Source of the DNA: Panopea generosa
Lineage: Eukaryota; Mollusca; Bivalvia; Adapedonta; Hiatellidae
Direction of reading: 5' to 3'
Length of the DNA: 64,000 nucleotides
Assembly (NCBI GenBank): GCA_029582155.1
Contig: CM055895.1
Location: 53,349,250 to 53,413,249, forward strand
Part shown: one piece after another, positions 1 through 64,000 of the stretch
How positions within the stretch are numbered: the stretch's first letter is position 1
How the letters are laid out: each line of letters begins with the position of its first letter
Program-made: the position numbers and the translations under genes
The notes under the pieces: model-generated
What the model was told of the DNA's origin: nothing
Databases searched by the model: none
Seen by the model: only the letters and a program-made list of their open reading frames with translations

Positions 1-2575
1 GCTTAATCTGACACTACATAGCCATTATTACCACAGTCCTAATCTGACATCATATATCCAGTAAGGCTTGATCTGATACTACATAGCCATTATTACCACA
101 GTCCTGATCTGACATCATATATCCAGTCAGGCCTGATCTGATACTACATAGCCAGTCTGAACACAGTCCTGGTCTGACATCATATATCCAGTCAGGCTTG
201 ATCTGATACTACATAGCCATTATTACCACAGTCCTGATCTGACATCATATATCCAGCCAGGTTTGATCTGATACTACATAGCCATTACTACCACAGTCCT
301 GATCTGACATCATATATCCAGTCAGGCTTGATCTGATACTACTTAGCCATTATTACCACAGTCCTGATCTGACATCATATATCCAGTCAGGCTTGATCTG
401 ATACTACATAGCCATTATTACCAAAGTCCTGATCTGACATCATATATCCAGTCAGGCTTGATCTGATACTACATAGCCAGTCTGAACACAGTCCTGATCT
501 GACATCATATATCCAGTCAGGCTTGATCTGATACTACATAGCCATTATTACCACAGTCCTGATCTGACATCATATATCTAGTCAGGCTTGATCTGATACT
601 ACATAGCCAGTCTGAACACAGTCCTAGTCTGACATCACATATCCAGTCAGGTTTGATCTGATACTACATAGCCATTATTACCACAGTCCTGATCTGACAT
701 CATATATCTAGTCAGGCTTGATCTGATACTACATAGCCAGTCTGAACACAGTCCTAGTCTGACATCACATATCCAGTCAGGCTTGATCTGATACTACATA
801 GCCATTATTACCACAGTCCTAATCTGACATCATATATCCAGTCAGGCTTGATCTGATACTACATAGCCGTTATTACCACAGTCCTGATCTGACATCATAT
901 ATCTAGTCAGGCTTGATCTGATACTACATAGCCAGTCTGAACACAGTCCTAGTCTGACATCATATATCCAGTCAGGCTTGATCTGATACTACATAGCGAT
1001 TATTACCAAAGTCCTGATCTGACATCATATATCCAGTCAGGCTTGATCTGATACTACATAGCCATTATTACCACAGTCCTGATCTGACATCATATATCCA
1101 GTCAGGCCTGATCTGATACTACATAGCCATTATTACCACAGTCCTGATCTGACATCATATATCCAGTCAGGCTTGATCTTATACTACATAGCCATTATTA
1201 CCACAGTCCTGATCTGACATCATATATCCAGTCAGGCTTGATCTGATAATACATAGCCAGTCTGAACACAGTCCTGGTCTGACATCATATATCCAGTCAG
1301 GCTTGATCTGATACTACATAGCCATTATTACCAAAGTCCTGATCTGACATCATATATCCAGTCAGGCTTGATCTGATTCTACATAGCGATTATTACCACA
1401 GTCCTGATCTGACATCATATATCCAGTCAGGCTTGATCTGATACTACATAGCCAGTCTGAACACAGTCCTGATCTGACATCATATATCCAGTCAGGCTTG
1501 ATCTGATACTACATAGCGATTATTACCACAGTCCTGATCTGACATCATATATCCAGTCAGGCTTGATCTGATACTACATAGCCAGTCTGAACACAGTCCT
1601 GATCTGACATCATATATCCAGTCAGGCTTGATCTGATACTACATAGCCATTATTACCACAGTCCTGATCTGACATCATATATCTAGTCAGGCTTGATCTG
1701 ATACTACATAGCGATTATTACCACAGTCCTGATCTGACATCATATATCCAGTCAGGCTTGATCTGATACTACATAGCCATTATTACCACAGTCTTGATCT
1801 GACATCATATATCCAGTCAGGCCTGATCTGATACTACATAGCAAGTCTCAACACAGTCCTGGTCTGACATCATATATCCAGTCAGGCTTGATCTGATACT
1901 ACAGAGCCAGTCTGAACACAGTTCTGATCTGACATCATATATCCAGTCAGGCTTGATCTGATTCTACATAGCGATTATTACCACAGTCCTGATCTGACAT
2001 CATATATCCAGTCAGGCTTGATCTGATACTACATAGCCATTATTACCACAGTCCTGATCTGACATCATATATCCAGTCAGGCTTGATCTGATTCTACATA
2101 GCGAGTATTACCACAGTCCTGATCTGACATCATATATCCAGTCAGGCTTGATCTGATACTACATAGCCAGTCTGAACACAGTCCTGATCTGACATCATAT
2201 ATCCAGTCAGGCTTGATCTGATACTACATAGCGATTATTACCACAGTCCTGATCTGACATCATATATCCAGTCAGGCTTGATCTGATACTACATAGCCAT
2301 TATTACCACAGTCTTGATCTGACATCATATATCCAGTCAGGCCTGATCTGATACTACATAGCAAGTCTCAACACAGTCCTGGTCTGACATCATATATCCA
2401 GTCAGGCTTGATCTGATACTACATAGCCAGTCTGAACACAGTCCTGGTCTGACATCATATATCCAGTCAGGCTTGATCTGATACTACATAGCGATTATTA
2501 CCACAGTCCTGATCTGACACCATGTATCCAATCAGGCTTGATCTTACACTACAGAGCCAGTCTGAACACAGTCCT
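1..2575. repeat. 65-bp satellite array, ~40 copies
   Basis: About 40 head-to-tail copies of a 65-bp unit starting GATCTGATACTACATAGCCA. Two variants are interspersed, one with TTATTACCACAG after GCCA and one with GTCTGAACACAG. The unit is itself a diverged dimer: GATCTGATACTACATAGCCA in the first half resembles GATCTGACATCATATATCCA in the second. The array begins before the window. It ends where an ATC microsatellite starts, and the last one or two copies are more diverged than the interior, as expected at an array edge. No gene is seen in it. Confidence 0.97.
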
Positions 2576-2716
2576 TATCATCATCATCATCATCATCATC
2601 ATCATCGTTTATTACCGTTGATTATTATTGTTTATTAATATTGTTATCATTATTATTATTATCAGTTGTAGTAGTAGTAGTAGTAGTAGTAGTCGTAGTA
2701 GTAGTAGTATTAGTAA

Positions 2717-2770
<54 letters not shown>

Positions 2771-2815
2771 AAGTAGTTTTTTTGTTATTATCATTATCAT
2801 TATTATTATCATTAT
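2574..2815. repeat. ATC / TAG trinucleotide microsatellites
   Basis: (ATC)n at about 2576-2606, then imperfect ATT/TTG repeats, then a long interrupted (TAG)n from about 2664 to 2772, ending in further ATT/ATC triplets. The reading frames of 66-97 codons here encode Leu, Ser, Thr or Asn runs and arise only from the triplet periodicity. Confidence 0.95.
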
Positions 2816-3705
2816 GACTGCAATATATACGTACAGAGAAAGTGATAACTAGTGTCACCGCATTGGAACGGCCAGCAGTAAAACCGCCACTGGGGAGCTC
2901 AAACCTTGTAAAAGGCACCCAACTTCGCTCTCCCCAAAATCCCCTAATGTTGATATTTCGTTCCTGCTGTAGGTGTACTGGACACGTTATCTTGACTCGC
3001 TAGTTATGTGTAGGGCGTGTGCTTTCTTTTGAAGCAGCGACTTAACAAAGGATAACTAGATGTGAAATCGGAATTTAAAAGAAATGAAACCTTCATGCGA
3101 TCGGCGCCATTTCGGAAGATTCAAAAACATCAGTCGGTGATAATCGTCAATTTCCGTATCTCGTGATATTAATTACCTCAATTAAGAACGTATTCAATGT
3201 TTTAATTAGGTACTTGTTTTATGTATATTTATCACGAGTGTAAATCGGTCATAAATGGAAGTGCTTTGGTTGTTGAAGCTTTTAGTTTCCTAGTACGCTC
3301 TCTCGTACCGCTTCACGTCTGACGCCGATTTCAAGATAGATTTTAAACTGGTATTAAAAATTGTAACTTTCTAAGAAATATCTATTTCAAAGGAATATTA
3401 CCTAATGATTTCACTCTTTTGAAGAAATTTGGAATTTGCTGAATGTGGTGTGCACACATATACATACCAATATCAATTTATTGGTATGATATCATCTTAA
3501 GATTACTTTTTATTTAGTGTTCATAAGATGCGTTCCAGATATTTCGTTTTTAAATGTTTTATAAATGATTGTATTTCTTTTATTAATCTGGTGTTTGCAA
3601 TGTTAATAGGTCAAATTGAGGTAATGTCAATTCTTGGTCACAGTCATGATTGCGTATCTTTGACAAAACCTGACCACAATAATAAATTAGTCTTCCCGCC
3701 TTTTT
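2816..3705. other. no gene seen; short GC-richer segment at 2849-2935
   Basis: No supported coding sequence. A GC-richer stretch at about 2849-2935 (containing AACGGCCAGCAG and CCACTGGGGAGCTC) stands out from the AT-rich surroundings. It may be a fragment of a dispersed element, but I see no second copy in the window. Confidence 0.5.
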
Positions 3706-3707
3706 GG

Positions 3708-3741
3708 CCACCCCCCCCCACACACACACACACACACACAT
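3708..3741. repeat. poly-C followed by (CA)n microsatellite
   Basis: A run of C is followed by about 11 CA dinucleotides. The reading frames across it (His-Thr on plus, Cys-Val on minus) are artefacts of the repeat. Confidence 0.95.
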
Positions 3742-3744
3742 TCT

Positions 3745-4660
3745 AATTCCGAGAAACTCCCTCAAGTTCAGCGCCGTTGCTTTATTAAGGAAAAGTTATA
3801 ATATCGAAACCAATATTTGGGTTCATTAAGCACTGCTGCCCAAGTTTCACGAAAATACTGCGTTATTTTATTTAAACTCAAATAATGTGCTCAAGTCTAT
3901 ACGAAACACGAGCCACTAAGTAACAGGCTTTTTCGTGAAACTGGGACCGGGCTGGTCACGTGATACGGTTAAGAGTCGGGAATCTCCCCAAGTCAGTATG
4001 CCAATTTGAGTGGTTTTTTTTTAAATTAATGAGTAAACACGTAAACATACCAATTCTTAACAGTGAAATCATTCAAACTAATTCACATAGAAAACTCTAT
4101 AGTTTATAAAAAGAACATTAGATATACATGGCTAACATGATTATATATGTGTGAAATAACCTATGCAGTTTCCTCTTTTTAAAAAAAAAACACTTCAGAG
4201 ATAGATTTCAGTCAAGGCCTCCAAAATATTCAATATAAATGGTGTTCTGGAATATTAAAATCATCTGTCTGTTGGATATAATTGATCATTCGTTTACCTC
4301 CCACCCAGTGAGGTCGGGCTTTCAAGACATTATAGTGGACAGTTAGTCAGTTACTTGCGAAACAACGGTCGATTCTGAGGTGTCCCTCCATTACTCCACC
4401 ACAAAAACTAAAAGCCATATATATCCTGCCAATTTCCTCCCTCGGTCATTATTGTTGTGTCAACTGAGCATGGCCCAAAAGTAAGTCAAAACAAACTTTA
4501 GTGTGCGTTTGAATCAGCTAGTTAAATACATCATTTGTCAATTTGTATATATAATATCGAGCAAGGGACATAATCGCGATAAGCCGCAATACTAACAGTA
4601 ATGTCTGTGTACGCTCCCTTCACTGTTGCCCAGATTTAAAGAGTTTTAATCTCGATTCAA
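3745..4660. other. no gene; possible V-SINE core relic at 4340-4385
   Basis: AT-rich DNA without a supported gene. At 4340-4362 the sequence GTCAGTTACTTGCGAA matches the core found in the SINEs at 26.5, 27.3, 35.6 and 61.0 kb, followed by CGGTCGATTCTGAGGTG. This is probably an old fragment of the same superfamily. Confidence 0.4.
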
Positions 4661-4664
4661 AATT

Positions 4665-5312
4665 GTATAAGTATTAGCAGAGACATATAAACATGTAATT
4701 AAGTCGCTGGTATTAGCACAGATATATAAACATGTAATTAAGTCACTGGTATTGGCAGAGACATATAAACATGTTATTAAGTTGTTGGTATTAACAGAGA
4801 CATATACACATATAACTAAGTCACTGGTATTAGCAGAGCCATATAAACATGTTATATTGAGTCACTGGTATAAGCAGAGACATATAAACATATATTTAAG
4901 TCACTGGTTTTAGTAGAGACCTAGAAACATGTAATATTAAGTCCCTGGTATAAGCAGAGACATATAAACATATATTTAAGTCACTGGTATTAGCAGAGAC
5001 ATAGAAACATTTAATATTGAGTCGCTGGTATAAGCAGAGACATATAAACATATATTTCAGTCACTGGTATTAGCAGAGACATAGAAACATGTAATATTGA
5101 GTCGCTGGTATAAGCAGAGACATATAAACATATATTTAAGTCATTGGTATTAGCAGAGACATAGAAACATGTAATATTGAGTTGCTGGTATAAGCAGAGA
5201 CATATAAACATATATTTAAGTCACTGGTATTAGCAGAGACATAGAAACATGTAATATTGAGTCGCTGGTATAAGCAGAGACATATAAACATGTATTTAAG
5301 TCACTGGTTTCA
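4665..5312. repeat. 40-bp minisatellite organised as 80-bp dimers
   Basis: Units of about 39-41 bp with the core GGTATTAGCAGAGACATA. In the right half two unit types alternate (ATAGAAACATGTAATATTGAG and ATATAAACATATATTTAAG, differing by a few bases), giving an 80-bp higher-order period. The left half lacks the strict alternation. The minus-strand frame at 5011-5211 is repeat-derived. Confidence 0.93.
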
Positions 5313-5728
5313 AGGCAACATGAATATGACACGTGATATGATCATCTTGGCGGTTTTTGCATCCGATTCATTTTTAGGCTCACTTTTTTTGTGATGGGAT
5401 TCAGACATAGGCGAATATTCCACAACAGTATCATCAACAATACAATGTGTCCATGAGGACGAGATGCCATGCTGTTGTTACCAAAGGAGAGAGTCGAACG
5501 AGGTATCCAAAAATATTTTAAGAAGTTGTTTTTTTTTCTAACCGCTGGCCGCGAGTCCCGCAAACATTCAGCGTTATTCAACCGGGTTACCCAACGTTAC
5601 CGTAACCGCCTTCTCTAGAAACGATTAAACACGGTGGTGTTGAAATAGCTAGACGACTGATACTGGTACTGTTTTGTGACCTTTTGTTACGATATAACTA
5701 GATTTACTAATTTATGGGAAAATATTGA
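5313..5728. other. no gene seen
   Basis: Unique-looking sequence between the minisatellite and the retroelement. A 79-codon minus-strand frame (5342-5581) has no recognisable domain and a composition like the neighbouring non-coding DNA. Confidence 0.5.
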
Positions 5729-5857
5729 TTTAGAAGGTTATGACATTCCTATGTACATGTGTTAATTGAACTAATCATATTCTGTTACATTCCAGATGAC
5801 CTAGGTCATTGCTATACATAAAGACTTGTAAAAGACAAATAGTGTTCTTATTTATGA
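5729..5857 (+). repeat. left terminal repeat of Ty3/gypsy relic (LTR-like)
   Basis: About 90 bp beginning AGAAGGTTATGACATTCC and running through ATTCTGTTACATTCCAGATG recur almost exactly at 9756-9842, on the other side of the pol relic and in the same orientation. With a ~36-bp indel, similarity continues to TTATTTATGA. The TTCTGTTACA motif resembles typical LTR ends. No clear primer-binding site or target-site duplication was found, so calling it a truncated LTR is an inference. Confidence 0.6.
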
Positions 5858-6089
5858 CCACAGTCTGAGTTGATCGACAACCAGAGTGACTATCATCTGC
5901 TGAAAAGAAATGCTTGCCGTACAGTGTCCCATCCCTGGCTGTGAATATGTAACCGACGACCTTGATGCAGCAATTGTCGCTGCACTCATCACCGCTCATA
6001 GTGTAACACACGCTCCAAGACCTGTCACTGCCGCTAAAGTTGATTATCTCTGACAGCTTTTCCACTGTGGGTGAGATAAACAAAGTGAA

Positions 6090-7095
6090 ACAAACCGCAA
6101 TGACAGCAACTTTGCAGAACGACCTTCACAACACTGAAACTATTCGAAGTGTCAGCAACCTGATGACAATCTGTGAATGCCCTAAACGCCAGCTACCACT
6201 TCCAGAAAGCTGCCTTATGAACCAATGGAATCCAATTGCATTAAACTGCATGAATTCCTCACTGACCACTATAGATCTAGCACGTTCAACATCTGCAATC
6301 ATCAACCGTTACCATTGATGACTTGCCCTCCAATGCGATTAATGGTAGATCCAGTGCTGAACCTGTTCCTCACCACACACCTGTACCTGTTCCACTTCAC
6401 TGGCAGGACGAAGTTAAAGCTGGACTTGACCATGATGTTCGACTTGGTGTACTTGAACCAGTTCCCATCGGGGAACCCGTCATTTGGTGCCATAGGATGG
6501 TCATATGTGCTAAGAAAAATGGTAAACCACACCGCACTGTTGATTTTCAGCCTCTCAACGCATACGCGACTAGGGAAACTCATCATACACCTTCACCATT
6601 TCACCAAGCTAGATGAGTGCCTCATGGCAAGAAGAAGACAGTCCTTGATGCCTGGAATGGTTACCACAGTGTGTCAATTAATAGAGATGATCGCCATCTC
6701 ACTACATTTATTACACCATGGGGTAGATATCGTTACAAGACCGCTCCTCAAGCATACATCGCATCTGGTGACGGCTACACCAGACGGTATGATGAAATTG
6801 TAGCAGATATACCAAACAAAACTAATGTGTAGATGATGTCCTTCTCTGGGCTGATTCCCTAGATGAAAGCTTCTTTCAAGCTGTTCATTGGCTTGACATC
6901 TGTGGACAACAAGATATCACACTGAACTCTGAAAATTTTTATTTGGACAAGACTCTGTGGAATTTGCTGGATTCGAAATAACACCAAAAAGTGTCCGTCC
7001 ATGCATGAAATATCTTCGTGCTATCCTAGATTTCCCCGCACCCAAGAACTTAACAGATGTGCGGTCCTGGTTTGGCTTTCTGAACCAAGTGTCCT
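6090..7095 (+). pseudogene. Ty3/gypsy pol relic: linker and reverse transcriptase, several frameshifts
   Basis: Reverse transcriptase region of a retroelement polyprotein, which would copy element RNA into DNA. Coding similarity starts about 6090 and moves between frames. One frame covers roughly 6225-6320. The frame at 6323-6616 carries the fingers motif KKNGKPHRTVDFQPLNA and ends in TGA. The same frame resumes at 6617-6832 with DAWNGYHSV and FITPWGRYRYKTAPQ. A shift then exposes a CVDD catalytic box at 6826-6837, where YVDD/FVDD is usual. Another shift at about 6957 gives VEFAGFEITPK and DFPAPKNLTDVRSWFGFLNQ, the end of RT leading into the connection region. No gag, CCHC knuckle or protease is evident upstream. 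The element cannot express an intact RT. Confidence 0.88.
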
Positions 7096-7875
7096 ATGCC
7101 TTCAGTATGGCCAAAAAATATGCTACCATTCAGGCAATTATTGAAACCTGGAATATCCTTTGTTTGGGACGACGACATCAACAATGCTTTTGAAGCATCC
7201 AAAGCTGCAATCATAAGTGAAATTGAAGAAGGTGTAAAAATATTTGACCGCAGTAAACCAACATGTCTTGCTACTGACTGGTCCAAGACTGGCATCGGTT
7301 TTTGGCTATTTCAACAACACTGCAACTGTCCAGAACAGGAACCATTTTGCTGCCGTACAGGATGGAAGATCACACTCGTGGGCAGTAGGTTCACTCATTC
7401 TACTGAATCCCGTTACGCGCCAGTTGAGGGTGAAGCCCTGGCAGTTGCTGACGCTCTGGACAAAACAAGATATATCGTTTTGGGATGCGAGAATCTCATC
7501 ATCACCGTTGATCACAAACATCTATTGAAAATACTTGGTGACAGGTCTCTGGAAGACATCTCTAACTCTCGCCTCAGGAACTTAAAGGAGAAGACCCTCA
7601 GGTTCCGATTCCGTATGATTCACGTGCCAGGCGTCAAACACCGAGCCGCTGACTGTGTCTCTCGTCACCCGGCTGGTAACCCTGAGAAACTTACACTTAC
7701 AGATGACATAGCAGCTATCAATCAATATGTTTCGATTCCGGCAACACTGCTACCTTCCAAAACGTTCTTAGCAGGCATGCGTGCTTCTGAAACAGTTACT
7801 AATACTATAGAGGAGTGTGTTATTGCATCAGCTACATCTTCACTTGACTTGCTCGCAATGAAATCAGTGACATAG
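7096..7875 (+). pseudogene. Ty3/gypsy pol relic: connection and RNase H domain
   Basis: An open frame of about 259 codons continues pol after a frameshift. RNase H would degrade the RNA strand during reverse transcription. Visible motifs in order are ATDWSKTGIGFWLFQQH (first catalytic Asp), RYAPVEGEALAVADALDKTR (catalytic Glu), ITVDHKHLLKIL (catalytic Asp) and VPGVKHRAADCVSRHP (the usual end of the domain in Ty3/gypsy pol). It stops at TAG 7873-7875, and the integrase frame continues in the same phase 36 bases later. One in-frame stop is therefore all that separates RNase H from integrase. Confidence 0.9.
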
Positions 7876-9474
7876 GAAAGAGTCCGTATCGCCACAGCAA
7901 GTGATGACAGCATGAACCAACTACTTGACCTTATCGAGTCTGGTACACCCGACTCCCGTCATAAGTTCCCTGTACCACTGCGGGACTATTTCCAGTTTCG
8001 GGACCACCTCCATACCGTCGATGGTGTCATACTATACAAGGATCGTATAGTAATACCTCCCTCCCTTCGACATGACATATTAACTGCTTTACATTCTGCT
8101 CACCAAGGTGTCACCTCTATGATCTCGAGAGCTGAGGCTTCAGTATTTTGGCCTGGAATTACTCCTGCCATTACATCATACCGAACCGGATGTAACCACT
8201 GCAATCGCATCGCCCCCTCCAACCCAAGTGCGCCATCCTACCCACTGATATCACCAGACTATCCATTTCAGTGTGTCTGTGCCGACTTCTTCCACTACAA
8301 AGGAGTCAATTACCTTGCTGTCGTCGACCGATACTCTAACTGGCCAATCGTTGAACGATCATCTGATGGTGCAGCTGGGCTAATAACTTGTCTACGACGT
8401 ACATTTGTCACCTTTGGCATACCTGATGAACTAGCCTCTGATGGTGGGCCTGAATTTACAGCCACAGTTACACAACAGTTCCTTATAGACTGGGGTATAC
8501 ATCACCGTCTCTCCTCAGTTGCTTACTCCCACAGCAACTGTCGGGCTGAAGTGGGTGTCAAGACTGGTCCCAATGGCGATCTTGACACTGATGCATTCCA
8601 ACGTGCTATGCTCCAATACAGAAATAACCCCGACAGAGATACAAAGCTTTCCCCTGCAATGTGTGTTTTTGGCCATCCGATACGGGACTTTATCCCGATC
8701 ACACCCGGCAGATATAAACCCCACCATACCTGGCGAGAAACCATGGCTGCTACAGAAGAGGCACTACGAAACCGTCACATGAAAGAAGCTGAACGTTGGT
8801 CAGAACATACCAAAAGACTCTTGCCACTCGCTATCGGTGACCATGTTCGCGTTCAAAACCAAATTAGGCCTCATCCGCTCAAATGGGACAAAACTGGCAT
8901 CATCATTGAGGTCCGCCAATTTGACCAGTATGTTGTGAAGATGGATGGATCTGGGAGAGTTACACTACGCAACAGAAAATTTCTTAGAAAATACATACCT
9001 GTCAAGACACCCCAACAGACACGGACCATCGAGAACTACATATTGCATAGACAACTCGAACCTGTCTCAACAGGTACTGAACCCGACAAGCCGACAGAAA
9101 GTTCTGGACCCTCTCACCCTTATTCAGTAACACAGACTCCAGTAACACCGAGTTCCTCTAAATTAACACCAGGGTCACCTCTGTCACCTGTCTCATCGAC
9201 TGGACCGGCAACACCAGTCAATAGTACTCCGTCGACTCGTGTAATACTGGACAGATCGTCATCTAGACTTAACAACCATTTTGAGCGCCGCCATTTGACC
9301 TTTAACCGGGCAGTACCTGACCAGAAATATGGACAACCGCTAACCACACGGCCATCAGTTACAAAGGTCACAGATAATGAACATAACCCCGATCTTACAC
9401 CCAGTGATCCAAAACGACGACCGAGCCGTATCACTCGCTCTCCAACCTGGCACTCAGATTATCAGATGAACTAA
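7876..9474 (+). CDS. Ty3/gypsy integrase, long open frame of a decayed element (first ATG at 7912)
   Basis: A 520-residue frame from the ATG at 7912. It is the C-terminal part of pol, so that ATG is probably not a natural start. Integrase inserts element DNA into the host genome. The HHCC zinc-binding module is H61, H64, C94 and C97. The rve catalytic core has D125 (ADFF), D177 (ASDGGPEF) and E213 (RAEVGVK), with 35 residues between D177 and E213, the classic D,D35E spacing. A GDHVRVQNQ...KWDKTG...VKMDG stretch at about 305-355 is the SH3-like C-terminal domain. The last ~120 residues are rich in Ser, Thr, Pro and Arg and appear disordered. The catalytic triad is intact, but RT upstream is broken, so the frame is probably a fossil. 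K02A2.6-like/Mag-type Ty3 elements are the nearest family by eye. Confidence 0.9.
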   Translation, partial: ERVRIATASDDSMNQLLDLIESGTPDSRHKFPVPLRDYFQFRDHLHTVDGVILYKDRIVIPPSLRHDILTALHSAHQGVTSMISRAEASVFWPGITPAITSYRTGCNHCNRIAPSNPSAPSYPLISPDYPFQCVCADFFHYKGVNYLAVVDRYSNWPIVERSSDGAAGLITCLRRTFVTFGIPDELASDGGPEFTATVTQQFLIDWGIHHRLSSVAYSHSNCRAEVGVKTGPNGDLDTDAFQRAMLQYRNNPDRDTKLSPAMCVFGHPIRDFIPITPGRYKPHHTWRETMAATEEALRNRHMKEAERWSEHTKRLLPLAIGDHVRVQNQIRPHPLKWDKTGIIIEVRQFDQYVVKMDGSGRVTLRNRKFLRKYIPVKTPQQTRTIENYILHRQLEPVSTGTEPDKPTESSGPSHPYSVTQTPVTPSSSKLTPGSPLSPVSSTGPATPVNSTPSTRVILDRSSSRLNNHFERRHLTFNRAVPDQKYGQPLTTRPSVTKVTDNEHNPDLTPSDPKRRPSRITRSPTWHSDYQMN

Positions 9475-9675
9475 CAATATTCATGACATTGTGTCTATCT
9501 GAAACTGTTTCACATAACTTAAGAGACATTAGTTTGTGTTAACTTTATTATTTTCACAAGAATTATGATATGAACTAACGAAATTCAGGACAGTGTGTTT
9601 AACTTCCACTTTTGCACATAACCTAAAGGACATTAGTTTGTGCTTATTTGATTATTCTTGTTTCATTCAATTTTT
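9466..9675 (+). repeat. imperfect 104-bp tandem duplication at the end of pol
   Basis: The segment starting ATGAACTAACAATATTCATG (9466) recurs at 9570 as ATGAACTAACGAAATTCAGG. Both copies run to GACATTAGTTTGTG. The first copy includes the last codons and stop of the integrase frame, so the duplication lies at the coding/3' UTR boundary of the retroelement. Confidence 0.85.
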
Positions 9676-9747
9676 GTTGTTGATTATCATGTTTAATTTC
9701 AGTATTAGCCACCTAAACTTAAAAGTATTATAGCTTCCAAATACTTG

Positions 9748-9852
9748 TAGGGAGATAGAAGGTTATGACATTCCTATGTACATGTGTTAATTGAACTAAT
9801 CATATTCTGTTACATTCCAGATGACCGTGGTCATGGCTATACTTATTTATGA
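9748..9852 (+). repeat. right terminal repeat of Ty3/gypsy relic, with purine tract
   Basis: Direct-repeat partner of 5729-5857. It is preceded by the purine run AGGGAGATAGAAGG, which is placed and composed like a polypurine tract that primes plus-strand synthesis. Relative to the left copy it lacks about 36 bp before TTATTTATGA. The flanks beyond both copies differ, consistent with truncation or with an LTR boundary near here. Confidence 0.6.
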
Positions 9853-9969
9853 TTAGCACTACGGAGTATAGAGATTGAAAAGGACAACACTTGATATATA
9901 TATTCCTCGTTCCTGGAGCGCTTGCATTAGCAGCGGAAGTTGATCAGCATCTACTGCATGCCATGCCAT

Positions 9970-10290
9970 GACATTCTATGTAAAATGGAATGTTCTCTTT
10001 TGAAAAATCTGAACGATTTTATTGGCTAAGAAGTAGGACAACGTTAAGTTATACGGCAGTTATTTTCTATTCTCGTCAAATGTTAAAATATCAGTATTTT
10101 AGATATTGGCTTATTTATGTACTTACAAGAGTCAATAAAATCGATAAGATTTTTCAAAATAGAACATTCCATTTTACACTGAATATCATGGATTTTCTAA
10201 TTGTAAATATAATAAGATGTTGTCCTACTTTCTCAGCCAATGAAATCGCTCAGATTTTTCAAAACAGAAAGTTCCATCTTATATAGAAAT
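9970..10290. repeat. foldback element with ~80-bp inverted arms
   Basis: The left arm (9970-10047) reads GGAATGTTCTCTTTTGAAAA through AAGTAGGACAACGTT. The right arm (10209-10285) is its diverged reverse complement, GTTGTCCTACTTTCTCAGCC through TTTCAAAACAGAAAGTTCC. The spacer also contains AGAACATTCCATTTTACA at 10160. It behaves like a MITE or foldback element and shares its right arm with the longer inverted pair 10209-10510 / 13735-14034. Confidence 0.75.
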
Positions 10291-10510
10291 TTCCATTTGC
10301 TATTCCATGAAAAATAGAACGTTCAATTTTGAACTACAGTGGCAAATCCACGTGACCTTATGCTAACAGTCGAGGGAAAAGTGCCCGTTACTGGTAACAT
10401 TTTTGCAGATTACTTTCTTAAAATTAACATTTCATGAAAAATCACAGAACAATGACGAACGTCGTCACTGTAAGACGATGAACCTTCAATGCTATTAACT
10501 GGCCATACAA
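10209..10510 (+). repeat. 300-bp dispersed repeat, left copy of an inverted pair
   Basis: Matches the reverse complement of 13735-14034 over its whole length, including GACCTTATGCTAA, AAAAGTGCCCGTT and CATGAAAAATCACAGAACAATGACGAACG-type blocks. By eye the two copies are roughly 85% alike. The pair brackets about 3.2 kb that holds two SINEs, a tandem-core element and a foldback MITE. Confidence 0.85.
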
Positions 10511-10686
10511 AACTCATGCTATTAACTGACCATGCAATACTCATATTTTTTTTTTTTAAATGTGCAACGGCGTATATTATTTTTTTTGTAAATTTCACCA
10601 CCCCATCTGTTCAACCGAGAAAAATACGACGTTGCACTTTTTGCAAATTAATACTTTTCCATGGCAACATAGTCAGTTCAGTTTAA

Positions 10687-10868
10687 ACTTATTTATTTTA
10701 CTTCGACTGTGAAACAAGTTACGCTCGAAGTCTTCCTTGGCAGAACCTGTACTAAGCATATGCGGAAAGACAGTGTCTTGCACACATAACCGCGTAACGG
10801 GGGATCGAACCCACGACCCTCCGATACTGGATCCGAAGCTCTACCACTGGACCACGCGCTCCACTTAA
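10687..10868 (-). mobile_element. tRNA-derived SINE (family 1), near full length
   Basis: On the minus strand the element starts with a tRNA-like head containing an A box (GCGTGGTCCAGTGGTAGAGC) and a B box (GGGTTCGATCCC), the internal RNA polymerase III promoter. The body continues through GCATATGCTTAGTACAGG and GAAGACTTCGAGCGTAAC to an A/T-rich tail (AAGTAAAATAAATAAG). The plus-strand copy at 13545-13720 has the same order. The anticodon region does not fold as a working tRNA, so it is a SINE rather than a tRNA gene. Confidence 0.85.
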
Positions 10869-12017
10869 TAGCGCCGATAGGTTCATCTCCATACAGAGAC
10901 GGCGTTTAAAGCCCCAACATCCGATCAGAATTAGTTACTCTATCAACTGGGAGTGTATAATATGGTCTAACAATAGAACAGTTATAATACACGGCTACTA
11001 AACGCCAGCTCCACCACCACCAAGTGGTATCAATATCTCAAATTATACCTTGGATACAAAGTTGAGTGATAGAGACTGTGCTAATAATAAACTGTAATTA
11101 ATGTTGGTGTTTTATTATGCATGTGCATCAACTGTAAATTACAAATTGTGGTGGTTATAAACAGTGTCAAGGCCGTGCATATCAAAACAAAATAAAAAGT
11201 AAAAATGAATAAAAATTAGTTCCTGTCCTAATAATGTAATACACGGAAGGAGATAAAACACTTCAACTTCATTAAAGCATAAATCATGATAAATAAATCA
11301 GTTGTAATTGATAATTTACGGATAATAAATTAAGAAAAAAAACAGAAAATGTTTTTGGTTTGGTAATTTTAAGTCACTTTCAAAAGCTTTCATATGACAA
11401 AAACCTTATATACATATTTATGATATTCCTAGTGAAAACACTATCTTTAGTTTGAATCTAAAACTATCATTTCTGTTTGATGTGGTATAATACACATGTA
11501 AAGTGATTTATTCACGTGGCACCATGGACCTATTTAAATAAAGAAGAGGAAAAATTATATAATTCAATTAAATATGGTGATATATATATATACTGTTGGT
11601 GATTAAAAAAAGGATAATTGAAGGAATCATTTGAAAAGTTTGGTTATTCTCGCATGATTTGTAGTTTGTATTAAACTATTATATCTTAAATACAGCCATG
11701 TGAGCTACAGCATGCCAGTTTGTTTACAAACAATGGTCACATGACAAATATTGACTAGTTTGCTCCTCCCCCAACATTCAAATTTCTCTGTAACTGATTG
11801 TCTGTTGAAAGCAATAAGTAATAAATTATTGCAGATTTTATTCTTAAAATTTCAGGATCTGTGAGTTACATGTATATTACGACTATGTTGCATGACAAAT
11901 TTCAAATTGTTCTATTCATGAATGTATTTTAGATTTGAAAATTACTCTACCAGATCTGAATGTGTTTTGAAAAATAAGGGAAAACACTCCAACCGCCATT
12001 ACCTCCCTTTTATACCC

Positions 12018-12100
12018 AGGTTGGATCGGGGGATCGAACCCACCACCCTCCGATCATGGATCTGAAGCTCTACCACTGGTCCACGCGCTCCACTTAAAAG
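12018..12100 (-). mobile_element. SINE family 1, tRNA-like head only
   Basis: A minus-strand tRNA-like head with the same A box (here GCGTGGACCAGTGGTAGAGC) and B box (GGGTTCGATCCC) as the copies at 10.8 and 13.6 kb. It lacks the downstream body and instead continues into unrelated sequence (CCAACCTGGGTATAAAAGGG). It is either truncated or a variant with a different body. Confidence 0.75.
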
Positions 12101-12109
12101 CGCTGATAT

Positions 12110-13016
12110 GTTCATGATATTTTTTTTGTCTTTGTGTGTTTCAATGATGATGGTGAACACACATTCAAAGTTTCATTCATATCCAATGAGTGGCTGCATA
12201 GATATCTTACCTGATGAAAAACTTTAACCTGAAAAATTAAGTCGAAAAAGGGCAATAACTGTGCCAAAATGCAACCCAGAGTTATGGTTCTTGTCTCTGT
12301 GTGTTTCATTGATGATAGTGAACACACATGTGAAGGTTCATTCACATCCAATGAGAGGTTGCATAGATATCTTAAACTTAAACGCAACTAAACTCAAAGT
12401 TTAACCTGGGTGCCTAAGTCCAAAAAGGGCCATAACTGTGTCAAAAAGCAATCCAAAGTTATGGTTCTTGTCTCTGTGTGTTCCAGTGATGAGGTGAACA
12501 CACATGTGAAGTTTCATTCACATCCAATGAGTGTTTGCATAGATATCTTAAACTTAAACGCAACTAAACGTAAAGTTTAACCTTGGTGTCTAAGTCCAAA
12601 AAAGGCCATAACTGTGCCAAAATGCAATCCAGAGTTATGGTTCTTATTTCTGTGTGTTCCATTGATGATGGTGAACACACATGTGAAGTTGCATTCACAT
12701 CCAATGAATGGTTGCATAGATATCTTAAACTTAAACGCAACTAAACGCAAAGTTTAACCTGGGTGTCTAAGTCCAAAAAGGGCCATAACTGTGTCAAAAT
12801 GCAATCCAGAGTTATGGTTCTTATCTCTGTGTGTTCCATTGATGATGGTGAACACACATGGAAAGTTCCATTGACATCCAATGAATGGTTGCATAGATAA
12901 CTTAAATGCAAAAGTTTAACCTGGTTGTCTATAGACGACGCCGACGCCGACGCCGACGACAACGCTGGGGTCATGACAATAGCTCTCCTTGGACTTCGTC
13001 CCGGCGAGCTAAAATT
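12110..13016 (+). mobile_element. non-autonomous element: ~176-bp tandem core with hairpin tail
   Basis: Four and a half monomers of about 176 bp (GTTATGGTTCTT at 12281, 12458, 12633 and 12811) are followed at about 12930 by a GACGCCGACGCC run. A compact tail then reads ATAGCTCTCCTTGGAC / GTCCCGGCGAGCTAAAA, an imperfect hairpin closed by a GGAC-TTC-GTCC stem-loop. The same monomer theme ('GGCCATAACTGTGTC ... GAGTTATGGTTCTT') and a structured tail recur in the elements near 17, 43 and 61.5 kb. It does not code for protein; the 91- and 96-codon minus frames are repeat-derived. Confidence 0.8.
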
Positions 13017-13019
13017 ATG

Positions 13020-13240
13020 CAACAAGACCATAACTGATACCCAGGAACGAGAACATATAACAACATCAAGCCGGTTAGAAGTTCTAACCTATACATAAGA
13101 AAGTTGTGAATTATGCAAACAAATGTTATGTTTTTTAAGTATAGGTAAGAAGTTATATGGTATTTTTTACGCCAGTAAAAAATTCCATGTAACTTTTAAC
13201 CGGCTTAGATGTTGTTCTACGTTCTCGTATGGTCTTGTTG
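13020..13240. mobile_element. foldback MITE, ~50-bp inverted termini
   Basis: The left end CAACAAGACCATA...CGAGAACATATAACAACATC..AAGCCGGTTA is the reverse complement of the right end (TAACCGGCTTAGATGTTGTT then CGTTCTCGTATGGTCTTGTTG), except for about 16 extra bases near the left tip. The centre is AT-rich. There is no coding capacity. It lies directly after the tail of the 12.1-13.0 kb element. Confidence 0.8.
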
Positions 13241-13544
13241 TTTAATTTTTATTTATAGAATTAAGCCCGTGAAAGAGACAGACACAAATACAGGCATGTG
13301 CGCGTTAGCACTGGTTGTTTCAAAATAAATGTTTCGCGCGATCACTGAAGCTGAGTGTGAGTTTGAGGGTTTGCGATCATTTGGTAGTTGCATGCGGCAG
13401 CGAATCGACGTTGCCTGATACTATGGACTGTTGTGAAATTCGAAAGAAAAATGTACGCTACAGGTAATATTTTTGCTACTCACTTTATAAATATTTCATG
13501 AAAATTAATATGGAGATGTAGATGAACCTATAGGTACTATTAAG

Positions 13545-13722
13545 TGGAATGCGTGGTCCAGTGGTAGAGCATAAGATCCATGATCGGACGGTCGTGGGTT
13601 CGATCCCCCGTCACGATTATGTGTGTTAGACACTGTCTTTACGCATATGCTTAATACTGATTCTGCCAAGGAAGACTTCGAGTGTTAATTGTTTCACAAT
13701 CGAAGTAAAATAAATAAGTTAT
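13545..13722 (+). mobile_element. tRNA-derived SINE (family 1), plus-strand copy
   Basis: A-box-like GCGTGGTCCAGTGGTAGAGC at 13549 and B box GGGTTCGATCCC at about 13597. The body runs GACACTGTCTTTACGCATAT, CTGCCAAGGAAGACTTCGAG and ends in AAGTAAAATAAATAAG. It matches the reverse complement of 10687-10868. It is not a functional tRNA: it lacks a paired acceptor stem and a sensible anticodon arm. Confidence 0.85.
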
Positions 13723-13734
13723 ATAGTTTAGCAT

Positions 13735-14034
13735 GGTCATCAAATAGCACCGAAGGTTCATCTTCTTACAGAGACGGCGTTCGTCATTGTTCTGTGATTT
13801 TTCATGAAATATTAATTTTAAGTAAGTAATCTGAAAAAATATTACCAGAAACGGGCACTTTTCCTTCGACTTTTAGCATAAGGTCACATGAATTTACCAC
13901 CGTAGTTCAAAATAGAACGTTCTATTTTTCATGGAATATAAAATTGAAATTTCTATGTGAGATGGAATGTTCTATTTTGAAAAAAAAAAGAGCGATTTCA
14001 TTTGCATTTGAAAGTAGGACAACATCTTAAACTT
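13735..14034 (-). repeat. 300-bp dispersed repeat, right copy of the inverted pair
   Basis: Reverse-complement partner of 10209-10510. Its right part also carries the GGAATGTTCTATTTTGAAAA / AAAGTAGGACAACATCTT arm seen in the 9970-10290 foldback element. Confidence 0.85.
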
Positions 14035-14113
14035 TATTAAAAAACATGTATGTTAGCAAACATTTTTATTGACATAAACTATAGGTTACTGTCGTATTGC
14101 ATATTTTATAGTA

Positions 14114-14621
14114 CAGTAGAACTTCATTGACTCGAACACGGATGGCTGGAACACCACATATAGCTCGAACCACTTATCTGGTCCCGAACACGGATGGCTG
14201 GAACACCACATATAGCTCGAACCACTTATCTGGTCCCGGCCGAACACGGACGGCTGGAACACCACATATAGCTCGAACCACTTATCTGGTCCTGGCCGAA
14301 CACGGATGGCTGGAACACCACATATAGCTCGAACCACTTATCTGGTCCTGGCCGAACACGGATGGCTGGAACACCACATATAGCTCGAACCACTTATCTG
14401 GTCCTGGCCGAACACGGATGGCTGGAACACCACATATAGCTCGATCCACTTATCTGGTTCCGAACACGGATGGCTTGAACACCACATATAGCTCGAACCT
14501 CTTATCCGGTCCCGAACATTTCCTATTTCGATGTATATACTTGTATGTATGTATGATGCTGAACAATACTTGGCTGGAACAGCCCATAACTATTTTGTCC
14601 AGTCCCATTGCAGTTCTACTG
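14114..14621. mobile_element. pogo/Tigger-like MITE with internal 52/56-bp tandem repeats
   Basis: The termini are inverted: CAGTAGAACT at the left (after a TA) and AGTTCTACTG at the right. CAGTNGAAC-type ends are typical of pogo/Tigger elements. Inside are seven copies of a 52- or 56-bp unit (GAACACGGATGGCTGGAACA...CTCGAACCACTTATCTGGTC). The 4-bp difference is the presence or absence of GGCC-type bases at the junction. No transposase is encoded. The short frames across it (14086-14337, 14127-14327) are repeat-derived. Confidence 0.75.
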
Positions 14622-16805
14622 CACTTGGATGTTTGTGATTTTAACTTCGTCTATCACATGATACCAAAATGTTTACTGATAAAACAGCAACAGCGGTGTT
14701 GTTGTTGAACCATTTGTTACCGTTTTAAAGTTTGCAGCAAAAGTTGGAAGATCACAACAATGTTTGTGAAACAATGATACACATTTAAAGCACATAACCA
14801 TATCATGCACACATTCAGGTAAGTAATAAATACAATAATTTTGCAATTTTATTTTTTTTGGTTTTTTGTTTTTCCTTTTTTCTCAAATACTAGTTTTTTT
14901 TAATAGCAGTGACAGTGACGTAATTACATTAATTGTCCGATTATTGCTCTCTGTTTATCGGATTGTTCCTCGTTTTTCGTATTATTAATGATAAAAGTAG
15001 TGGCTATGTGATTGCTTTTATATTTTTTCAAAAAGTATGCATAAAAAGTACACATTGAATATTCATCATTAGACAGAATTTAATTTCGATATGTAGTTCT
15101 GTGTTCTTAAACTTTCTTCTTCGTCCTGTCTCCTTGTTTCTTTTGTGTTGGTGTTGTTTTGTTAAAATAGAGCACGCCACACTATCAAATTATGAGGATT
15201 TAAACTTCTTCCTCAACTTACTTTTGTTTTTTTGTTATTAATGCATAAAAGTATAGGTTTTCAATTCTTGTTTCCATTAAAAAAAATATATAAAAAAAAC
15301 AGCCCCCAAAATAAAGAGCCCTAATAATGCGAATTGTAACTCAGGCGACAAATCCATTTCAGGGTCACGGTTGGTACGGTTATGTTGACGATGGAGTGGA
15401 ACTAGCATTGCAGCATCGGGTGTTCGGGCAACTCGGCCGCCAGGCAGTATGCGGTGCAGCCATATGACCAGCCAAATTGTTTCTGGAAGTGCAAGAAAGT
15501 TTTAAATTGCTTAATATGAATATATCGATAAAAGATTGTATTTACCAATAACTTATGAAATATGTCACGTAATTTTATAGAACAGTGCCTTAATGGTCTG
15601 CTATCGAAGAATCAACGCGTCAAACAATTGTTTTGTTAGTTTCTTTTTTTATCACTCATGTTACAAATATCCGAAATATTGGAATTGTCTGTGTACTTTC
15701 CACGTTTTAAAACAAGCAAATTATTCAATGTTGGCTACATAAAAGACACTCAACATATTTAATTGTCTTTTATCCTTCGAGTGTATCCTTTGCTTGGCTT
15801 GTACATCACAGCTAAATCAATCCTTGCACCATTAATGTGTCAAAAACTTAAGGTGTCATTATTTTAAACTATCAAAACACAATTTAGTCTTCAAATGATT
15901 AAACTCATCAAATAGTGTTATAATAGCCTAATTTAAAAGTTGTTTACGAAAAACAGCTTATCAAATATCTGATAGTCTATCTCAATGACTCAGTTCGGAA
16001 TACTTTGACAATTAACCTAGTGTAAAATACGGTGTCCCGATGGGGGCCATCGCGGCATATTTTTTAAATTAAATAAAACATTATACGTCGTCTACGATAA
16101 ACTTGACATCCATAGAAAGACACAAAATTAATGAAAGAAGAAAATTTGTTAAATTGAATGATTTCGGTGACACATGTCCAATATGTTCAATGCGCGCACT
16201 GTTTGCAAAGTGAAAGTAGATTTTCAAAAAGACCATTTCGTTTTTAGAAAATGCAAATAATCTTGATAGAACTTACAATATACATGCTTGTTTTGTGCAT
16301 GTTATCATGTTTGTATATATGGTTCAAGTAATATAATTATGTTAAAAGGCCATTTCGTTTTTAGAAAATGCAAATTATCTTGATATATAACACGTTTGAT
16401 AGTAGCCTACATATGTACACAAACTGGTTAACTTACACGATTAATATACTCAGTAAACAGCAAAACTTACGTCCAAGTAAGTATGGAACAATGGGGTCAG
16501 GTTCAACCAATAATACAAGGTATTTCCCATGAGAAATAAGTAGCTAACTATGTTATATGCCAAAATATATCAATTTGGACACATTTTACAACAGTTCATA
16601 TAAATACCCATAAACACCCAGTTTGGGGCTCCAAGGTGAATAAGATCCTGAACCCAAAAGTGGTAATGTTCTATATGATACACATTAATAAATATTAGAG
16701 CCAGTATTTAGTTGATAATTGATATAAGACATAAGAAAATAAGAATCAATATACAGAAGTGAAAGTAATGTCTATATATACAGCTTGCAGCTTAACTTGA
16801 CCACA
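14622..16805. other. no gene; GC-richer island with a 46-codon ORF at 15327-15467
   Basis: Mostly AT-rich sequence without a supported gene. The stretch 15327-15467 is notably less AT-rich and forms an ATG-to-TGA frame of 46 codons (MRIVTQATNPF ... GWYGYVDDGVELAL ... AVCGAAI). I recognise no family and see no flanking exon structure. It could be a coding relic or chance. A ~40-bp phrase (GGCCATTTCGTTTTTAGAAA) occurs twice, at about 16230 and 16347. Confidence 0.35.
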
Positions 16806-16811
16806 TAGTTA

Positions 16812-17890
16812 AAATATAAAATATGTCTAATGGTAGAACGTCCGCCTTGCATGCGAAATGTCGTAGGTTCGATCCTCGGCCTGGTCATATACTGAAGATT
16901 TGAAAAAATGGTAGTAGGCGCTTCCTCGCTTCAGCATTCAGAGGATCAGTTAAAATCTGGTGAGCCCTGGTGTCAGTATCGTCTGACTTGGAGGGTAGAA
17001 TATAACCTTTTACCCTACAATATGACCATCAAGTTAGGAATATAATATATTACACACTACCTCAGAGTATTGTAAGCACGAACATTCATACCAAGTTCCA
17101 GTCAAATAACTGCAAAGAATGCACACTTATGAACAACTTGCACCAAAACTTTAAAACGAAGTTAAATACAAATTATAACCTTTTCACCCTGCAAAATGAT
17201 ATTGATTTTTTATTAAGGAGCCTGATAGGTTACATACTGCCTCAGAGTATAAAGCGCACACTTATACCAAGTTCCAGTCATATAAATGCAAGAAATGAAT
17301 ACTTATGAACAACTAGCACCAAAACTTTAACGCAAAGTTTAATACAAAATATAACCTTTACACCCGGCAAAATGGCCTTGATTTTGAATTTAGGAGCCCG
17401 ATAAGAGTATAAGCACGCACATTATAAATATCAAATTCCAGGCATATAACTGCAAGCAATGCACATTTATGAACTTCTTGCACCAAAACTTTAATGCAAA
17501 GTTTAAGACAAATTATAACCTTTTTGCGCTGCAATATTATGACATTGATTTTTAATCTAGGACCCCAATAGGTTACATACCGCCTCAGAGTATAAGCACG
17601 CACATCTATACCAAATTCCAGTCATATAACTGCAAACAATGCATACTTATGAACAACTTAAACCAAAACTTTAATGCAAAGTTTAATACAAAATATAAAC
17701 TTTCAACCGGCAAAATGACCTTGATTTTGAATTTAAACCCGATAGGTTACATACTACCTCAGAGTATTAGCATGCACACTTACGCCAAGTTACATGCATA
17801 TAACTGCAAGCCAGACACATTTATGAGCAACTTGCACCAAAAGGTTAACGCAGGCAGCACACAGACGCAGACACCGGGCCTGTTTTTATA
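16812..17890 (+). mobile_element. tRNA-Ala-like head joined to a ~177-bp tandem-core element
   Basis: At 16822-16880 a tRNA-like head has an A box (TCTAATGGTAGAACG), a TTGCATG loop as in tRNA-Ala(UGC), and a B box (AGGTTCGATCC). A SINE-like body follows to about 17010. Then come about five monomers of about 177 bp, marked by CTCAGAGTAT at 17061, 17241, 17583 and 17758, with one copy near 17402 shortened by ~16 bp. The element ends in GCAGACGCAGACACCGGGCCTG, which resembles the GACGCCGACGCC tail of the 12.1 kb element. The head may instead be a separate SINE that landed next to the array. Confidence 0.65.
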
Positions 17891-17894
17891 GAAT

Positions 17895-20800
17895 AGTCGA
17901 GTAAAACGGCCAAGTAGGTATTGATACCCATCATCCTTACCTCTTACACTGTATATATGCCCTCCATAAAACACAAGAAGATAATGGGCCAAACACATCC
18001 TTAAATCAGCCCCTGCCTAAGAATTAACACAATATTATAATAATAGACCAATACTCTAGGACATCTATTTTTAAATGTTTAGTGCACTATATGGAGTAGT
18101 TTAATGTATAATTCTATGCCATGACCAGTGACATACCTGTTTATATGTCTCTGCTATGACACATGTGACTTGTTGACAGTATAGCCTTCAGTTAACATCA
18201 GTTATGTTACTCGATTGCACGGTTTTTTACAGAGTTGGGGAAAATAATGTTTGAAATCGACCCTTTTTATGCGAGATGATTATTTAAGTGGCATAATCAG
18301 TACATATAAAGATATTTATTTTATAAAAAAAATGAATGACAAACAGTTCCGTGAATTTCCATTACCTTCCATAGTTTTATATTAGCCGATACCTCTCATA
18401 CACATGAATAAATTGTTTTTTAAATATATATATTTACTGGTCAGTAATTCTAATATGCAAATTATCAGCTTTGCTGACGGAAATTATGAAGTTTCTTATT
18501 CAATCGTATTTACTCGGTCAATTCCTTCACCCTTCTGTATCAGAATGGTCGCTAGATATGTGCAGAGTTATAAATGCATATAAAATCATTTCTGTTGGAA
18601 TCTAATTTTTCGGATACGAGACGCCGTTACTGGGGAAGTGTAGGAAACATATCAATATTGCTAGCAAAATGAACTTAAATAAAACATAATTCTTGTTAAT
18701 GCAAAAATGTACAAAAAAAAAACAATACCTTATTGTCAGCATGGCATTGTATTGCCAGAACAGCCAACAGCCGTCGGATAGCTGACAACCGTTTGTTTCT
18801 GCTGTGCCTGTTCATGGCATATATCATCACAATGGTAGCAGTCTTGTTCCCGGCAGATCTAATAATTGAATATAAGGCATTGTACAGAAATGGCACATTT
18901 ATCTCCAGTTCATGTAGGGCCTTACTTAATAGGTTCTCTCTGATGGTAAAAAGGGGATTTCTGTGACAAAACGCTCGTGTTGTGTACGACACTTGACCGC
19001 GATAATGCAACCTGAACTTACGGTCCTTTGAATCCTCGAGTGGTGTCGACCTGTTGACTGATGGAGACTTTCGATCTTTCTTTAAACTCGATATTTAAAG
19101 AAACATGAAGAAGTTAATAATAGTTAAGGGTATGGTTATGGTTAATATTGTGCCTGTTAACAAGCATTACCATGACAAGTGCTATGTTAATCCGTATATC
19201 TGTTTTTTTTACCCGGTTAAATTTGCCTTAGTTTAGAAGTCTCGTTTCAAAGCTCCGTTGGATAGATGTTCTATTAACAGTAACAAGTTTCAAAAACCGA
19301 AGGACGTCCTGAATTAGTTCCACAGTTAAGTTCCGAATCGCTAATTATTTTTATTCAGTTTGGATATATAAACCAGCTAGCTTGGAACAATTATCGGCAC
19401 TTTCTAATTTTGTCATTGTATATTTCATGAGTTACTTATTCTTTCCGGTTTTATGTATGTAAGAAGACGATAGTCAACTCAGGCAAAAAAATAATCTGAT
19501 TTAAATGAGTGTGTGTAATTAGATACGTTAGATTTAATACTAAGTGATACAAAAGTATAAAACACCAGACTTTATTTTTTATAAAGCAGTGCTATATAGC
19601 TAGTTATCTTATCTGTTTACATCTAGCTGTGCTAGTTCTATGTTAACACAGTACTGCTATCTGTAACTCTAACTATATACACACCCTCGTATGAGTATCA
19701 AATTCACCCGATCCCATGGATCGGAAATATGGTCTTTAAGTACATTGAATTCAACTTGGAGATTGATCATTCCTTGAAATACATTATATAACTTGGAGAT
19801 GGAATATTTAAATAGATTATCAACTTGAAGATTGACCTTTTAAACAATAAAAGTAAATTTAAGGACATAACTATTTATTTTAAATATACACTTTTACATC
19901 GTTTTATGGATTTTTTTAAAATATAAGCAGTAATGAAAACTTGGGTATTGCATTTTATATGCATAACTATGTAGATCATCAGGGAGATTCTTCAACTGTC
20001 TTTGAAATACTAAACATTTTACTTGGAGATTTAATTTTATTTGAAATATAAAATATCTATCATCTATGCAGATTACACTATGAAATATTATTTTACAGTT
20101 GGACATTTTAAACTGACAAATAAAAAAAATAATATCCTATCGTATATTTTTTGTTGTACCCGTACAACAAACAACGTTTTTAAATAGTAACCTTTACTAA
20201 ATCACTTTCCATCAATATGCTTATTTAATGTTCCAGGCTATATTTGACACAAACTTTATTATTTTATTTCTACTTGCCCAGGTTTCAATACTTAAAGAAT
20301 CTTGATTTAACGTGAAATCATTGCACACGTTTTAAATGTTGTACATTTGTCCGCTGTCTGTCTGTTAAAGAAGTACGCCTAGTTGCCTACTCAACAATCG
20401 CGATTCTTTCCTTTGAAAAGGAAACTTTATTACCATTTTGGTTATATCCAGTATTTGGGGTTCGTCAAAGATTTTGGTGTTCATTTATTCATATCTCTAA
20501 TGTTCGAGGTGTTATTTTAAATATTTTATAAAATAAAGACTTATAGTCTAATCACTTGGATAAAATATGCTATACATATTGATTATTTAATATTAATTAT
20601 CAATACAACACTTGCATTTTTGCTTTATTTTATTTATATTGTATAAAAATATGTGCAGAATTATCCTCTGTTAACTTTCTTTCACCTGAACATTACGTGA
20701 ATGATGAAAAACAACACAACTTAGAGAAAGGTACGTATCGTAATAATTATATCTTTGTAGGTTAAATTACTAACACTGCCAGTCGTAAATAATGTAATTG

Positions 20801-21880
20801 AGTCGATTATGTAATATATCGGTCACCTTCATTAACGAAACGTCATTTTAAGATGAGGCCTTGCCCGAGGACGAGGGCTGTTTAAAAAGTATCGCCCTTT
20901 GTTCTCGAGTTAGTGTGCAATTGCATGGTATTTCGAGTGTCTTGTGCGCTTTGACACAAGGAAATAAAAGTATTTGTTCACAGAAAAGTTTTATTGAGTA
21001 AACAAGTCCAATCAGGTCATATCAAATCTGATTGAGGTGATAAATATTGTTTTAGAATATTTATTAAGTACACACAATATAGCCTGATATAATAAGGCGT
21101 GGATGGACAGCTTTTTTATTATTTGGATATCTGTTCTGCTGTCCTTATCGCCTTATTGTGCTAGACCAATTTATGTACTCGAAAAAAATCCACCGCTTTG
21201 CTGTGTATGTCATTTAACGCTGTTATAAGGCTTGACAACATATCCAAACTGTTGAAATAAATCAATGAAACATTAATTTATCAAACAGTATTAATAAAAT
21301 ATATCATTTTGTTGAGTTACATTGAAATTATTAACAATTTACTGGGTGAACCAACAAAATCACAAACAAAATTTTGACATCACATGCACCTGTTACAGAA
21401 ATGAATAATTGTCCATCGTGAACAACATATAATGGAGAAGATTTGATGTACACACGGTTGAAGCGAAATGCACACAAAAGTTTATATTTTCTTGAAAGTT
21501 GGTGCATAGTAACCATTCTTTGTTGTTACGATTTAAATATTATGAAATGCTAATGAATAAATAAAATAAGTTACCATGTATTTTTGTAAGGAATTTGCAA
21601 TCTATATAGCCTAAGCAGTGACTTAATAATACTTAGTGGATAAGTCACTGTTATAAGTCCTTGGGAATTTGGTATATGACATACATGATAATGGGTTAGG
21701 GTTAAGGTGATCAGTCTAAAAAAAAAATGTTTTAACATTTTATCTTTTTAAATAGAAAAAAACAATACAGACCTAGTATAATAATTACCCCAGAAAACTT
21801 CATCTTATTTTTATAGGCATGAAATATAGCTGAAATACAAATAAACGCGTTCTGAGAATGTATTACATCTTTTAAAATAC
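17895..21880. other. no confident gene; one possible minus-strand exon at 18738-19010
   Basis: AT-rich, mostly unstructured. The minus-strand frame 19010 to 18738 encodes ~91 residues (LLSKALHELEINVPFLYNAL then AMNRHSRNKRLSAIRRLLAV) with less AT bias than its flanks, and it ends at AATAAG|GTATTG, a possible splice donor. I do not recognise the protein; it could be a host exon or a transposase remnant. Between 19750 and 20060 the phrase ACTTGGAGAT recurs about four times at uneven spacing, probably an old decayed repeat. Confidence 0.3.
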
Positions 21881-22193
21881 TAATTTTGGGAGTGGGTGCT
21901 TTTACACTTCTAATATTATTTTATAATTATAATTTCTATATGAAACATAATTTTAAGAACCCCAGAAAACTTTACTTATTCCTAGTTGTATTGACTGTAA
22001 ATTTAGAAAAGTGTTATTGCTTAAATACGGATACACGCAATCTGCCGTCTATGATGCAGGTATTCCTCTTTTTGTGTTGGGTAATGTTTTTACATTTTGA
22101 TATTATTTCTACAATAACAATATTAAACAAGTACCTCAAAAACTATTCAAATATTAGCAGTTTGAGTATCTTGGGTGCAATATCAAACAATTA

Positions 22194-22275
22194 CAGCGGA
22201 ACCTCTCTAATCCAAACTTGCTCGTACCAGAAGAAAAGTTCGGATTAGAAGGGTTTTCGGATTAGAAAGGTTTTT
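22194..22275. mobile_element. small foldback end of a pogo/Tigger-like transposon
   Basis: CAGCGGAACCTCTCTAATCC directly follows a TA. After a 20-base spacer, GTTCGGATTAGAAGG and TTCGGATTAGAAAGGTT return as its inverted, duplicated match. The CAGNGGAACCTC tip is typical of pogo/Tigger elements. No second full terminus was found nearby, so this is a solo end or a very short MITE. Confidence 0.6.
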
Positions 22276-22279
22276 ATTT

Positions 22280-23604
22280 TTAGATGCTTATCAATATGTC
22301 TCGAAACTTACAGATATGTTTTGCATGTATTGTACATGTTTTTATCAGTATTTAAAGTGGATTACTCAAAAGGAAGTAAGCAAAACATTGTTAAACATAT
22401 ATATGCTTTATTTTCATGCTACATATTTTTATAACTTTGAATGCAACTAGTTTAACATGTTTTGAAATGTTCATATTGGAATATTATTGGAATGATAATG
22501 AACATATAATTATGTATAAGAAAATAACACAACAAGCATATTCAATATAAATACATCATCATGTAAAGTATATATTTCACAATTTCAACACATTCATGTT
22601 TTTGCTTTATTACTGCTTTTGAAAAAAAATCGGCTTTAAAAAAAAAAGAAGACACAATCGATATTAAAAATAATTTCTTACAAGCACAATAATTACGATG
22701 TTTTACTATAGCTGGTAATTGATGCTTAATTAGTTATTCAAACACTCTTTGCGACTTTCACACTTGTGCTGATCAAATGCACACACCATGTAAACAAGCA
22801 GCGAACATCTTGTTTGTCAACACCTTTTTAATTGCCAGGGATTAAACTGATTAGCGGTTGTGTATTGTCAATATCAATAATCAGACATAAGGTCATTCAC
22901 AAAAATGCCTGTGTGCCGCAGAGACGTACATGTGTAAAACCAAGTCACTGTCTGCTGTGCTCCTATCTACTCACTCCGATATAATTTATCTAAACTTGAA
23001 ATAATTGTTGTTGTTGTTTATTAATCTTTGTGCGCACAAAATGACTTTTTTATGTGTCAGTCATGCCGTAAAATACCATTCATTCATTGTTGTTGTTTTT
23101 TTCAAGAATTATGTTCATTTACAACAAAAAACTTACAAAAAGCTACCTACATACCTAATGCGAAAACACTGGGTCTGAAGAAAGCGTACAAATCATTTTT
23201 AATAGCAAAACAAGGTACGGAAGTCAAGAGCTTTTTTATATGCTATTCTTCGCGGCACCGTAAAGGTCACTTGATATGAGCCAGTAAATAGGTCGACACA
23301 ATCACACATTGTGTGTATCGTTGAAATTGTGTGTAATCTAATTGAATTCCACTTGTCACGAAGGTGTTAAACAGGCATTTAACATAAGCTTCTTTAAAAC
23401 AAAAGTGAATGGCCGAGCATGAATACTATACACAATTGTTCAACCTTGTTGTAAGCTTATTGAAAACATAATTTTAATGGCGTATAGAAATTGTCTTTGA
23501 AACAACATGTACATGTTGTTTATTCTTGTTCTGTCTTGTTTGTTGTTATGCGAGTTATCAATCTGACCATTATGGGGATTTCCGTACAATACAGTGTTGG
23601 GTCG
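22280..23604. other. no gene seen; 22-bp perfect palindrome at 23500-23521
   Basis: AT-rich DNA. The frames here have no recognisable domain. A perfect palindrome AAACAACATGTACATGTTGTTT lies at 23500-23521. Confidence 0.5.
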
Positions 23605-23722
23605 GTTGTGTTCTTGAGCAATACACTTTGTCTGCATAAGCTTAGTACTGGATCTACGCAAGAATTCTTCGAGCATGATCTGTTGTAATCAGTTGTTTCT
23701 CAATCAAGGTAAAATAAGTCTA
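23605..23722 (+). mobile_element. SINE family 1, diverged 3' body
   Basis: TTGTCTGCATAAGCTTAGTACTGGATCTACGCAAGAATTCTTCGAG... then TTTCTCAATCAAGGTAAAAT follows the order of the SINE body at 13620-13720 (GTCTTTACGCATATGCTTAA, GAAGACTTCGAG, TTTCACAATCGAAGTAAAAT). The tRNA-like head is not recognisable. The 65-codon plus frame over it is spurious. Confidence 0.6.
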
Positions 23723-26448
23723 TATTTGCCATTTTAAGGCGACTTCTGTCAGTAAAAAGACTTAAATATTGTCTTTTTACATATGCATGTATTCATTTTT
23801 CATAAAAGAAAACAATTTAAAGAGAAAAAGAAGATTAAAATCGTGTAAACAACTATCTTTGGGAACTTATGATAGGTATATACGGTTTTAATGTAAAATA
23901 TACATTTTATAGTGATTCCATACATTTTACTGAAGAGGGTTATGAAGTTTGAATTCATTCCAAAGTTTACAACAAAGTCATCAATATTATGTAAAAGTTT
24001 TAAAACTTTTTTTTCTCAGAAAGTTACCCTTGCTATTACAAATAACTTGTTTAATCAGAGAATAATTCAATATTCTGCCGAAAAAATTACTACGGCATCA
24101 AACTTGATTACTTTACAACATGACTTGACCAGAATTATAAATAATAACATATTGTTTATCCAAACCCGACCCTCTTAAAAAAATCGGTATGGTAGGTAAG
24201 CATATTTTTAATATCCCAACAACGTCCAATCGACTTGCCCAACATAGATCAACTGTTGGCTAAAATGTATATCATCAGTATGGTTTGGGCAGTAGTGCAA
24301 TTCAGTGTAATATACCACTTATAAAATTCTTCGAAGAGTAATATATATCCTATATCAGAGACCCATATACAAAGATAAGTGATTGCATTTGCTTGTCTAA
24401 ATTTCAGATGGCACAAACTTCCCACTGACCCTAACAAAATATGCTTGTCCTTTTGGTATCGAAAGGAAGGACTTTGGGTACTTTTCTTTTTTTTTAAATT
24501 ACCCGGTAGAAAAAAGAACCATTTCAAGTTATGCTTACAGTTATTTTTGTGTGACCATTTTCTCATTTTTAGTCCATTTTTAAAGAAGGAAATAGCAAAA
24601 AAGAATTTGAATATCTATATTAATTTTTTTGCCATCCATCAAAAACGTACTTCTTCATATTTCTGCAAAAGAATCTCTGATGTGTTTTAAAATGTTTTTA
24701 TTAAAACAACTACACAATAACGTTTTTGTTAAAATAAAAAAAATCGTAAAAAGCCAATTTTATTTTGATTCCAACCAGTAATACTTTAAAAACGGAAGAA
24801 AAATAATTGGAAATAGACATAAACTTTATCATCTTTGGTACCAAAATTGTTAAATCCAGACAAAGGTTCAAAAGATTTTAATTTAAAGGTATCATCCGAA
24901 ATTTCAGTCATGTATGTTGCACTGACATTAGCCTATCAGTCTCTGCCTTTATATTGCATTTTTCTATTGTTTTTCCTTATAAAATTTAAAGTTATTTAAC
25001 ACAGAACTTATCATATCATATATAACTTGTACTGACAAGTATTACAAAAAAAAACATAAAATTAATGTAAACTGTTCGATTTAAACTAAACAAAAATGGA
25101 CCGACACCCTGCATTCTTCGAATCATAATATAAACACATCTGTTGTTATACAATATGGTGATAATTCATTCCGAACACTGACTCGATGTCGGATGATAAT
25201 GGCAGACATTACATCATATTCATCTGAAATGAGACCCCTCTTGTTTTTATGATCGGTTTATTGGTATACTTAGCATGCACTGCATGTACTTTTATCTTGG
25301 ATCGATGTATTTAATGTTAAATTTTAAATTCTCATTCATTATATGTCAATTGTTTGGATTTTAAAGTCATGAAACCTTCCCGTTTGGGAACTTCCAGTTA
25401 GTAAAATTGGCTTCCGTGGTTGCACGTCTCGGGAGACGCAAAAATAAAAAATGCCAAAAGGCTCCTTAGAGACATGCAATATGTCTCACTACACACAATA
25501 GTGCTATTTTTTCAATTCAATTTTCATTTTTCTTCCTTTTATACTTCTTTTAGGCATATGGTCAAGATTAACATCACTTTCTCATTTTTAAACTGTCATA
25601 AATTATTGTTAGTACTTTTTTAAACTGTTTAATTTCCAAATATTTTGCTAGTCGTATTCATAACTACCTTGCTCATTTAAATTTTTAATTCCTTTAAAGT
25701 TAAATTAGCTCTATTTTTTTATAATTTATTTTCCTTGTTATATCAGATGTGGTAAGATTTAATTTTTATGCTTTTGATTGCAAGCTTAACTGTTTATATG
25801 TTTTAAATTGTCAGCTGAATGTTATGTTGAATGCTACTATTCTAAATGTATCATAGATTATGTATTGTCGGCTTAAACGCTTTATATGTAGCTTATGTTG
25901 AACTGTTATATATCATGCTGACATTAAATATAACTGTTTTGATTTTATCTATATTGAATACATTTTTTTAGAATTAAGTTGTTTTCTGAAAAGTTCAGTA
26001 TGATGCAGCTGCTGGATGCACATCTGTTTTCGATCACAACCTGTATTCAAACACTTCCAAGAATGAGCATTTGACTTCACTATTCTTCACATAGACTGTT
26101 TTTTATGTTGCATGATCCGAAGTTCTGTCTTTTGTGAATGGAGATTTTTTCTCTTCATTAAACATCTTGTGTGACCTATGCAACTGTTACATAGTATTAC
26201 TGTAACTATACATACTGGAGTAGACATAGTCAATAAGATGCCCATCAGAGACTGATTTATCTTTAGTCATTTGCTAAAATGTAATACCAAGCTTCATGAC
26301 AATGTAATGTCTTGAATATCTGGTTATGATAAAATAGCAAATGGTTTAGAAGGCCCATGTTTCTGAGGTGGTCTCACTTTGAATGCATGGTAACCTTTGA
26401 CTATACTATTCTTCATATAAACAGTTTACTTAGTACGACCAGATGTTT
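23723..26448. other. no gene seen
   Basis: AT-rich DNA with many short T and A runs. Frames of 88-105 codons (23912-24178, 24249-24566, 24379-24690) are Lys/Phe/Ile-rich, overlap each other on both strands, and show no domain. Confidence 0.5.
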
Positions 26449-26459
26449 TATCATTTATA

Positions 26460-26738
26460 GCCGGGCCCGATTAGCTCAGTCTGACTATCAATCCAGGGGT
26501 CGTGAGTTTGAATCCCCCAAACGGCAACAGTCTCCGTGATGATTGATATACGACATTGTGTCTCATTATCATTCGTCTCTCACCACTGATTCAAGTGGGA
26601 AAGTTATCAGTTACTTGCGGAGATGGGGTGTGCTTGAGTACTGGTTAATCCCAGGAAACAGTGGTTAGGCTAACTGATCGTCTGTTAGCCCTTGATGGCA
26701 TAAAAACGACGCTAAATATTCAATCAATCAATCAATTC
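26460..26738 (+). mobile_element. tRNA-derived SINE with V-type core and (AATC)n tail; 10-bp target duplication
   Basis: The tRNA-like head has an A box (TTAGCTCAGTCTGACTATC) and a B box (GTGAGTTTGAATCC). A central core contains GGGAAAGTTATCAGTTACTTGCGGAGATGG, and the 3' end AACGACGCTAAATATTC is followed by (AATC)n. The element is flanked by a direct duplication ATCATTTATA (26450-26459 and 26739-26748), the footprint of LINE-type integration. Related copies are at 35487-35660 (+) and 60862-61150 (-). The architecture fits the molluscan V-SINE class (RUDI-like), but that name is from memory and untested. Confidence 0.9.
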
Positions 26739-26749
26739 ATCATTTATAA

Positions 26750-27210
26750 ATGATGTAGTTGCAAAAGCCTGTAAAACTAACTGAAAAAAAATTCACCATT
26801 GTAGAAATTCAAAGGGAAAATTGCCTCCCGCTATGGCAATCAAACCTGTGACCTGGCCCCTGTTTCATTAAACATCTCCAGCGTAGATTTTCCTCAACTT
26901 AATAAAATCAATTTCTCTATATGATAACATGATGACTCATTACACATTAAATGTCCATACAGAAATAAAGTCGCAACACAGATTTACTCATTCGTAATGG
27001 GTAAAATGCAAAACAATTAATGTAAAGAAATTATAGCCTTTCAAAGATTTGAGTTGAAGAAAATCTCAAGTTAAGATGTTTGGTTATACTGGAGCCTGAA
27101 CACTAACAGGTGCTGAGCTAACTGAACCACTAAATGAATCCATACTGGAATGACTACAGTTCTGCCAAGAAAGACTTTTGGGTTGTTTTGTATCAGTTTT
27201 AAAGGTCCTC
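26750..27210. other. no gene; SINE-tail-like fragment at 27140-27200
   Basis: Mostly unique. ATACTGGAATGACTACAGTTCTGCCAAGAAAGACTTTTGGGTTG (27142-27185) resembles the family 1 SINE body (CTGATTCTGCCAAGGAAGACTTCGAG). GGTGCTGAGCTAACTGAACCAC just before it looks like a minus-strand A box, but the element is not complete. Confidence 0.4.
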
Positions 27211-27211
27211 C

Positions 27212-27440
27212 ATGGCTGATTGATCTACAGTGCCATCTCACAATCACCTACCTCTCACTGTCGTAGGTTCGAGTTTGCTCCGTCCAAAACCTTTATGTGA
27301 GAAAGTTTGTCAAATTACTTGTGGAAGGACAAAGTGGTCTACTCAGATTCATTCTGAGCTCTACCTCCACCAATAAAACTGGATATAACGTATTATATAA
27401 TCTGAAATGTGTTGAAAATGGTGCTAAACCCCATTAAAAA
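27212..27440 (+). mobile_element. diverged V-core SINE
   Basis: A weak A box (GGCTGATTGATC) and a B box (TCGTAGGTTCGAG) are followed by TGAGAAAGTTTGTCAAATTACTTGTGGAAGGACAAAGTGG. This matches the core of the SINE at 26.6 kb, though the 3' half differs and ends GGTGCTAAACCCCATT. It appears to be a second family sharing the core. Confidence 0.7.
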
Positions 27441-27644
27441 ATGTATCACTTTTAAGAACTTGCTGAATACTGTAATCTATATAATATAATCCAGTTGAAA
27501 CTAATATAGCTGTCACTGCTGTCAAGTGGTAGACACACTGACATGTCTGATAATTCAGGACTTTGCATGTTGTACCATATAATCCTTGTAATGCAGTAAC
27601 AATAAGTGTACTGTAATGGAAGCTTAATTGCAAAAAGCAAACAT

Positions 27645-27920
27645 TAAAGGGAGTATTTCAGGAAAACACACTAGAAATGTCTTAAAAAATAAAATAATTG
27701 TTAAAATGGATAAAAAGCATCTCATTATCATAAATAAATCAAATCTGAATGGGTTAGTATGGCAATTCTGGCAAAATGTGACAAAATCAATATTTTAATC
27801 GGAGTGGTAAGCTTAAAGTGAAATCCCCATTCTGGAAATAGAGAGCACTTAACTACTGCTTATTGTCATTCGGACTCTCTCTAAGATGAAACAATTTTTA
27901 CTACGAGTAAACCTGTACCA
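27645..27920 (+). repeat. ~275-bp dispersed repeat, partner at 63540-63812
   Basis: GGGAGTATTTCAGGAAAACA, AAAGCATCTCATTATCAT, GTGACAAAATCAATATTT, TCATTCGGAC and GATGAAACAATTTTTACTAC occur in the same order and orientation at 63540-63812, with many substitutions. It is an old dispersed family with no coding potential and no inverted termini. Confidence 0.85.
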
Positions 27921-27935
27921 GTGGTGAATCTCCTT

Positions 27936-28138
27936 TTTCAAAAAAAACTGCATACACCCACTCCCCACTTAACTCCCATGTGTTATTAAAATGCATTATA
28001 TTTCTACTGAAAATGTGTTTGCCCATTCAGATTTTGTGTTGCCTCCACCCCCTTCTTTTTAAAAAAAACTGCATACACCCCCTCCCCACTTAACTCCGAT
28101 GTGTTGTTAAAATGCATTATATTTCTACTGAAAACACA
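27936..28138 (+). repeat. 120-bp tandem duplication
   Basis: AAAAAAACTGCATACACCC...TGCATTATATTTCTACTGAAAA at about 27942-28014 recurs 120 bp downstream at about 28061-28134 with few changes. Confidence 0.9.
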
Positions 28139-29365
28139 GGCGCTATTACATCACAAATCACTTTATCGCAGTCAATATTGAGAGGCTAGCAAGGGTGGTT
28201 TGTTTAGTACAGTTATTAAAAAAGTGATTTTAGTTTTAATTTATATGAATGATTCGTCGCTTACTTGCAATAAATTAGCTTGTGGGGACCAGTTCATTAA
28301 TACACTGAAGGGAATAAAGAGGATGTCCTTAAAAAGTATCTAACCGCAAATGGTTATTTAATTTTAACCACATCCCCTACAGTTCCCCATTCTATGTTTC
28401 TCTCTGAAGTGAATTCATCATATATTACCGACTGCCGAGTTTCCAAACAAGCTTTGTTACTCCCCGTTTTCTGCCGATGGTGTTTATCGGAAAGAGACAA
28501 ACATTAATTTGTAAACAAAATCTGTTCTTGATTATGTACTAATAATGTGCTTTATATTTATTTTTTTTCGTTTGCAAAGTCTCTCCTTGATCGACTAAGC
28601 ATCTGGAAGAGTAAAACTGACTTAAACTAAAACTAAAAACGAACGTTTCTGAATTTTAATGAGGCTTCAATAAAGTAACATCAGAAGGATTAATTATTTG
28701 ACAAAAAATCATTTGAAATTCACAGGCAGTTCATGTTTTGTACATGAGTAAGTTTAAAACTTTTATGTAACTTTAAATGTTTTAAGATGCTTTACAGGGG
28801 TGGATCCAGGATTTCAGTATAGAGGGGCGTACATAGGAAATGCAACACAAAATTTGAATGAATACTCATGTATTTCTGTCGGAATATAGTGAATTTTAAT
28901 AAAATAAAAGAGTTCAGTGGGAGGTGTCATATTTTCTTTAAATAGTAGATCTGCCATTGCTTTGTCATCAGACATGGGAAGTGATTTTGGATTCAAATTA
29001 TTGCAGTTTGAATTAATATTTCAAGTAACTTTGTTGTATTTTACAAGTGTTATAGTCAAAAGAACTTCAGCCATTTTAAAAAATAAATTGCTGGAAATTT
29101 TCTTGTTTTATTGAGAATTTTATTCTGCAAAATAACATATTAACAATCCTGAGATGAATGACTGTTAATAATATAAAAGGAAGACGAGGTTTCATAAAAC
29201 TTTTTCTTCAACTTTTCTTTCTCTGTAGTTCATTGCTGAAATCAATATTTTATATTTGGCCCCTAAGATACGCCCTCTAAACTGAAATTGTGGATCAGCC
29301 CTTGTTATACTCATTGCATTAAATAGTTCTCTTGGTTCTGTTATAACTAGGAAGTGTATAGTGAA
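28139..29365. other. no gene seen
   Basis: No supported gene. The phrase around 28798-28830 (GGGGTGGATCCAGGATTTCAG) and GCCCCTAAGATACGCCCTCTAAACTG (29259-29284) look like parts of dispersed repeats, but they have no partner in the window. The opposing 60- and 65-codon frames at 28814-29114 mirror each other and are not convincing. Confidence 0.4.
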
Positions 29366-29367
29366 CA

Positions 29368-29923
29368 CCCTGGGCGTGTTCGATTCACGGTTCTGGACAA
29401 TCCGAACAATTCGAATGCATTCGAACAGTGTCCAGAACATGTTCCAGCTGTGCGGCTGAAAAAGGTGGTGTGGTTGGAACAGTGACGTCACAAACACAGC
29501 TGCTATAACACTTGCACTATATCAAACAATTTATAGATTGATTCAATCTCAAATGATTTTGTTTTTGTATCTTAATCAATTGGAATAACAAAAATGTGGT
29601 TGTGATGTTTATAGTTACAGTTGATGCTGCATTATTTAGCACCAATGCAGAATAGCTCTATCATATATGTTGTCTTTTTCTTTTCTTTGAGCAAGTTTTA
29701 AACAATGGAGAATGATTCATCAAATGAATCATTGGACATTGGAAGTGCGCATGTCCAATGCTTAGAAATATTAAGTTATACAACAATTATTTTGAAAAAT
29801 CATGTATTTGATTTGACTGTGCCATTTTGATTTCACATTTTCTATTCCTTTACGTTCGATTGATGACTGTTCTGTAACATCTTCTGAACATGTTCTGGAC
29901 AATGAATCAAACGCGCTACCCTG
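29368..29923. mobile_element. non-autonomous DNA transposon with ~35-bp TIRs
   Basis: The left end CCCTGGGCGTGTTCGATTCA..GGTTCTGGACAAT is the approximate reverse complement of the right end ATTGTCCAGAAC-type sequence (GTTCTGGACAATGAATCAAACGCGCTACCCTG). The interior holds a perfect 16-bp palindrome (TTCGAATGCATTCGAA at about 29410) and no transposase. The terminal motif resembles hAT elements, but I could not find a clean 8-bp target duplication, so the superfamily is open. Confidence 0.65.
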
Positions 29924-30215
29924 ACTTGATCTGATAGGTCCTCAATAATAACATCCAAGACATTCTTACCCAGAATACATTTTCTGGAGCAATTTACAAA
30001 AGGTCTGAGCTTACTTTGCAATCAAGCTAAAATATATGAGTACATGTATTAGGCCAATAATAAATTAATTGCTTGATTATCATCTCCACCTGCCCCCTAA
30101 TAATAAAGCTTTTTTACTTTATTATAAACTTCCCCTTTTTTTAAGTAAATTTGGATGATAATCTAGTGATTCTGATATTTGTGCATTACAAGTTCCTTTC
30201 TTTTAAATATTTCAG

Positions 30216-30280
30216 CGTATGTCACCGATTTGTGATTGTGTCTTGTAGCTGTACTGGAAACATTTTGGTTCAATGGAGGT
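30216..30280 (+). CDS. ASB-like gene, proposed first coding exon (ATG at 30273)
   Basis: A pyrimidine-rich tract ending TTTCAG precedes 30216. At 30273 ATG GAG GT is followed at once by a perfect donor, GTAAGT (30281). Joining this to the acceptor at 36485 gives Met-Glu-Val and then reads straight into the ankyrin frame with matching phase: two bases of the codon are left here and one is supplied by the next exon. An in-frame TAG at 30246-30248 stops any longer reading unless the exon starts after it. The phase match and consensus donor support the exon; its distance (6.2 kb) and small size are the weak points. The rest of 30216-30272 would be 5' UTR. Confidence 0.5.
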
Positions 30281-30749
30281 GTAAGTAAATACTTATTATT
30301 CTGATGTAATTTCACAGTTATTTACTCACCACAAAGTTATAAAACTTTATCATGCGCAACTCAAATTCGTATTCAAACAAAATTTCCAGGATTCTTATAA
30401 AAACATACGGTGGAAATACATGACTCGGCCTTGAATTTAACATTATTAATTAGATCTGAGGTAAAAAGTTACAGGTTCTCACATTTATTTTGTTATAATT
30501 AGTGCATTTGTTTTTGAGCTGAGCATGAACTCTTTGAGTTGAGCACAGAACAAAGTTTTATAACCTCGACACCTGATACCTCCTACTGTGTTGATGCAAA
30601 TGCTTTGAAAAAGGCAATTGTGACCTCGTTTCCTGTTATTCAATTTTAAAAGCAATTGTAAAAAGCTAATCCAATGTCACCTATACTAGAAAAAGAGCTC
30701 CAAGTTTGCTCAACTACTTTCGATCTCATGATTTGAAAATTGTGATGAC

Positions 30750-32483
30750 AAGATGTCATGGTTCATGTCTGGTCAAGTTGAGACTTGAGATGACAAGATG
30801 CCATGGTTTATGTCTGGTCAAGATGCCATGGTTTATGTCTGGTCAAGAGATGCCATGGATAATGTCTGGTCAAGATGCCATGGTTTATGTCTGGTCAAGA
30901 GGTGCCATGGTTTATGTCTGGTCAAGATTTCATGGTTTATGTCTGGTCAAAAGATGCCATGGTTTATGTCTGGTCAAGATGCCATGGTTTATGTCTGATC
31001 AAGATACCATGGTTTATGTCTGGTCAAGATGCCATGGTTTATGTCTGGTCAAGAGATGCCATGGTTAATGTCTGGTCAAGATGCCATGGTTTATGTCTGG
31101 TCAAGATACCATGATTTATGTCTGGTCAAGAGATGCCATGGTTTATGTCTGGTCAAGATGCCATGGTTCATGTCTGGTCAAGATGTCATGATTCATGGCT
31201 TGCCAAGATGTCATGGTTCATGTCTGGTCAAGATGTCACAGTTCATGTCTGATTAAGTTGAGATGACAAGGTGCCATGGTTCATGTCTGGTCAAATGTAA
31301 TGGTTCATGTCTGGTCAAGATGTCATGGTTCATGTCTGGTCAAGATGCCATGGTTCGTGTCTGGTCAAGATGCCATGGTTCATGTCTGGTCAAGATGTAG
31401 TGATTCATGTCAGGCCAAGATGTCATGGTTCATGTATGGTCAAGATGTCACAGTTCATGTCTGATTAAGTTGAGATGTCAAGGTGCCATGGTTCATGTCT
31501 GGTCAAATGTGATGGTTCATGTCTGGTCAAGATGTCATGGTTCATGTCTGGTCAATATGCCATGGTTCATGTCTGGTCAAGATGTCATGATTCATGTCTG
31601 GTCAAGATGCCATGGTTCATGTCTGGTCAAGATGTCATATTTCATGTCTGGTCAAGATGCCATGGTTCATGTCTGGCCAAGATGCCATGTTTCATGTCTG
31701 GTCAAGATGTCATGGTTGTTGTCTGGTCAAGATGTCATGGTTCATGTCTGGTCAAGATGCCATGGTTCAGGATGTCATGATTTTTGTCTGGTCAAGATGC
31801 CATGGTTCATGTTTGGCCAATATGTCATGGTTTGTGTCTGGTCAAGATGTCATGGTTCATGTCTGATTAAGTAGAGATGACAAGGTGTCATGGTTCATGT
31901 CTGGTCAAGATGTCATGGTTCATGTCTGGTCAAGATGCCATGGTTCATGTCTGGTCAAGATGCCATGGTACATGTCTGGTCAAGATGCCATGGTTCATGT
32001 CTGGTCAAGGTGTCATGGTTCATGTCTGGTCAAGATGTTATGGTTTTTGTCTGGCAAGATGTCATGATTCATGTCTGGCCAAGATGTCATGTTTCATGTA
32101 TGGTCAAAATGTCATGATTCATGTCTGGTCAGTATGTCATGATGTATGTCTGGTCAAGATGCCATGGTTCATATCTGGCCAAGATGCCATGGTTCATGTC
32201 TGATTAAGTTGAGATGACAGGATGTCATGTTTCATGTCTGGTCAAGATGTAATGATTCATGTCTGGTCAAGATGTCATGATTCATGTCTGGTCAAGATGC
32301 CATGCTTCATGTCTAATTTAGTTGAGATGACAAGGTGTCATGGTTCATGTCTGATTAAGTTGACATGACAAGATGTTATGTTTCATGTTTGGTCAAAATG
32401 TCATGATTCATGTCTGATAAAGTTGAGATGACAAGATGCCATGGTTCATGTCTGATTAAGTTGAGATAACAAAGTGTCATGGT
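30750..32483 (+). repeat. 25-bp minisatellite (left part), ~65-70 copies
   Basis: The unit is GATGCCATGGTTCATGTCTGGTCAA with C/T variation. Longer junction units with TGATTAAGTTGAGATGACAAGG recur at about 31252, 31464, 31865, 32203, 32350 and 32418, giving blocks. Because 25 is not divisible by 3 and no frame of the unit has a stop, all three plus frames stay open for up to 155 codons (MPWFMSGQDAMVHVWSRCHG), which is not evidence of coding. The array resumes at 34041 after a transposon. Confidence 0.96.
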
Positions 32484-34040
32484 TAGTGGTAGACAAATTA
32501 TCGGATGACATTGATTAGTGGCGTGAAGAAGCTTACCGATTCTGATAATCTATACCATTTCTCATAATCAATTATCGAGTATAAACAGTGATACGGCACG
32601 GAACCGCAAAATACTCCGATGTTTAACTCGGGATTAGAAAGCCACGCATGCGCGTCTCGATATCTTACATAACAGAACTGCGTACATTTTGTATTGAAAA
32701 GTTTCTTCAGAGATTCAACAAGAACTTGTTTATTTTAAAATTTATTGTTGATGATTGAACGTTCAATGTTACATTTGCATATGATTTGATGATATTTATG
32801 GCGTTGAAATATACAAAAAAATGCATACAATTACGATTTCCGAAACAACTTTTGGTCATTTCTTTTTGAAAGTTTTTCCGAGTGTCTCATTTTCTTTGGT
32901 GTAGTTGGAAATTCAATTTGTATTTTCTAAAATTGGCTCATTTGAATTTCGGAAACAGCAGATTTTAGTTGCGTTTTCAAAATAAAAACTACACATTTGA
33001 AGATGAAGTTTGGCCATCGTATGCACAGATTTTAAAAGTGCTTTCATCAATCTCAATTGAAGAGCATACATTGTTGGAACGCATATTTTCCGAAAATAGA
33101 CTTACCAGTTGACCTCAGATCTTTTTTTAGATAAGAAATTTCCGTGTTAAGTTAGTTCAATTCAAAAATATTACTTGGGCGATTCACCTGATCACGTACA
33201 CCCAGCTTCACGATTGAAGAAATTTGTGCACTCAGTCTGGCAATGTGTGCAGACCTGTTTGTTTACCTGTACGGATTGGCAGTACTTTGTACAGATTTCG
33301 ATGCAAAGATGCGCACTACGGATCGATGTTTAATATAGTGTATCCCAGTGTTTTTTTTTCATGCACAGAATGGAAGGGCGCAGCACCCTGTCCTTTTTTT
33401 ACCCTGCCCTTCTGCCTTAAAAACGCCGCCTTTTGTCAAAATGAGTCCAGCTGCCCTTATTACAAGTCGTATAAACGAATCACAAGTCAAAATTTCATTT
33501 CAAAGACTTGCCTATCGTTTACCGATATGACACGCTTAGCTGAATACACAGGTAATAACTTGTGCAGTTATTTTATGCAAATATGCACAAGGTGTAACAA
33601 ACGAGCGTAATTGTCTTATGTTTATTTTTTTTATTTGTTAATAAATCAAAAATAAGTAGATTCATTCAGCTTTCTGCACTTGGAACCTCAAAGTCATTTG
33701 ATGCTAAATTTTTAATAGTGTTTGGTTATTGGTTCACACAGACATGTATTCCACTACCACTCACCATACTTAAGTGTTACAAAGCCAACCTCTGAACAAG
33801 CAGTAAGCAGAGGGTGACGAAGAACTGAAAGGTTAATCTATAGAAAGCAATTACTACTGCCAGTCTACTACCCTAATAATCATATATATAATAAAACATG
33901 GTAAGCAGTAAAACATCCATTAACATGCAGACTTTAGTACATCATTCTGGAACTGATTATAATCGGTAAAATCGCATCGGAAGTACCAACAGATTCCAAC
34001 CGATAATTGATTATGATTTCCAACCGATGTTCCATCACTA
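32484..34040. mobile_element. hAT-like non-autonomous transposon inserted in the minisatellite, 8-bp TSD
   Basis: 1557 bp with ends TAGTGGTAGAC and CCATCACTA (TAGTG...CACTA). It is flanked by GTCATGGT at 32476-32483 and 34041-34048, the 8-bp duplication typical of hAT elements. Perfect 15-bp subterminal inverted repeats CATAATCAATTATCG (32563-32577) and CGATAATTGATTATG (34001-34015), plus several ATCGG motifs, lie near both ends. The only sizeable frame (33224-33610, 128 codons, Cys-rich) shows no transposase motif. The element therefore probably depended on a transposase supplied elsewhere. Confidence 0.85.
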
Positions 34041-34102
34041 GTCATGGTTCATGTCTGGTCAAGATTTCATGATTCATGTCTGGTCAAGATGTCATGGTTC
34101 AT
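34041..34102 (+). repeat. 25-bp minisatellite, right remnant after the transposon
   Basis: Two and a half more units (GTCATGGTTCATGTCTGGTCAAG) directly follow the insertion. They pass into the 67-bp array through GTTCATACTGGACAG. Confidence 0.93.
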
Positions 34103-35248
34103 ACTGGACAGTGTTAGGGTAGAGTATCATGTCATGTGACCAGGATGTGATATCTGTGGGAGAGAAAGCACTGAACAGTGATAGGGTAGAGTATTCTGTC
34201 ATGTGACAAGGATGTGATATCTGTGGGAGAGAAAGCACTGGACAGTGATAGGGTAGGGTATCCTGTCATGTGACCAGGATGTGATATCTGCGGGCGAGAA
34301 AGCACTGGACAGTGATAGGGTAGAGTATCCTGTCATGTGACCAGGATGTGATATCTGCAGGAGAGAAAACACTGGACAGTGATAGGGTAGGTTATCCTGT
34401 CATGTGACCAGGATGTGATATCTGCGGGCGAGAAAGCACTGGACAGTGATAGGGTAGGGTATCTTGTCATGTGACCAGGATGTGATATCTGCGGGAGAGA
34501 AAGCACTGGACAGTGATAGGGTAGGGTATCCTGTCATTTGACCAGGATGTGATATCTGCAGGAGAGAAAGCACTGGACAGTGATAGGGTAGAGTATCCTG
34601 TCATGTGACAAGGATGTGATATCTGCAGGAGAGAAAGCACTGGACAGTGATAGGGATTATCCTGTCATGTGACCAGGATGTGATATCTGCGGGCGATAAA
34701 GCACTGGACAGTGATAGAGTAGGGTATCCTGTTGTGTGACCAGGATGTGATATCTGCGGAAGAGAAAGCACTGGACAGTGATAGGGTAGAGTATCCTGTT
34801 ATGTGACCAAGATGTGATATCTGTGGGAGAGAAAGCACTGGACAGTGGTAGGGTAGAGTATCCTGTCATGTGACCAGGATGTGATATCTGCGGGCGAGAA
34901 AGCACTGGACAGTGATAGGGAAGGGTATCCTGTTGTGTGACCAGGATGTTATATCTGCGGGAGAGAAAGCACTAGACAGTGTTAGGGTAGGGTATCCTGT
35001 CATGTGACCAGGATGTGATATCTGCGGGCAAGAAAGCACTGGACAGTGATACGGTAGGGTATCCTGTCGTGTGACCAGGATGTGATATCTGTGGGCAAGA
35101 AAGCACTGGACAGTGATAGGGTAGGGTATCCTGTCTTGTGACCAGGATGTGATATCTGCAGGAGAGAAAGCACTGGACAGTGACAGGGTAGGGTATCTTG
35201 TCATGTGACCAGGATGTGATGTCTGCAGGCCAGAGAGCACAGAATTAT
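34103..35248 (+). repeat. 67-bp minisatellite, ~17 copies
   Basis: The unit is GGACAGTGATAGGGTAGRGTATCCTGTCATGTGACCAGGATGTGATATCTGCGGG..GAGAAAGCACT (written in parts). The spacing of GCACTGG is 67 bp. Three units make 201 bp, so minus-strand frames of up to 134 codons (ITVQCFLARRYHILVT) stay open without any sign of a gene. Confidence 0.96.
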
Positions 35249-35486
35249 GTTTGCCATTTAACCTGAACATTGTTGAACCGCATTAAACAGTTCTTCAAAT
35301 ACATGTAAAAAAAAAAAGAAGGAAATAATAGATATTTGTCCATGTACACTATTTAAATCACAACAAATTTATAAAAATAGTTTTCATTAATGAATACTGT
35401 AAAGAAGAAATCCAAGGAGAATCATTGTAGTTAGCTAAATCATGAAGGTAAAGTCATCTTATTATCATTGCCCAATGTCATCAAAC

Positions 35487-35662
35487 CTGATTAGCTCAGT
35501 CGGTAACATGTCTGACAATCAATCCAGGGGTTGTGAGTTTGAATCCCAGTCTGGCCACAGTCTCTGTGATGATTGATATAAGACATTGCGTTTCATCATT
35601 ATTCATCTCTCACTGCTGATTCAAATGAGAAAGTTATTAGTTACTTGCGGAGATGGGTTGGA
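35487..35662 (+). mobile_element. V-core SINE, 3' end missing
   Basis: A box TTAGCTCAGTCGGTAACATG, B box GTGAGTTTGAATCC and core GAGAAAGTTATTAGTTACTTGCGGAGATGG match the SINE at 26.46 kb. The 3' third and AATC tail are absent, because the copy runs directly into the tandem-core element at 35.66 kb. The A box is closer to a real tRNA than in the other copies, but the rest does not form a tRNA gene. Confidence 0.85.
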
Positions 35663-36460
35663 GTTTTTTTGACAATATTTTGAATCTGTGCGAGATTTTG
35701 TGCCTGGTCTGTAACTTAAAAAGCACATGGCTCAATTCATCAGATTGACATGATGACAAGTCTCGCATAGACCCACACCCATACCTCAACTGGGCAGGTC
35801 ACAGTTTGAGTGTGTTTGACAACACTTTGAGTTTGTGTGTCATACATGGATGGATTTTAAAAACACTTGGCTCAATCCATCAACATGACATGATGAAGAG
35901 TAGCATATAAGACCCACATCCTTTCCTCAAAGGTCAAGCTCACACTTACAATTTGTTTGATATTTTGTGTCTGGTCTGTAACTTTGTCTTTAACTTGGCT
36001 CAATTGATCAATATGACATTTTGACGTGTCATACGTAAGACTCACATCCATTCCTCAAAGGTCAAGGTCACACTTTAACTTTGAGTCTGTTTGAGATTTC
36101 AAGTCAGGTCTGTAACTTTGAATGGGTTTCTAAAATATTTGGCTCAATTGATCAACTTGGCATGACGACGTGTCGACTGCAAGACCCAGAACCTTACCAC
36201 AAAGGTCAAGGTCACACTTTGTGACCTCCATTTACCTGTAGAAATACCCAGACATTTACATCAGATGTCAAGGTTACACAAAAGTCAAGGTCACACTTTA
36301 ATGTAAAAACAACAACATGAAATTGCGCATCTAGTCTGAAAAGTTAATGCATTACTCTTGATATTCATTGATACATTTAAATTGCTACCTATTATAAAAT
36401 ATAATTGTTATTTTCACCAACCATTTAGGGGGCATGTGACACTTACCAGTGACATTTCTT
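35663..36460 (+). mobile_element. tandem-core element (130-140-bp monomers), second copy at 44010-45742
   Basis: About five monomers with the phrase TGTCTGGTCTGTAACTTTG, then TTGGCTCAATTNATCAACATG and CCTCAAAGGTCAAGGTCACA. They are followed by a tail (ATGAAATTGC...CTACCTATTATAAAATATA...TATTTTCACCAACCATTTAG) that is shared with the element at 44-45.7 kb. No protein is encoded. The tail ends about 25 bp before the splice acceptor of the ASB terminal exon. Confidence 0.8.
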
Positions 36461-36485
36461 GTTAATTATCTTTTATCTTTTTCAG

Positions 36486-37770
36486 TAAAATTTATGAAGC
36501 AGCTAGTGGTAATGATGTTGCATATGTAAGAGAGGCCCTGGTTGGAAAACATGGAACTTTGCTAACAGAGGACGTGGAACTGGCATTACTAAGGGCTGCA
36601 GCAAACGGACACAAAGAATGTGTAACTTTATTGCTGGAGAACATGGTCAGTGTTCATGCAAAGGACGGTGCTGAGGACACGGCTCTCATTCTGGCGTCAC
36701 AATCTGGCCATGTGGACATTGTGAGGAAATTGCTGGAATATGGGTCACCAGTTAACTATCAAAATAGTCATGGTCTTACCTCTTTGATGAAATCTTGTGA
36801 GAATGGCCATCTTCAGGTGGCTGAGCTCCTGCTTGAAAATGGTGCAAATGAAGGAAATCATGTTACTGACTGCCATCTTGAAAATGTCGGACACATTTCA
36901 CCCAGACCTGTGCTGCGGAAAGACATCCCTCGTGGTTATACGTCTTTAATGGTGACAGTACTGAAACAGGCAGATGGCTATAAAGAAATGATAAAGCTTC
37001 TTTTGAAGGCAAATGTTCCAGTGGACGAAAAAGATTTAGAAGAATGTACTGTTTTACATCATGCTGCTAAACGTTGTAATGCCGATGTTCTTGAAATCTT
37101 ACTAGATGCTAAAGCTGATATTAATGCTCAAGACGTGTGGGGTGTTACTCCTCTAATGAATGCAGCTGCATACAGCATGGCAGACAACGTGAACACATTG
37201 TTAAAACGGGGTGCTGATGTTTCTGTGATATGTAAGGCAAAAAGATGTGCTCTGTCAGTAGCTGTTAGAACAGCTGGGGAAGAAATAATAAACACTTTAA
37301 TTTCTGCAGGAGCTGATCTTAATTATATGGACGCTCATGCAAAGGCTCCCCTGTTTATAGCAATGGTTCATCGCAACTACGCAGCAATGAAGTGTCTCAT
37401 CCAAGCCGGGTGCAATCTACAGACATTTTGTCGTGATATGAGCACATGGCAGATGATGACAGCTTTCCAGTATGCAGTTTCACAAAAAGACTTACAGATG
37501 ATTGATATTCTATATCGCGCGGGTGCTTGCACTAATCAAAGTCTGTACAAGTGCTACGTAATTGAGAAAAGCAAATCTCTCGGTACAAATAAAACAGACG
37601 TGTTGGAGAATCTGAAACTACTCACATCAGAACCAAGATCACTCAAAAGTTGTTGTAGAAATGTTATAAGAGACAATATTAACAGGCCACTAGCAGTTAG
37701 TGTACATTCCATCTCACTGCCAAAATATCTGACCGACTACTTGCTTTTCTCAGATATTACATATTACTAG
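36486..37770 (+). CDS. ankyrin-repeat and SOCS-box (ASB-like) protein, terminal exon
   Basis: Encodes ~428 of a proposed 430 residues after the acceptor TTATCTTTTTCAG. ASB proteins are receptors that bring targets, through the ankyrin stack, to Cullin-5/Elongin B-C ubiquitin ligases in cytosol or nucleus. In 430-residue numbering, ankyrin repeats run from about 33 to 330, for example LLRAAANGHKECVTLLLEN, TALILASQSGHVDIVRKLLE, TSLMKSCENGHLQVAELLLE, TVLHHAAKRCNADVLEILLD and TPLMNAAAYSMADNVNTLLK. A non-repeat insert lies near 125-150. The C-terminus is a SOCS box: BC-box SLKSCCRNVI (S-L-x3-C-x3-I) and a Cul5-box-like SLPKYLTDYLLF. There is no signal peptide or membrane segment. The stop is TAG 37768-37770. 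The substrate and orthologue among ASBs cannot be told. This is the only well-preserved cellular gene here. Confidence 0.88.
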
Positions 37771-37822
37771 TGATATTGGTGCATGTATGATTCATGTTGT
37801 AGTACTGGTTCGACCTTGTACT

Positions 37823-37828
37823 AATAAA
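37823..37828 (+). terminator. polyadenylation signal of the ASB-like gene
   Basis: AATAAA 53 bases after the stop codon and just before the TTAA MITE. If it is used, the mRNA would end near the MITE and may exclude its hairpin. A second copy exists at 38153 in the duplicated segment. Confidence 0.6.
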
Positions 37829-37847
37829 AAGATATATTTTAAAGGGT

Positions 37848-38028
37848 TTAAACCCTTTACTCCATAGATACACGTTTTCCCGCACCAGTCACAGAAGCCT
37901 TTGAAAACAGTGCAGGAAATGTTCAGATTGCTCGTAATGAGCAATCTGAACACTTCCTGCACTGTTTTCCACTCTGTCAGTTAATATAAACATAATTCAC
38001 CACAAATTCAAAAGCCTTCTATATTAGA
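37848..38028 (+). mobile_element. TTAA-flanked MITE (piggyBac-like), truncated copy 1a
   Basis: Starts TTAA-ACCCTTTACTCCATAGATACACG and lacks its right end because the tandem duplication cuts it. It contains a near-perfect hairpin at 37904-37968 with 30-base arms (AAAACAGTGCAGGAA.TGTTCAGATTGCTC) and a short GTAAT loop. CCCTTT tips with a TTAA target fit piggyBac-type elements. Confidence 0.85.
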
Positions 38029-38177
38029 AGTGTACATTCCATCTCACTGCCAAAATATCTGACCGACTACTTGCTTTTCTCAGATATTACATATTACTAG
38101 TGATATTGGTGCATGTATGATTCATGTTGTAGTACTGGTTCGACCTTGTACTAATAAAAAGATATATTTTAAAGGGT

Positions 38178-38395
38178 TTAAACCCTTTACTCCATAGATA
38201 CACGTTTTCCCGCACCAGTCACAGAAGCCTTTGAAAACAGTGCAGGAAATGTTCAGATTGCTCGTAACGAGCAATCTGAACACTTCCTGCACTGTTTTCC
38301 ACTCTGTCAGTTAATGTAAACATAATTCACCCAATAATTCAAAAGCCTTCTATATTAGAGGTGTCCGAAGGCGTCTATATGAAGTAAAGGGTTAA
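38178..38395 (+). mobile_element. TTAA-flanked MITE, complete copy 1b
   Basis: 218 bp from TTAA (38178) to TTAA (38392-38395), with tips ACCCTTTACTCCATA and TATGAAGTAAAGGGT inverted. It carries the same hairpin as copy 1a at 38234-38298 (loop GTAAC). It has no coding capacity. Confidence 0.88.
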
Positions 38396-38399
38396 CATG

Positions 38400-38640
38400 A
38401 TTTTCAACACATTACAGGTTATGTATGGCAACCAGTCTAATTTGTGGGAGAAGATCCTGGATGCATATAAGGTTTACTTGAATTGGAGTAGAATGACTGT
38501 CCTTCTGCAAGTAACTGGCAAACATTCTCATAAAGTGTTCGGAAGCAGACCTCAAACCTGGTTAATGATCTAGGTCACTTGGCCATTGTGATTCAGAAAG
38601 CAGGTAAAACAATTGTAGAAAATTTGTAATGATGTTTCAT
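38400..38640 (-). mobile_element. diverged V-core SINE fragment
   Basis: On the minus strand TGAGAATGTTTGCCAGTTACTTGCAGAAGGACAGTCATTCTACTC (about 38486-38530) matches the core of the SINE at 27.3 kb, with a B-box-like CAGGTTTGAGGTC upstream. The ends are not clear. Confidence 0.6.
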
Positions 38641-38664
38641 ACAACGATACCATCCATATATACG

Positions 38665-38868
38665 GATACTACATGTGTACGCAGCCTCATGGTGAAACGT
38701 TGAGCATTATTTTATCAAATATTTCACATTAAGTTACACAATACTGCTGTCAGTTGCTGTTTAATGATACTACATGTGTACGCAGCCTCATGGTGAAACG
38801 TTGACCATTATTTTATCAAATATTTCACATTAAGTTACACAATACTGCTGTCAGTTGCTGTTTAATGA
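38665..38868 (+). repeat. 101-bp tandem duplication
   Basis: GATACTACATGTGTACGCAG...CTGTCAGTTGCTGTTTAAT at 38665 recurs at 38766 with almost no change, so it is recent. Confidence 0.95.
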
Positions 38869-38924
38869 TTTAATGATTCAAAATATTTTACAGACATAAC
38901 TGTCAGATGTAATGGAATAGGATC

Positions 38925-39165
38925 ACTGTGGTGGCTCATGCATGTCGTAAGAAGTGACAAATGAGTAATACGATAGGTATCAAGGGTCAAGGTTCATTCT
39001 GCATACCGGTATTCATTTGTTGATATTTTTTTATCTGTATGTTAATTTATTTTGTTGTTTTTTTTTGACATGTAGAGTGAACGTGGAACCTTCCTGTTGG
39101 CGTCTAATAACCTATAATGTGTTGGTATGCCGTTAAACCCAATTCTTTCATTCATTCATTCATTC
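38925..39165 (+). mobile_element. dispersed element with (ATTC)n tail, 3' copy
   Basis: GGATCACTGTGGTGGCTCAT, GCATGTCGTAAGAAGTGAC, AAGGTTCATTCTGCATA, GTAGAGTGAACGTGGAACCTTCC and ATAACCTATAATGTGTTG lead to GCCGTTAAACCC and (ATTC)n. The same blocks occur in order at 42455-42875. The simple tail suggests LINE-mediated spread, so it is probably a SINE-like family. Confidence 0.8.
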
Positions 39166-39960
39166 TGTACTTATCTGGTTTCTAATGTATTGTTACATAG
39201 TTGAAAAAGAAAGATTTTAATTGGTTGAATTATAAATGGGCTGCGTTCAGTTCAGTGAAATATGTTTGATTTGTTTATAAATGGTCGGGGCTGTCCCACA
39301 ATTTCTTATGTTTAAAGTGAACATGTTTTCAGTTGGCTTGTATAATCAGACTATGGTGCAAACACATTTAATGTTCAATCAGACAGAAGCTGCCCTGTTA
39401 TGTATTACATGTGAGAGAAACATAATGAATGAGGTTATCTCCCTTTTCTTGGCACTCTTGTTATAACAATTGCATGTTGAACCATATATATTCAGGTACA
39501 TTTATCTCATTCATGAATTCATACATTTCTTAGATTTTATTAACTTTTAATGACCTCAGATTTTGATTCATGCTTTATACTTTTTAATGCATTTACATAT
39601 AGTTTAGTGTGACTTTTATATTTTACTACACATGTGTTGTATTATACCAATATTTAATTTCCAGTAATATAGTCATATTGTGTCAGACAGGTTTGGTTTG
39701 AAATAAATCATGTTTTTTTTTTTTTATTTAAACGTAATTTTAGAGTTGTTTCACTTTGAAAACTATTATTTATATGCCAACACTCAGTCAATGGAAGCAT
39801 TTATAGTTAAACGGAAATCATTCAAGGCAAATCCGTTTTAAAGATTTTATATTGCACACTATTTTACATTTATTACTATCCCAATACACCCATTTTATAG
39901 TGGATTCCAACAATTATTTTCAAAAAGCAAACTGTATGCAGCTGACACCTTTTTTTTTTA
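39166..39960. other. no gene seen
   Basis: AT-rich, with a T run at 39711-39724. No supported coding sequence or repeat partner. Confidence 0.5.
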
Positions 39961-39964
39961 TATC

Positions 39965-40135
39965 AGAACCTGTGTGGTTCCAGATAAGAGCAGAAACACT
40001 ATTGATCTCTGCAGAGAGGTAGGAATCCTCTGAATGCATGTCATGTTCATTTTATTATTTTTTGTCATATCCATTATTGTGGTTAAAACACCAACCCCTG
40101 TGTGGTTCAAGGAAGCCATGAGTGATGACATTGCA
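39965..40135 (+). mobile_element. (ATTC)n-tail family, 5' fragment
   Basis: CCTGTGTGGTTCCAGATAAG, GATCTCTGCAGAGAGGTAGG and TGTCATGTTCATTTTATTAT match the start of the 42455 copy. The copy breaks off after GAAGCCATGAGTGATG. The reading frames on both strands here (39958-40212, 40034-40366) come from the repeat and its flank. Confidence 0.75.
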
Positions 40136-40604
40136 CCAGGCTTGCCACACCTACATGATAAGACAAGGGAATACTGCATGACAAAGATATTCAGAAGGCA
40201 CTTTATAAACAATTATTTCGGTATCACAACAGAAGTTGAAACTAACTTACAGACATGCTGCTCCATTGTTCTCCAGTTATGGAAGTTCAAATGCAAAGTC
40301 TGTTTCAATTCCTTATCACATGGAATCAACAAAATACAAATCTATTGCAAAAAGCATGCTCAGTGAGTATGCTGCAGATAATGCTGTTTTAAACCATAAA
40401 GTAATGCCAAGTGCCCATACTGGCTTATCAGAAAGTTTGGTGGAAGATCTGTCGACAGATTCTGTTAAGTTTGCAGATACAGACAGTACTGTATAAGGAA
40501 AAACTTCCCTCACCTGCAAGATGGATTTATGAACAATATTTCCAGAATTCTTACTGTGAAGTTTTGAAGATTTGAACACATCATAATGCATTATTCATAT
40601 CTCA

Positions 40605-40770
40605 AGCAACCCCTGTGTTGTTTCAGGGAGCCATATGAGTGATGGCAAAAATAGGATCACTGTGACTCCTGCATGTCGTAAGGAGCAATAGATTGAGTAA
40701 TATGATAGAGATTGTTGAAACTTTGCAGTTATCAAGGTTCTAGGTTCATTCTGCCTGTTCATTTGTTGAT
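40605..40770 (+). mobile_element. (ATTC)n-tail family, middle fragment
   Basis: AACCCCTGTGTTGTTTCAGG, GGATCACTGTGACTCCTGCA and TATCAAGGTTCTAGGTTCATTCTG match 42585-42740. It is interrupted on the right by a poly-C/poly-A hairpin (ATGCCCTCCCCC / GGGGTGGCAT at 40781-40822), a motif also found at the ends of other repeats. Confidence 0.75.
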
Positions 40771-41008
40771 GTGTGATTTTTATGCCCTCCCCCCCCCCAA
40801 AAAAAAAAGTTTGGGGTGGCATATAGTCCTTCCCTCTGGTATTTCGTGTCCAGCCTGTTATTTGTCATGCATAGATGAATTACTTGCCACTCTTATTTAA
40901 ATATTGGTTTTGTCAGGTTTTAGTGGTTTTTACATACCCAAACATTCATATTTTATTTATTAATGATAATGAGATGCTTATTATTTATTTTAAAAATAAT
41001 TTTATTCT

Positions 41009-41237
41009 TTAACCATTTACTTCATATAGATGCCTTGGACACCTTTAATATTGAAAGCATTAATTCACCACGTATCAGCAATGGGTGAATCATGTTTATA
41101 TTAACTGACAGAGTGGAAAACAGTTCAGGAAGTGTTCAGATTGCTCGTTACGAGAAATCTGAACTCTTCCTGCACTGTTTTCAATGGCCTTCTGTGATTG
41201 GTGCAGGAAAACGTGTATCTATGGATTAAAGGGTTAA
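41009..41237 (-). mobile_element. TTAA-flanked MITE, copy 2 (minus)
   Basis: 229 bp between TTAA 41009-41012 and TTAA 41234-41237, in reverse orientation relative to the copies at 38.2 and 41.3 kb. The hairpin is at 41117-41181 with a few mismatches (CAGTTCAGGAAGTGTTCAG). Confidence 0.88.
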
Positions 41238-41271
41238 GACATTTATAGCTATTTTTCTTGATATTCTTCCT

Positions 41272-41465
41272 TTAACCCTTTACTCCATAGATACGCATTT
41301 TCCAGCACCAATCACAAGCAATCTGAACACTTCCTGCACTGTTTTCCACTCTGTCAGTTTATATAAACATAATGCACCCAATAATTCAAAAGCCTTCTAT
41401 ATTAGGTGTCCGAAGGCGTCTATATTAGAGGTGTCCAAAGGCGTCTTTATGAAGTAAAGGGTTAA
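41272..41465 (+). mobile_element. TTAA-flanked MITE, copy 3 (plus)
   Basis: 194 bp between TTAA 41272-41275 and 41462-41465, with tips CCCTTTACTCCATAGATACG and TTTATGAAGTAAAGGG. The left arm of the hairpin is deleted (CAATCACAAGCAATCTGAAC). GGTGTCCGAAGGCGTCTATA is duplicated at its right end. Confidence 0.88.
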
Positions 41466-41551
41466 GATACTTTAGTTTCGTTAAGATGTTTTGATGAAAT
41501 TTGATGTTAAATGCTTGATATTTCCTTACTGGGTGGCTGGTAATTGTTCCA

Positions 41552-42050
41552 TTAAAGCAACACATCCACGTTTGAACTTTTAAAAACATTTTTTTAATTG
41601 AGTTATGAGCACATTTCCCATACAAACATATGATCAATTAGCTGTATATGAGCATATAAACACAATCCCGAACAAAATGATGCCCAAATTATAATGCGTG
41701 ACTAACACTTTATAAAACAAGCGTGTAACTCACCCGAGTCAAAAAAAATTGTCAAAATGACTTTCAAGGCAGGTAAAGTACACTACGCACTAAAATGTGA
41801 AGTTTTTTAATACGACTCGCATGATTCAATTTGAAGCAAAGTTGGAATCCTCGGCAATTTAAAAATAATTTATAAAGCGTTTGTCATGCTTTATAATTTG
41901 GACATCTTTTTTTATAATTCTAAAGCGTTCTGGATAGTGTTTGTTAGCACATATACAGCTCACTGACCATATATTTATGTATGGGAAATGTGCTCACAAC
42001 TCAATTGAAAAACTTTTTAAAAAAGTTTAAACGTGGATGTGTTGCTTTAA
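41552..42050. mobile_element. MITE with ~100-bp terminal inverted repeats
   Basis: The left end TTAAAGCAACACATCCACGT continues through TGAGTTATGAGCACATTTCCCATACA. The right end is its reverse complement (TATGGGAAATGTGCTCACAA ... ACGTGGATGTGTTGCTTTAA). TTAA lies on both edges but is also part of the inverted symmetry, so the target site could be TTAA or TA. The loop region is AT-rich and non-coding. Confidence 0.9.
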
Positions 42051-42454
42051 CATGCATCGTTTATAATGTTTCTGGTTGTTAAGGGTATTTATTTACTGCT
42101 TCGCACTCTTGTCATTTTGCTGAATATTCTAAACTGCCATCAAGTGTAAAAAGAAAATGCAAATTTTGTTCATTATGTTTTTTTTTATAAACTTGTGAAT
42201 GAGAACTTTATACAGTTTTACAATAAAACTGAATTGCTGCTTTCAAGGTGTTAATTGTCTGTTAAATTATTTTTCCATGAATACATTGTAGACGTACATA
42301 AAACAATTATGTAAATGTATTGTGATCTATCTGTTCATTATTCACAATTTAAATGTATGCAGAGTTGATGTATTTCAGAATTGCATGTCTAATTTCATGG
42401 TTTTGAAATGGTATTTACTTGGTAACCTTAGTTTCTTTTGAGATATGTTGTCAG

Positions 42455-42875
42455 ATGAAAGCCTGTGTGGTTCCATCTAAGAATAGAATCACTGCTGATC
42501 TCTGCAGAGGGGTAGGAATCCTCCGAATGGGTGTCATGTTCATTTATCATTTTTTGTCATGTTCACTATTGTGGTTAAATTATCAACCCCTGTGTGATTT
42601 CAGGGAGCCATATGAGTGATGGCAAGAATAGGACCACTGTGGCTCATGCATGTTGTAAGAAGCGTCAATTTGAGTAATACAATAGAATTTGCTGAAACTC
42701 TGCAGGTATCAAGGTTTTAGGTTCATTCTGCATATTCATTTGTTGGTGTATTTTTTAAATTATTGTTTTTGTACATGTAGAGTGAACCTGGAATCTTCCT
42801 TCCTGTTGACATTGAATAACCTATAATGTGTTACGCCGTAAAACCCTATTCATTCATTCATTCATTCATTAGTTT
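42455..42875 (+). mobile_element. (ATTC)n-tail family, most complete copy
   Basis: Runs from GCCTGTGTGGTTCCATCTAAG through TCTGCAGAGGGGTAGGAATCC, CATGTTGTAAGAAGCG, AAGGTTTTAGGTTCATTCTG and GAGTGAACCTGGAATCTTCC to GCCGTAAAACCC and (ATTC)n. The fragments at 38.9, 40.0 and 40.6 kb are parts of it. There is no clear A/B box at the 5' end, so the promoter type is unknown. Confidence 0.8.
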
Positions 42876-42984
42876 CTTTTGAGATATGTTGTCAGATGAA
42901 ATACTGTGTAACATGAAAGTGAAGCTTCAGGTAGTTCACCAAACATTTCAATTCGCATTGGTTTTGAGGTTATGTCCATGTTTA

Positions 42985-43575
42985 GCTCTGCTGGCCAAAG
43001 GCAAGAACGGCTTATGTGATAGCTTGTTGTCCGTCATCCCCCCTCTGTGAGCAGCACTTTCTGAAACCACTAGGCCAAATAAACTCAAACTTCACATGGA
43101 TGTTTCTATTGCACAGGAGACTATATAGAAGATTTTTTTTTTTAATCTGAAATTCAAGATGGCCACCATTATTAAAAATAGTCCAAAACTTATGACTCAC
43201 ACAGTTATTATGTAACCATAATATATTGAATGAGTTCTTGAACTGGCCAATTGGATAAATATTGTCAGAGTTATGGCCCTTTAATTAATTGTCAAAAATT
43301 GTATGTTTTTGATGTTGTGCGCACTCTAGCACTTACAGTTTATATATGATCTTCATTAAACTTACGCAGTTGTTATGTAACCATAATATTTTGAACAAGT
43401 TTTTTAATTACCCAAATTGGATAATTAATGTTGGGTGTTATGATCGTTGAATCGACAAAAATTGCATTATATTAATTTATGTACACTCTAGTACCTGCAA
43501 AAATTGCCGTCTTTGGCATTGTCTCTTCTGCCACAGGTGAGCGATTAAAGGGCATTTTGGCCCTCTTGTTTTTAA
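42985..43575 (+). mobile_element. tandem-core element with palindromic GGCC tail, copy A
   Basis: The head CTCTGCTGGCCAAAGGCAAG is followed by two or more monomers containing GTTATTATGTAACCATAATAT, TTGAACTGGCCAAT and GAGTTATGGCCCTTTAA. The tail CAGGTGAGCGATTAAAGGGC-ATTTT-GGCCCTCTTGTTTTT has an AGGGC/GCCCT palindrome. The element at 61340-62075 shares monomers and tail. Confidence 0.8.
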
Positions 43576-43579
43576 ATTC

Positions 43580-44005
43580 AATAGTTTTGCAATACCTATC
43601 AATTTTCAGAAAATTAATATGTAAACTAATTGCCCATGATGTGGTTCAAACCAACAATTCTAAAATGACACAGAATTACCTAGGTCTGATATCAGCATCA
43701 AATTTTCAGTAGTGATTTCTAAAATACTGACTCTTTAACACATGGTAGGACAAATAAATCACTGCAATACAAAGCCCTGAAAAAATAAGAAAAAGAAAAG
43801 TAAAGTTTAATTTCTACCTCCATCTGTAGGTCCGGAGTACTCAAGGGAGATAATAGTGGTGTGAGTCCCCAACAGATTTTACAAATATTTATTTTGTCAT
43901 AATAACCAACTACAGTTATATTAGATTTGTACACATGGAGTTAAAAATGACCCCTCCCTAAAAGTTCAATTAGGGGACACATGTCATTATAATAAACATT
44001 CAATT
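43580..44005. other. no gene seen
   Basis: Unique-looking AT-rich sequence between two dispersed elements. The short frames have no domain. Confidence 0.5.
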
Positions 44006-44009
44006 TTAT

Positions 44010-45742
44010 GGTGGTGTATAGTAATCACACTGTCCGTCCATCCATCCATCAATTCGTCCATCCGTCTGATATTTTGTGTCCGGCCTGTAATTTTTTCATA
44101 TAAAGATGGATTTTATAAATGCTTCCTACAAATGATCAAAATAACATGACAATGTGTCACGCGTAACACCTAGACTCCCACTTCAAAGGTTAAGGTCACA
44201 ATTTAACTTTGCCAACACTTTAAGTCTGTTTAAGATTTCGTGTCCGATCTGTAACTTTGTCATCTATGGATAAATATCAAAATCACTTGGCTCAATTCAT
44301 TATCATAACATGATGACAAGTTGCACATAAGACTACACCCATACCTCAACCATGCAGGTCACAATTTGAGTTTGTTTGACAATACTTGAGTCTTTGTGAG
44401 ATTTCGTGTCCGGCCTTTAACTTTGTTATGCACAGATGGATTTTATAAATACTTGCTACAAATGATCAACATGTCTTGTGTAACACCGAGACACCAACTT
44501 CAAACGTCTAGGACATACTTAACTTTGTTTGACAACATTTTCATTCTGTTTGAGATTTTGTGTCTGGTCTGTAACTTTGTTACCTATGGATAAATTTCAA
44601 ACATGGCTCAATTCGTCAGCATGACGTGATGACAAGTCACGCAAAAGACCCACACCCGTACCTCACCAGTGCAAGTCACACTTTGAGTGTGTTTGACTAC
44701 ATTTTCATTCTGTTTGAGGTTTTGTGTCTGGTCTGTAACTTTGTTACCTATGGATAAATTTAAAAAACACACGGCTCAATTTGTCAGCATGACATGATGA
44801 CAAGTCACGCATAAGACCCACATCGGTACCTCACCAGTGCAAGTCACACTTTGAGTGTGTTTGACAACATTTTCAGTCTGTTTGAGATTTTGTGTCTGGT
44901 CTGTAACTCTGTTACCTATGGATAAATTTCAAAAATACACAGCTCAATTCGTCAGCATGACGTGATGGCAAGTCAAGCATAAGACCCACACCCGTGTCTC
45001 ACCAGTGCAAGTTACATTTTGAGTCTGTGTGAGATTTCATGTCAAGTCTGTAACTTCGTCATACACGGATGGATTTCAAAAGCACTTGGCTCAATAGATC
45101 AACATGACATGTTGAAGTACTGCACGAAAGAACCAGAAACTTTCCTCAAAGGTCAAAGTCACACTTTCAATTTGTTTGATATTTCGTGTCTGGACATTAC
45201 TTTGTCTTACATGGAGAGGTTTAACTTGACTCAATAAATTAAAATGATGTTATGACGTGTCACACGTAAGACTCACACCCATACCTCAAAGGTCAAGGTC
45301 AAACATTGCGTTTGTTTCACAACACTTTGAGTCTGTTTAAGATTTCAAGTCCAATCTGTAAATTGGTCATATATGGATGGATTTCAAAAACACTTGGCTC
45401 AATTAATCAATTGATAGACATGACATGAATGACCTATCCCTGAAAGGTCAAGGTCACATTTTCAGTTTGTTATTTCATGTTGGGTCTGTAACTTTGTCTT
45501 ACATGGAGAGATTTTAAAATATCTTTACACAAGTGATCAGCATGTCTTGTTATGATGATGTGTCACCTGCACTTACCTCTACTAATACCCAGACCGTTAC
45601 ATCAGATGTCAATGTCACACTTCAATGTAAAAATCATGAAATTGCATGTCTTAATCTGAAACTTTAGTCCCAATACTCTTGAACCCCCTACCTATTATAA
45701 AATATACTGTTATTTTCACAGACCATTTGGGACATTTCTTTT
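44010..45742 (+). mobile_element. tandem-core element (~150-165-bp monomers), larger copy
   Basis: The head TGGTGGTGTATAGTAATCAC is followed by a (GTCCATCC)n-like run, then about ten monomers, marked by T(C/T)TGTGTC(C/T)GG(C/T)CTGTAACTTTG, with TGGCTCAATTCGTCAGCATGAC. The tail is the one seen at 36.3 kb (CTACCTATTATAAAATATA, TATTTTCACAGACCATTTGGG). It is the same family as 35663-36460 with twice as many monomers, so array length varies between copies. Confidence 0.85.
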
Positions 45743-45744
45743 CT

Positions 45745-47855
45745 TTTTTTAAAATGTAAATGGTTTTGCCTATATTTTTACAGAAGCATTGTTTGGTCAA
45801 GGAGGTTCAGATTTGTAACAATGACAGGGTTCCACTGTCATAAGGAGTCAGGTTTGACCCCAAAAATGGTAAAATTTGGCAATTACAAAAATTGTTTTTC
45901 TTAAGAACTGATCAGTCAAAATCGTTCATATAGGGATAACAGAAAAATTCTCTCTTTTTTTCGTCTATTTTGGCAAAATTATTGATCAATTTCAGGCCTG
46001 TCGATCGCGATACACACATGCGTATCATTTTAAATCTGTACAGAGATTTTTTTAAAAAAGGAAAAAACTTGAAGTATGCAATGAAAGTTTTGAGACAAAA
46101 CGGCAGATGGTTTTGTGACATTTAGCGTTGGTGCAACATTTAACATTGTGGCAACATCAAATGTCACCCTAACGCTAAATGTTGCAACCCTGTCTCAAGT
46201 AGACACTGTCGCAATATAACCAGAACAATTATTGAAAGCAATGCTAAACACCATACAAACAAACACACAACATCTATTATATTTTCAGTATATTATGACC
46301 TGAAAACCAACCAACCAAAGTAATCTGACAATATTGCCCCCACATTACCATCTGTATGCACTGTTACAGATTGACAATATAATTAAAAACAAAATAATAA
46401 TAACACTATCGTAACATGTAAAAGGTTTTTGTAAGTAATCTTGTTTTGGGGGAGATAAACTACGTTTTTCAATATCAATATCTTCGCTTTGTGAACGCAG
46501 AATGTCTGTAATATGCTCAAATATATGAATCTAATTACAATCACCATTAACAGATTGCGAAAAAATCAGATTTTATACTGAGCTACATACTGCATATGTA
46601 TGGTGGGGGACGCATTCCCGGTTTGATTGATGTGTCAAATGACAATGTCATCTACGCCCTGGCCATACAATCAAACTGAAAATTTACTGGCTTTTTAGTT
46701 GATATGAGTCATTATGTGATACTAGATACCGTGTTTTTTGTGGAATAGAGTAGAAATGCATATTAAATGGGAAACTGTTAAATCGTTTTAAATCGAATGC
46801 GGTTCAATTTTACTTTTAGTCTCATCCCGGCGTTAGTCCTGAAAAAGAAAATATAGAGGTGAGGACTGGATTAGCAACAGATGAACAGCAAGTTAAATAT
46901 TTAAAAACCTGTACTTTTAATCCCCATACTCTTGCATATCTATAAAGATTTATTTACTCTAACATCATATGACCATACTACGTTTATCTTCTTAGCCAAA
47001 TACTGAAATGTTTCATCATTCTTTTGCTCCACCATAGAAAATTAGTTATGCAATTCAAAATGATATATCAGTAATGCACTCCCTCCCACTCACCGCTCCC
47101 ACCCTACACACCTACTTCATTGTCAGGGATGTCAGCGAATTTGATGAAGATTATATTACTTAATGATACGTGTTTTGGGCTGAAAAACAATGCGAAAGTC
47201 ACCGCCACATATACCGGTGGTACACATCTTAGGACATTTAGTGTTAAAGGTGCGACATATAGCAGCAGATGGTTTTGCGACATTTAGCATTGGTTGCAAC
47301 ATCTAAGGAGGAATATACCTTTTAAATTATTTTTGAAATGAGTAGTATATTTGGTATAATTTATAATGAAACTAAAGAAGTAACTTCTAATATGAATCTG
47401 TACTTTTTTCTGCGGTAAATGTAACATATATTTATATGTGACATTGTGAACATGGCCATGTTTGACCTTTTTGATGTCCCAATTTATAGGAGCAAAATCG
47501 CGTATTTTTCTACTTCACTTGAGTGATACATAATGTACAGAATCGTAACATATATCACCACGTACACATTTGATGGATGTATGTATTTACAAATGCAAAA
47601 ATTACGACAAACGCCAAATTCTGAAAATTATAGCGAAAAACAAGACTATTTATTTCTCAATTAGAATTACTTAAAAACAAACAGAGTGATTTTTGCATAA
47701 TTTTTATATGATATTATACAATAGATTATACATTTACTGTGAGATTTTTTGAAAAATTGACAATCTAGAGTTTTTACAATATTCAATTATTTAACCATAC
47801 CCTACATCAAAAACATGCTTTAAAGCAAAACATCAGCGTTGGTATAGTGCATTAA
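45745..47855. other. no gene; ~45-bp phrase repeated at 46100 and 47258
   Basis: AT-rich. GCAGATGGTTTTGTGACATTTAGCGTTGGTGCAACAT (46104-46139) recurs as GCAGATGGTTTTGCGACATTTAGCATTGGTTGCAACAT (47262-47300) 1.16 kb downstream, and an inverted TAACGCTAAATGTTGCAAC lies at 46172. Possible ends of a decayed element. No coding sequence recognised. Confidence 0.5.
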
Positions 47856-47856
47856 A

Positions 47857-49093
47857 CAAGGTTCCCACAGATTTGAAAAGTGCTTGATTTTCAACCTCTC
47901 AAATGAGAAGTGCTTATTTCTTGAAAATATCTTAAAAAGTGCTTATTTTTAATGTCAGTGGGAAAAGTGCTTGAAAAATGCTTGAAAATGAACAAAAATC
48001 ATTGGAAAGTGCTTGAATTTAAAAGAGTTTAAATTTAAAAAACAGTAACGGAGTATATGAAATGTCCAATTCGCCATTTATTTTACATCCTGTTTTACCA
48101 TATGCAGGAAAAGGGAGACTACTCAATTTGACAAACCTTTTTCCCCAGCAGTATTGTGCAGTGCAGCTTGTTGGGAAACAGTGCACACCTGTTCTTATTT
48201 TAAAAATAGATACAGTGTGTTGTCGTCTAAACAAACAATTGCATAAACTTAACGGGTTGATAAATAATTCTCCCATAACCAGCACAGAAAAATTGCCGGT
48301 AACACCCAAAATACATATAACAAAATCAAATGCATTTTAACAGCTGCTTGTGTTCTGAACTAGTGATGTCTGGGGAAACCCAATGTATCCAAAAGCACAT
48401 GGTAGTAATAAACGGATGACAATGCCTGAGAGAAAGTGTGTATTCAGCCCTGAAGTCACACAATAAGAGCGAGAAACACAAGAAAAATGAAATGTCCATG
48501 CCGACAATTCGCAAATGAGCACAAGATAAACTTGTGTAGTATAAAGAAATTGGTAAAAAATGGGATGCAAAGAAATTAGGGCTGAGGGAGTACTTGGCTG
48601 TGTGAAACTAACTGAAGTTGTAAAAAGAATAATTTAGACAATTATAAATTAATTTCTAGATTATCATCCAAATTTTTCTTTAAAATGGGGAAAGTGGGAG
48701 TATTTTATTTTTTATTTTTAAAATTTTGATGTTTTTTCTTATAATTTTATTTAAAATATTTTTTTTTTTTCATGAAAATAAAAAGAGTGGGCGGTATGCA
48801 AATTATGGGGCGGGCGGGGATGATAATCCAGCAATTAATTTATTATGGCCTTTTGTTTCTGGTCATATGTTTAAGGACTATATATAGTATAATAAAGACT
48901 TTATTATACTATTTATAGGGATATAGAATATAATAATAATAATAATATCGAACTAGCCCCTTGGATATCTGTGCAGGAACTCCTAAGGTACTGTAAGTAT
49001 GTATGGCGAGTTCATCTTTTTTAATGCTTTCAACCTTGAAAAGTGCTTGAAAAGTGCTTGAGTTTTATCAGTCCTTTTCTGTATGAACCCTGT
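47857..49093 (+). mobile_element. decayed DNA transposon with 'AAGTGCTTGA' subterminal repeats
   Basis: The left end AAGGTTCCCACAGATTTGAA and right end TCTGTATGAACCCTG are imperfect inverted repeats. Multiple AAGTGCTTGA/AAAGTGCTTG motifs lie inside both ends (47878-48018 and 49034-49065), all in the same direction. A degenerate coding block near 48440-48510 reads ALKSHNKSEKHKKN in the plus strand, like the His-x-His end of BED/C2H2 fingers in hAT-type transposases. Frameshifts break the rest. The superfamily (probably hAT-like) is an inference. Confidence 0.6.
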
Positions 49094-49309
49094 TAAATGT
49101 TGGGTTTGTAATCATTGAATAAAACTTAATATGCAAAACATATATCTTATAAATGTGTAGAAAATGATTAAACTCATTCTACAAAAACTAATATTTTAAG
49201 CACACTAGTTATATCTACTATTGCACGACTGTTTAGTGGCATATAATTTTTGAGCCAGTTGCCAAACGTTCCACATAAAAGTCCTTTACTAGATCAAGAT
49301 CAACATCAT

Positions 49310-49415
49310 AGTAATAAAAAAACAAAAATTATTATCATCACCATCATCATCATCAGCAGCAGCAGCAGCAGCATCATCAGCATCATTGTTTTCATCATCA
49401 TCATCATCATCATGG
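49310..49415. repeat. (ATC)n/(CAG)n compound microsatellite
   Basis: CATCATCATCAT, then six CAG, then further ATC triplets to 49413. The Ser/Ile-run frame at 49250-49483 is an artefact. Confidence 0.95.
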
Positions 49416-49793
49416 TTATCGTCATTTGCTTAGATGTTCTTAACATCCCTTTTTTTTTTTATTGTACATTAAAGTCACTCTAGATCTGATATTACGTCTT
49501 TCTTTCAATCAACAATATTTTAATTCACTCATATTTCTATTCTTGATGAACTATCACCAATATTATGTAAAAAAACAGTTAGGTAAAAACCTGCATTTTC
49601 AATTATATATAAATAGATGTCGGCTATTTGCACACCTGTGACTTTTTCACCACTTTGTGCTTTTTGGTCGCAACACTTTTTACCCACAGGTAAAAATAGA
49701 AATACTCGTACGTTGACTTTTGTCTCAATGTGGACAAAAGTCTTCATTGTCCTAAATTTTCTGCAGACAAATGTGTCATGTTGATTTGATTAT

Positions 49794-51355
49794 TATACCC
49801 CCGACAAACGAAGTTTTGAGGGGGTATATTGGAGTCACCCTGAGGTCGGTCTGTCGGTCGGTCGGTCTGTCTGTTGCAATTTTCCTTGTCCGGAGCAGCA
49901 CTTGAAAAGTACTGGATGGAATTTCATCAAACTTCATACAATGGTAGAATATAATGAGAGGAAGTGCAGTGTACAAGAAACATAACTCTATTCTTGCTAA
50001 TTACAGAGTTATTGCCCTTTGATATTTTTTCTTGTCCGGATCATAACTTGAAAAGTACCGGATGGAATTTCATCAAGCTTCATACAATGGTAGAATATAA
50101 TGAGAGGAAGTGCAGTGTACAGGAAACATAACTCTATTCTTGCTAATTACAGAGTTATTGCCCTTTGATACTTTTTCTTGTCCGGAGCATAACTTGAAAA
50201 GTACTGGATGGAATTTCTTCAAGCTTCATACAATGGTAGAATATAATGAGAGGAAGTGTAGTGTACAGGAAACATAACTCTATTCTTGCTAATTACAGAG
50301 TTATTGCCCTTTGATATATTTCCCTTGTCCAGAGCATTACTTTTAAAGTACTGGATGGAATTTCATCAAACTTCATACAATGGTAAAATATAATGACAGG
50401 AAGTGCAGTGTACAAGAAACATAACTCTATTCTTGCTAATTACAGAGTTATTGCCCTTTGATATATTTCCCTTGTCCAGAGCATTACTTTTAAAGTACTG
50501 GATGGAATTTCATCAAACTTCATACAACGGTAAAATATAATGACAGGAAGTGCAGTGTACAAGAAACATAACTCTATTCTTGCTTATTACAGAGTTATTG
50601 CCCTTTGATAAATTTCCCTTGTCTGGAGTATTACTTTTACAGTACTGGATGGAATTTCATCAAACTTTATACAATGGTAGAATATAATGAGAGGAAGTGC
50701 AGTGTACAAGAAACATAACTCTATTCTTGCTAATTACAGAGTTATTGCCCTTTGATATTTTTTCTTGTCCGGAGCATAACTTGAAAAGTACCTGATGGAA
50801 TTTCATCAAGCTTCATACAATGGTAGAATATAATGAGAGGAAGTGCAGTGTACAAGAAACATAACTCTATTCTTGCTAATTACAAAGTTATTGCCCTTTG
50901 ATATATTTCCCTTGTCCGGAGCATTACTTTTAAAGTACTGGATGGAATTTCATCAAACTTCATACAGTGGTAGAATATAATGACAGGAAGTGCATTGTAC
51001 AGGGAACATAACTCTATTCTTGCTAATTACAGAGTTATCGCCCTTTGATATATTTCCCTTGTCCGGAGCATTACTTTTAAAGTACTGGATGGAATTTCAT
51101 CAAACTTCATACAATGGTAGAATATAATGACAGGAAGTGCAGTGTACAAGAAACATAACTCTATTCTTGCTAATTACAGAGTTATTGCCCTTTGATATAT
51201 TTCCCTTGTCTGGTGCAGTACTTTTAAAGTACTTTTAAAGCCATCAGTGATAACAGTTTAATAAAGTTCATGAAAGAACCAAGTTGATGAATACATGGAG
51301 TTCGAGCAGAGCAGGTTCGATATTGTATTCCTAGTGCTCTTGTTTGTTTCTTATC
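49794..51355 (+). mobile_element. tandem-core element, nine ~146-bp monomers
   Basis: The head TATACCCCCGACAAACGAAG-TTTTGAGGGGGTATATTGG forms an inverted pair and is followed by (GGTCGGTCTGTC)n. The monomers then carry CATAACTCTATTCTTGCTAA, ACAGAGTTATTGCCCTTTGA, TTGTCCGGAGCA and CTGGATGGAATTTCATCAAA, with starts at 49981, 50127, 50273, 50420, 50567, 50714, 50860, 51007 and 51154. The array ends inside a shortened monomer at about 51240, and the tail ends CTAGTGCTCTTGTTTG. The monomers are very alike, suggesting recent expansion or conversion. No protein is encoded. Confidence 0.88.
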
Positions 51356-51359
51356 AATA

Positions 51360-52510
51360 AAATTGTTGTCCCTCAACATAACTCGAAAAAGTATAAAATT
51401 TATTGATTGCCATGAAAGCTTGTACACTGCACAATAATTAAAAAGACCGTTTTTAATTTTAACAAAACCATAAAAAAATTAACAATACAAAAAATTCAAT
51501 CCATAACATTCTCTTTTATTAAGAATTTTTTTTTGTCTGGAGCATAACTTTAATTTTTTATTTGCGGACAAAATGCATTGAGTGGACAAAAACACCAGCA
51601 TATACCGCTCTTTTGTGTTTGTGTTTTTTCTCCATCCAAAAATTGATGGAAGTAATGCACATTTATCTAAAAAAATCGATAGAAAATTGGTCACCAGCCA
51701 CTTATCTTTGAACATGTCACTGTGAATCTAAAATATTAATTAAATTACAAATTTTATTATTTTAAAGGGACACATCCCAATTTTAAATAGATTATATTGG
51801 CATATTACCGTCAATTCCCTGTCCTAAATACACACGACCAGCATGAAGATACACTTATAACTTAGAAATATACGCATCTAAAGTGTCTAATTGCATAACC
51901 TCTTTATTACAAACAATGGGTTTCTGGAGTCACATTTTTGTTTTTGTTTACATTTGCCATTTTCAACGAACCGCTTTCGGGTTTCCGATCAATCATTGGA
52001 TAACATCGTGAAGACTCGTTCACGATCACGTTTTCGAGGCTTTGTTCAGGAAGTTGACGGAGTTCAATGTAATTGAATACTTTATTGCGGGACATATTAA
52101 AGTTTTGGCCAATATTCAATTACTGTTAATTTGATAACTTATAAGTAAATAAAGGTTATACATCAATACATAAGCATTATTTTGTGCACACTGCATACAG
52201 GAAAAGTCTGGATTACCAGTGTGTTTGTGTTACTTGCCAATATAATCCCTTTAATACATTTTCACTTAAAGCAATTTGTAAAATTGCTTAGGCCAAAATC
52301 ATATATCCGTTTCTGGTTAACCTGTAAAAAATAGTGTATACCATGTATGATTGTCTTTTCTTTTTTTTCACTTTCAAGGTACTAGAAATGTTCAGAGCAA
52401 GCCGGTCATTGTTTGCAGTTGTATGTTGACCAAGTTATATTACTAAGATAGGTATATTAAAGATTCACCGTGCTGTTCTGAACAACAATAATAACCATTT
52501 GTTCTGGGCA
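51360..52510. other. no gene seen
   Basis: AT-rich. Short frames on both strands (51479-51715, 51891-52119) overlap antisense to each other and lack domains. Confidence 0.5.
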
Positions 52511-52511
52511 G

Positions 52512-55261
52512 TATATCCGTCTCTGGGCAGCCAAGTATACAAACACCAGAATACATAAAAACTTTAACATTTATAACACCAGAATATATAAAAACTGGAA
52601 CATCTTCTACATCAAAATACAAAAAAACTGGAACAACTTCTACACCAGAAAACATAAAAACTGGAACATCTTCTACACCAGAATACATAAAAAAACTGAA
52701 CATCTACTACACCAGAATACATAAAAACTGGAACATTTATAATGCCAGAATACACGAAAATGGGGAAATCTACTTCATCAAAATACATTAAAACTGTAAC
52801 ATCGACTACATCAGAATACATTAAAACTGGAACATCCAGTACACCAGAAAACATTAAAACTGGAACATCTACTACACAAGTATGCATTAAAACTGAAACA
52901 TCTTCTACACCAGAATACATAAAACTTGGAACATCTTCTACACCAGTATACATAAGAACTGGAACATCTATAACACCAGTATGAATAAAAATTGGAACAT
53001 CTATAACACAATAATGCATAACAACTGGAAAATCTATAACACTAGTATATATTAAAACTGGAACATGTAATACACCAGAATCGATAACAACTGGAACATC
53101 TATAATACCACAATACATAAAAACTTGAACATCTACACCAGAAAACATTAAAACTGGAACATCTACTACACCATTATACATTAAAACTGGAACATCTATA
53201 ATACCAATATGCATAAAAAAACCTGGAACATCTACTACACCAGAATACATAAAAACTGGAACATCTTCTACCCCAAAATACATTAAACTACACAAGAATG
53301 CATAACAACTGGAACATCTATAACACTAGTATACAATAAAACTTGAATATCTAATACACCAGAATCAATAACAACTGGAACATATATAACACCACAATAC
53401 ATAAAAACTGAAACATCTTCTACATCAGAATACATTAAAAGTGGAACATTTACTACACCAGAAAACATTAAAACTGGAACATCTATAATACCAGTATACA
53501 TAAAAACTGGAACATCTACTACACCAGAGTACATAAAAACTGAACATCTATAACACCAGAGTATATTAAAACAGGAACATCTACTACACCAAAATACCTT
53601 AAAACTGGAACATCTTTAATGCTGGTGTACATTAAAACTGGAACATCAATAACACCAGTATATATTAAAACTGGAACACCTATAACACCAGTATACATTA
53701 TACTGGAACTTCTAATATACCAGAATGTTTTAAAACTGGAGCATCTGTAACACCAGTTTACATTACAACTGGAACATCAATAACACCAGTATACATAAAA
53801 ACTGGAACATCTAATATACCAGTATACATTAAAACTGGAACATCTAATATACCAGTATGCATTAAAACTGGAACATTTAATATACCAGTATGCATTAAAA
53901 CTGGAACATTTAATACACAAGAATATATTAAAACTGGTGCATCTATAACACTAGCATACATTAAAACTGAAACATCTACTACACCAGAATACATAAAAAC
54001 TAAAATCTATAACACCAGTGTACATTACAGCTAAGCATTTTATACACCAAAATGTATTAAAACCGGTACATCTAATACAACAGTTTGCAATACAACTGGA
54101 ACATCTTCTATACCAGAATGTATTAAAACTGGTCAATCTTATCCACAAATATAGATTAAAACTGGAACATACAGTGCATCAGAATACATTAAAACTAGAA
54201 CATCTTTAACACCAGAATACATTAAAATGGAAAATTTTCTACAGCAGAGTACATTACAATTAAAACATCCTCTACACCATAATACATTAAAAAAACTGGA
54301 ACATGTAATACACCAGTATACAAATAAACTGGAACATCTATAACACCAGTATATATTAAAACTGGAACATCTGTAACACCAGAATGCATAACAAATAGGA
54401 CATCTACTACACCAAAATGCATAAAACTGGAAAATGTACTTCATCAGAATACATAAAAACTAGAATATCTTCTACACCAGAATACATAAAGACTAGATCA
54501 TTTAATACACCAGTGTACATTAAAACTGGAACCGCTAATACATCAGTGTACATACAAGCTTGAACACGAGAATGAATATAATATTGGAACATCTACTACA
54601 CAAGAATACATTACAAGTTGGAGATATATAACAGCAGTGAACATAAAAACTAAAACTTCTTATACATCAGAATACATAAAACTGGAACATCTACTTCACT
54701 AGTATACTTTAAAACTCGAACAGCTATAACACCAGTTTACATTAAAACTGAAGCATCTATAACACCAATGTACATTAAAAGTGGAACATTTAAACTACCA
54801 GAATACATTAAAAGTGGAACATGTAATACACTAGAATACATTAAAACTGGAACATTTATAACACCAGAATACATTAAAACTCGGACATCTTTAAACCAGA
54901 ATACATTAAAATTGGAATAGTTACTCAACCAGTGTGCATGAAACTGGAACATCTAAAACACCAGAATACAATAAAAGTGGAACATGTACTACATCAGCAT
55001 ACATAAAAACTGGAACATCTATAACATGAGAATACATTAAAACTGGAACATTTTCTACACCAGAATACATTAAAACTTGAACATCTACAACACCAGTATA
55101 CATAAAAACTGGAACATCTGTAATATCAGAATACATTAAAACAGGAAAATCTTCTACACAAGAATACATTAAAACTGCCACATCTACTTCACCAGTATAC
55201 ATTTAAACTGAATCATCTACTACACCAGTGTACATAAAAACTGGAACATCTACTACGCCAG
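52512..55261. repeat. 33-bp minisatellite, block 1 (GGAACATC type, diverged)
   Basis: Units close to ACACCAGAATACATAAAAACTGGAACATCTACT with many substitutions and 1-3-bp indels. The unit is 11 codons long. Where indels are absent, a plus frame reads TPEYIKTGTST and a minus frame reads DVPVLMYSGVV, so frames up to 227 codons appear (minus 52612-53295). Interrupting stops and frequent frame changes argue against a protein. Confidence 0.95.
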
Positions 55262-55510
55262 GGTTCATATTCACCTACCTTTCTTGAGAATATCTTTATA
55301 CTTAAGATTGAAAATCCAAATTTCAACCTTAGATATCTAGTTTACCATGAAAGATAGAATAATTGTGAGAGATTATTTAACTATATATTAGGTGTTCCTA
55401 CATCCTTGCAAATTTTTACCTCAATAAATGGTCTCTAAGTATGTTTTTCAAAATTCATTTTTTAGTTCAAGTCTAAGAATATTCTTAAGAATGGTTGGTG
55501 AATACCACCC
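55262..55510 (-). mobile_element. ~249-bp MITE in the 33-bp array, orientation 1
   Basis: The ends GGTTCATATTCACC and GGTGAATACCACC are inverted, continuing inward as TTCTTGAGAATATC and AATATTCTTAAGAATGG. Its interior is the reverse complement of the interior of the MITE at 58007-58254 (for example ATAATTGTGAGAG here against CTCACAATTATTC there). It sits after ...CGCCAG, and the array resumes at TAGTATAC. Confidence 0.9.
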
Positions 55511-58006
55511 TAGTATACATTAAAACTGGAACAGCTAAAACATCAGCATACATTAAAACTGGAATAGCTAATACACCAGAATGTATAAAACTGGAACATC
55601 TAATACACCAGTATACATAAAAAATGGAACATCTTCTACACCAGATTACATAAAATCTAGAACATCTCATACACCAGAATACATTAAAACTGGAACATCT
55701 ATAACACCAGATGCATAAAAACTAGAACATCTACTTCACCAGTATACACTAAAATTGGAACATCTATAACACCAGAATACATAAAAACTGGAATAGCTAC
55801 TTTACTAGAATACATTAAAACTGGAACATCTATAAGACCAGTATACATAAAAACTTGAACATCTTCTACACCAGAATACATTAAAACTGGAATAGCTACT
55901 TCTCCAGTGAACATAAAACTGGAACATCTAAAACACAAGAATACAATGAAACTGGAATAGCTACATCTCCAGTGTACATAAAACTGGAAAATCTAAAACA
56001 CCAGAATACATTAAAAGTGGAACATGTAATACACAAGTATATATTAAAACCGAAGCATCTATAACACCAGATAACTTTTAACTGGAATAGCTAATACACC
56101 AGAATATATTAACACTGGAACATCTATAACACCATAATACATTAAAACTGGAACATCTTCTACACCAGAATACATAAAACTGGAACTTCTTTTACACCAG
56201 AATACATTGAAACTTGAACATCAGTATACATAAAAACTGGAACATCTTTAACACCAATATACATTAGAAAATGAACAGCTAATACACCAGTATACATAAA
56301 AACTGGAACATCTATAACATCAGAACACATTAAAACTGGAACATCTTCTACACCAGAATACATTGAAACTAGAACATCTATAACACCAGTATACATAAAA
56401 CCTGGAACATCTATAAAATCAGAACACATTAAAACTTAAAAATGTATTCAACAGAATACTTTAAAAATGGAACATCTACAACACCAGAATACATTAAAAC
56501 TTGAACATCTTCTACACCAGAATATATAAAAACTGGATATTTTATAACACCAGAATATATATAAAACTGGAACATCAAATACACCAGAATACATTAAAAC
56601 TGGAACATCATATTCACCAATTAACATACACTGGAACATCTACTCCACCAGTATACATTAAAACTGGGATATCTGCTACACCAAAGTACATTAAAACTTG
56701 AACATCTACTACACCAGAACACTTTAAAATAGGAACAGTTAATACACCAGAATATATATAAAACTGGAACATCTCCTACACACACATACATAAAAACTTG
56801 AACATTTATAACACCAGTATACATTAAAACTGGAGCATCTATAACACCATTATACATTAAAACTAGGGCAATCTATAACATCATTATACAATAAAACTGG
56901 AGCATCTATAACACCAGTATACAATAAAACTGGAGCATCTATAACACCAGTATGCATTAAAACTGGAACATCTGTAACACCAGTATACATTAAATCTGGA
57001 GCGTTTATAACACCAGTATACAATAAAAACTGGCGCATCTATAACACCAGTATACAATAAAAATGGAGCATCTATAACCCCAGTATGCATTAAAACTGAA
57101 GCATCTGTAACACCAGTATACATTAAAACTGGGCATCTATAAGACCAATATAAAATTAAACTGGAGCATCTATAACACCAGTGAACATAAAAACTGGAGT
57201 ATCTATAACACCAATTTACAATAAAACTGGAGCATCTGTAACATCAGTATATATTAAAAGTGGAGCATCTGTAACACCAGTATGCATTAAAACTGGAGCA
57301 TCTGTAATACCAGTATACAATAAAACTGGAGCATCTATAATACCAATATACAATAAAACTGGAGCATCTGTAACATCAGTATACATTAAAACTGGAGCAT
57401 CTATAATACCAGTATACAATAAAACTGGAGCATCTATAATACCAGTATACAATAAAACTGGAGCATCTGTAACATCAGTATACAATAAAACTGGAGCATC
57501 TGTAACATCAGTATACAATAAAACTGGAGCATCTGTAACACCAGTATACATTGAAACTGGAGCATCTATAATACCAATATACAATAAAACTGGAGCATCT
57601 GTAACACCAGTTTACATTAAAACTGGAGCATCTATAATACCAGTATACAATAAAACTGGAGCATCTGTAACACCAATATACAATAAAACTGGAGCATCTG
57701 TAACATCAGTATACAATAAAACTGGAGCATCTGTAACACCAGTATACATTAAAACTGGAGCATCTATAATACCAGTATACAAAAAAACTGGAGCATCTGT
57801 AACACCAGTGTACATAAAAACTGGAGTATCTATAACACCAATATACAATAAAACTGGAGCATCTGTAACACCAGTATACATTAAAACTGGAGCATCTATA
57901 AAACCAGTATAAATTAAAACTGGAGCATCTGTAACACCAGTATACAATTAAACTGGAGCATCTATAACACCAGTTTACAATAAAACTGGAGCATCTAAAA
58001 CACCAG
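55511..58006. repeat. 33-bp minisatellite, block 2, grading to a homogeneous GGAGCATC type
   Basis: Up to about 56800 the units are GGAACATC-like and diverged. From about 56830 they become homogeneous ACACCAGTATACAATAAAACTGGAGCATCTRTA, including a 22-unit uninterrupted run at 57181-57912. That run is open in the plus frame (KTGASVTPVYI, 243 codons) and in two minus frames (111-122 codons, DAPVLLYTGVT). Confidence 0.96.
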
Positions 58007-58254
58007 GGTTGGTATTCACTAGCCATTCTCAAGAATGTTCTTAGGCTTGAACACAAGAATCAATTTTGAAAACCCCATTTAGAGACAATTATTTGAGACC
58101 AAAATTTGCATGCATGTAGGGACACCTGATATATAATCAAATACATTCTCACAATTATTCTATCTGTCATGGTACACTAGGTATCTAGAGTTGAAATTTG
58201 GATTTTCAAGCTCAAGTCTAAGAATATTCTTAAGAATGGTTGGTGAATATGACC
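58007..58254 (+). mobile_element. ~248-bp MITE in the 33-bp array, orientation 2
   Basis: The ends GGTTGGTATTCACTAGCCAT and ATGGTTGGTGAATATGACC are inverted over about 40 bp. It belongs to the same family as 55262-55510 but is flipped. It also follows ...ACACCAG, and the array resumes at TCTGTATGCATT. Confidence 0.9.
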
Positions 58255-59078
58255 TCTGTATGCATTAAAACTGGAGCATCTATAACACCAGTATGCATTA
58301 AACTGGAGCATCTATAACCCAAGTATGCATTATAACTGGAGCATCTGTACACCAGTATACATTAAAACTGGAGCATCTATAAGACCAATATAAAATTAAA
58401 CTGGAGCATCTATAACACCAGTATACATTCAAACTGGAGCTTCTGTATCACCAGTATACATTAAAACTAGAGCATCTATAACACCAGTATACATTAAAAC
58501 TGGAGCATCTATAACACCAGTATACATTAAAACTGGAGCATCTATAACACCAGTATACATTTAAACTGGCGCATCTATAACACCAGTATACATTAAAACT
58601 GGAGCATCTGTATCACCAGTAAACATTAAAGTTGGAGCATCTATAACACCAGTATACATTAAAACTAGAGCATCTATAACACCAGTATACATTAAAACTG
58701 GAGCATCTATAACACCAGTATACATTAAAACTGGAGCGTCTATACCACCAGTATGTATTAAAACTGGAGTGTGTGTATCACCAGTATACATTAAAACTGA
58801 AGCATCTATAACACCAGTATACAATAAAACTGGCGCATCTATAACACCAGTATACATTAAAACTAGAGCATCTGTATCACCAGTATACATTAAAACTGGA
58901 GCATCTATAACACCAGTGTACATTAAAACTGGAGTATCTGTATCACCAGTATACATTAAAACTAGACCATCTATAACACCAGTGTACATAAAAACTGGAG
59001 CATCTATAACATCAGTTTATTAAAACTGGTGCATCTATACCACCAGTATGTATTAAAAAAACTATATCTAGTATACAT
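58255..59078. repeat. 33-bp minisatellite, block 3 (homogeneous GGAGCATC type)
   Basis: Continues the homogeneous unit (ACACCAGTATACATTAAAACTGGAGCATCTATA) to about 59075, where it decays into unique sequence. The minus frame 58561-58989 (142 codons) and plus frame 58769-59023 are repeat-derived. Confidence 0.96.
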
Positions 59079-59079
59079 T

Positions 59080-59745
59080 AAAATTATAAAGTGTTAACTT
59101 CAAATTTCCAGAAATCATCACCCATATCAGAGGGAACATTGATATTTCAAACAAACAGTCTGAAATTCAGTCATTATATTAGAGGTGTAATGATTCATCT
59201 ATGCACAGATGCTGATGTGTGTATCGGGTGTTAAATGAAACTTCCAATAGATAGTGATGCAATGCATTCTTTAGACCTATGAAGATAAGATTGTCAGATA
59301 TTGTGCATCACTATTTCATTCTTGGTGAAACAAAAAAAAATAGCAAATAAAAACTAATAAACAAAAAAGAATGTTTTTTTAAAAAGTAAGATAAAATTTT
59401 GGATATAAGCTGGCTAAATACGTGACGAATATTACGAACAGCATCTCCTTCCCATCAGGTACTATCCCACTATGTTTATTTCATCACTCTCGCAGTAATG
59501 CAGTGTAATAAGTTTTGTTGTTTTCTGTTAATAAAGATACTTTTAAGTTGCATACAAGCATAGTTATTACATACACCTTATTAAACAATCATGGTGATTG
59601 CATAAGATCAGTATTGTGATGATTATTGCATCGCGACCTAAATATTGCATTATGTATCACCTTTTATTTATCACATGCAATTGTTCTGAAAATGAATCAT
59701 TGCGATACGCATCACAGATGATAAAAATGCCGATGCACAGCCCTA
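59080..59745. other. no gene seen
   Basis: Unique AT-rich spacer between the 33-bp and 45-bp arrays. No supported gene. Confidence 0.5.
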
Positions 59746-60153
59746 CATTATATGCCATCAGTCCTATAGAGTGTGGATGTGTTGGGAACATAATATACTG
59801 TCAGTCCTATGGATTGCAGATTAGTTGCGGACACATTATATGCTGTCAGTCCTATGGATTGCAGATTGGTTGGGGACACATTATATGCTGTCAGTCCTAT
59901 GGATTGCGGATGGGTTGGGGACACATTATATGCCATCAGTCCTATGAATTGCAGATTGGTTGGGGACACATTATATGCGGTCAGTCCTATGGATTGCGGA
60001 TGGGTTTGGGACACATTATATGCCATCAGTCCTATGAATTGCGGATGGGTTGGGGACACATTATATGCCATCAGTCCTATGAAATGCAGATGGCTTGGGG
60101 ACAAGTTATATGCTGTCAGTCGTATGGATTGTGGATGTGTTGTGGACATTAAA
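59746..60153. repeat. 45-bp minisatellite, ~9 copies
   Basis: The unit CCTATGGATTGCAGATTGGT-TGGGGACACATTATATGCTG-TCAGT is 15 codons long. Two plus frames and one minus frame stay open (plus: YGLQIGWGHIICCQS; minus: MAYNVSPTHPQFIGL), giving frames of 117-184 codons. The plus frame starting at 59598 has 50 non-repeat codons first, but no recognisable domain. Confidence 0.95.
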
Positions 60154-60154
60154 A

Positions 60155-60725
60155 TGGCATAACTAATGTCTTCCTTACAAACAAGCAGTCCTCAAACTAT
60201 TATTATATCTACTAAAGGTTATCATGTTGAATTATAAATACTGGCCTGGAAGTTTAGATTATCTATTAGTGAAATTTAGTATTCTGCCAACAGCAGACAT
60301 TGATATTTGTATTTTGACATTTACATTATGAAATGTATCCCTGATATTATATAATAACGTAATGAAATGTGCATAATTTTAGTATTCATATCAAATAATT
60401 TGGTTCATGACACAAAAATTGCCTGGCTTTTAAAGGGCAAACATAAACAGTTGTAATACAGATATTATCATGAAATGCTTCCAAGTCTCAGATCTTTACA
60501 ACTTCCAATACTGTAGTTTATGTTCTGCTTTACAAATATGTTGGTTTCATGAAATACAATTTTATTTCCCCAAGCAGTGAAACAAAAAGGATTCTAATTT
60601 TGAACATTACCAAATGAGCTCCATGGTAACAAGTGGGGGTTACAAGATATACAAAATAATAGCAACACATGACAGAGTAAAGTTAACCCATTAGTTAAAC
60701 ATTACCCCTCATGATCAGATTCAAT
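60155..60725. other. no gene seen
   Basis: AT-rich sequence with no supported gene or repeat partner. Confidence 0.5.
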
Positions 60726-60729
60726 ATTG

Positions 60730-60746
60730 GCTGGCTGGCTGGCTGG

Positions 60747-60781
<35 letters not shown>

Positions 60782-60803
60782 ACAGACAGACAGACAGACA
60801 GAC
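60730..60803. repeat. (GGCT)n(GGCA)n(GACA)n microsatellite
   Basis: Three successive tetranucleotide tracts that differ by one base step each: about 4 GGCT, 8 GGCA and 6 GACA. Confidence 0.97.
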
Positions 60804-60861
60804 TAATGTTTATTCAGATTACACATACATAGGTTACATTAAATATAAGTACTCAATTATA

Positions 60862-61150
60862 ATTGATTGATTGATTGAATATTTACCATAATTTTTATAC
60901 CATCGGGGGCTAACAGATGATCAGTTAACCTAACCACTGTTTCCCGGGATCCTGGAAGGTTAACCAGTACATGAGCACACCCAATTTCCACAAGTAACTT
61001 ATAACTTTCCCACCTGAATCAGAAGTGAAACATGACTGATAATAAGACACAATGTCGAATCTCAATCATCACGGACACTATGGCTGGTCAGGGACTCTCG
61101 ACCACTGGATTGATAGTCAGACATGCTACCAACTGAGCTAATTGGGCCCT
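60862..61150 (-). mobile_element. V-core SINE, full-length minus-strand copy
   Basis: Read on the minus strand: AGGGCCCAATTAGCTCAGTTGG (A box), GGTCGAGAGTCCC (weak B box), GTGGGAAAGTTATAAGTTACTTGTGGAAATTGG (core), CGGGAAACAGTGGTTAGGTT, ATCTGTTAGCCCCCGATGGT, then AATATTCAATCAATCAATC at the tail. It is the same family as 26460-26738. No clear target duplication was found. Confidence 0.88.
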
Positions 61151-61339
61151 CGATTACAAATAAAACGAAGATAAATTAGTAAAAGGTAATTTTACAACTA
61201 TCAACCATATTATATAAAATGAATTGAGTATTGCAAATTATTAGATATAAAGTATCACAGAATGTAATTTTAATATTATTGTTTTAGCCAAATCCACTGT
61301 AAAAAAAGTTAATGATCTATCGCAATAAAATATTCTATA

Positions 61340-62075
61340 GAAACTATGATGAACTTACATGGTAGTTGTATAACCATAATATCTCGGACAAGTTCTTAAA
61401 CTGGCAAAATCAGAAATTGATGTCTGAGTTATGACCACTGAATCATTAAAAAATGCATTATTTGACATTGTGTGCATTTTATAACCATAATATCTTGGGC
61501 AAGTTCTTGAACTGGCCAAATCTGATAAATATTATCAGAGTTATGGCCCCTGAATCACCATATATTGCGTTATTTTGTTTGCACTCTAACACCTGCATTT
61601 TTCATTTGATCCTCACCAAACTTATGAAGTTGTTGAACTGGCAAAATCGGTAAATTAATATCTGAGTTATGAGCCTTGAATCATCAAAAATTACATTATC
61701 TGACGTTGTGTGCATTCTAGTACTAGCAGCTTTCACTTGATGTTTACTAAACTTACATACGTGTAGTAGTTATATAACCATAATATCTTGGACAATTTCT
61801 TGAATTGACCAAATCAGAACATTAATGTATAGAGTTATGGCCCTTGAATTGACCAAAATTGCATTATATGAAATTATGTACACTCCAGCACCTGCAGTTT
61901 TTGTTTGATCTTCACAATACTTAGACAGTAATTAAATGTCTATACTATCTCAACTGACCAAATTTAAATGTCTGAGGTATGGCCCTTGCCTTATCAAAAA
62001 TTGCCATCTTTCCCATTGTCTCTTTTGCAACAGGTGAGCGATTTAGGGCAAATCTCGTCCTCTTGTTTTAAGTAA
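61340..62075 (+). mobile_element. tandem-core element with GGTGAGCGAT tail, copy B
   Basis: About five monomers of ~110-165 bp with TATAACCATAATATCTTGG, TTGAACTGGCCAAAT, GAGTTATGGCCCNTGAAT and a TTTGATCTTCAC block. The tail is GCAACAGGTGAGCGATTTAGGGCAAATCTCGTCCTCTTGTTTT. It is the same family as 42985-43575 with more monomers, but the tail palindrome is degraded. Confidence 0.8.
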
Positions 62076-62079
62076 CATT

Positions 62080-62635
62080 TTATTTTATTTTATTTCAAGT
62101 GTAACTGTTTTAGGAATGAAAGGCTTCAACTTTTTACCAATACTCATGAATTTCACCTATTAAGTACAAGAAAATTGCTGTACGGCACTCCAGACATAAT
62201 CAATTTATTTTTCAAGAATTTCAAAAATATATCAAAAACACACAACATTTTCAAATTGACTAACTTATTAGTAAAATATGTTATGCGTGGCTGTAGAAAT
62301 GTTAAATTGAACAGTATGTGGGGCGATTGTTTGGTTTCAATGAGATGGGCAACAGGGTAAGTTTATCAAGTGGGGATTTTCTCCCTTCATTTTTGTCCAC
62401 ATTTCTGTGTGTTTCTTTTTTTCAAGTTTATAGTATTCATTTAAAATTATAACCTATATTATGAATGTTATTACATTTCATTCTGGTATACATAATATAT
62501 TGATGTTGATGGTATGGAGAGAACTGTAACTAATGTTGTTATAACTTGTAGTTCAATCCATTTGCGTATGTTATATATAAATACGTATTATTATGACTTT
62601 GTGATGTTAATCATCTATAACATAAGTAATAAAAT
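62080..62635. other. no gene seen
   Basis: AT-rich. A 61-codon plus frame (62175-62360) has no recognisable motif. Confidence 0.45.
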
Positions 62636-62639
62636 ATGT

Positions 62640-62829
62640 TTAACTCTTTACTCCATATGTATTTCAACTGGACTCTTCCAAACTCAAAAGAGTCAATTTC
62701 TGTGAATTGATACATTTTACCTATTTATTCTGACAGAGCTTGTTACGAGCAATCAGAACTGGTTCTACACTGTTTTCTGCTCTATCAGAATAAATAGGTA
62801 AAATGTATCCATATGAAGTTAAGGGTTAA
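62640..62829 (+). mobile_element. TTAA-flanked MITE, related subfamily
   Basis: 190 bp between TTAA 62640-62643 and 62826-62829, with tips CTCTTTACTCCATATG and CATATGAAGTTAAGGG. It differs from the 38-41 kb copies in having a long inverted pair GATACATTTTACCTATTTAT / ATAAATAGGTAAAATGTATC around a GAGCTTGTTACGAGC centre. Confidence 0.82.
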
Positions 62830-63538
62830 ACTAACATTTCAGAAGGATTTTAATGAAACTTTAACAAAAATGTTATACACACCAAGGACTTGAATAGAAG
62901 GACAGGAAACTTGCACCTCCTGACTAAATGTAGATGAAACAGCACACAAAGGATTCATAATTTGCAAATTAATCATTCATAACTCACAGGCAACTGATTT
63001 CTTGTACACAAACTGTAAGTTGTATGTAAATTTAAATGTTTAAACATGTTTCGATCATGCAAAATGCTCTTGAGTTAAGATAATGAGGTTTGGAGGAAAA
63101 TTTATTGTGATTTGTGGTTATTTTAGCTGCAGTATACAGATTTTGTAATCACAAGTACTTCAACAATTTAAAACACATATTTCTGGAAATTGTGTTATTT
63201 TGATGACAATTTTGTTCTGCAATGTAAGAATTTTGATTTTTGTTCCTGAGATGAATGGAAGTTAAGATAATTAAAAACTAAATATTATGACTTTTTGCGT
63301 GAATATGCGAGCGTTCACAAAATCTTAATCAGTTGTTTTTCCCTCATTATATAATTCCTTGTATACACGTATCAAGTGTCCCGCAGAAATGCATGTTTCA
63401 TAACTTTTCCATTCAATTTAGCAGAGTTATTGCCCTTGGAGAACTTAAAATTTTTGTCACTGATTTTTTTGTATAATTATATTTTGGTTTCTATGATACC
63501 AACAAGGAAAATGGAATGAAACTTTACACATTTATATG
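62830..63538. other. no gene seen
   Basis: AT-rich. AGCAGAGTTATTGCCCTTGGAGAACTT (63421-63447) echoes the monomer phrase of the tandem-core elements, so a relic monomer may lie here. Confidence 0.45.
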
Positions 63539-63539
63539 T

Positions 63540-63812
63540 TAAAGGGAGTATATCAGGAAAAAAACGCTATAAATATCATAAAAATTAAAATAACAAAAAT
63601 TTATAAAAAAAGCATCTCATTATCATTAATAAATAAAATTTGAATGGTTCGCTATGTCAAATCCACCAAAACGTGACAAAATCAATATTTAAATTTGAGT
63701 GATAAACTTGAAACGAAATTACAATTCTAAAAGTAAACAACACTTAAATACTGTTCGACATCATTCGGACAATTTCTAAGGTGAAACAATTTTACTACGT
63801 GTAAACCTTTAT
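63540..63812 (+). repeat. ~275-bp dispersed repeat, partner of 27645-27920
   Basis: AAAGGGAGTATATCAGGAAA, AAAGCATCTCATTATCATTA, GTGACAAAATCAATATTTAA, CATTCGGACAATTTCTAAGG and GTGAAACAATTTTACTACG run in the same order as at 27.6 kb. The remaining 63813-64000 shows nothing. Confidence 0.85.
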
Positions 63813-64000
63813 GACTGATCAAAGTGAAATCAAAATGAAATCACTTGACTCATTTAACACATCCCAAAATGTGTTGAAATCTTAAGCGGGAAATCTATTT
63901 CAGTCTAACCTAGGCGTGTAGTCCAAGTTAGGAAATCCCTTTTCAATATATCATTTTGTCATGTTAAAATAGATATCCTTTTGGCAATATGGGATCAGTG

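Follow-up and report, generated by a model that had tools for sequence, protein, structure and literature searches.

HINEs and related elements of bivalves

According to Thomas et al. (2014, PMC4067079), the HINE/DINE-1 elements and the Helentrons have subterminal inverted repeats (subTIRs) set in by a few bases at the 5' end, as in the elements described below, and HINEs also have a palindrome near the 3' end, a T-rich target that is left unmodified and, optionally, tandem repeats; the autonomous Helentrons encode a GSP motif and an endonuclease. A study of Crassostrea gigas (PMC7492417) sets out a scheme for oyster elements with tandem cores, the Cg_HINEs, in which a 5' subTIR, a complementary inverted repeat, a GTCY microsatellite and repeats of 140-180 bp are followed by a 3' subTIR and a palindrome, with T-rich targets, no target-site duplication (TSD) and an autonomous partner that the authors likewise did not find. 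Other bivalve elements, namely Pearl (CvA, CvE and CvG, with core repeats of ~160 bp), DTC84 and MgE, have a head, a short array of core repeats and a tail in the descriptions available, and it is by description, not by sequence, that we liken our elements to them.

We have analyzed a stretch of 64,000 nucleotides from Panopea generosa (the window) that contains seven elements of this general kind. We consider it highly probable (roughly 0.92) that they represent five families of HINEs, i.e., non-autonomous Helentrons with satellite-like tandem cores, and since the tandem-core design has already been described in oyster, they would be further members of that kind. The likeness to the Cg_HINEs, which is one of scheme and not of sequence, extends to the 5' subTIR, the complementary inverted repeat, the GTCY-type microsatellite, monomers that are mostly 140-180 bp long, the 3' subTIR with its palindrome, the T-rich sites, the lack of a TSD and the autonomous partner that has not been found. 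This agreement removes the ground for the suggestion, made in an initial annotation, that the window holds an under-described system. Some differing Cg_HINE monomers have two motifs in common, which may be compared with a sequence box in the Panopea monomers; relative to the published oyster scheme, the differences are that the Panopea box is common to three families with differing heads and tails, and that the 3' ends of one Panopea family hardly vary. The HINEs of PMC4067079 are described as deletion derivatives of identified Helentrons, whereas no such partner was found here.

Five families in the window

The look-alike elements of the window form five families (12.1; 16.8; 35.7/44.0; 43.0/61.3; and 49.8), which were delimited by sequence searches across the host genome (1.47 Gb), where all elements queried are dispersed repeats. 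First-look candidate matches numbered 7253 for 12.1, 6012 for 43.0, 2693 for 49.8, 3939 for 16.8 and 7666 for 35.7. The initial annotation had proposed one plan running through several families of non-autonomous mobile elements, and the head-core-tail layout common to the five families upholds that proposal. From the 5' end, the HINE layout that the families fit consists of a T-run, a hairpin (formed by a subterminal repeat with the sequence complementary to it), a microsatellite of GTC type, the monomers (147-177 bp across families, and variable in number, with 3-8 boxes among 24 copies), a matching subterminal repeat (read in four families), a palindrome (supported by folding energy in two) and the terminal CTTGTT or CTAGTT.

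The 12.1-family HINE (12121..13014, minus strand) begins at 13014 (TTTTAGCTCG) with a head of hairpin and GTC-type microsatellite (~12926-13014, minus strand), and its array of ~4.5 monomers of 177 bp reaches 12121 without a HINE 3' end. The 16.8-family HINE (16999..17906, minus strand) has its 5' end at ~17906 (TTTTACTCGACTATTC) and ~4.6 monomers of 176 bp; the 3' end of this family was seen neither in the window nor in the fetched copies. Both elements had been given the opposite orientation at first, and head and tail were therefore swapped there. The 49.8-family HINE (49794..51553, plus strand) opens with TATACCCCC...GGGGGTATA and a GGTC/TGTC run, followed by 9.2 monomers of 147 bp; it is truncated upstream of the family's true 3' end, and its likeness to other copies stops at 51553. 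The phrase CTCTTGTT at 51337-51344 was rejected as the 3' end of this element: it is internal, and the family runs on to TCTAGTT.

The remaining four elements, all on the plus strand, make up two pairs. The 35.7 element (35661..36463) is without a head, its array extends to ~36221, and its tail consists of GGGGGCAT, a weak palindrome and CTTGTT, the last base being 36463. Its relative at 44.0 (44004..45731) has a partial head with a GTCC run, monomers of ~168 bp and a degenerate tail. In a self-comparison of the window the best block of their arrays agrees at 72.5% over 559 columns and their tails at 66.5% over 212. The 43.0 element (42976..43570) has ~2 monomers and a tail running from CACAGGTGAGCG to CTCTTGTT, while the 61.3 element (61352..62067), which lacks a head, consists of array and tail, with CTCTTGTT last, at 62067; here the arrays agree at 74.8% over 274 and the tails at 82.4% over 74, and for both pairs the common tails that had been claimed are thus confirmed. 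The claim of a constant head and tail for every element is true only in part, as 12.1 and 49.8 are without a 3' end and 35.7 and 61.3 without a head, which leaves these four incomplete. It also fails for the head at 43.0 (query 1-248), which is matched by none among the other copies listed, and the 43.0 element is possibly a composite.

Tandem cores had been claimed throughout. TRF lists them at 12238-12906 (177 bp), 17088-17842 (176 bp), 44526-45032 (168 bp) and 49879-51233 (147 bp) and lists none at 35.7, 43.0 or 61.3, where internal repeats are visible by self-comparison instead. No ORF of at least 150 aa overlaps any of the seven elements, and searches of the window with Rfam (gathering threshold) and ARAGORN gave no matches.

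Two tRNA-like blocks, which we take to be SINEs, adjoin the elements at 16.8 and 35.7 and were considered as their heads. The block at 16826-16998 is absent from all 47 other 16.8 matches listed, none of which reaches further back than query 220 (= window 16999), and that at 35481-35660 is found twice more in the window, at 26479-26630 and 60978-61142, with no core attached. The blocks are separate repeats, outside the families.

Element ends and insertion sites

The ends of the elements are well marked in many dispersed copies. For the 12.1 family, 38 of the 40 listed matches start at the 5' T-run (query 3-8). A 5' subTIR and its complementary inverted repeat follow the T-run in the 12.1, 43.0, 49.8 and 16.8 families, and both arms were also seen, by reading and not by folding, in one copy of the 35.7/44.0 family (L085) and beside another (L033). 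For four families and for a host Helentron (L069), 0/200 shuffles folded as well as the hairpin head. As read from the ends, the 3' subterminal repeat is complementary to the 5' one in four of the five families, the 5'/3' pairs being GCTCACCTG/CAGGTGAGC (43.0), GCTCGCC/GGCGAGC (12.1), ATACCCCC/GGGGGTAT (49.8) and ATGC with a C-run/GGGGGCAT (35.7). The folding energy of the 3' palindrome was matched by 0/200 shuffles for 43.0 and 3/200 for 12.1, and was not above chance for 49.8 (17/200) or 35.7 (80/200). In the 43.0 family the tail is present at 29 of 30 loci, with an exact CTTGTT in 22 of the 29; four 49.8-family copies (L079, L081, L083 and L084) diverge directly after TCTAGTT; and 8 of 18 other 35.7 matches that extend past query 800 end exactly at CTTGTT. 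One HINE family has 3' ends that are 99-100% identical among its best 40. Neither the exact count of CTCTTGTT in the window (5 against 2.62 expected, with 5 reached in 12/100 shuffles) nor that of TTTTAGCTC with one mismatch (11 against 15.94 expected) is significant, and the evidence from these two phrases is their location at element ends rather than their abundance.

Empty sites, which the initial annotation had proposed as a means of defining TSDs, were found for four insertions in three families (L007 of 12.1, L028 of 43.0, and L081 and L083 of 49.8, with right-side coverage of just 11-13 bases for L083), and all four insertions lie in T-runs with zero duplication. Among 24 copies of the 43.0 family, edge repeats were no longer than in shuffled pairings. 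These observations bear on the notion of a MITE origin, with movement by a cut-and-paste transposase, as in the first description of Pearl, an element that according to PMC7492417 was originally called a MITE and later re-categorized as a non-autonomous Helentron. Inverted repeats do lie close to both ends, but no TSD of fixed length emerged from the empty sites or the edge-repeat test, and the repeats are placed subterminally and asymmetrically (the T-run lies outside the 5' one, the palindrome and CTTGTT outside the 3' one), so that we regard a MITE origin as very improbable. An RNA-copied, SINE-like retroelement would account for the tRNA-like blocks that adjoin 16.8 and 35.7 and for head-less copies: in the 43.0 family 16 of 29 copies, picked with a tail-rich query, keep the tail without the head, which counts against the HINE assignment since head-less copies are not expected if rolling-circle copying starts at the 5' end. 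The blocks nevertheless lie outside the families, no TSD is found in the 24 copies, truncated ones included, and the CTTGTT ends have no A-rich tail, which makes such an origin barely credible. A further alternative, that the elements are not transposons but fragments of a satellite dispersed by recombination, would fit the variable monomer number (3-8 boxes in the 24 copies) and the ends missing from some copies, but is scarcely to be reconciled with termini common to dispersed copies and with clean empty sites.

Helentrons of the host genome

As HINEs, the elements would be moved by a Helentron Rep-helicase that is supplied in trans and nicks at the 5' hairpin head; the strand would then be peeled off and copied by rolling circle up to the HINE 3' end and joined into a T-run. 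The core may lengthen or shorten by slippage or unequal exchange, which would explain why monomer number differs between copies. The initial annotation could not say what mobilizes the elements; that can now be answered at the level of class, as Helentron rolling-circle proteins, and no specific autonomous partner came to light.

The host genome carries intact, near-identical Helentrons, with a frame of 2097 aa that contains DUF6570, Helitron_like_N, PIF1 and Exo_endo_phos domains and the motif GSPHIH; 11 of 16 other copies show an ungapped identity of at least 99% over 3.5 kb. A search for autonomous transposons with matching termini, which had been recommended, gave agreement in the plan, in that the 5' end of Helentron L069 has the same T-run and hairpin as the HINE families, but its sequence is different, and no partner with matching ends was found for any family. 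None of the 76 Helitron_like_N places listed is within 156 kb of the best 40 12.1 heads or the best 40 49.8 tails. The 3' end of L069 was not reached within ~17.6 kb, and L069 was not linked to the window families; the two L069 derivatives read (L077 and L078, 2.5 kb each) have no tandem core, and a scan for HINE-type 3' ends in loci L039-L076 gave three weak matches, none of them at an element end.

With the class of these abundant repeats of the Panopea generosa genome settled, and their orientation and limits corrected, they can be annotated properly. It also becomes testable which Helentron moves tandem-core HINEs and whether the shared core box has a function, and this genome is a good place to look because of its near-identical intact Helentrons and the family with 99-100% identical 3' ends.

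A sequence box common to monomers of three families

The newest aspect of the system is the box AGAGTTATKGCCCTT in the monomers. Phrases common to several families had been claimed at the outset, and this one does recur in monomers from three families out of five, always in one orientation. Among the ten pairwise comparisons of monomers, the three pairs that share the box each stand at 0/300 shuffles, two are borderline (16.8 vs 44.0, 3/300; 12.1 vs 16.8, 6/300) and the remaining five are at chance level. With up to 3 mismatches, AGAGTTATKGCCCTT occurs 31 times against 2.77 expected, a number reached in 0/100 shuffles, and this count inflates the independent evidence because most occurrences are copies inside three arrays. 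A literature search for the box returned, by title, nothing on such repeats. We tentatively raise the possibility, which we think rather unlikely, that the box serves tandem-core HINEs as a functional cis-element and is not a relic of one ancestral monomer; on the same doubtful footing, it might for example be a Rep or host-factor site that favors copying when multiplied in the core. The orientation of the box is fixed relative to the direction of rolling-circle copying, in monomers that are otherwise unrelated.

Classification and predicted mobiliser

The tandem-cored elements of the window are a real set of additional members of a known architecture, non-autonomous Helentrons (HINEs) with head, monomer core and tail, and of a known mobiliser class, for which reason they are not the best candidate for an under-described system that the initial annotation had seen in them. 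Its single head-core-tail plan holds for the set, with the qualification that the copies at 12.1, 35.7, 49.8 and 61.3 kb, the positions by which families are named here, are incomplete.

The window lies at C2:53349250-53413249 of the genome searched, which comprised 1.47 Gb in 39 contigs and, by its repeats, resembles that of a mollusc, probably a bivalve. For each family a window copy or portion served as query, and the true ends were located in the copies retrieved. Scoring was confined to the 40 best candidates per search, so that counts are lower bounds and samples are biased to similar copies. Helitron_like_N gave 81 matches in the host genome as against none in 14 control genomes. One group of Helentrons has a frame of 2097 amino acids with a Herpes_teg_N-like stretch, DUF6570, Helitron_like_N, PIF1 and Exo_endo_phos, and carries the motif GSPHIH, in which the S between G and P is a Helentron mark according to passages of Thomas et al. 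(PMC4067079). Compared with the copy L059 (3.5 kb, ungapped), 11 of 16 others show at least 99% identity. The intact Helentron with this frame is L069 (C9:32725600-32735599), with L072, L073 and L075; L048-L068 are copies. Among 40 matches listed for the Helentron 5' region, 38 begin at query positions 3-6, at TTTTTATGCGGATGTGACGTAGTCACAGCTGCATATT; this end and those of the window families are alike in their plan of T-run plus hairpin and different in sequence. Counted from the 5' end, two Helentron copies stay alike over at least ~17.6 kb; the unit may therefore be very long.

We infer with confidence that the mobiliser class of the window families is Helentron; a particular autonomous partner was found neither here nor, according to PMC7492417, for the Cg_HINE elements of the oyster Crassostrea gigas. 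The autonomous transposon sought near family ends did not appear there: the Helitron_like_N matches fall in 76 places once second pieces of the same place are subtracted, and the 40 best 12.1 heads and 40 best 49.8 tails all lie more than 156 kb from each of these places. Mean rolling-circle content in bivalves is put at 5.91% in a passage of PMC10294476.

Ends of the families

At its 5' end the 43.0/61.3 family has TTTTAGCTCACCTGAGC...AGGTGAGCTATT, or nearly so, with a GTCC-rich run behind it; at its 3' end stands CACAGGTGAGCGATTTAGGGCC....GGCCCTCTTGTT. At the tolerance used, its tail was found in 29 of 30 loci, 22 of these 29 tails closing with exact CTTGTT, and its head in nine of 30. The lengths of 24 copies range from 583 to 1384 bases, and 3-8 boxes can be recognised in each. 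A head or head remnant is present in 13 of the 29 loci L010-L038, and the other 16 start inside the array and keep the tail, in a sample picked with a tail-rich query from which loss of the 3' end cannot be judged. Copying from the 5' end would not lead one to expect this head-less bias; such copies may have arisen by later deletion, by recombination or by interrupted integration. The head of the 43.0 element itself is without match in the other copies listed from the genome search, and on this comparison the element may be composite.

On the minus strand, the 12.1 family has a 5' end of TTTTAGCTCGCC...GGAGAGCTATT with GTC-type repeats and a 3' end of GGCGAGCTTTGTTGTCTTCTGACAACTCTTGTT. Of the 40 matches listed to the 5' end, the source copy and one near-identical copy begin at query 1 and the other 38 at query 3-8. 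The 49.8 family, as read in six copies (the window copy and L079-L083), starts with TATACCCCC...GGGGGTATA after T, then a GGTC/TGTC run. Its 3' end is GGGGGTATTCATCACTACAGTGATAGGTCTAGTT, directly after which L079, L081, L083 and L084 diverge; L082 is truncated, and L080 and the window copy stop before this end. The best 40 matches to the 3' region are 99-100% identical, which shows youth and conservation rather than an exact limit, since the query extends four bases past the end. At L091 (C4:50661610-50661900) and L092 (C15:64408530-64408700) a second, partly shortened 3' end of this family lies directly behind the first; as the junction is the same in both, they may represent a subfamily whose 3' end is duplicated.

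The 35.7/44.0 family ends with CTTGTT (window 36463). Of the 18 other matches passing query 800, eight stop exactly there; the remaining stops are at 816 (one match), at 841 (one) and elsewhere within 822-835 (eight). The head of this family has two arms, TATGC with a C-run and, after it, GGGGTGGCATATA, in L085 also GTGTCCGTCC. L085 has this head, as does the DNA downstream of the L033 tail; L088-L090 and the 44.0 element have part of it. The start of the 16.8 family, which lies on the minus strand, is T-rich and has a form of CTCGCCTATTC...GAATAGG (L085-L087 and window); the family's 3' end was not seen in the window or the copies read.

In single-stranded DNA folding, for which some end strings were majority strings of copies, a hairpin is predicted close behind the T-run at each 5' end folded (z = -5.96 for 43.0, -5.18 for 12.1, -3.96 for 49.8, -8.26 for 16.8 and -6.59 for Helentron L069; 0 of 200 shuffles as good). 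The 3' palindromes are backed by energy in the 43.0 (z = -3.12; 0/200 shuffles) and 12.1 families (-2.54; 3/200) and not in 49.8 (-1.39; 17/200) or 35.7 (-0.11; 80/200).

Insertion sites

In 24 copies of the 43.0 family, words shared between the edges do not exceed in length those of shuffled pairings (mean 4.29 vs 4.15; reached by 256 of 1000 shuffles). Fifteen joined-flank constructs (13 distinct, one faulty) were compared with the DNA of retrieved loci, and three found a related uninterrupted site: L028 at two places (80% and 75% identity), L081 at three, and L083 at two, with the right side covered by 11-13 bases only. All three junctions are T-rich and lack a target-site duplication. For L007, of the 12.1 family, the junction of the joined flanks is crossed by 40 of 40 listed genome matches, two of which, when read, give the empty site as GATGA-TTTTT-GATGG; the filled site is GATGA-TTTTT-[AGCTCGC...CTTTTG]-TT-GATGG. 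This copy is inserted within another repeat (1152 first-look candidates), in which the box shared by monomers occurs in a variant form, GGAGTTATGCCCCTTTTTGGA.

A box shared between monomers

The initial annotation's phrases common to several families survive as a box in the 12.1, 43.0 and 49.8 monomers; the monomer consensus comparison did not find it in those of 16.8 and 44.0. In HINE orientation the box runs the same way in all three consensus sequences, whose pairwise alignments over it score 40 (12.1-49.8), 33 (12.1-43.0) and 31 (49.8-43.0); none of 300 shuffles reaches these scores, and the reverse orientation gives 18, 22 and 18. Passages of PMC7492417 describe two motifs common to some otherwise different Cg_HINE monomers, a likeness at the level of description. 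Common descent of the monomers is a plainer reading than a functional box, which is possible. An exact copy, AGAGTTATTGCCCTT, stands alone at 63423-63437, outside the listed elements.

Other features of the window

Two tRNA-like blocks were set aside as heads. The block left of the 16.8 element (16826-16998) is absent from all 47 other listed family matches, and a different one left of 35.7 (35481-35660) has two further window copies without core (26479-26630 and 60978-61142); both are therefore neighbouring repeats. From their tRNA-like promoter boxes we take these blocks to be SINEs; ARAGORN called no tRNA in the window. By eye, ORFs at 6225-9474 resemble the RNase H and integrase of Ty3/gypsy-type retroelements, a 403-amino-acid ORF at 36559-37770, ~100 bases behind the 35.7 element, resembles ankyrin repeats, and a long fold-back repeat at 13020-13250, possibly a MITE, adjoins the 12.1 element. 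Long minisatellite arrays occupy 1-2579 (unit 65 bp), 30794-32484 (~25 bp), 34103-35240 (67 bp) and 52542-59058 (~33 bp).
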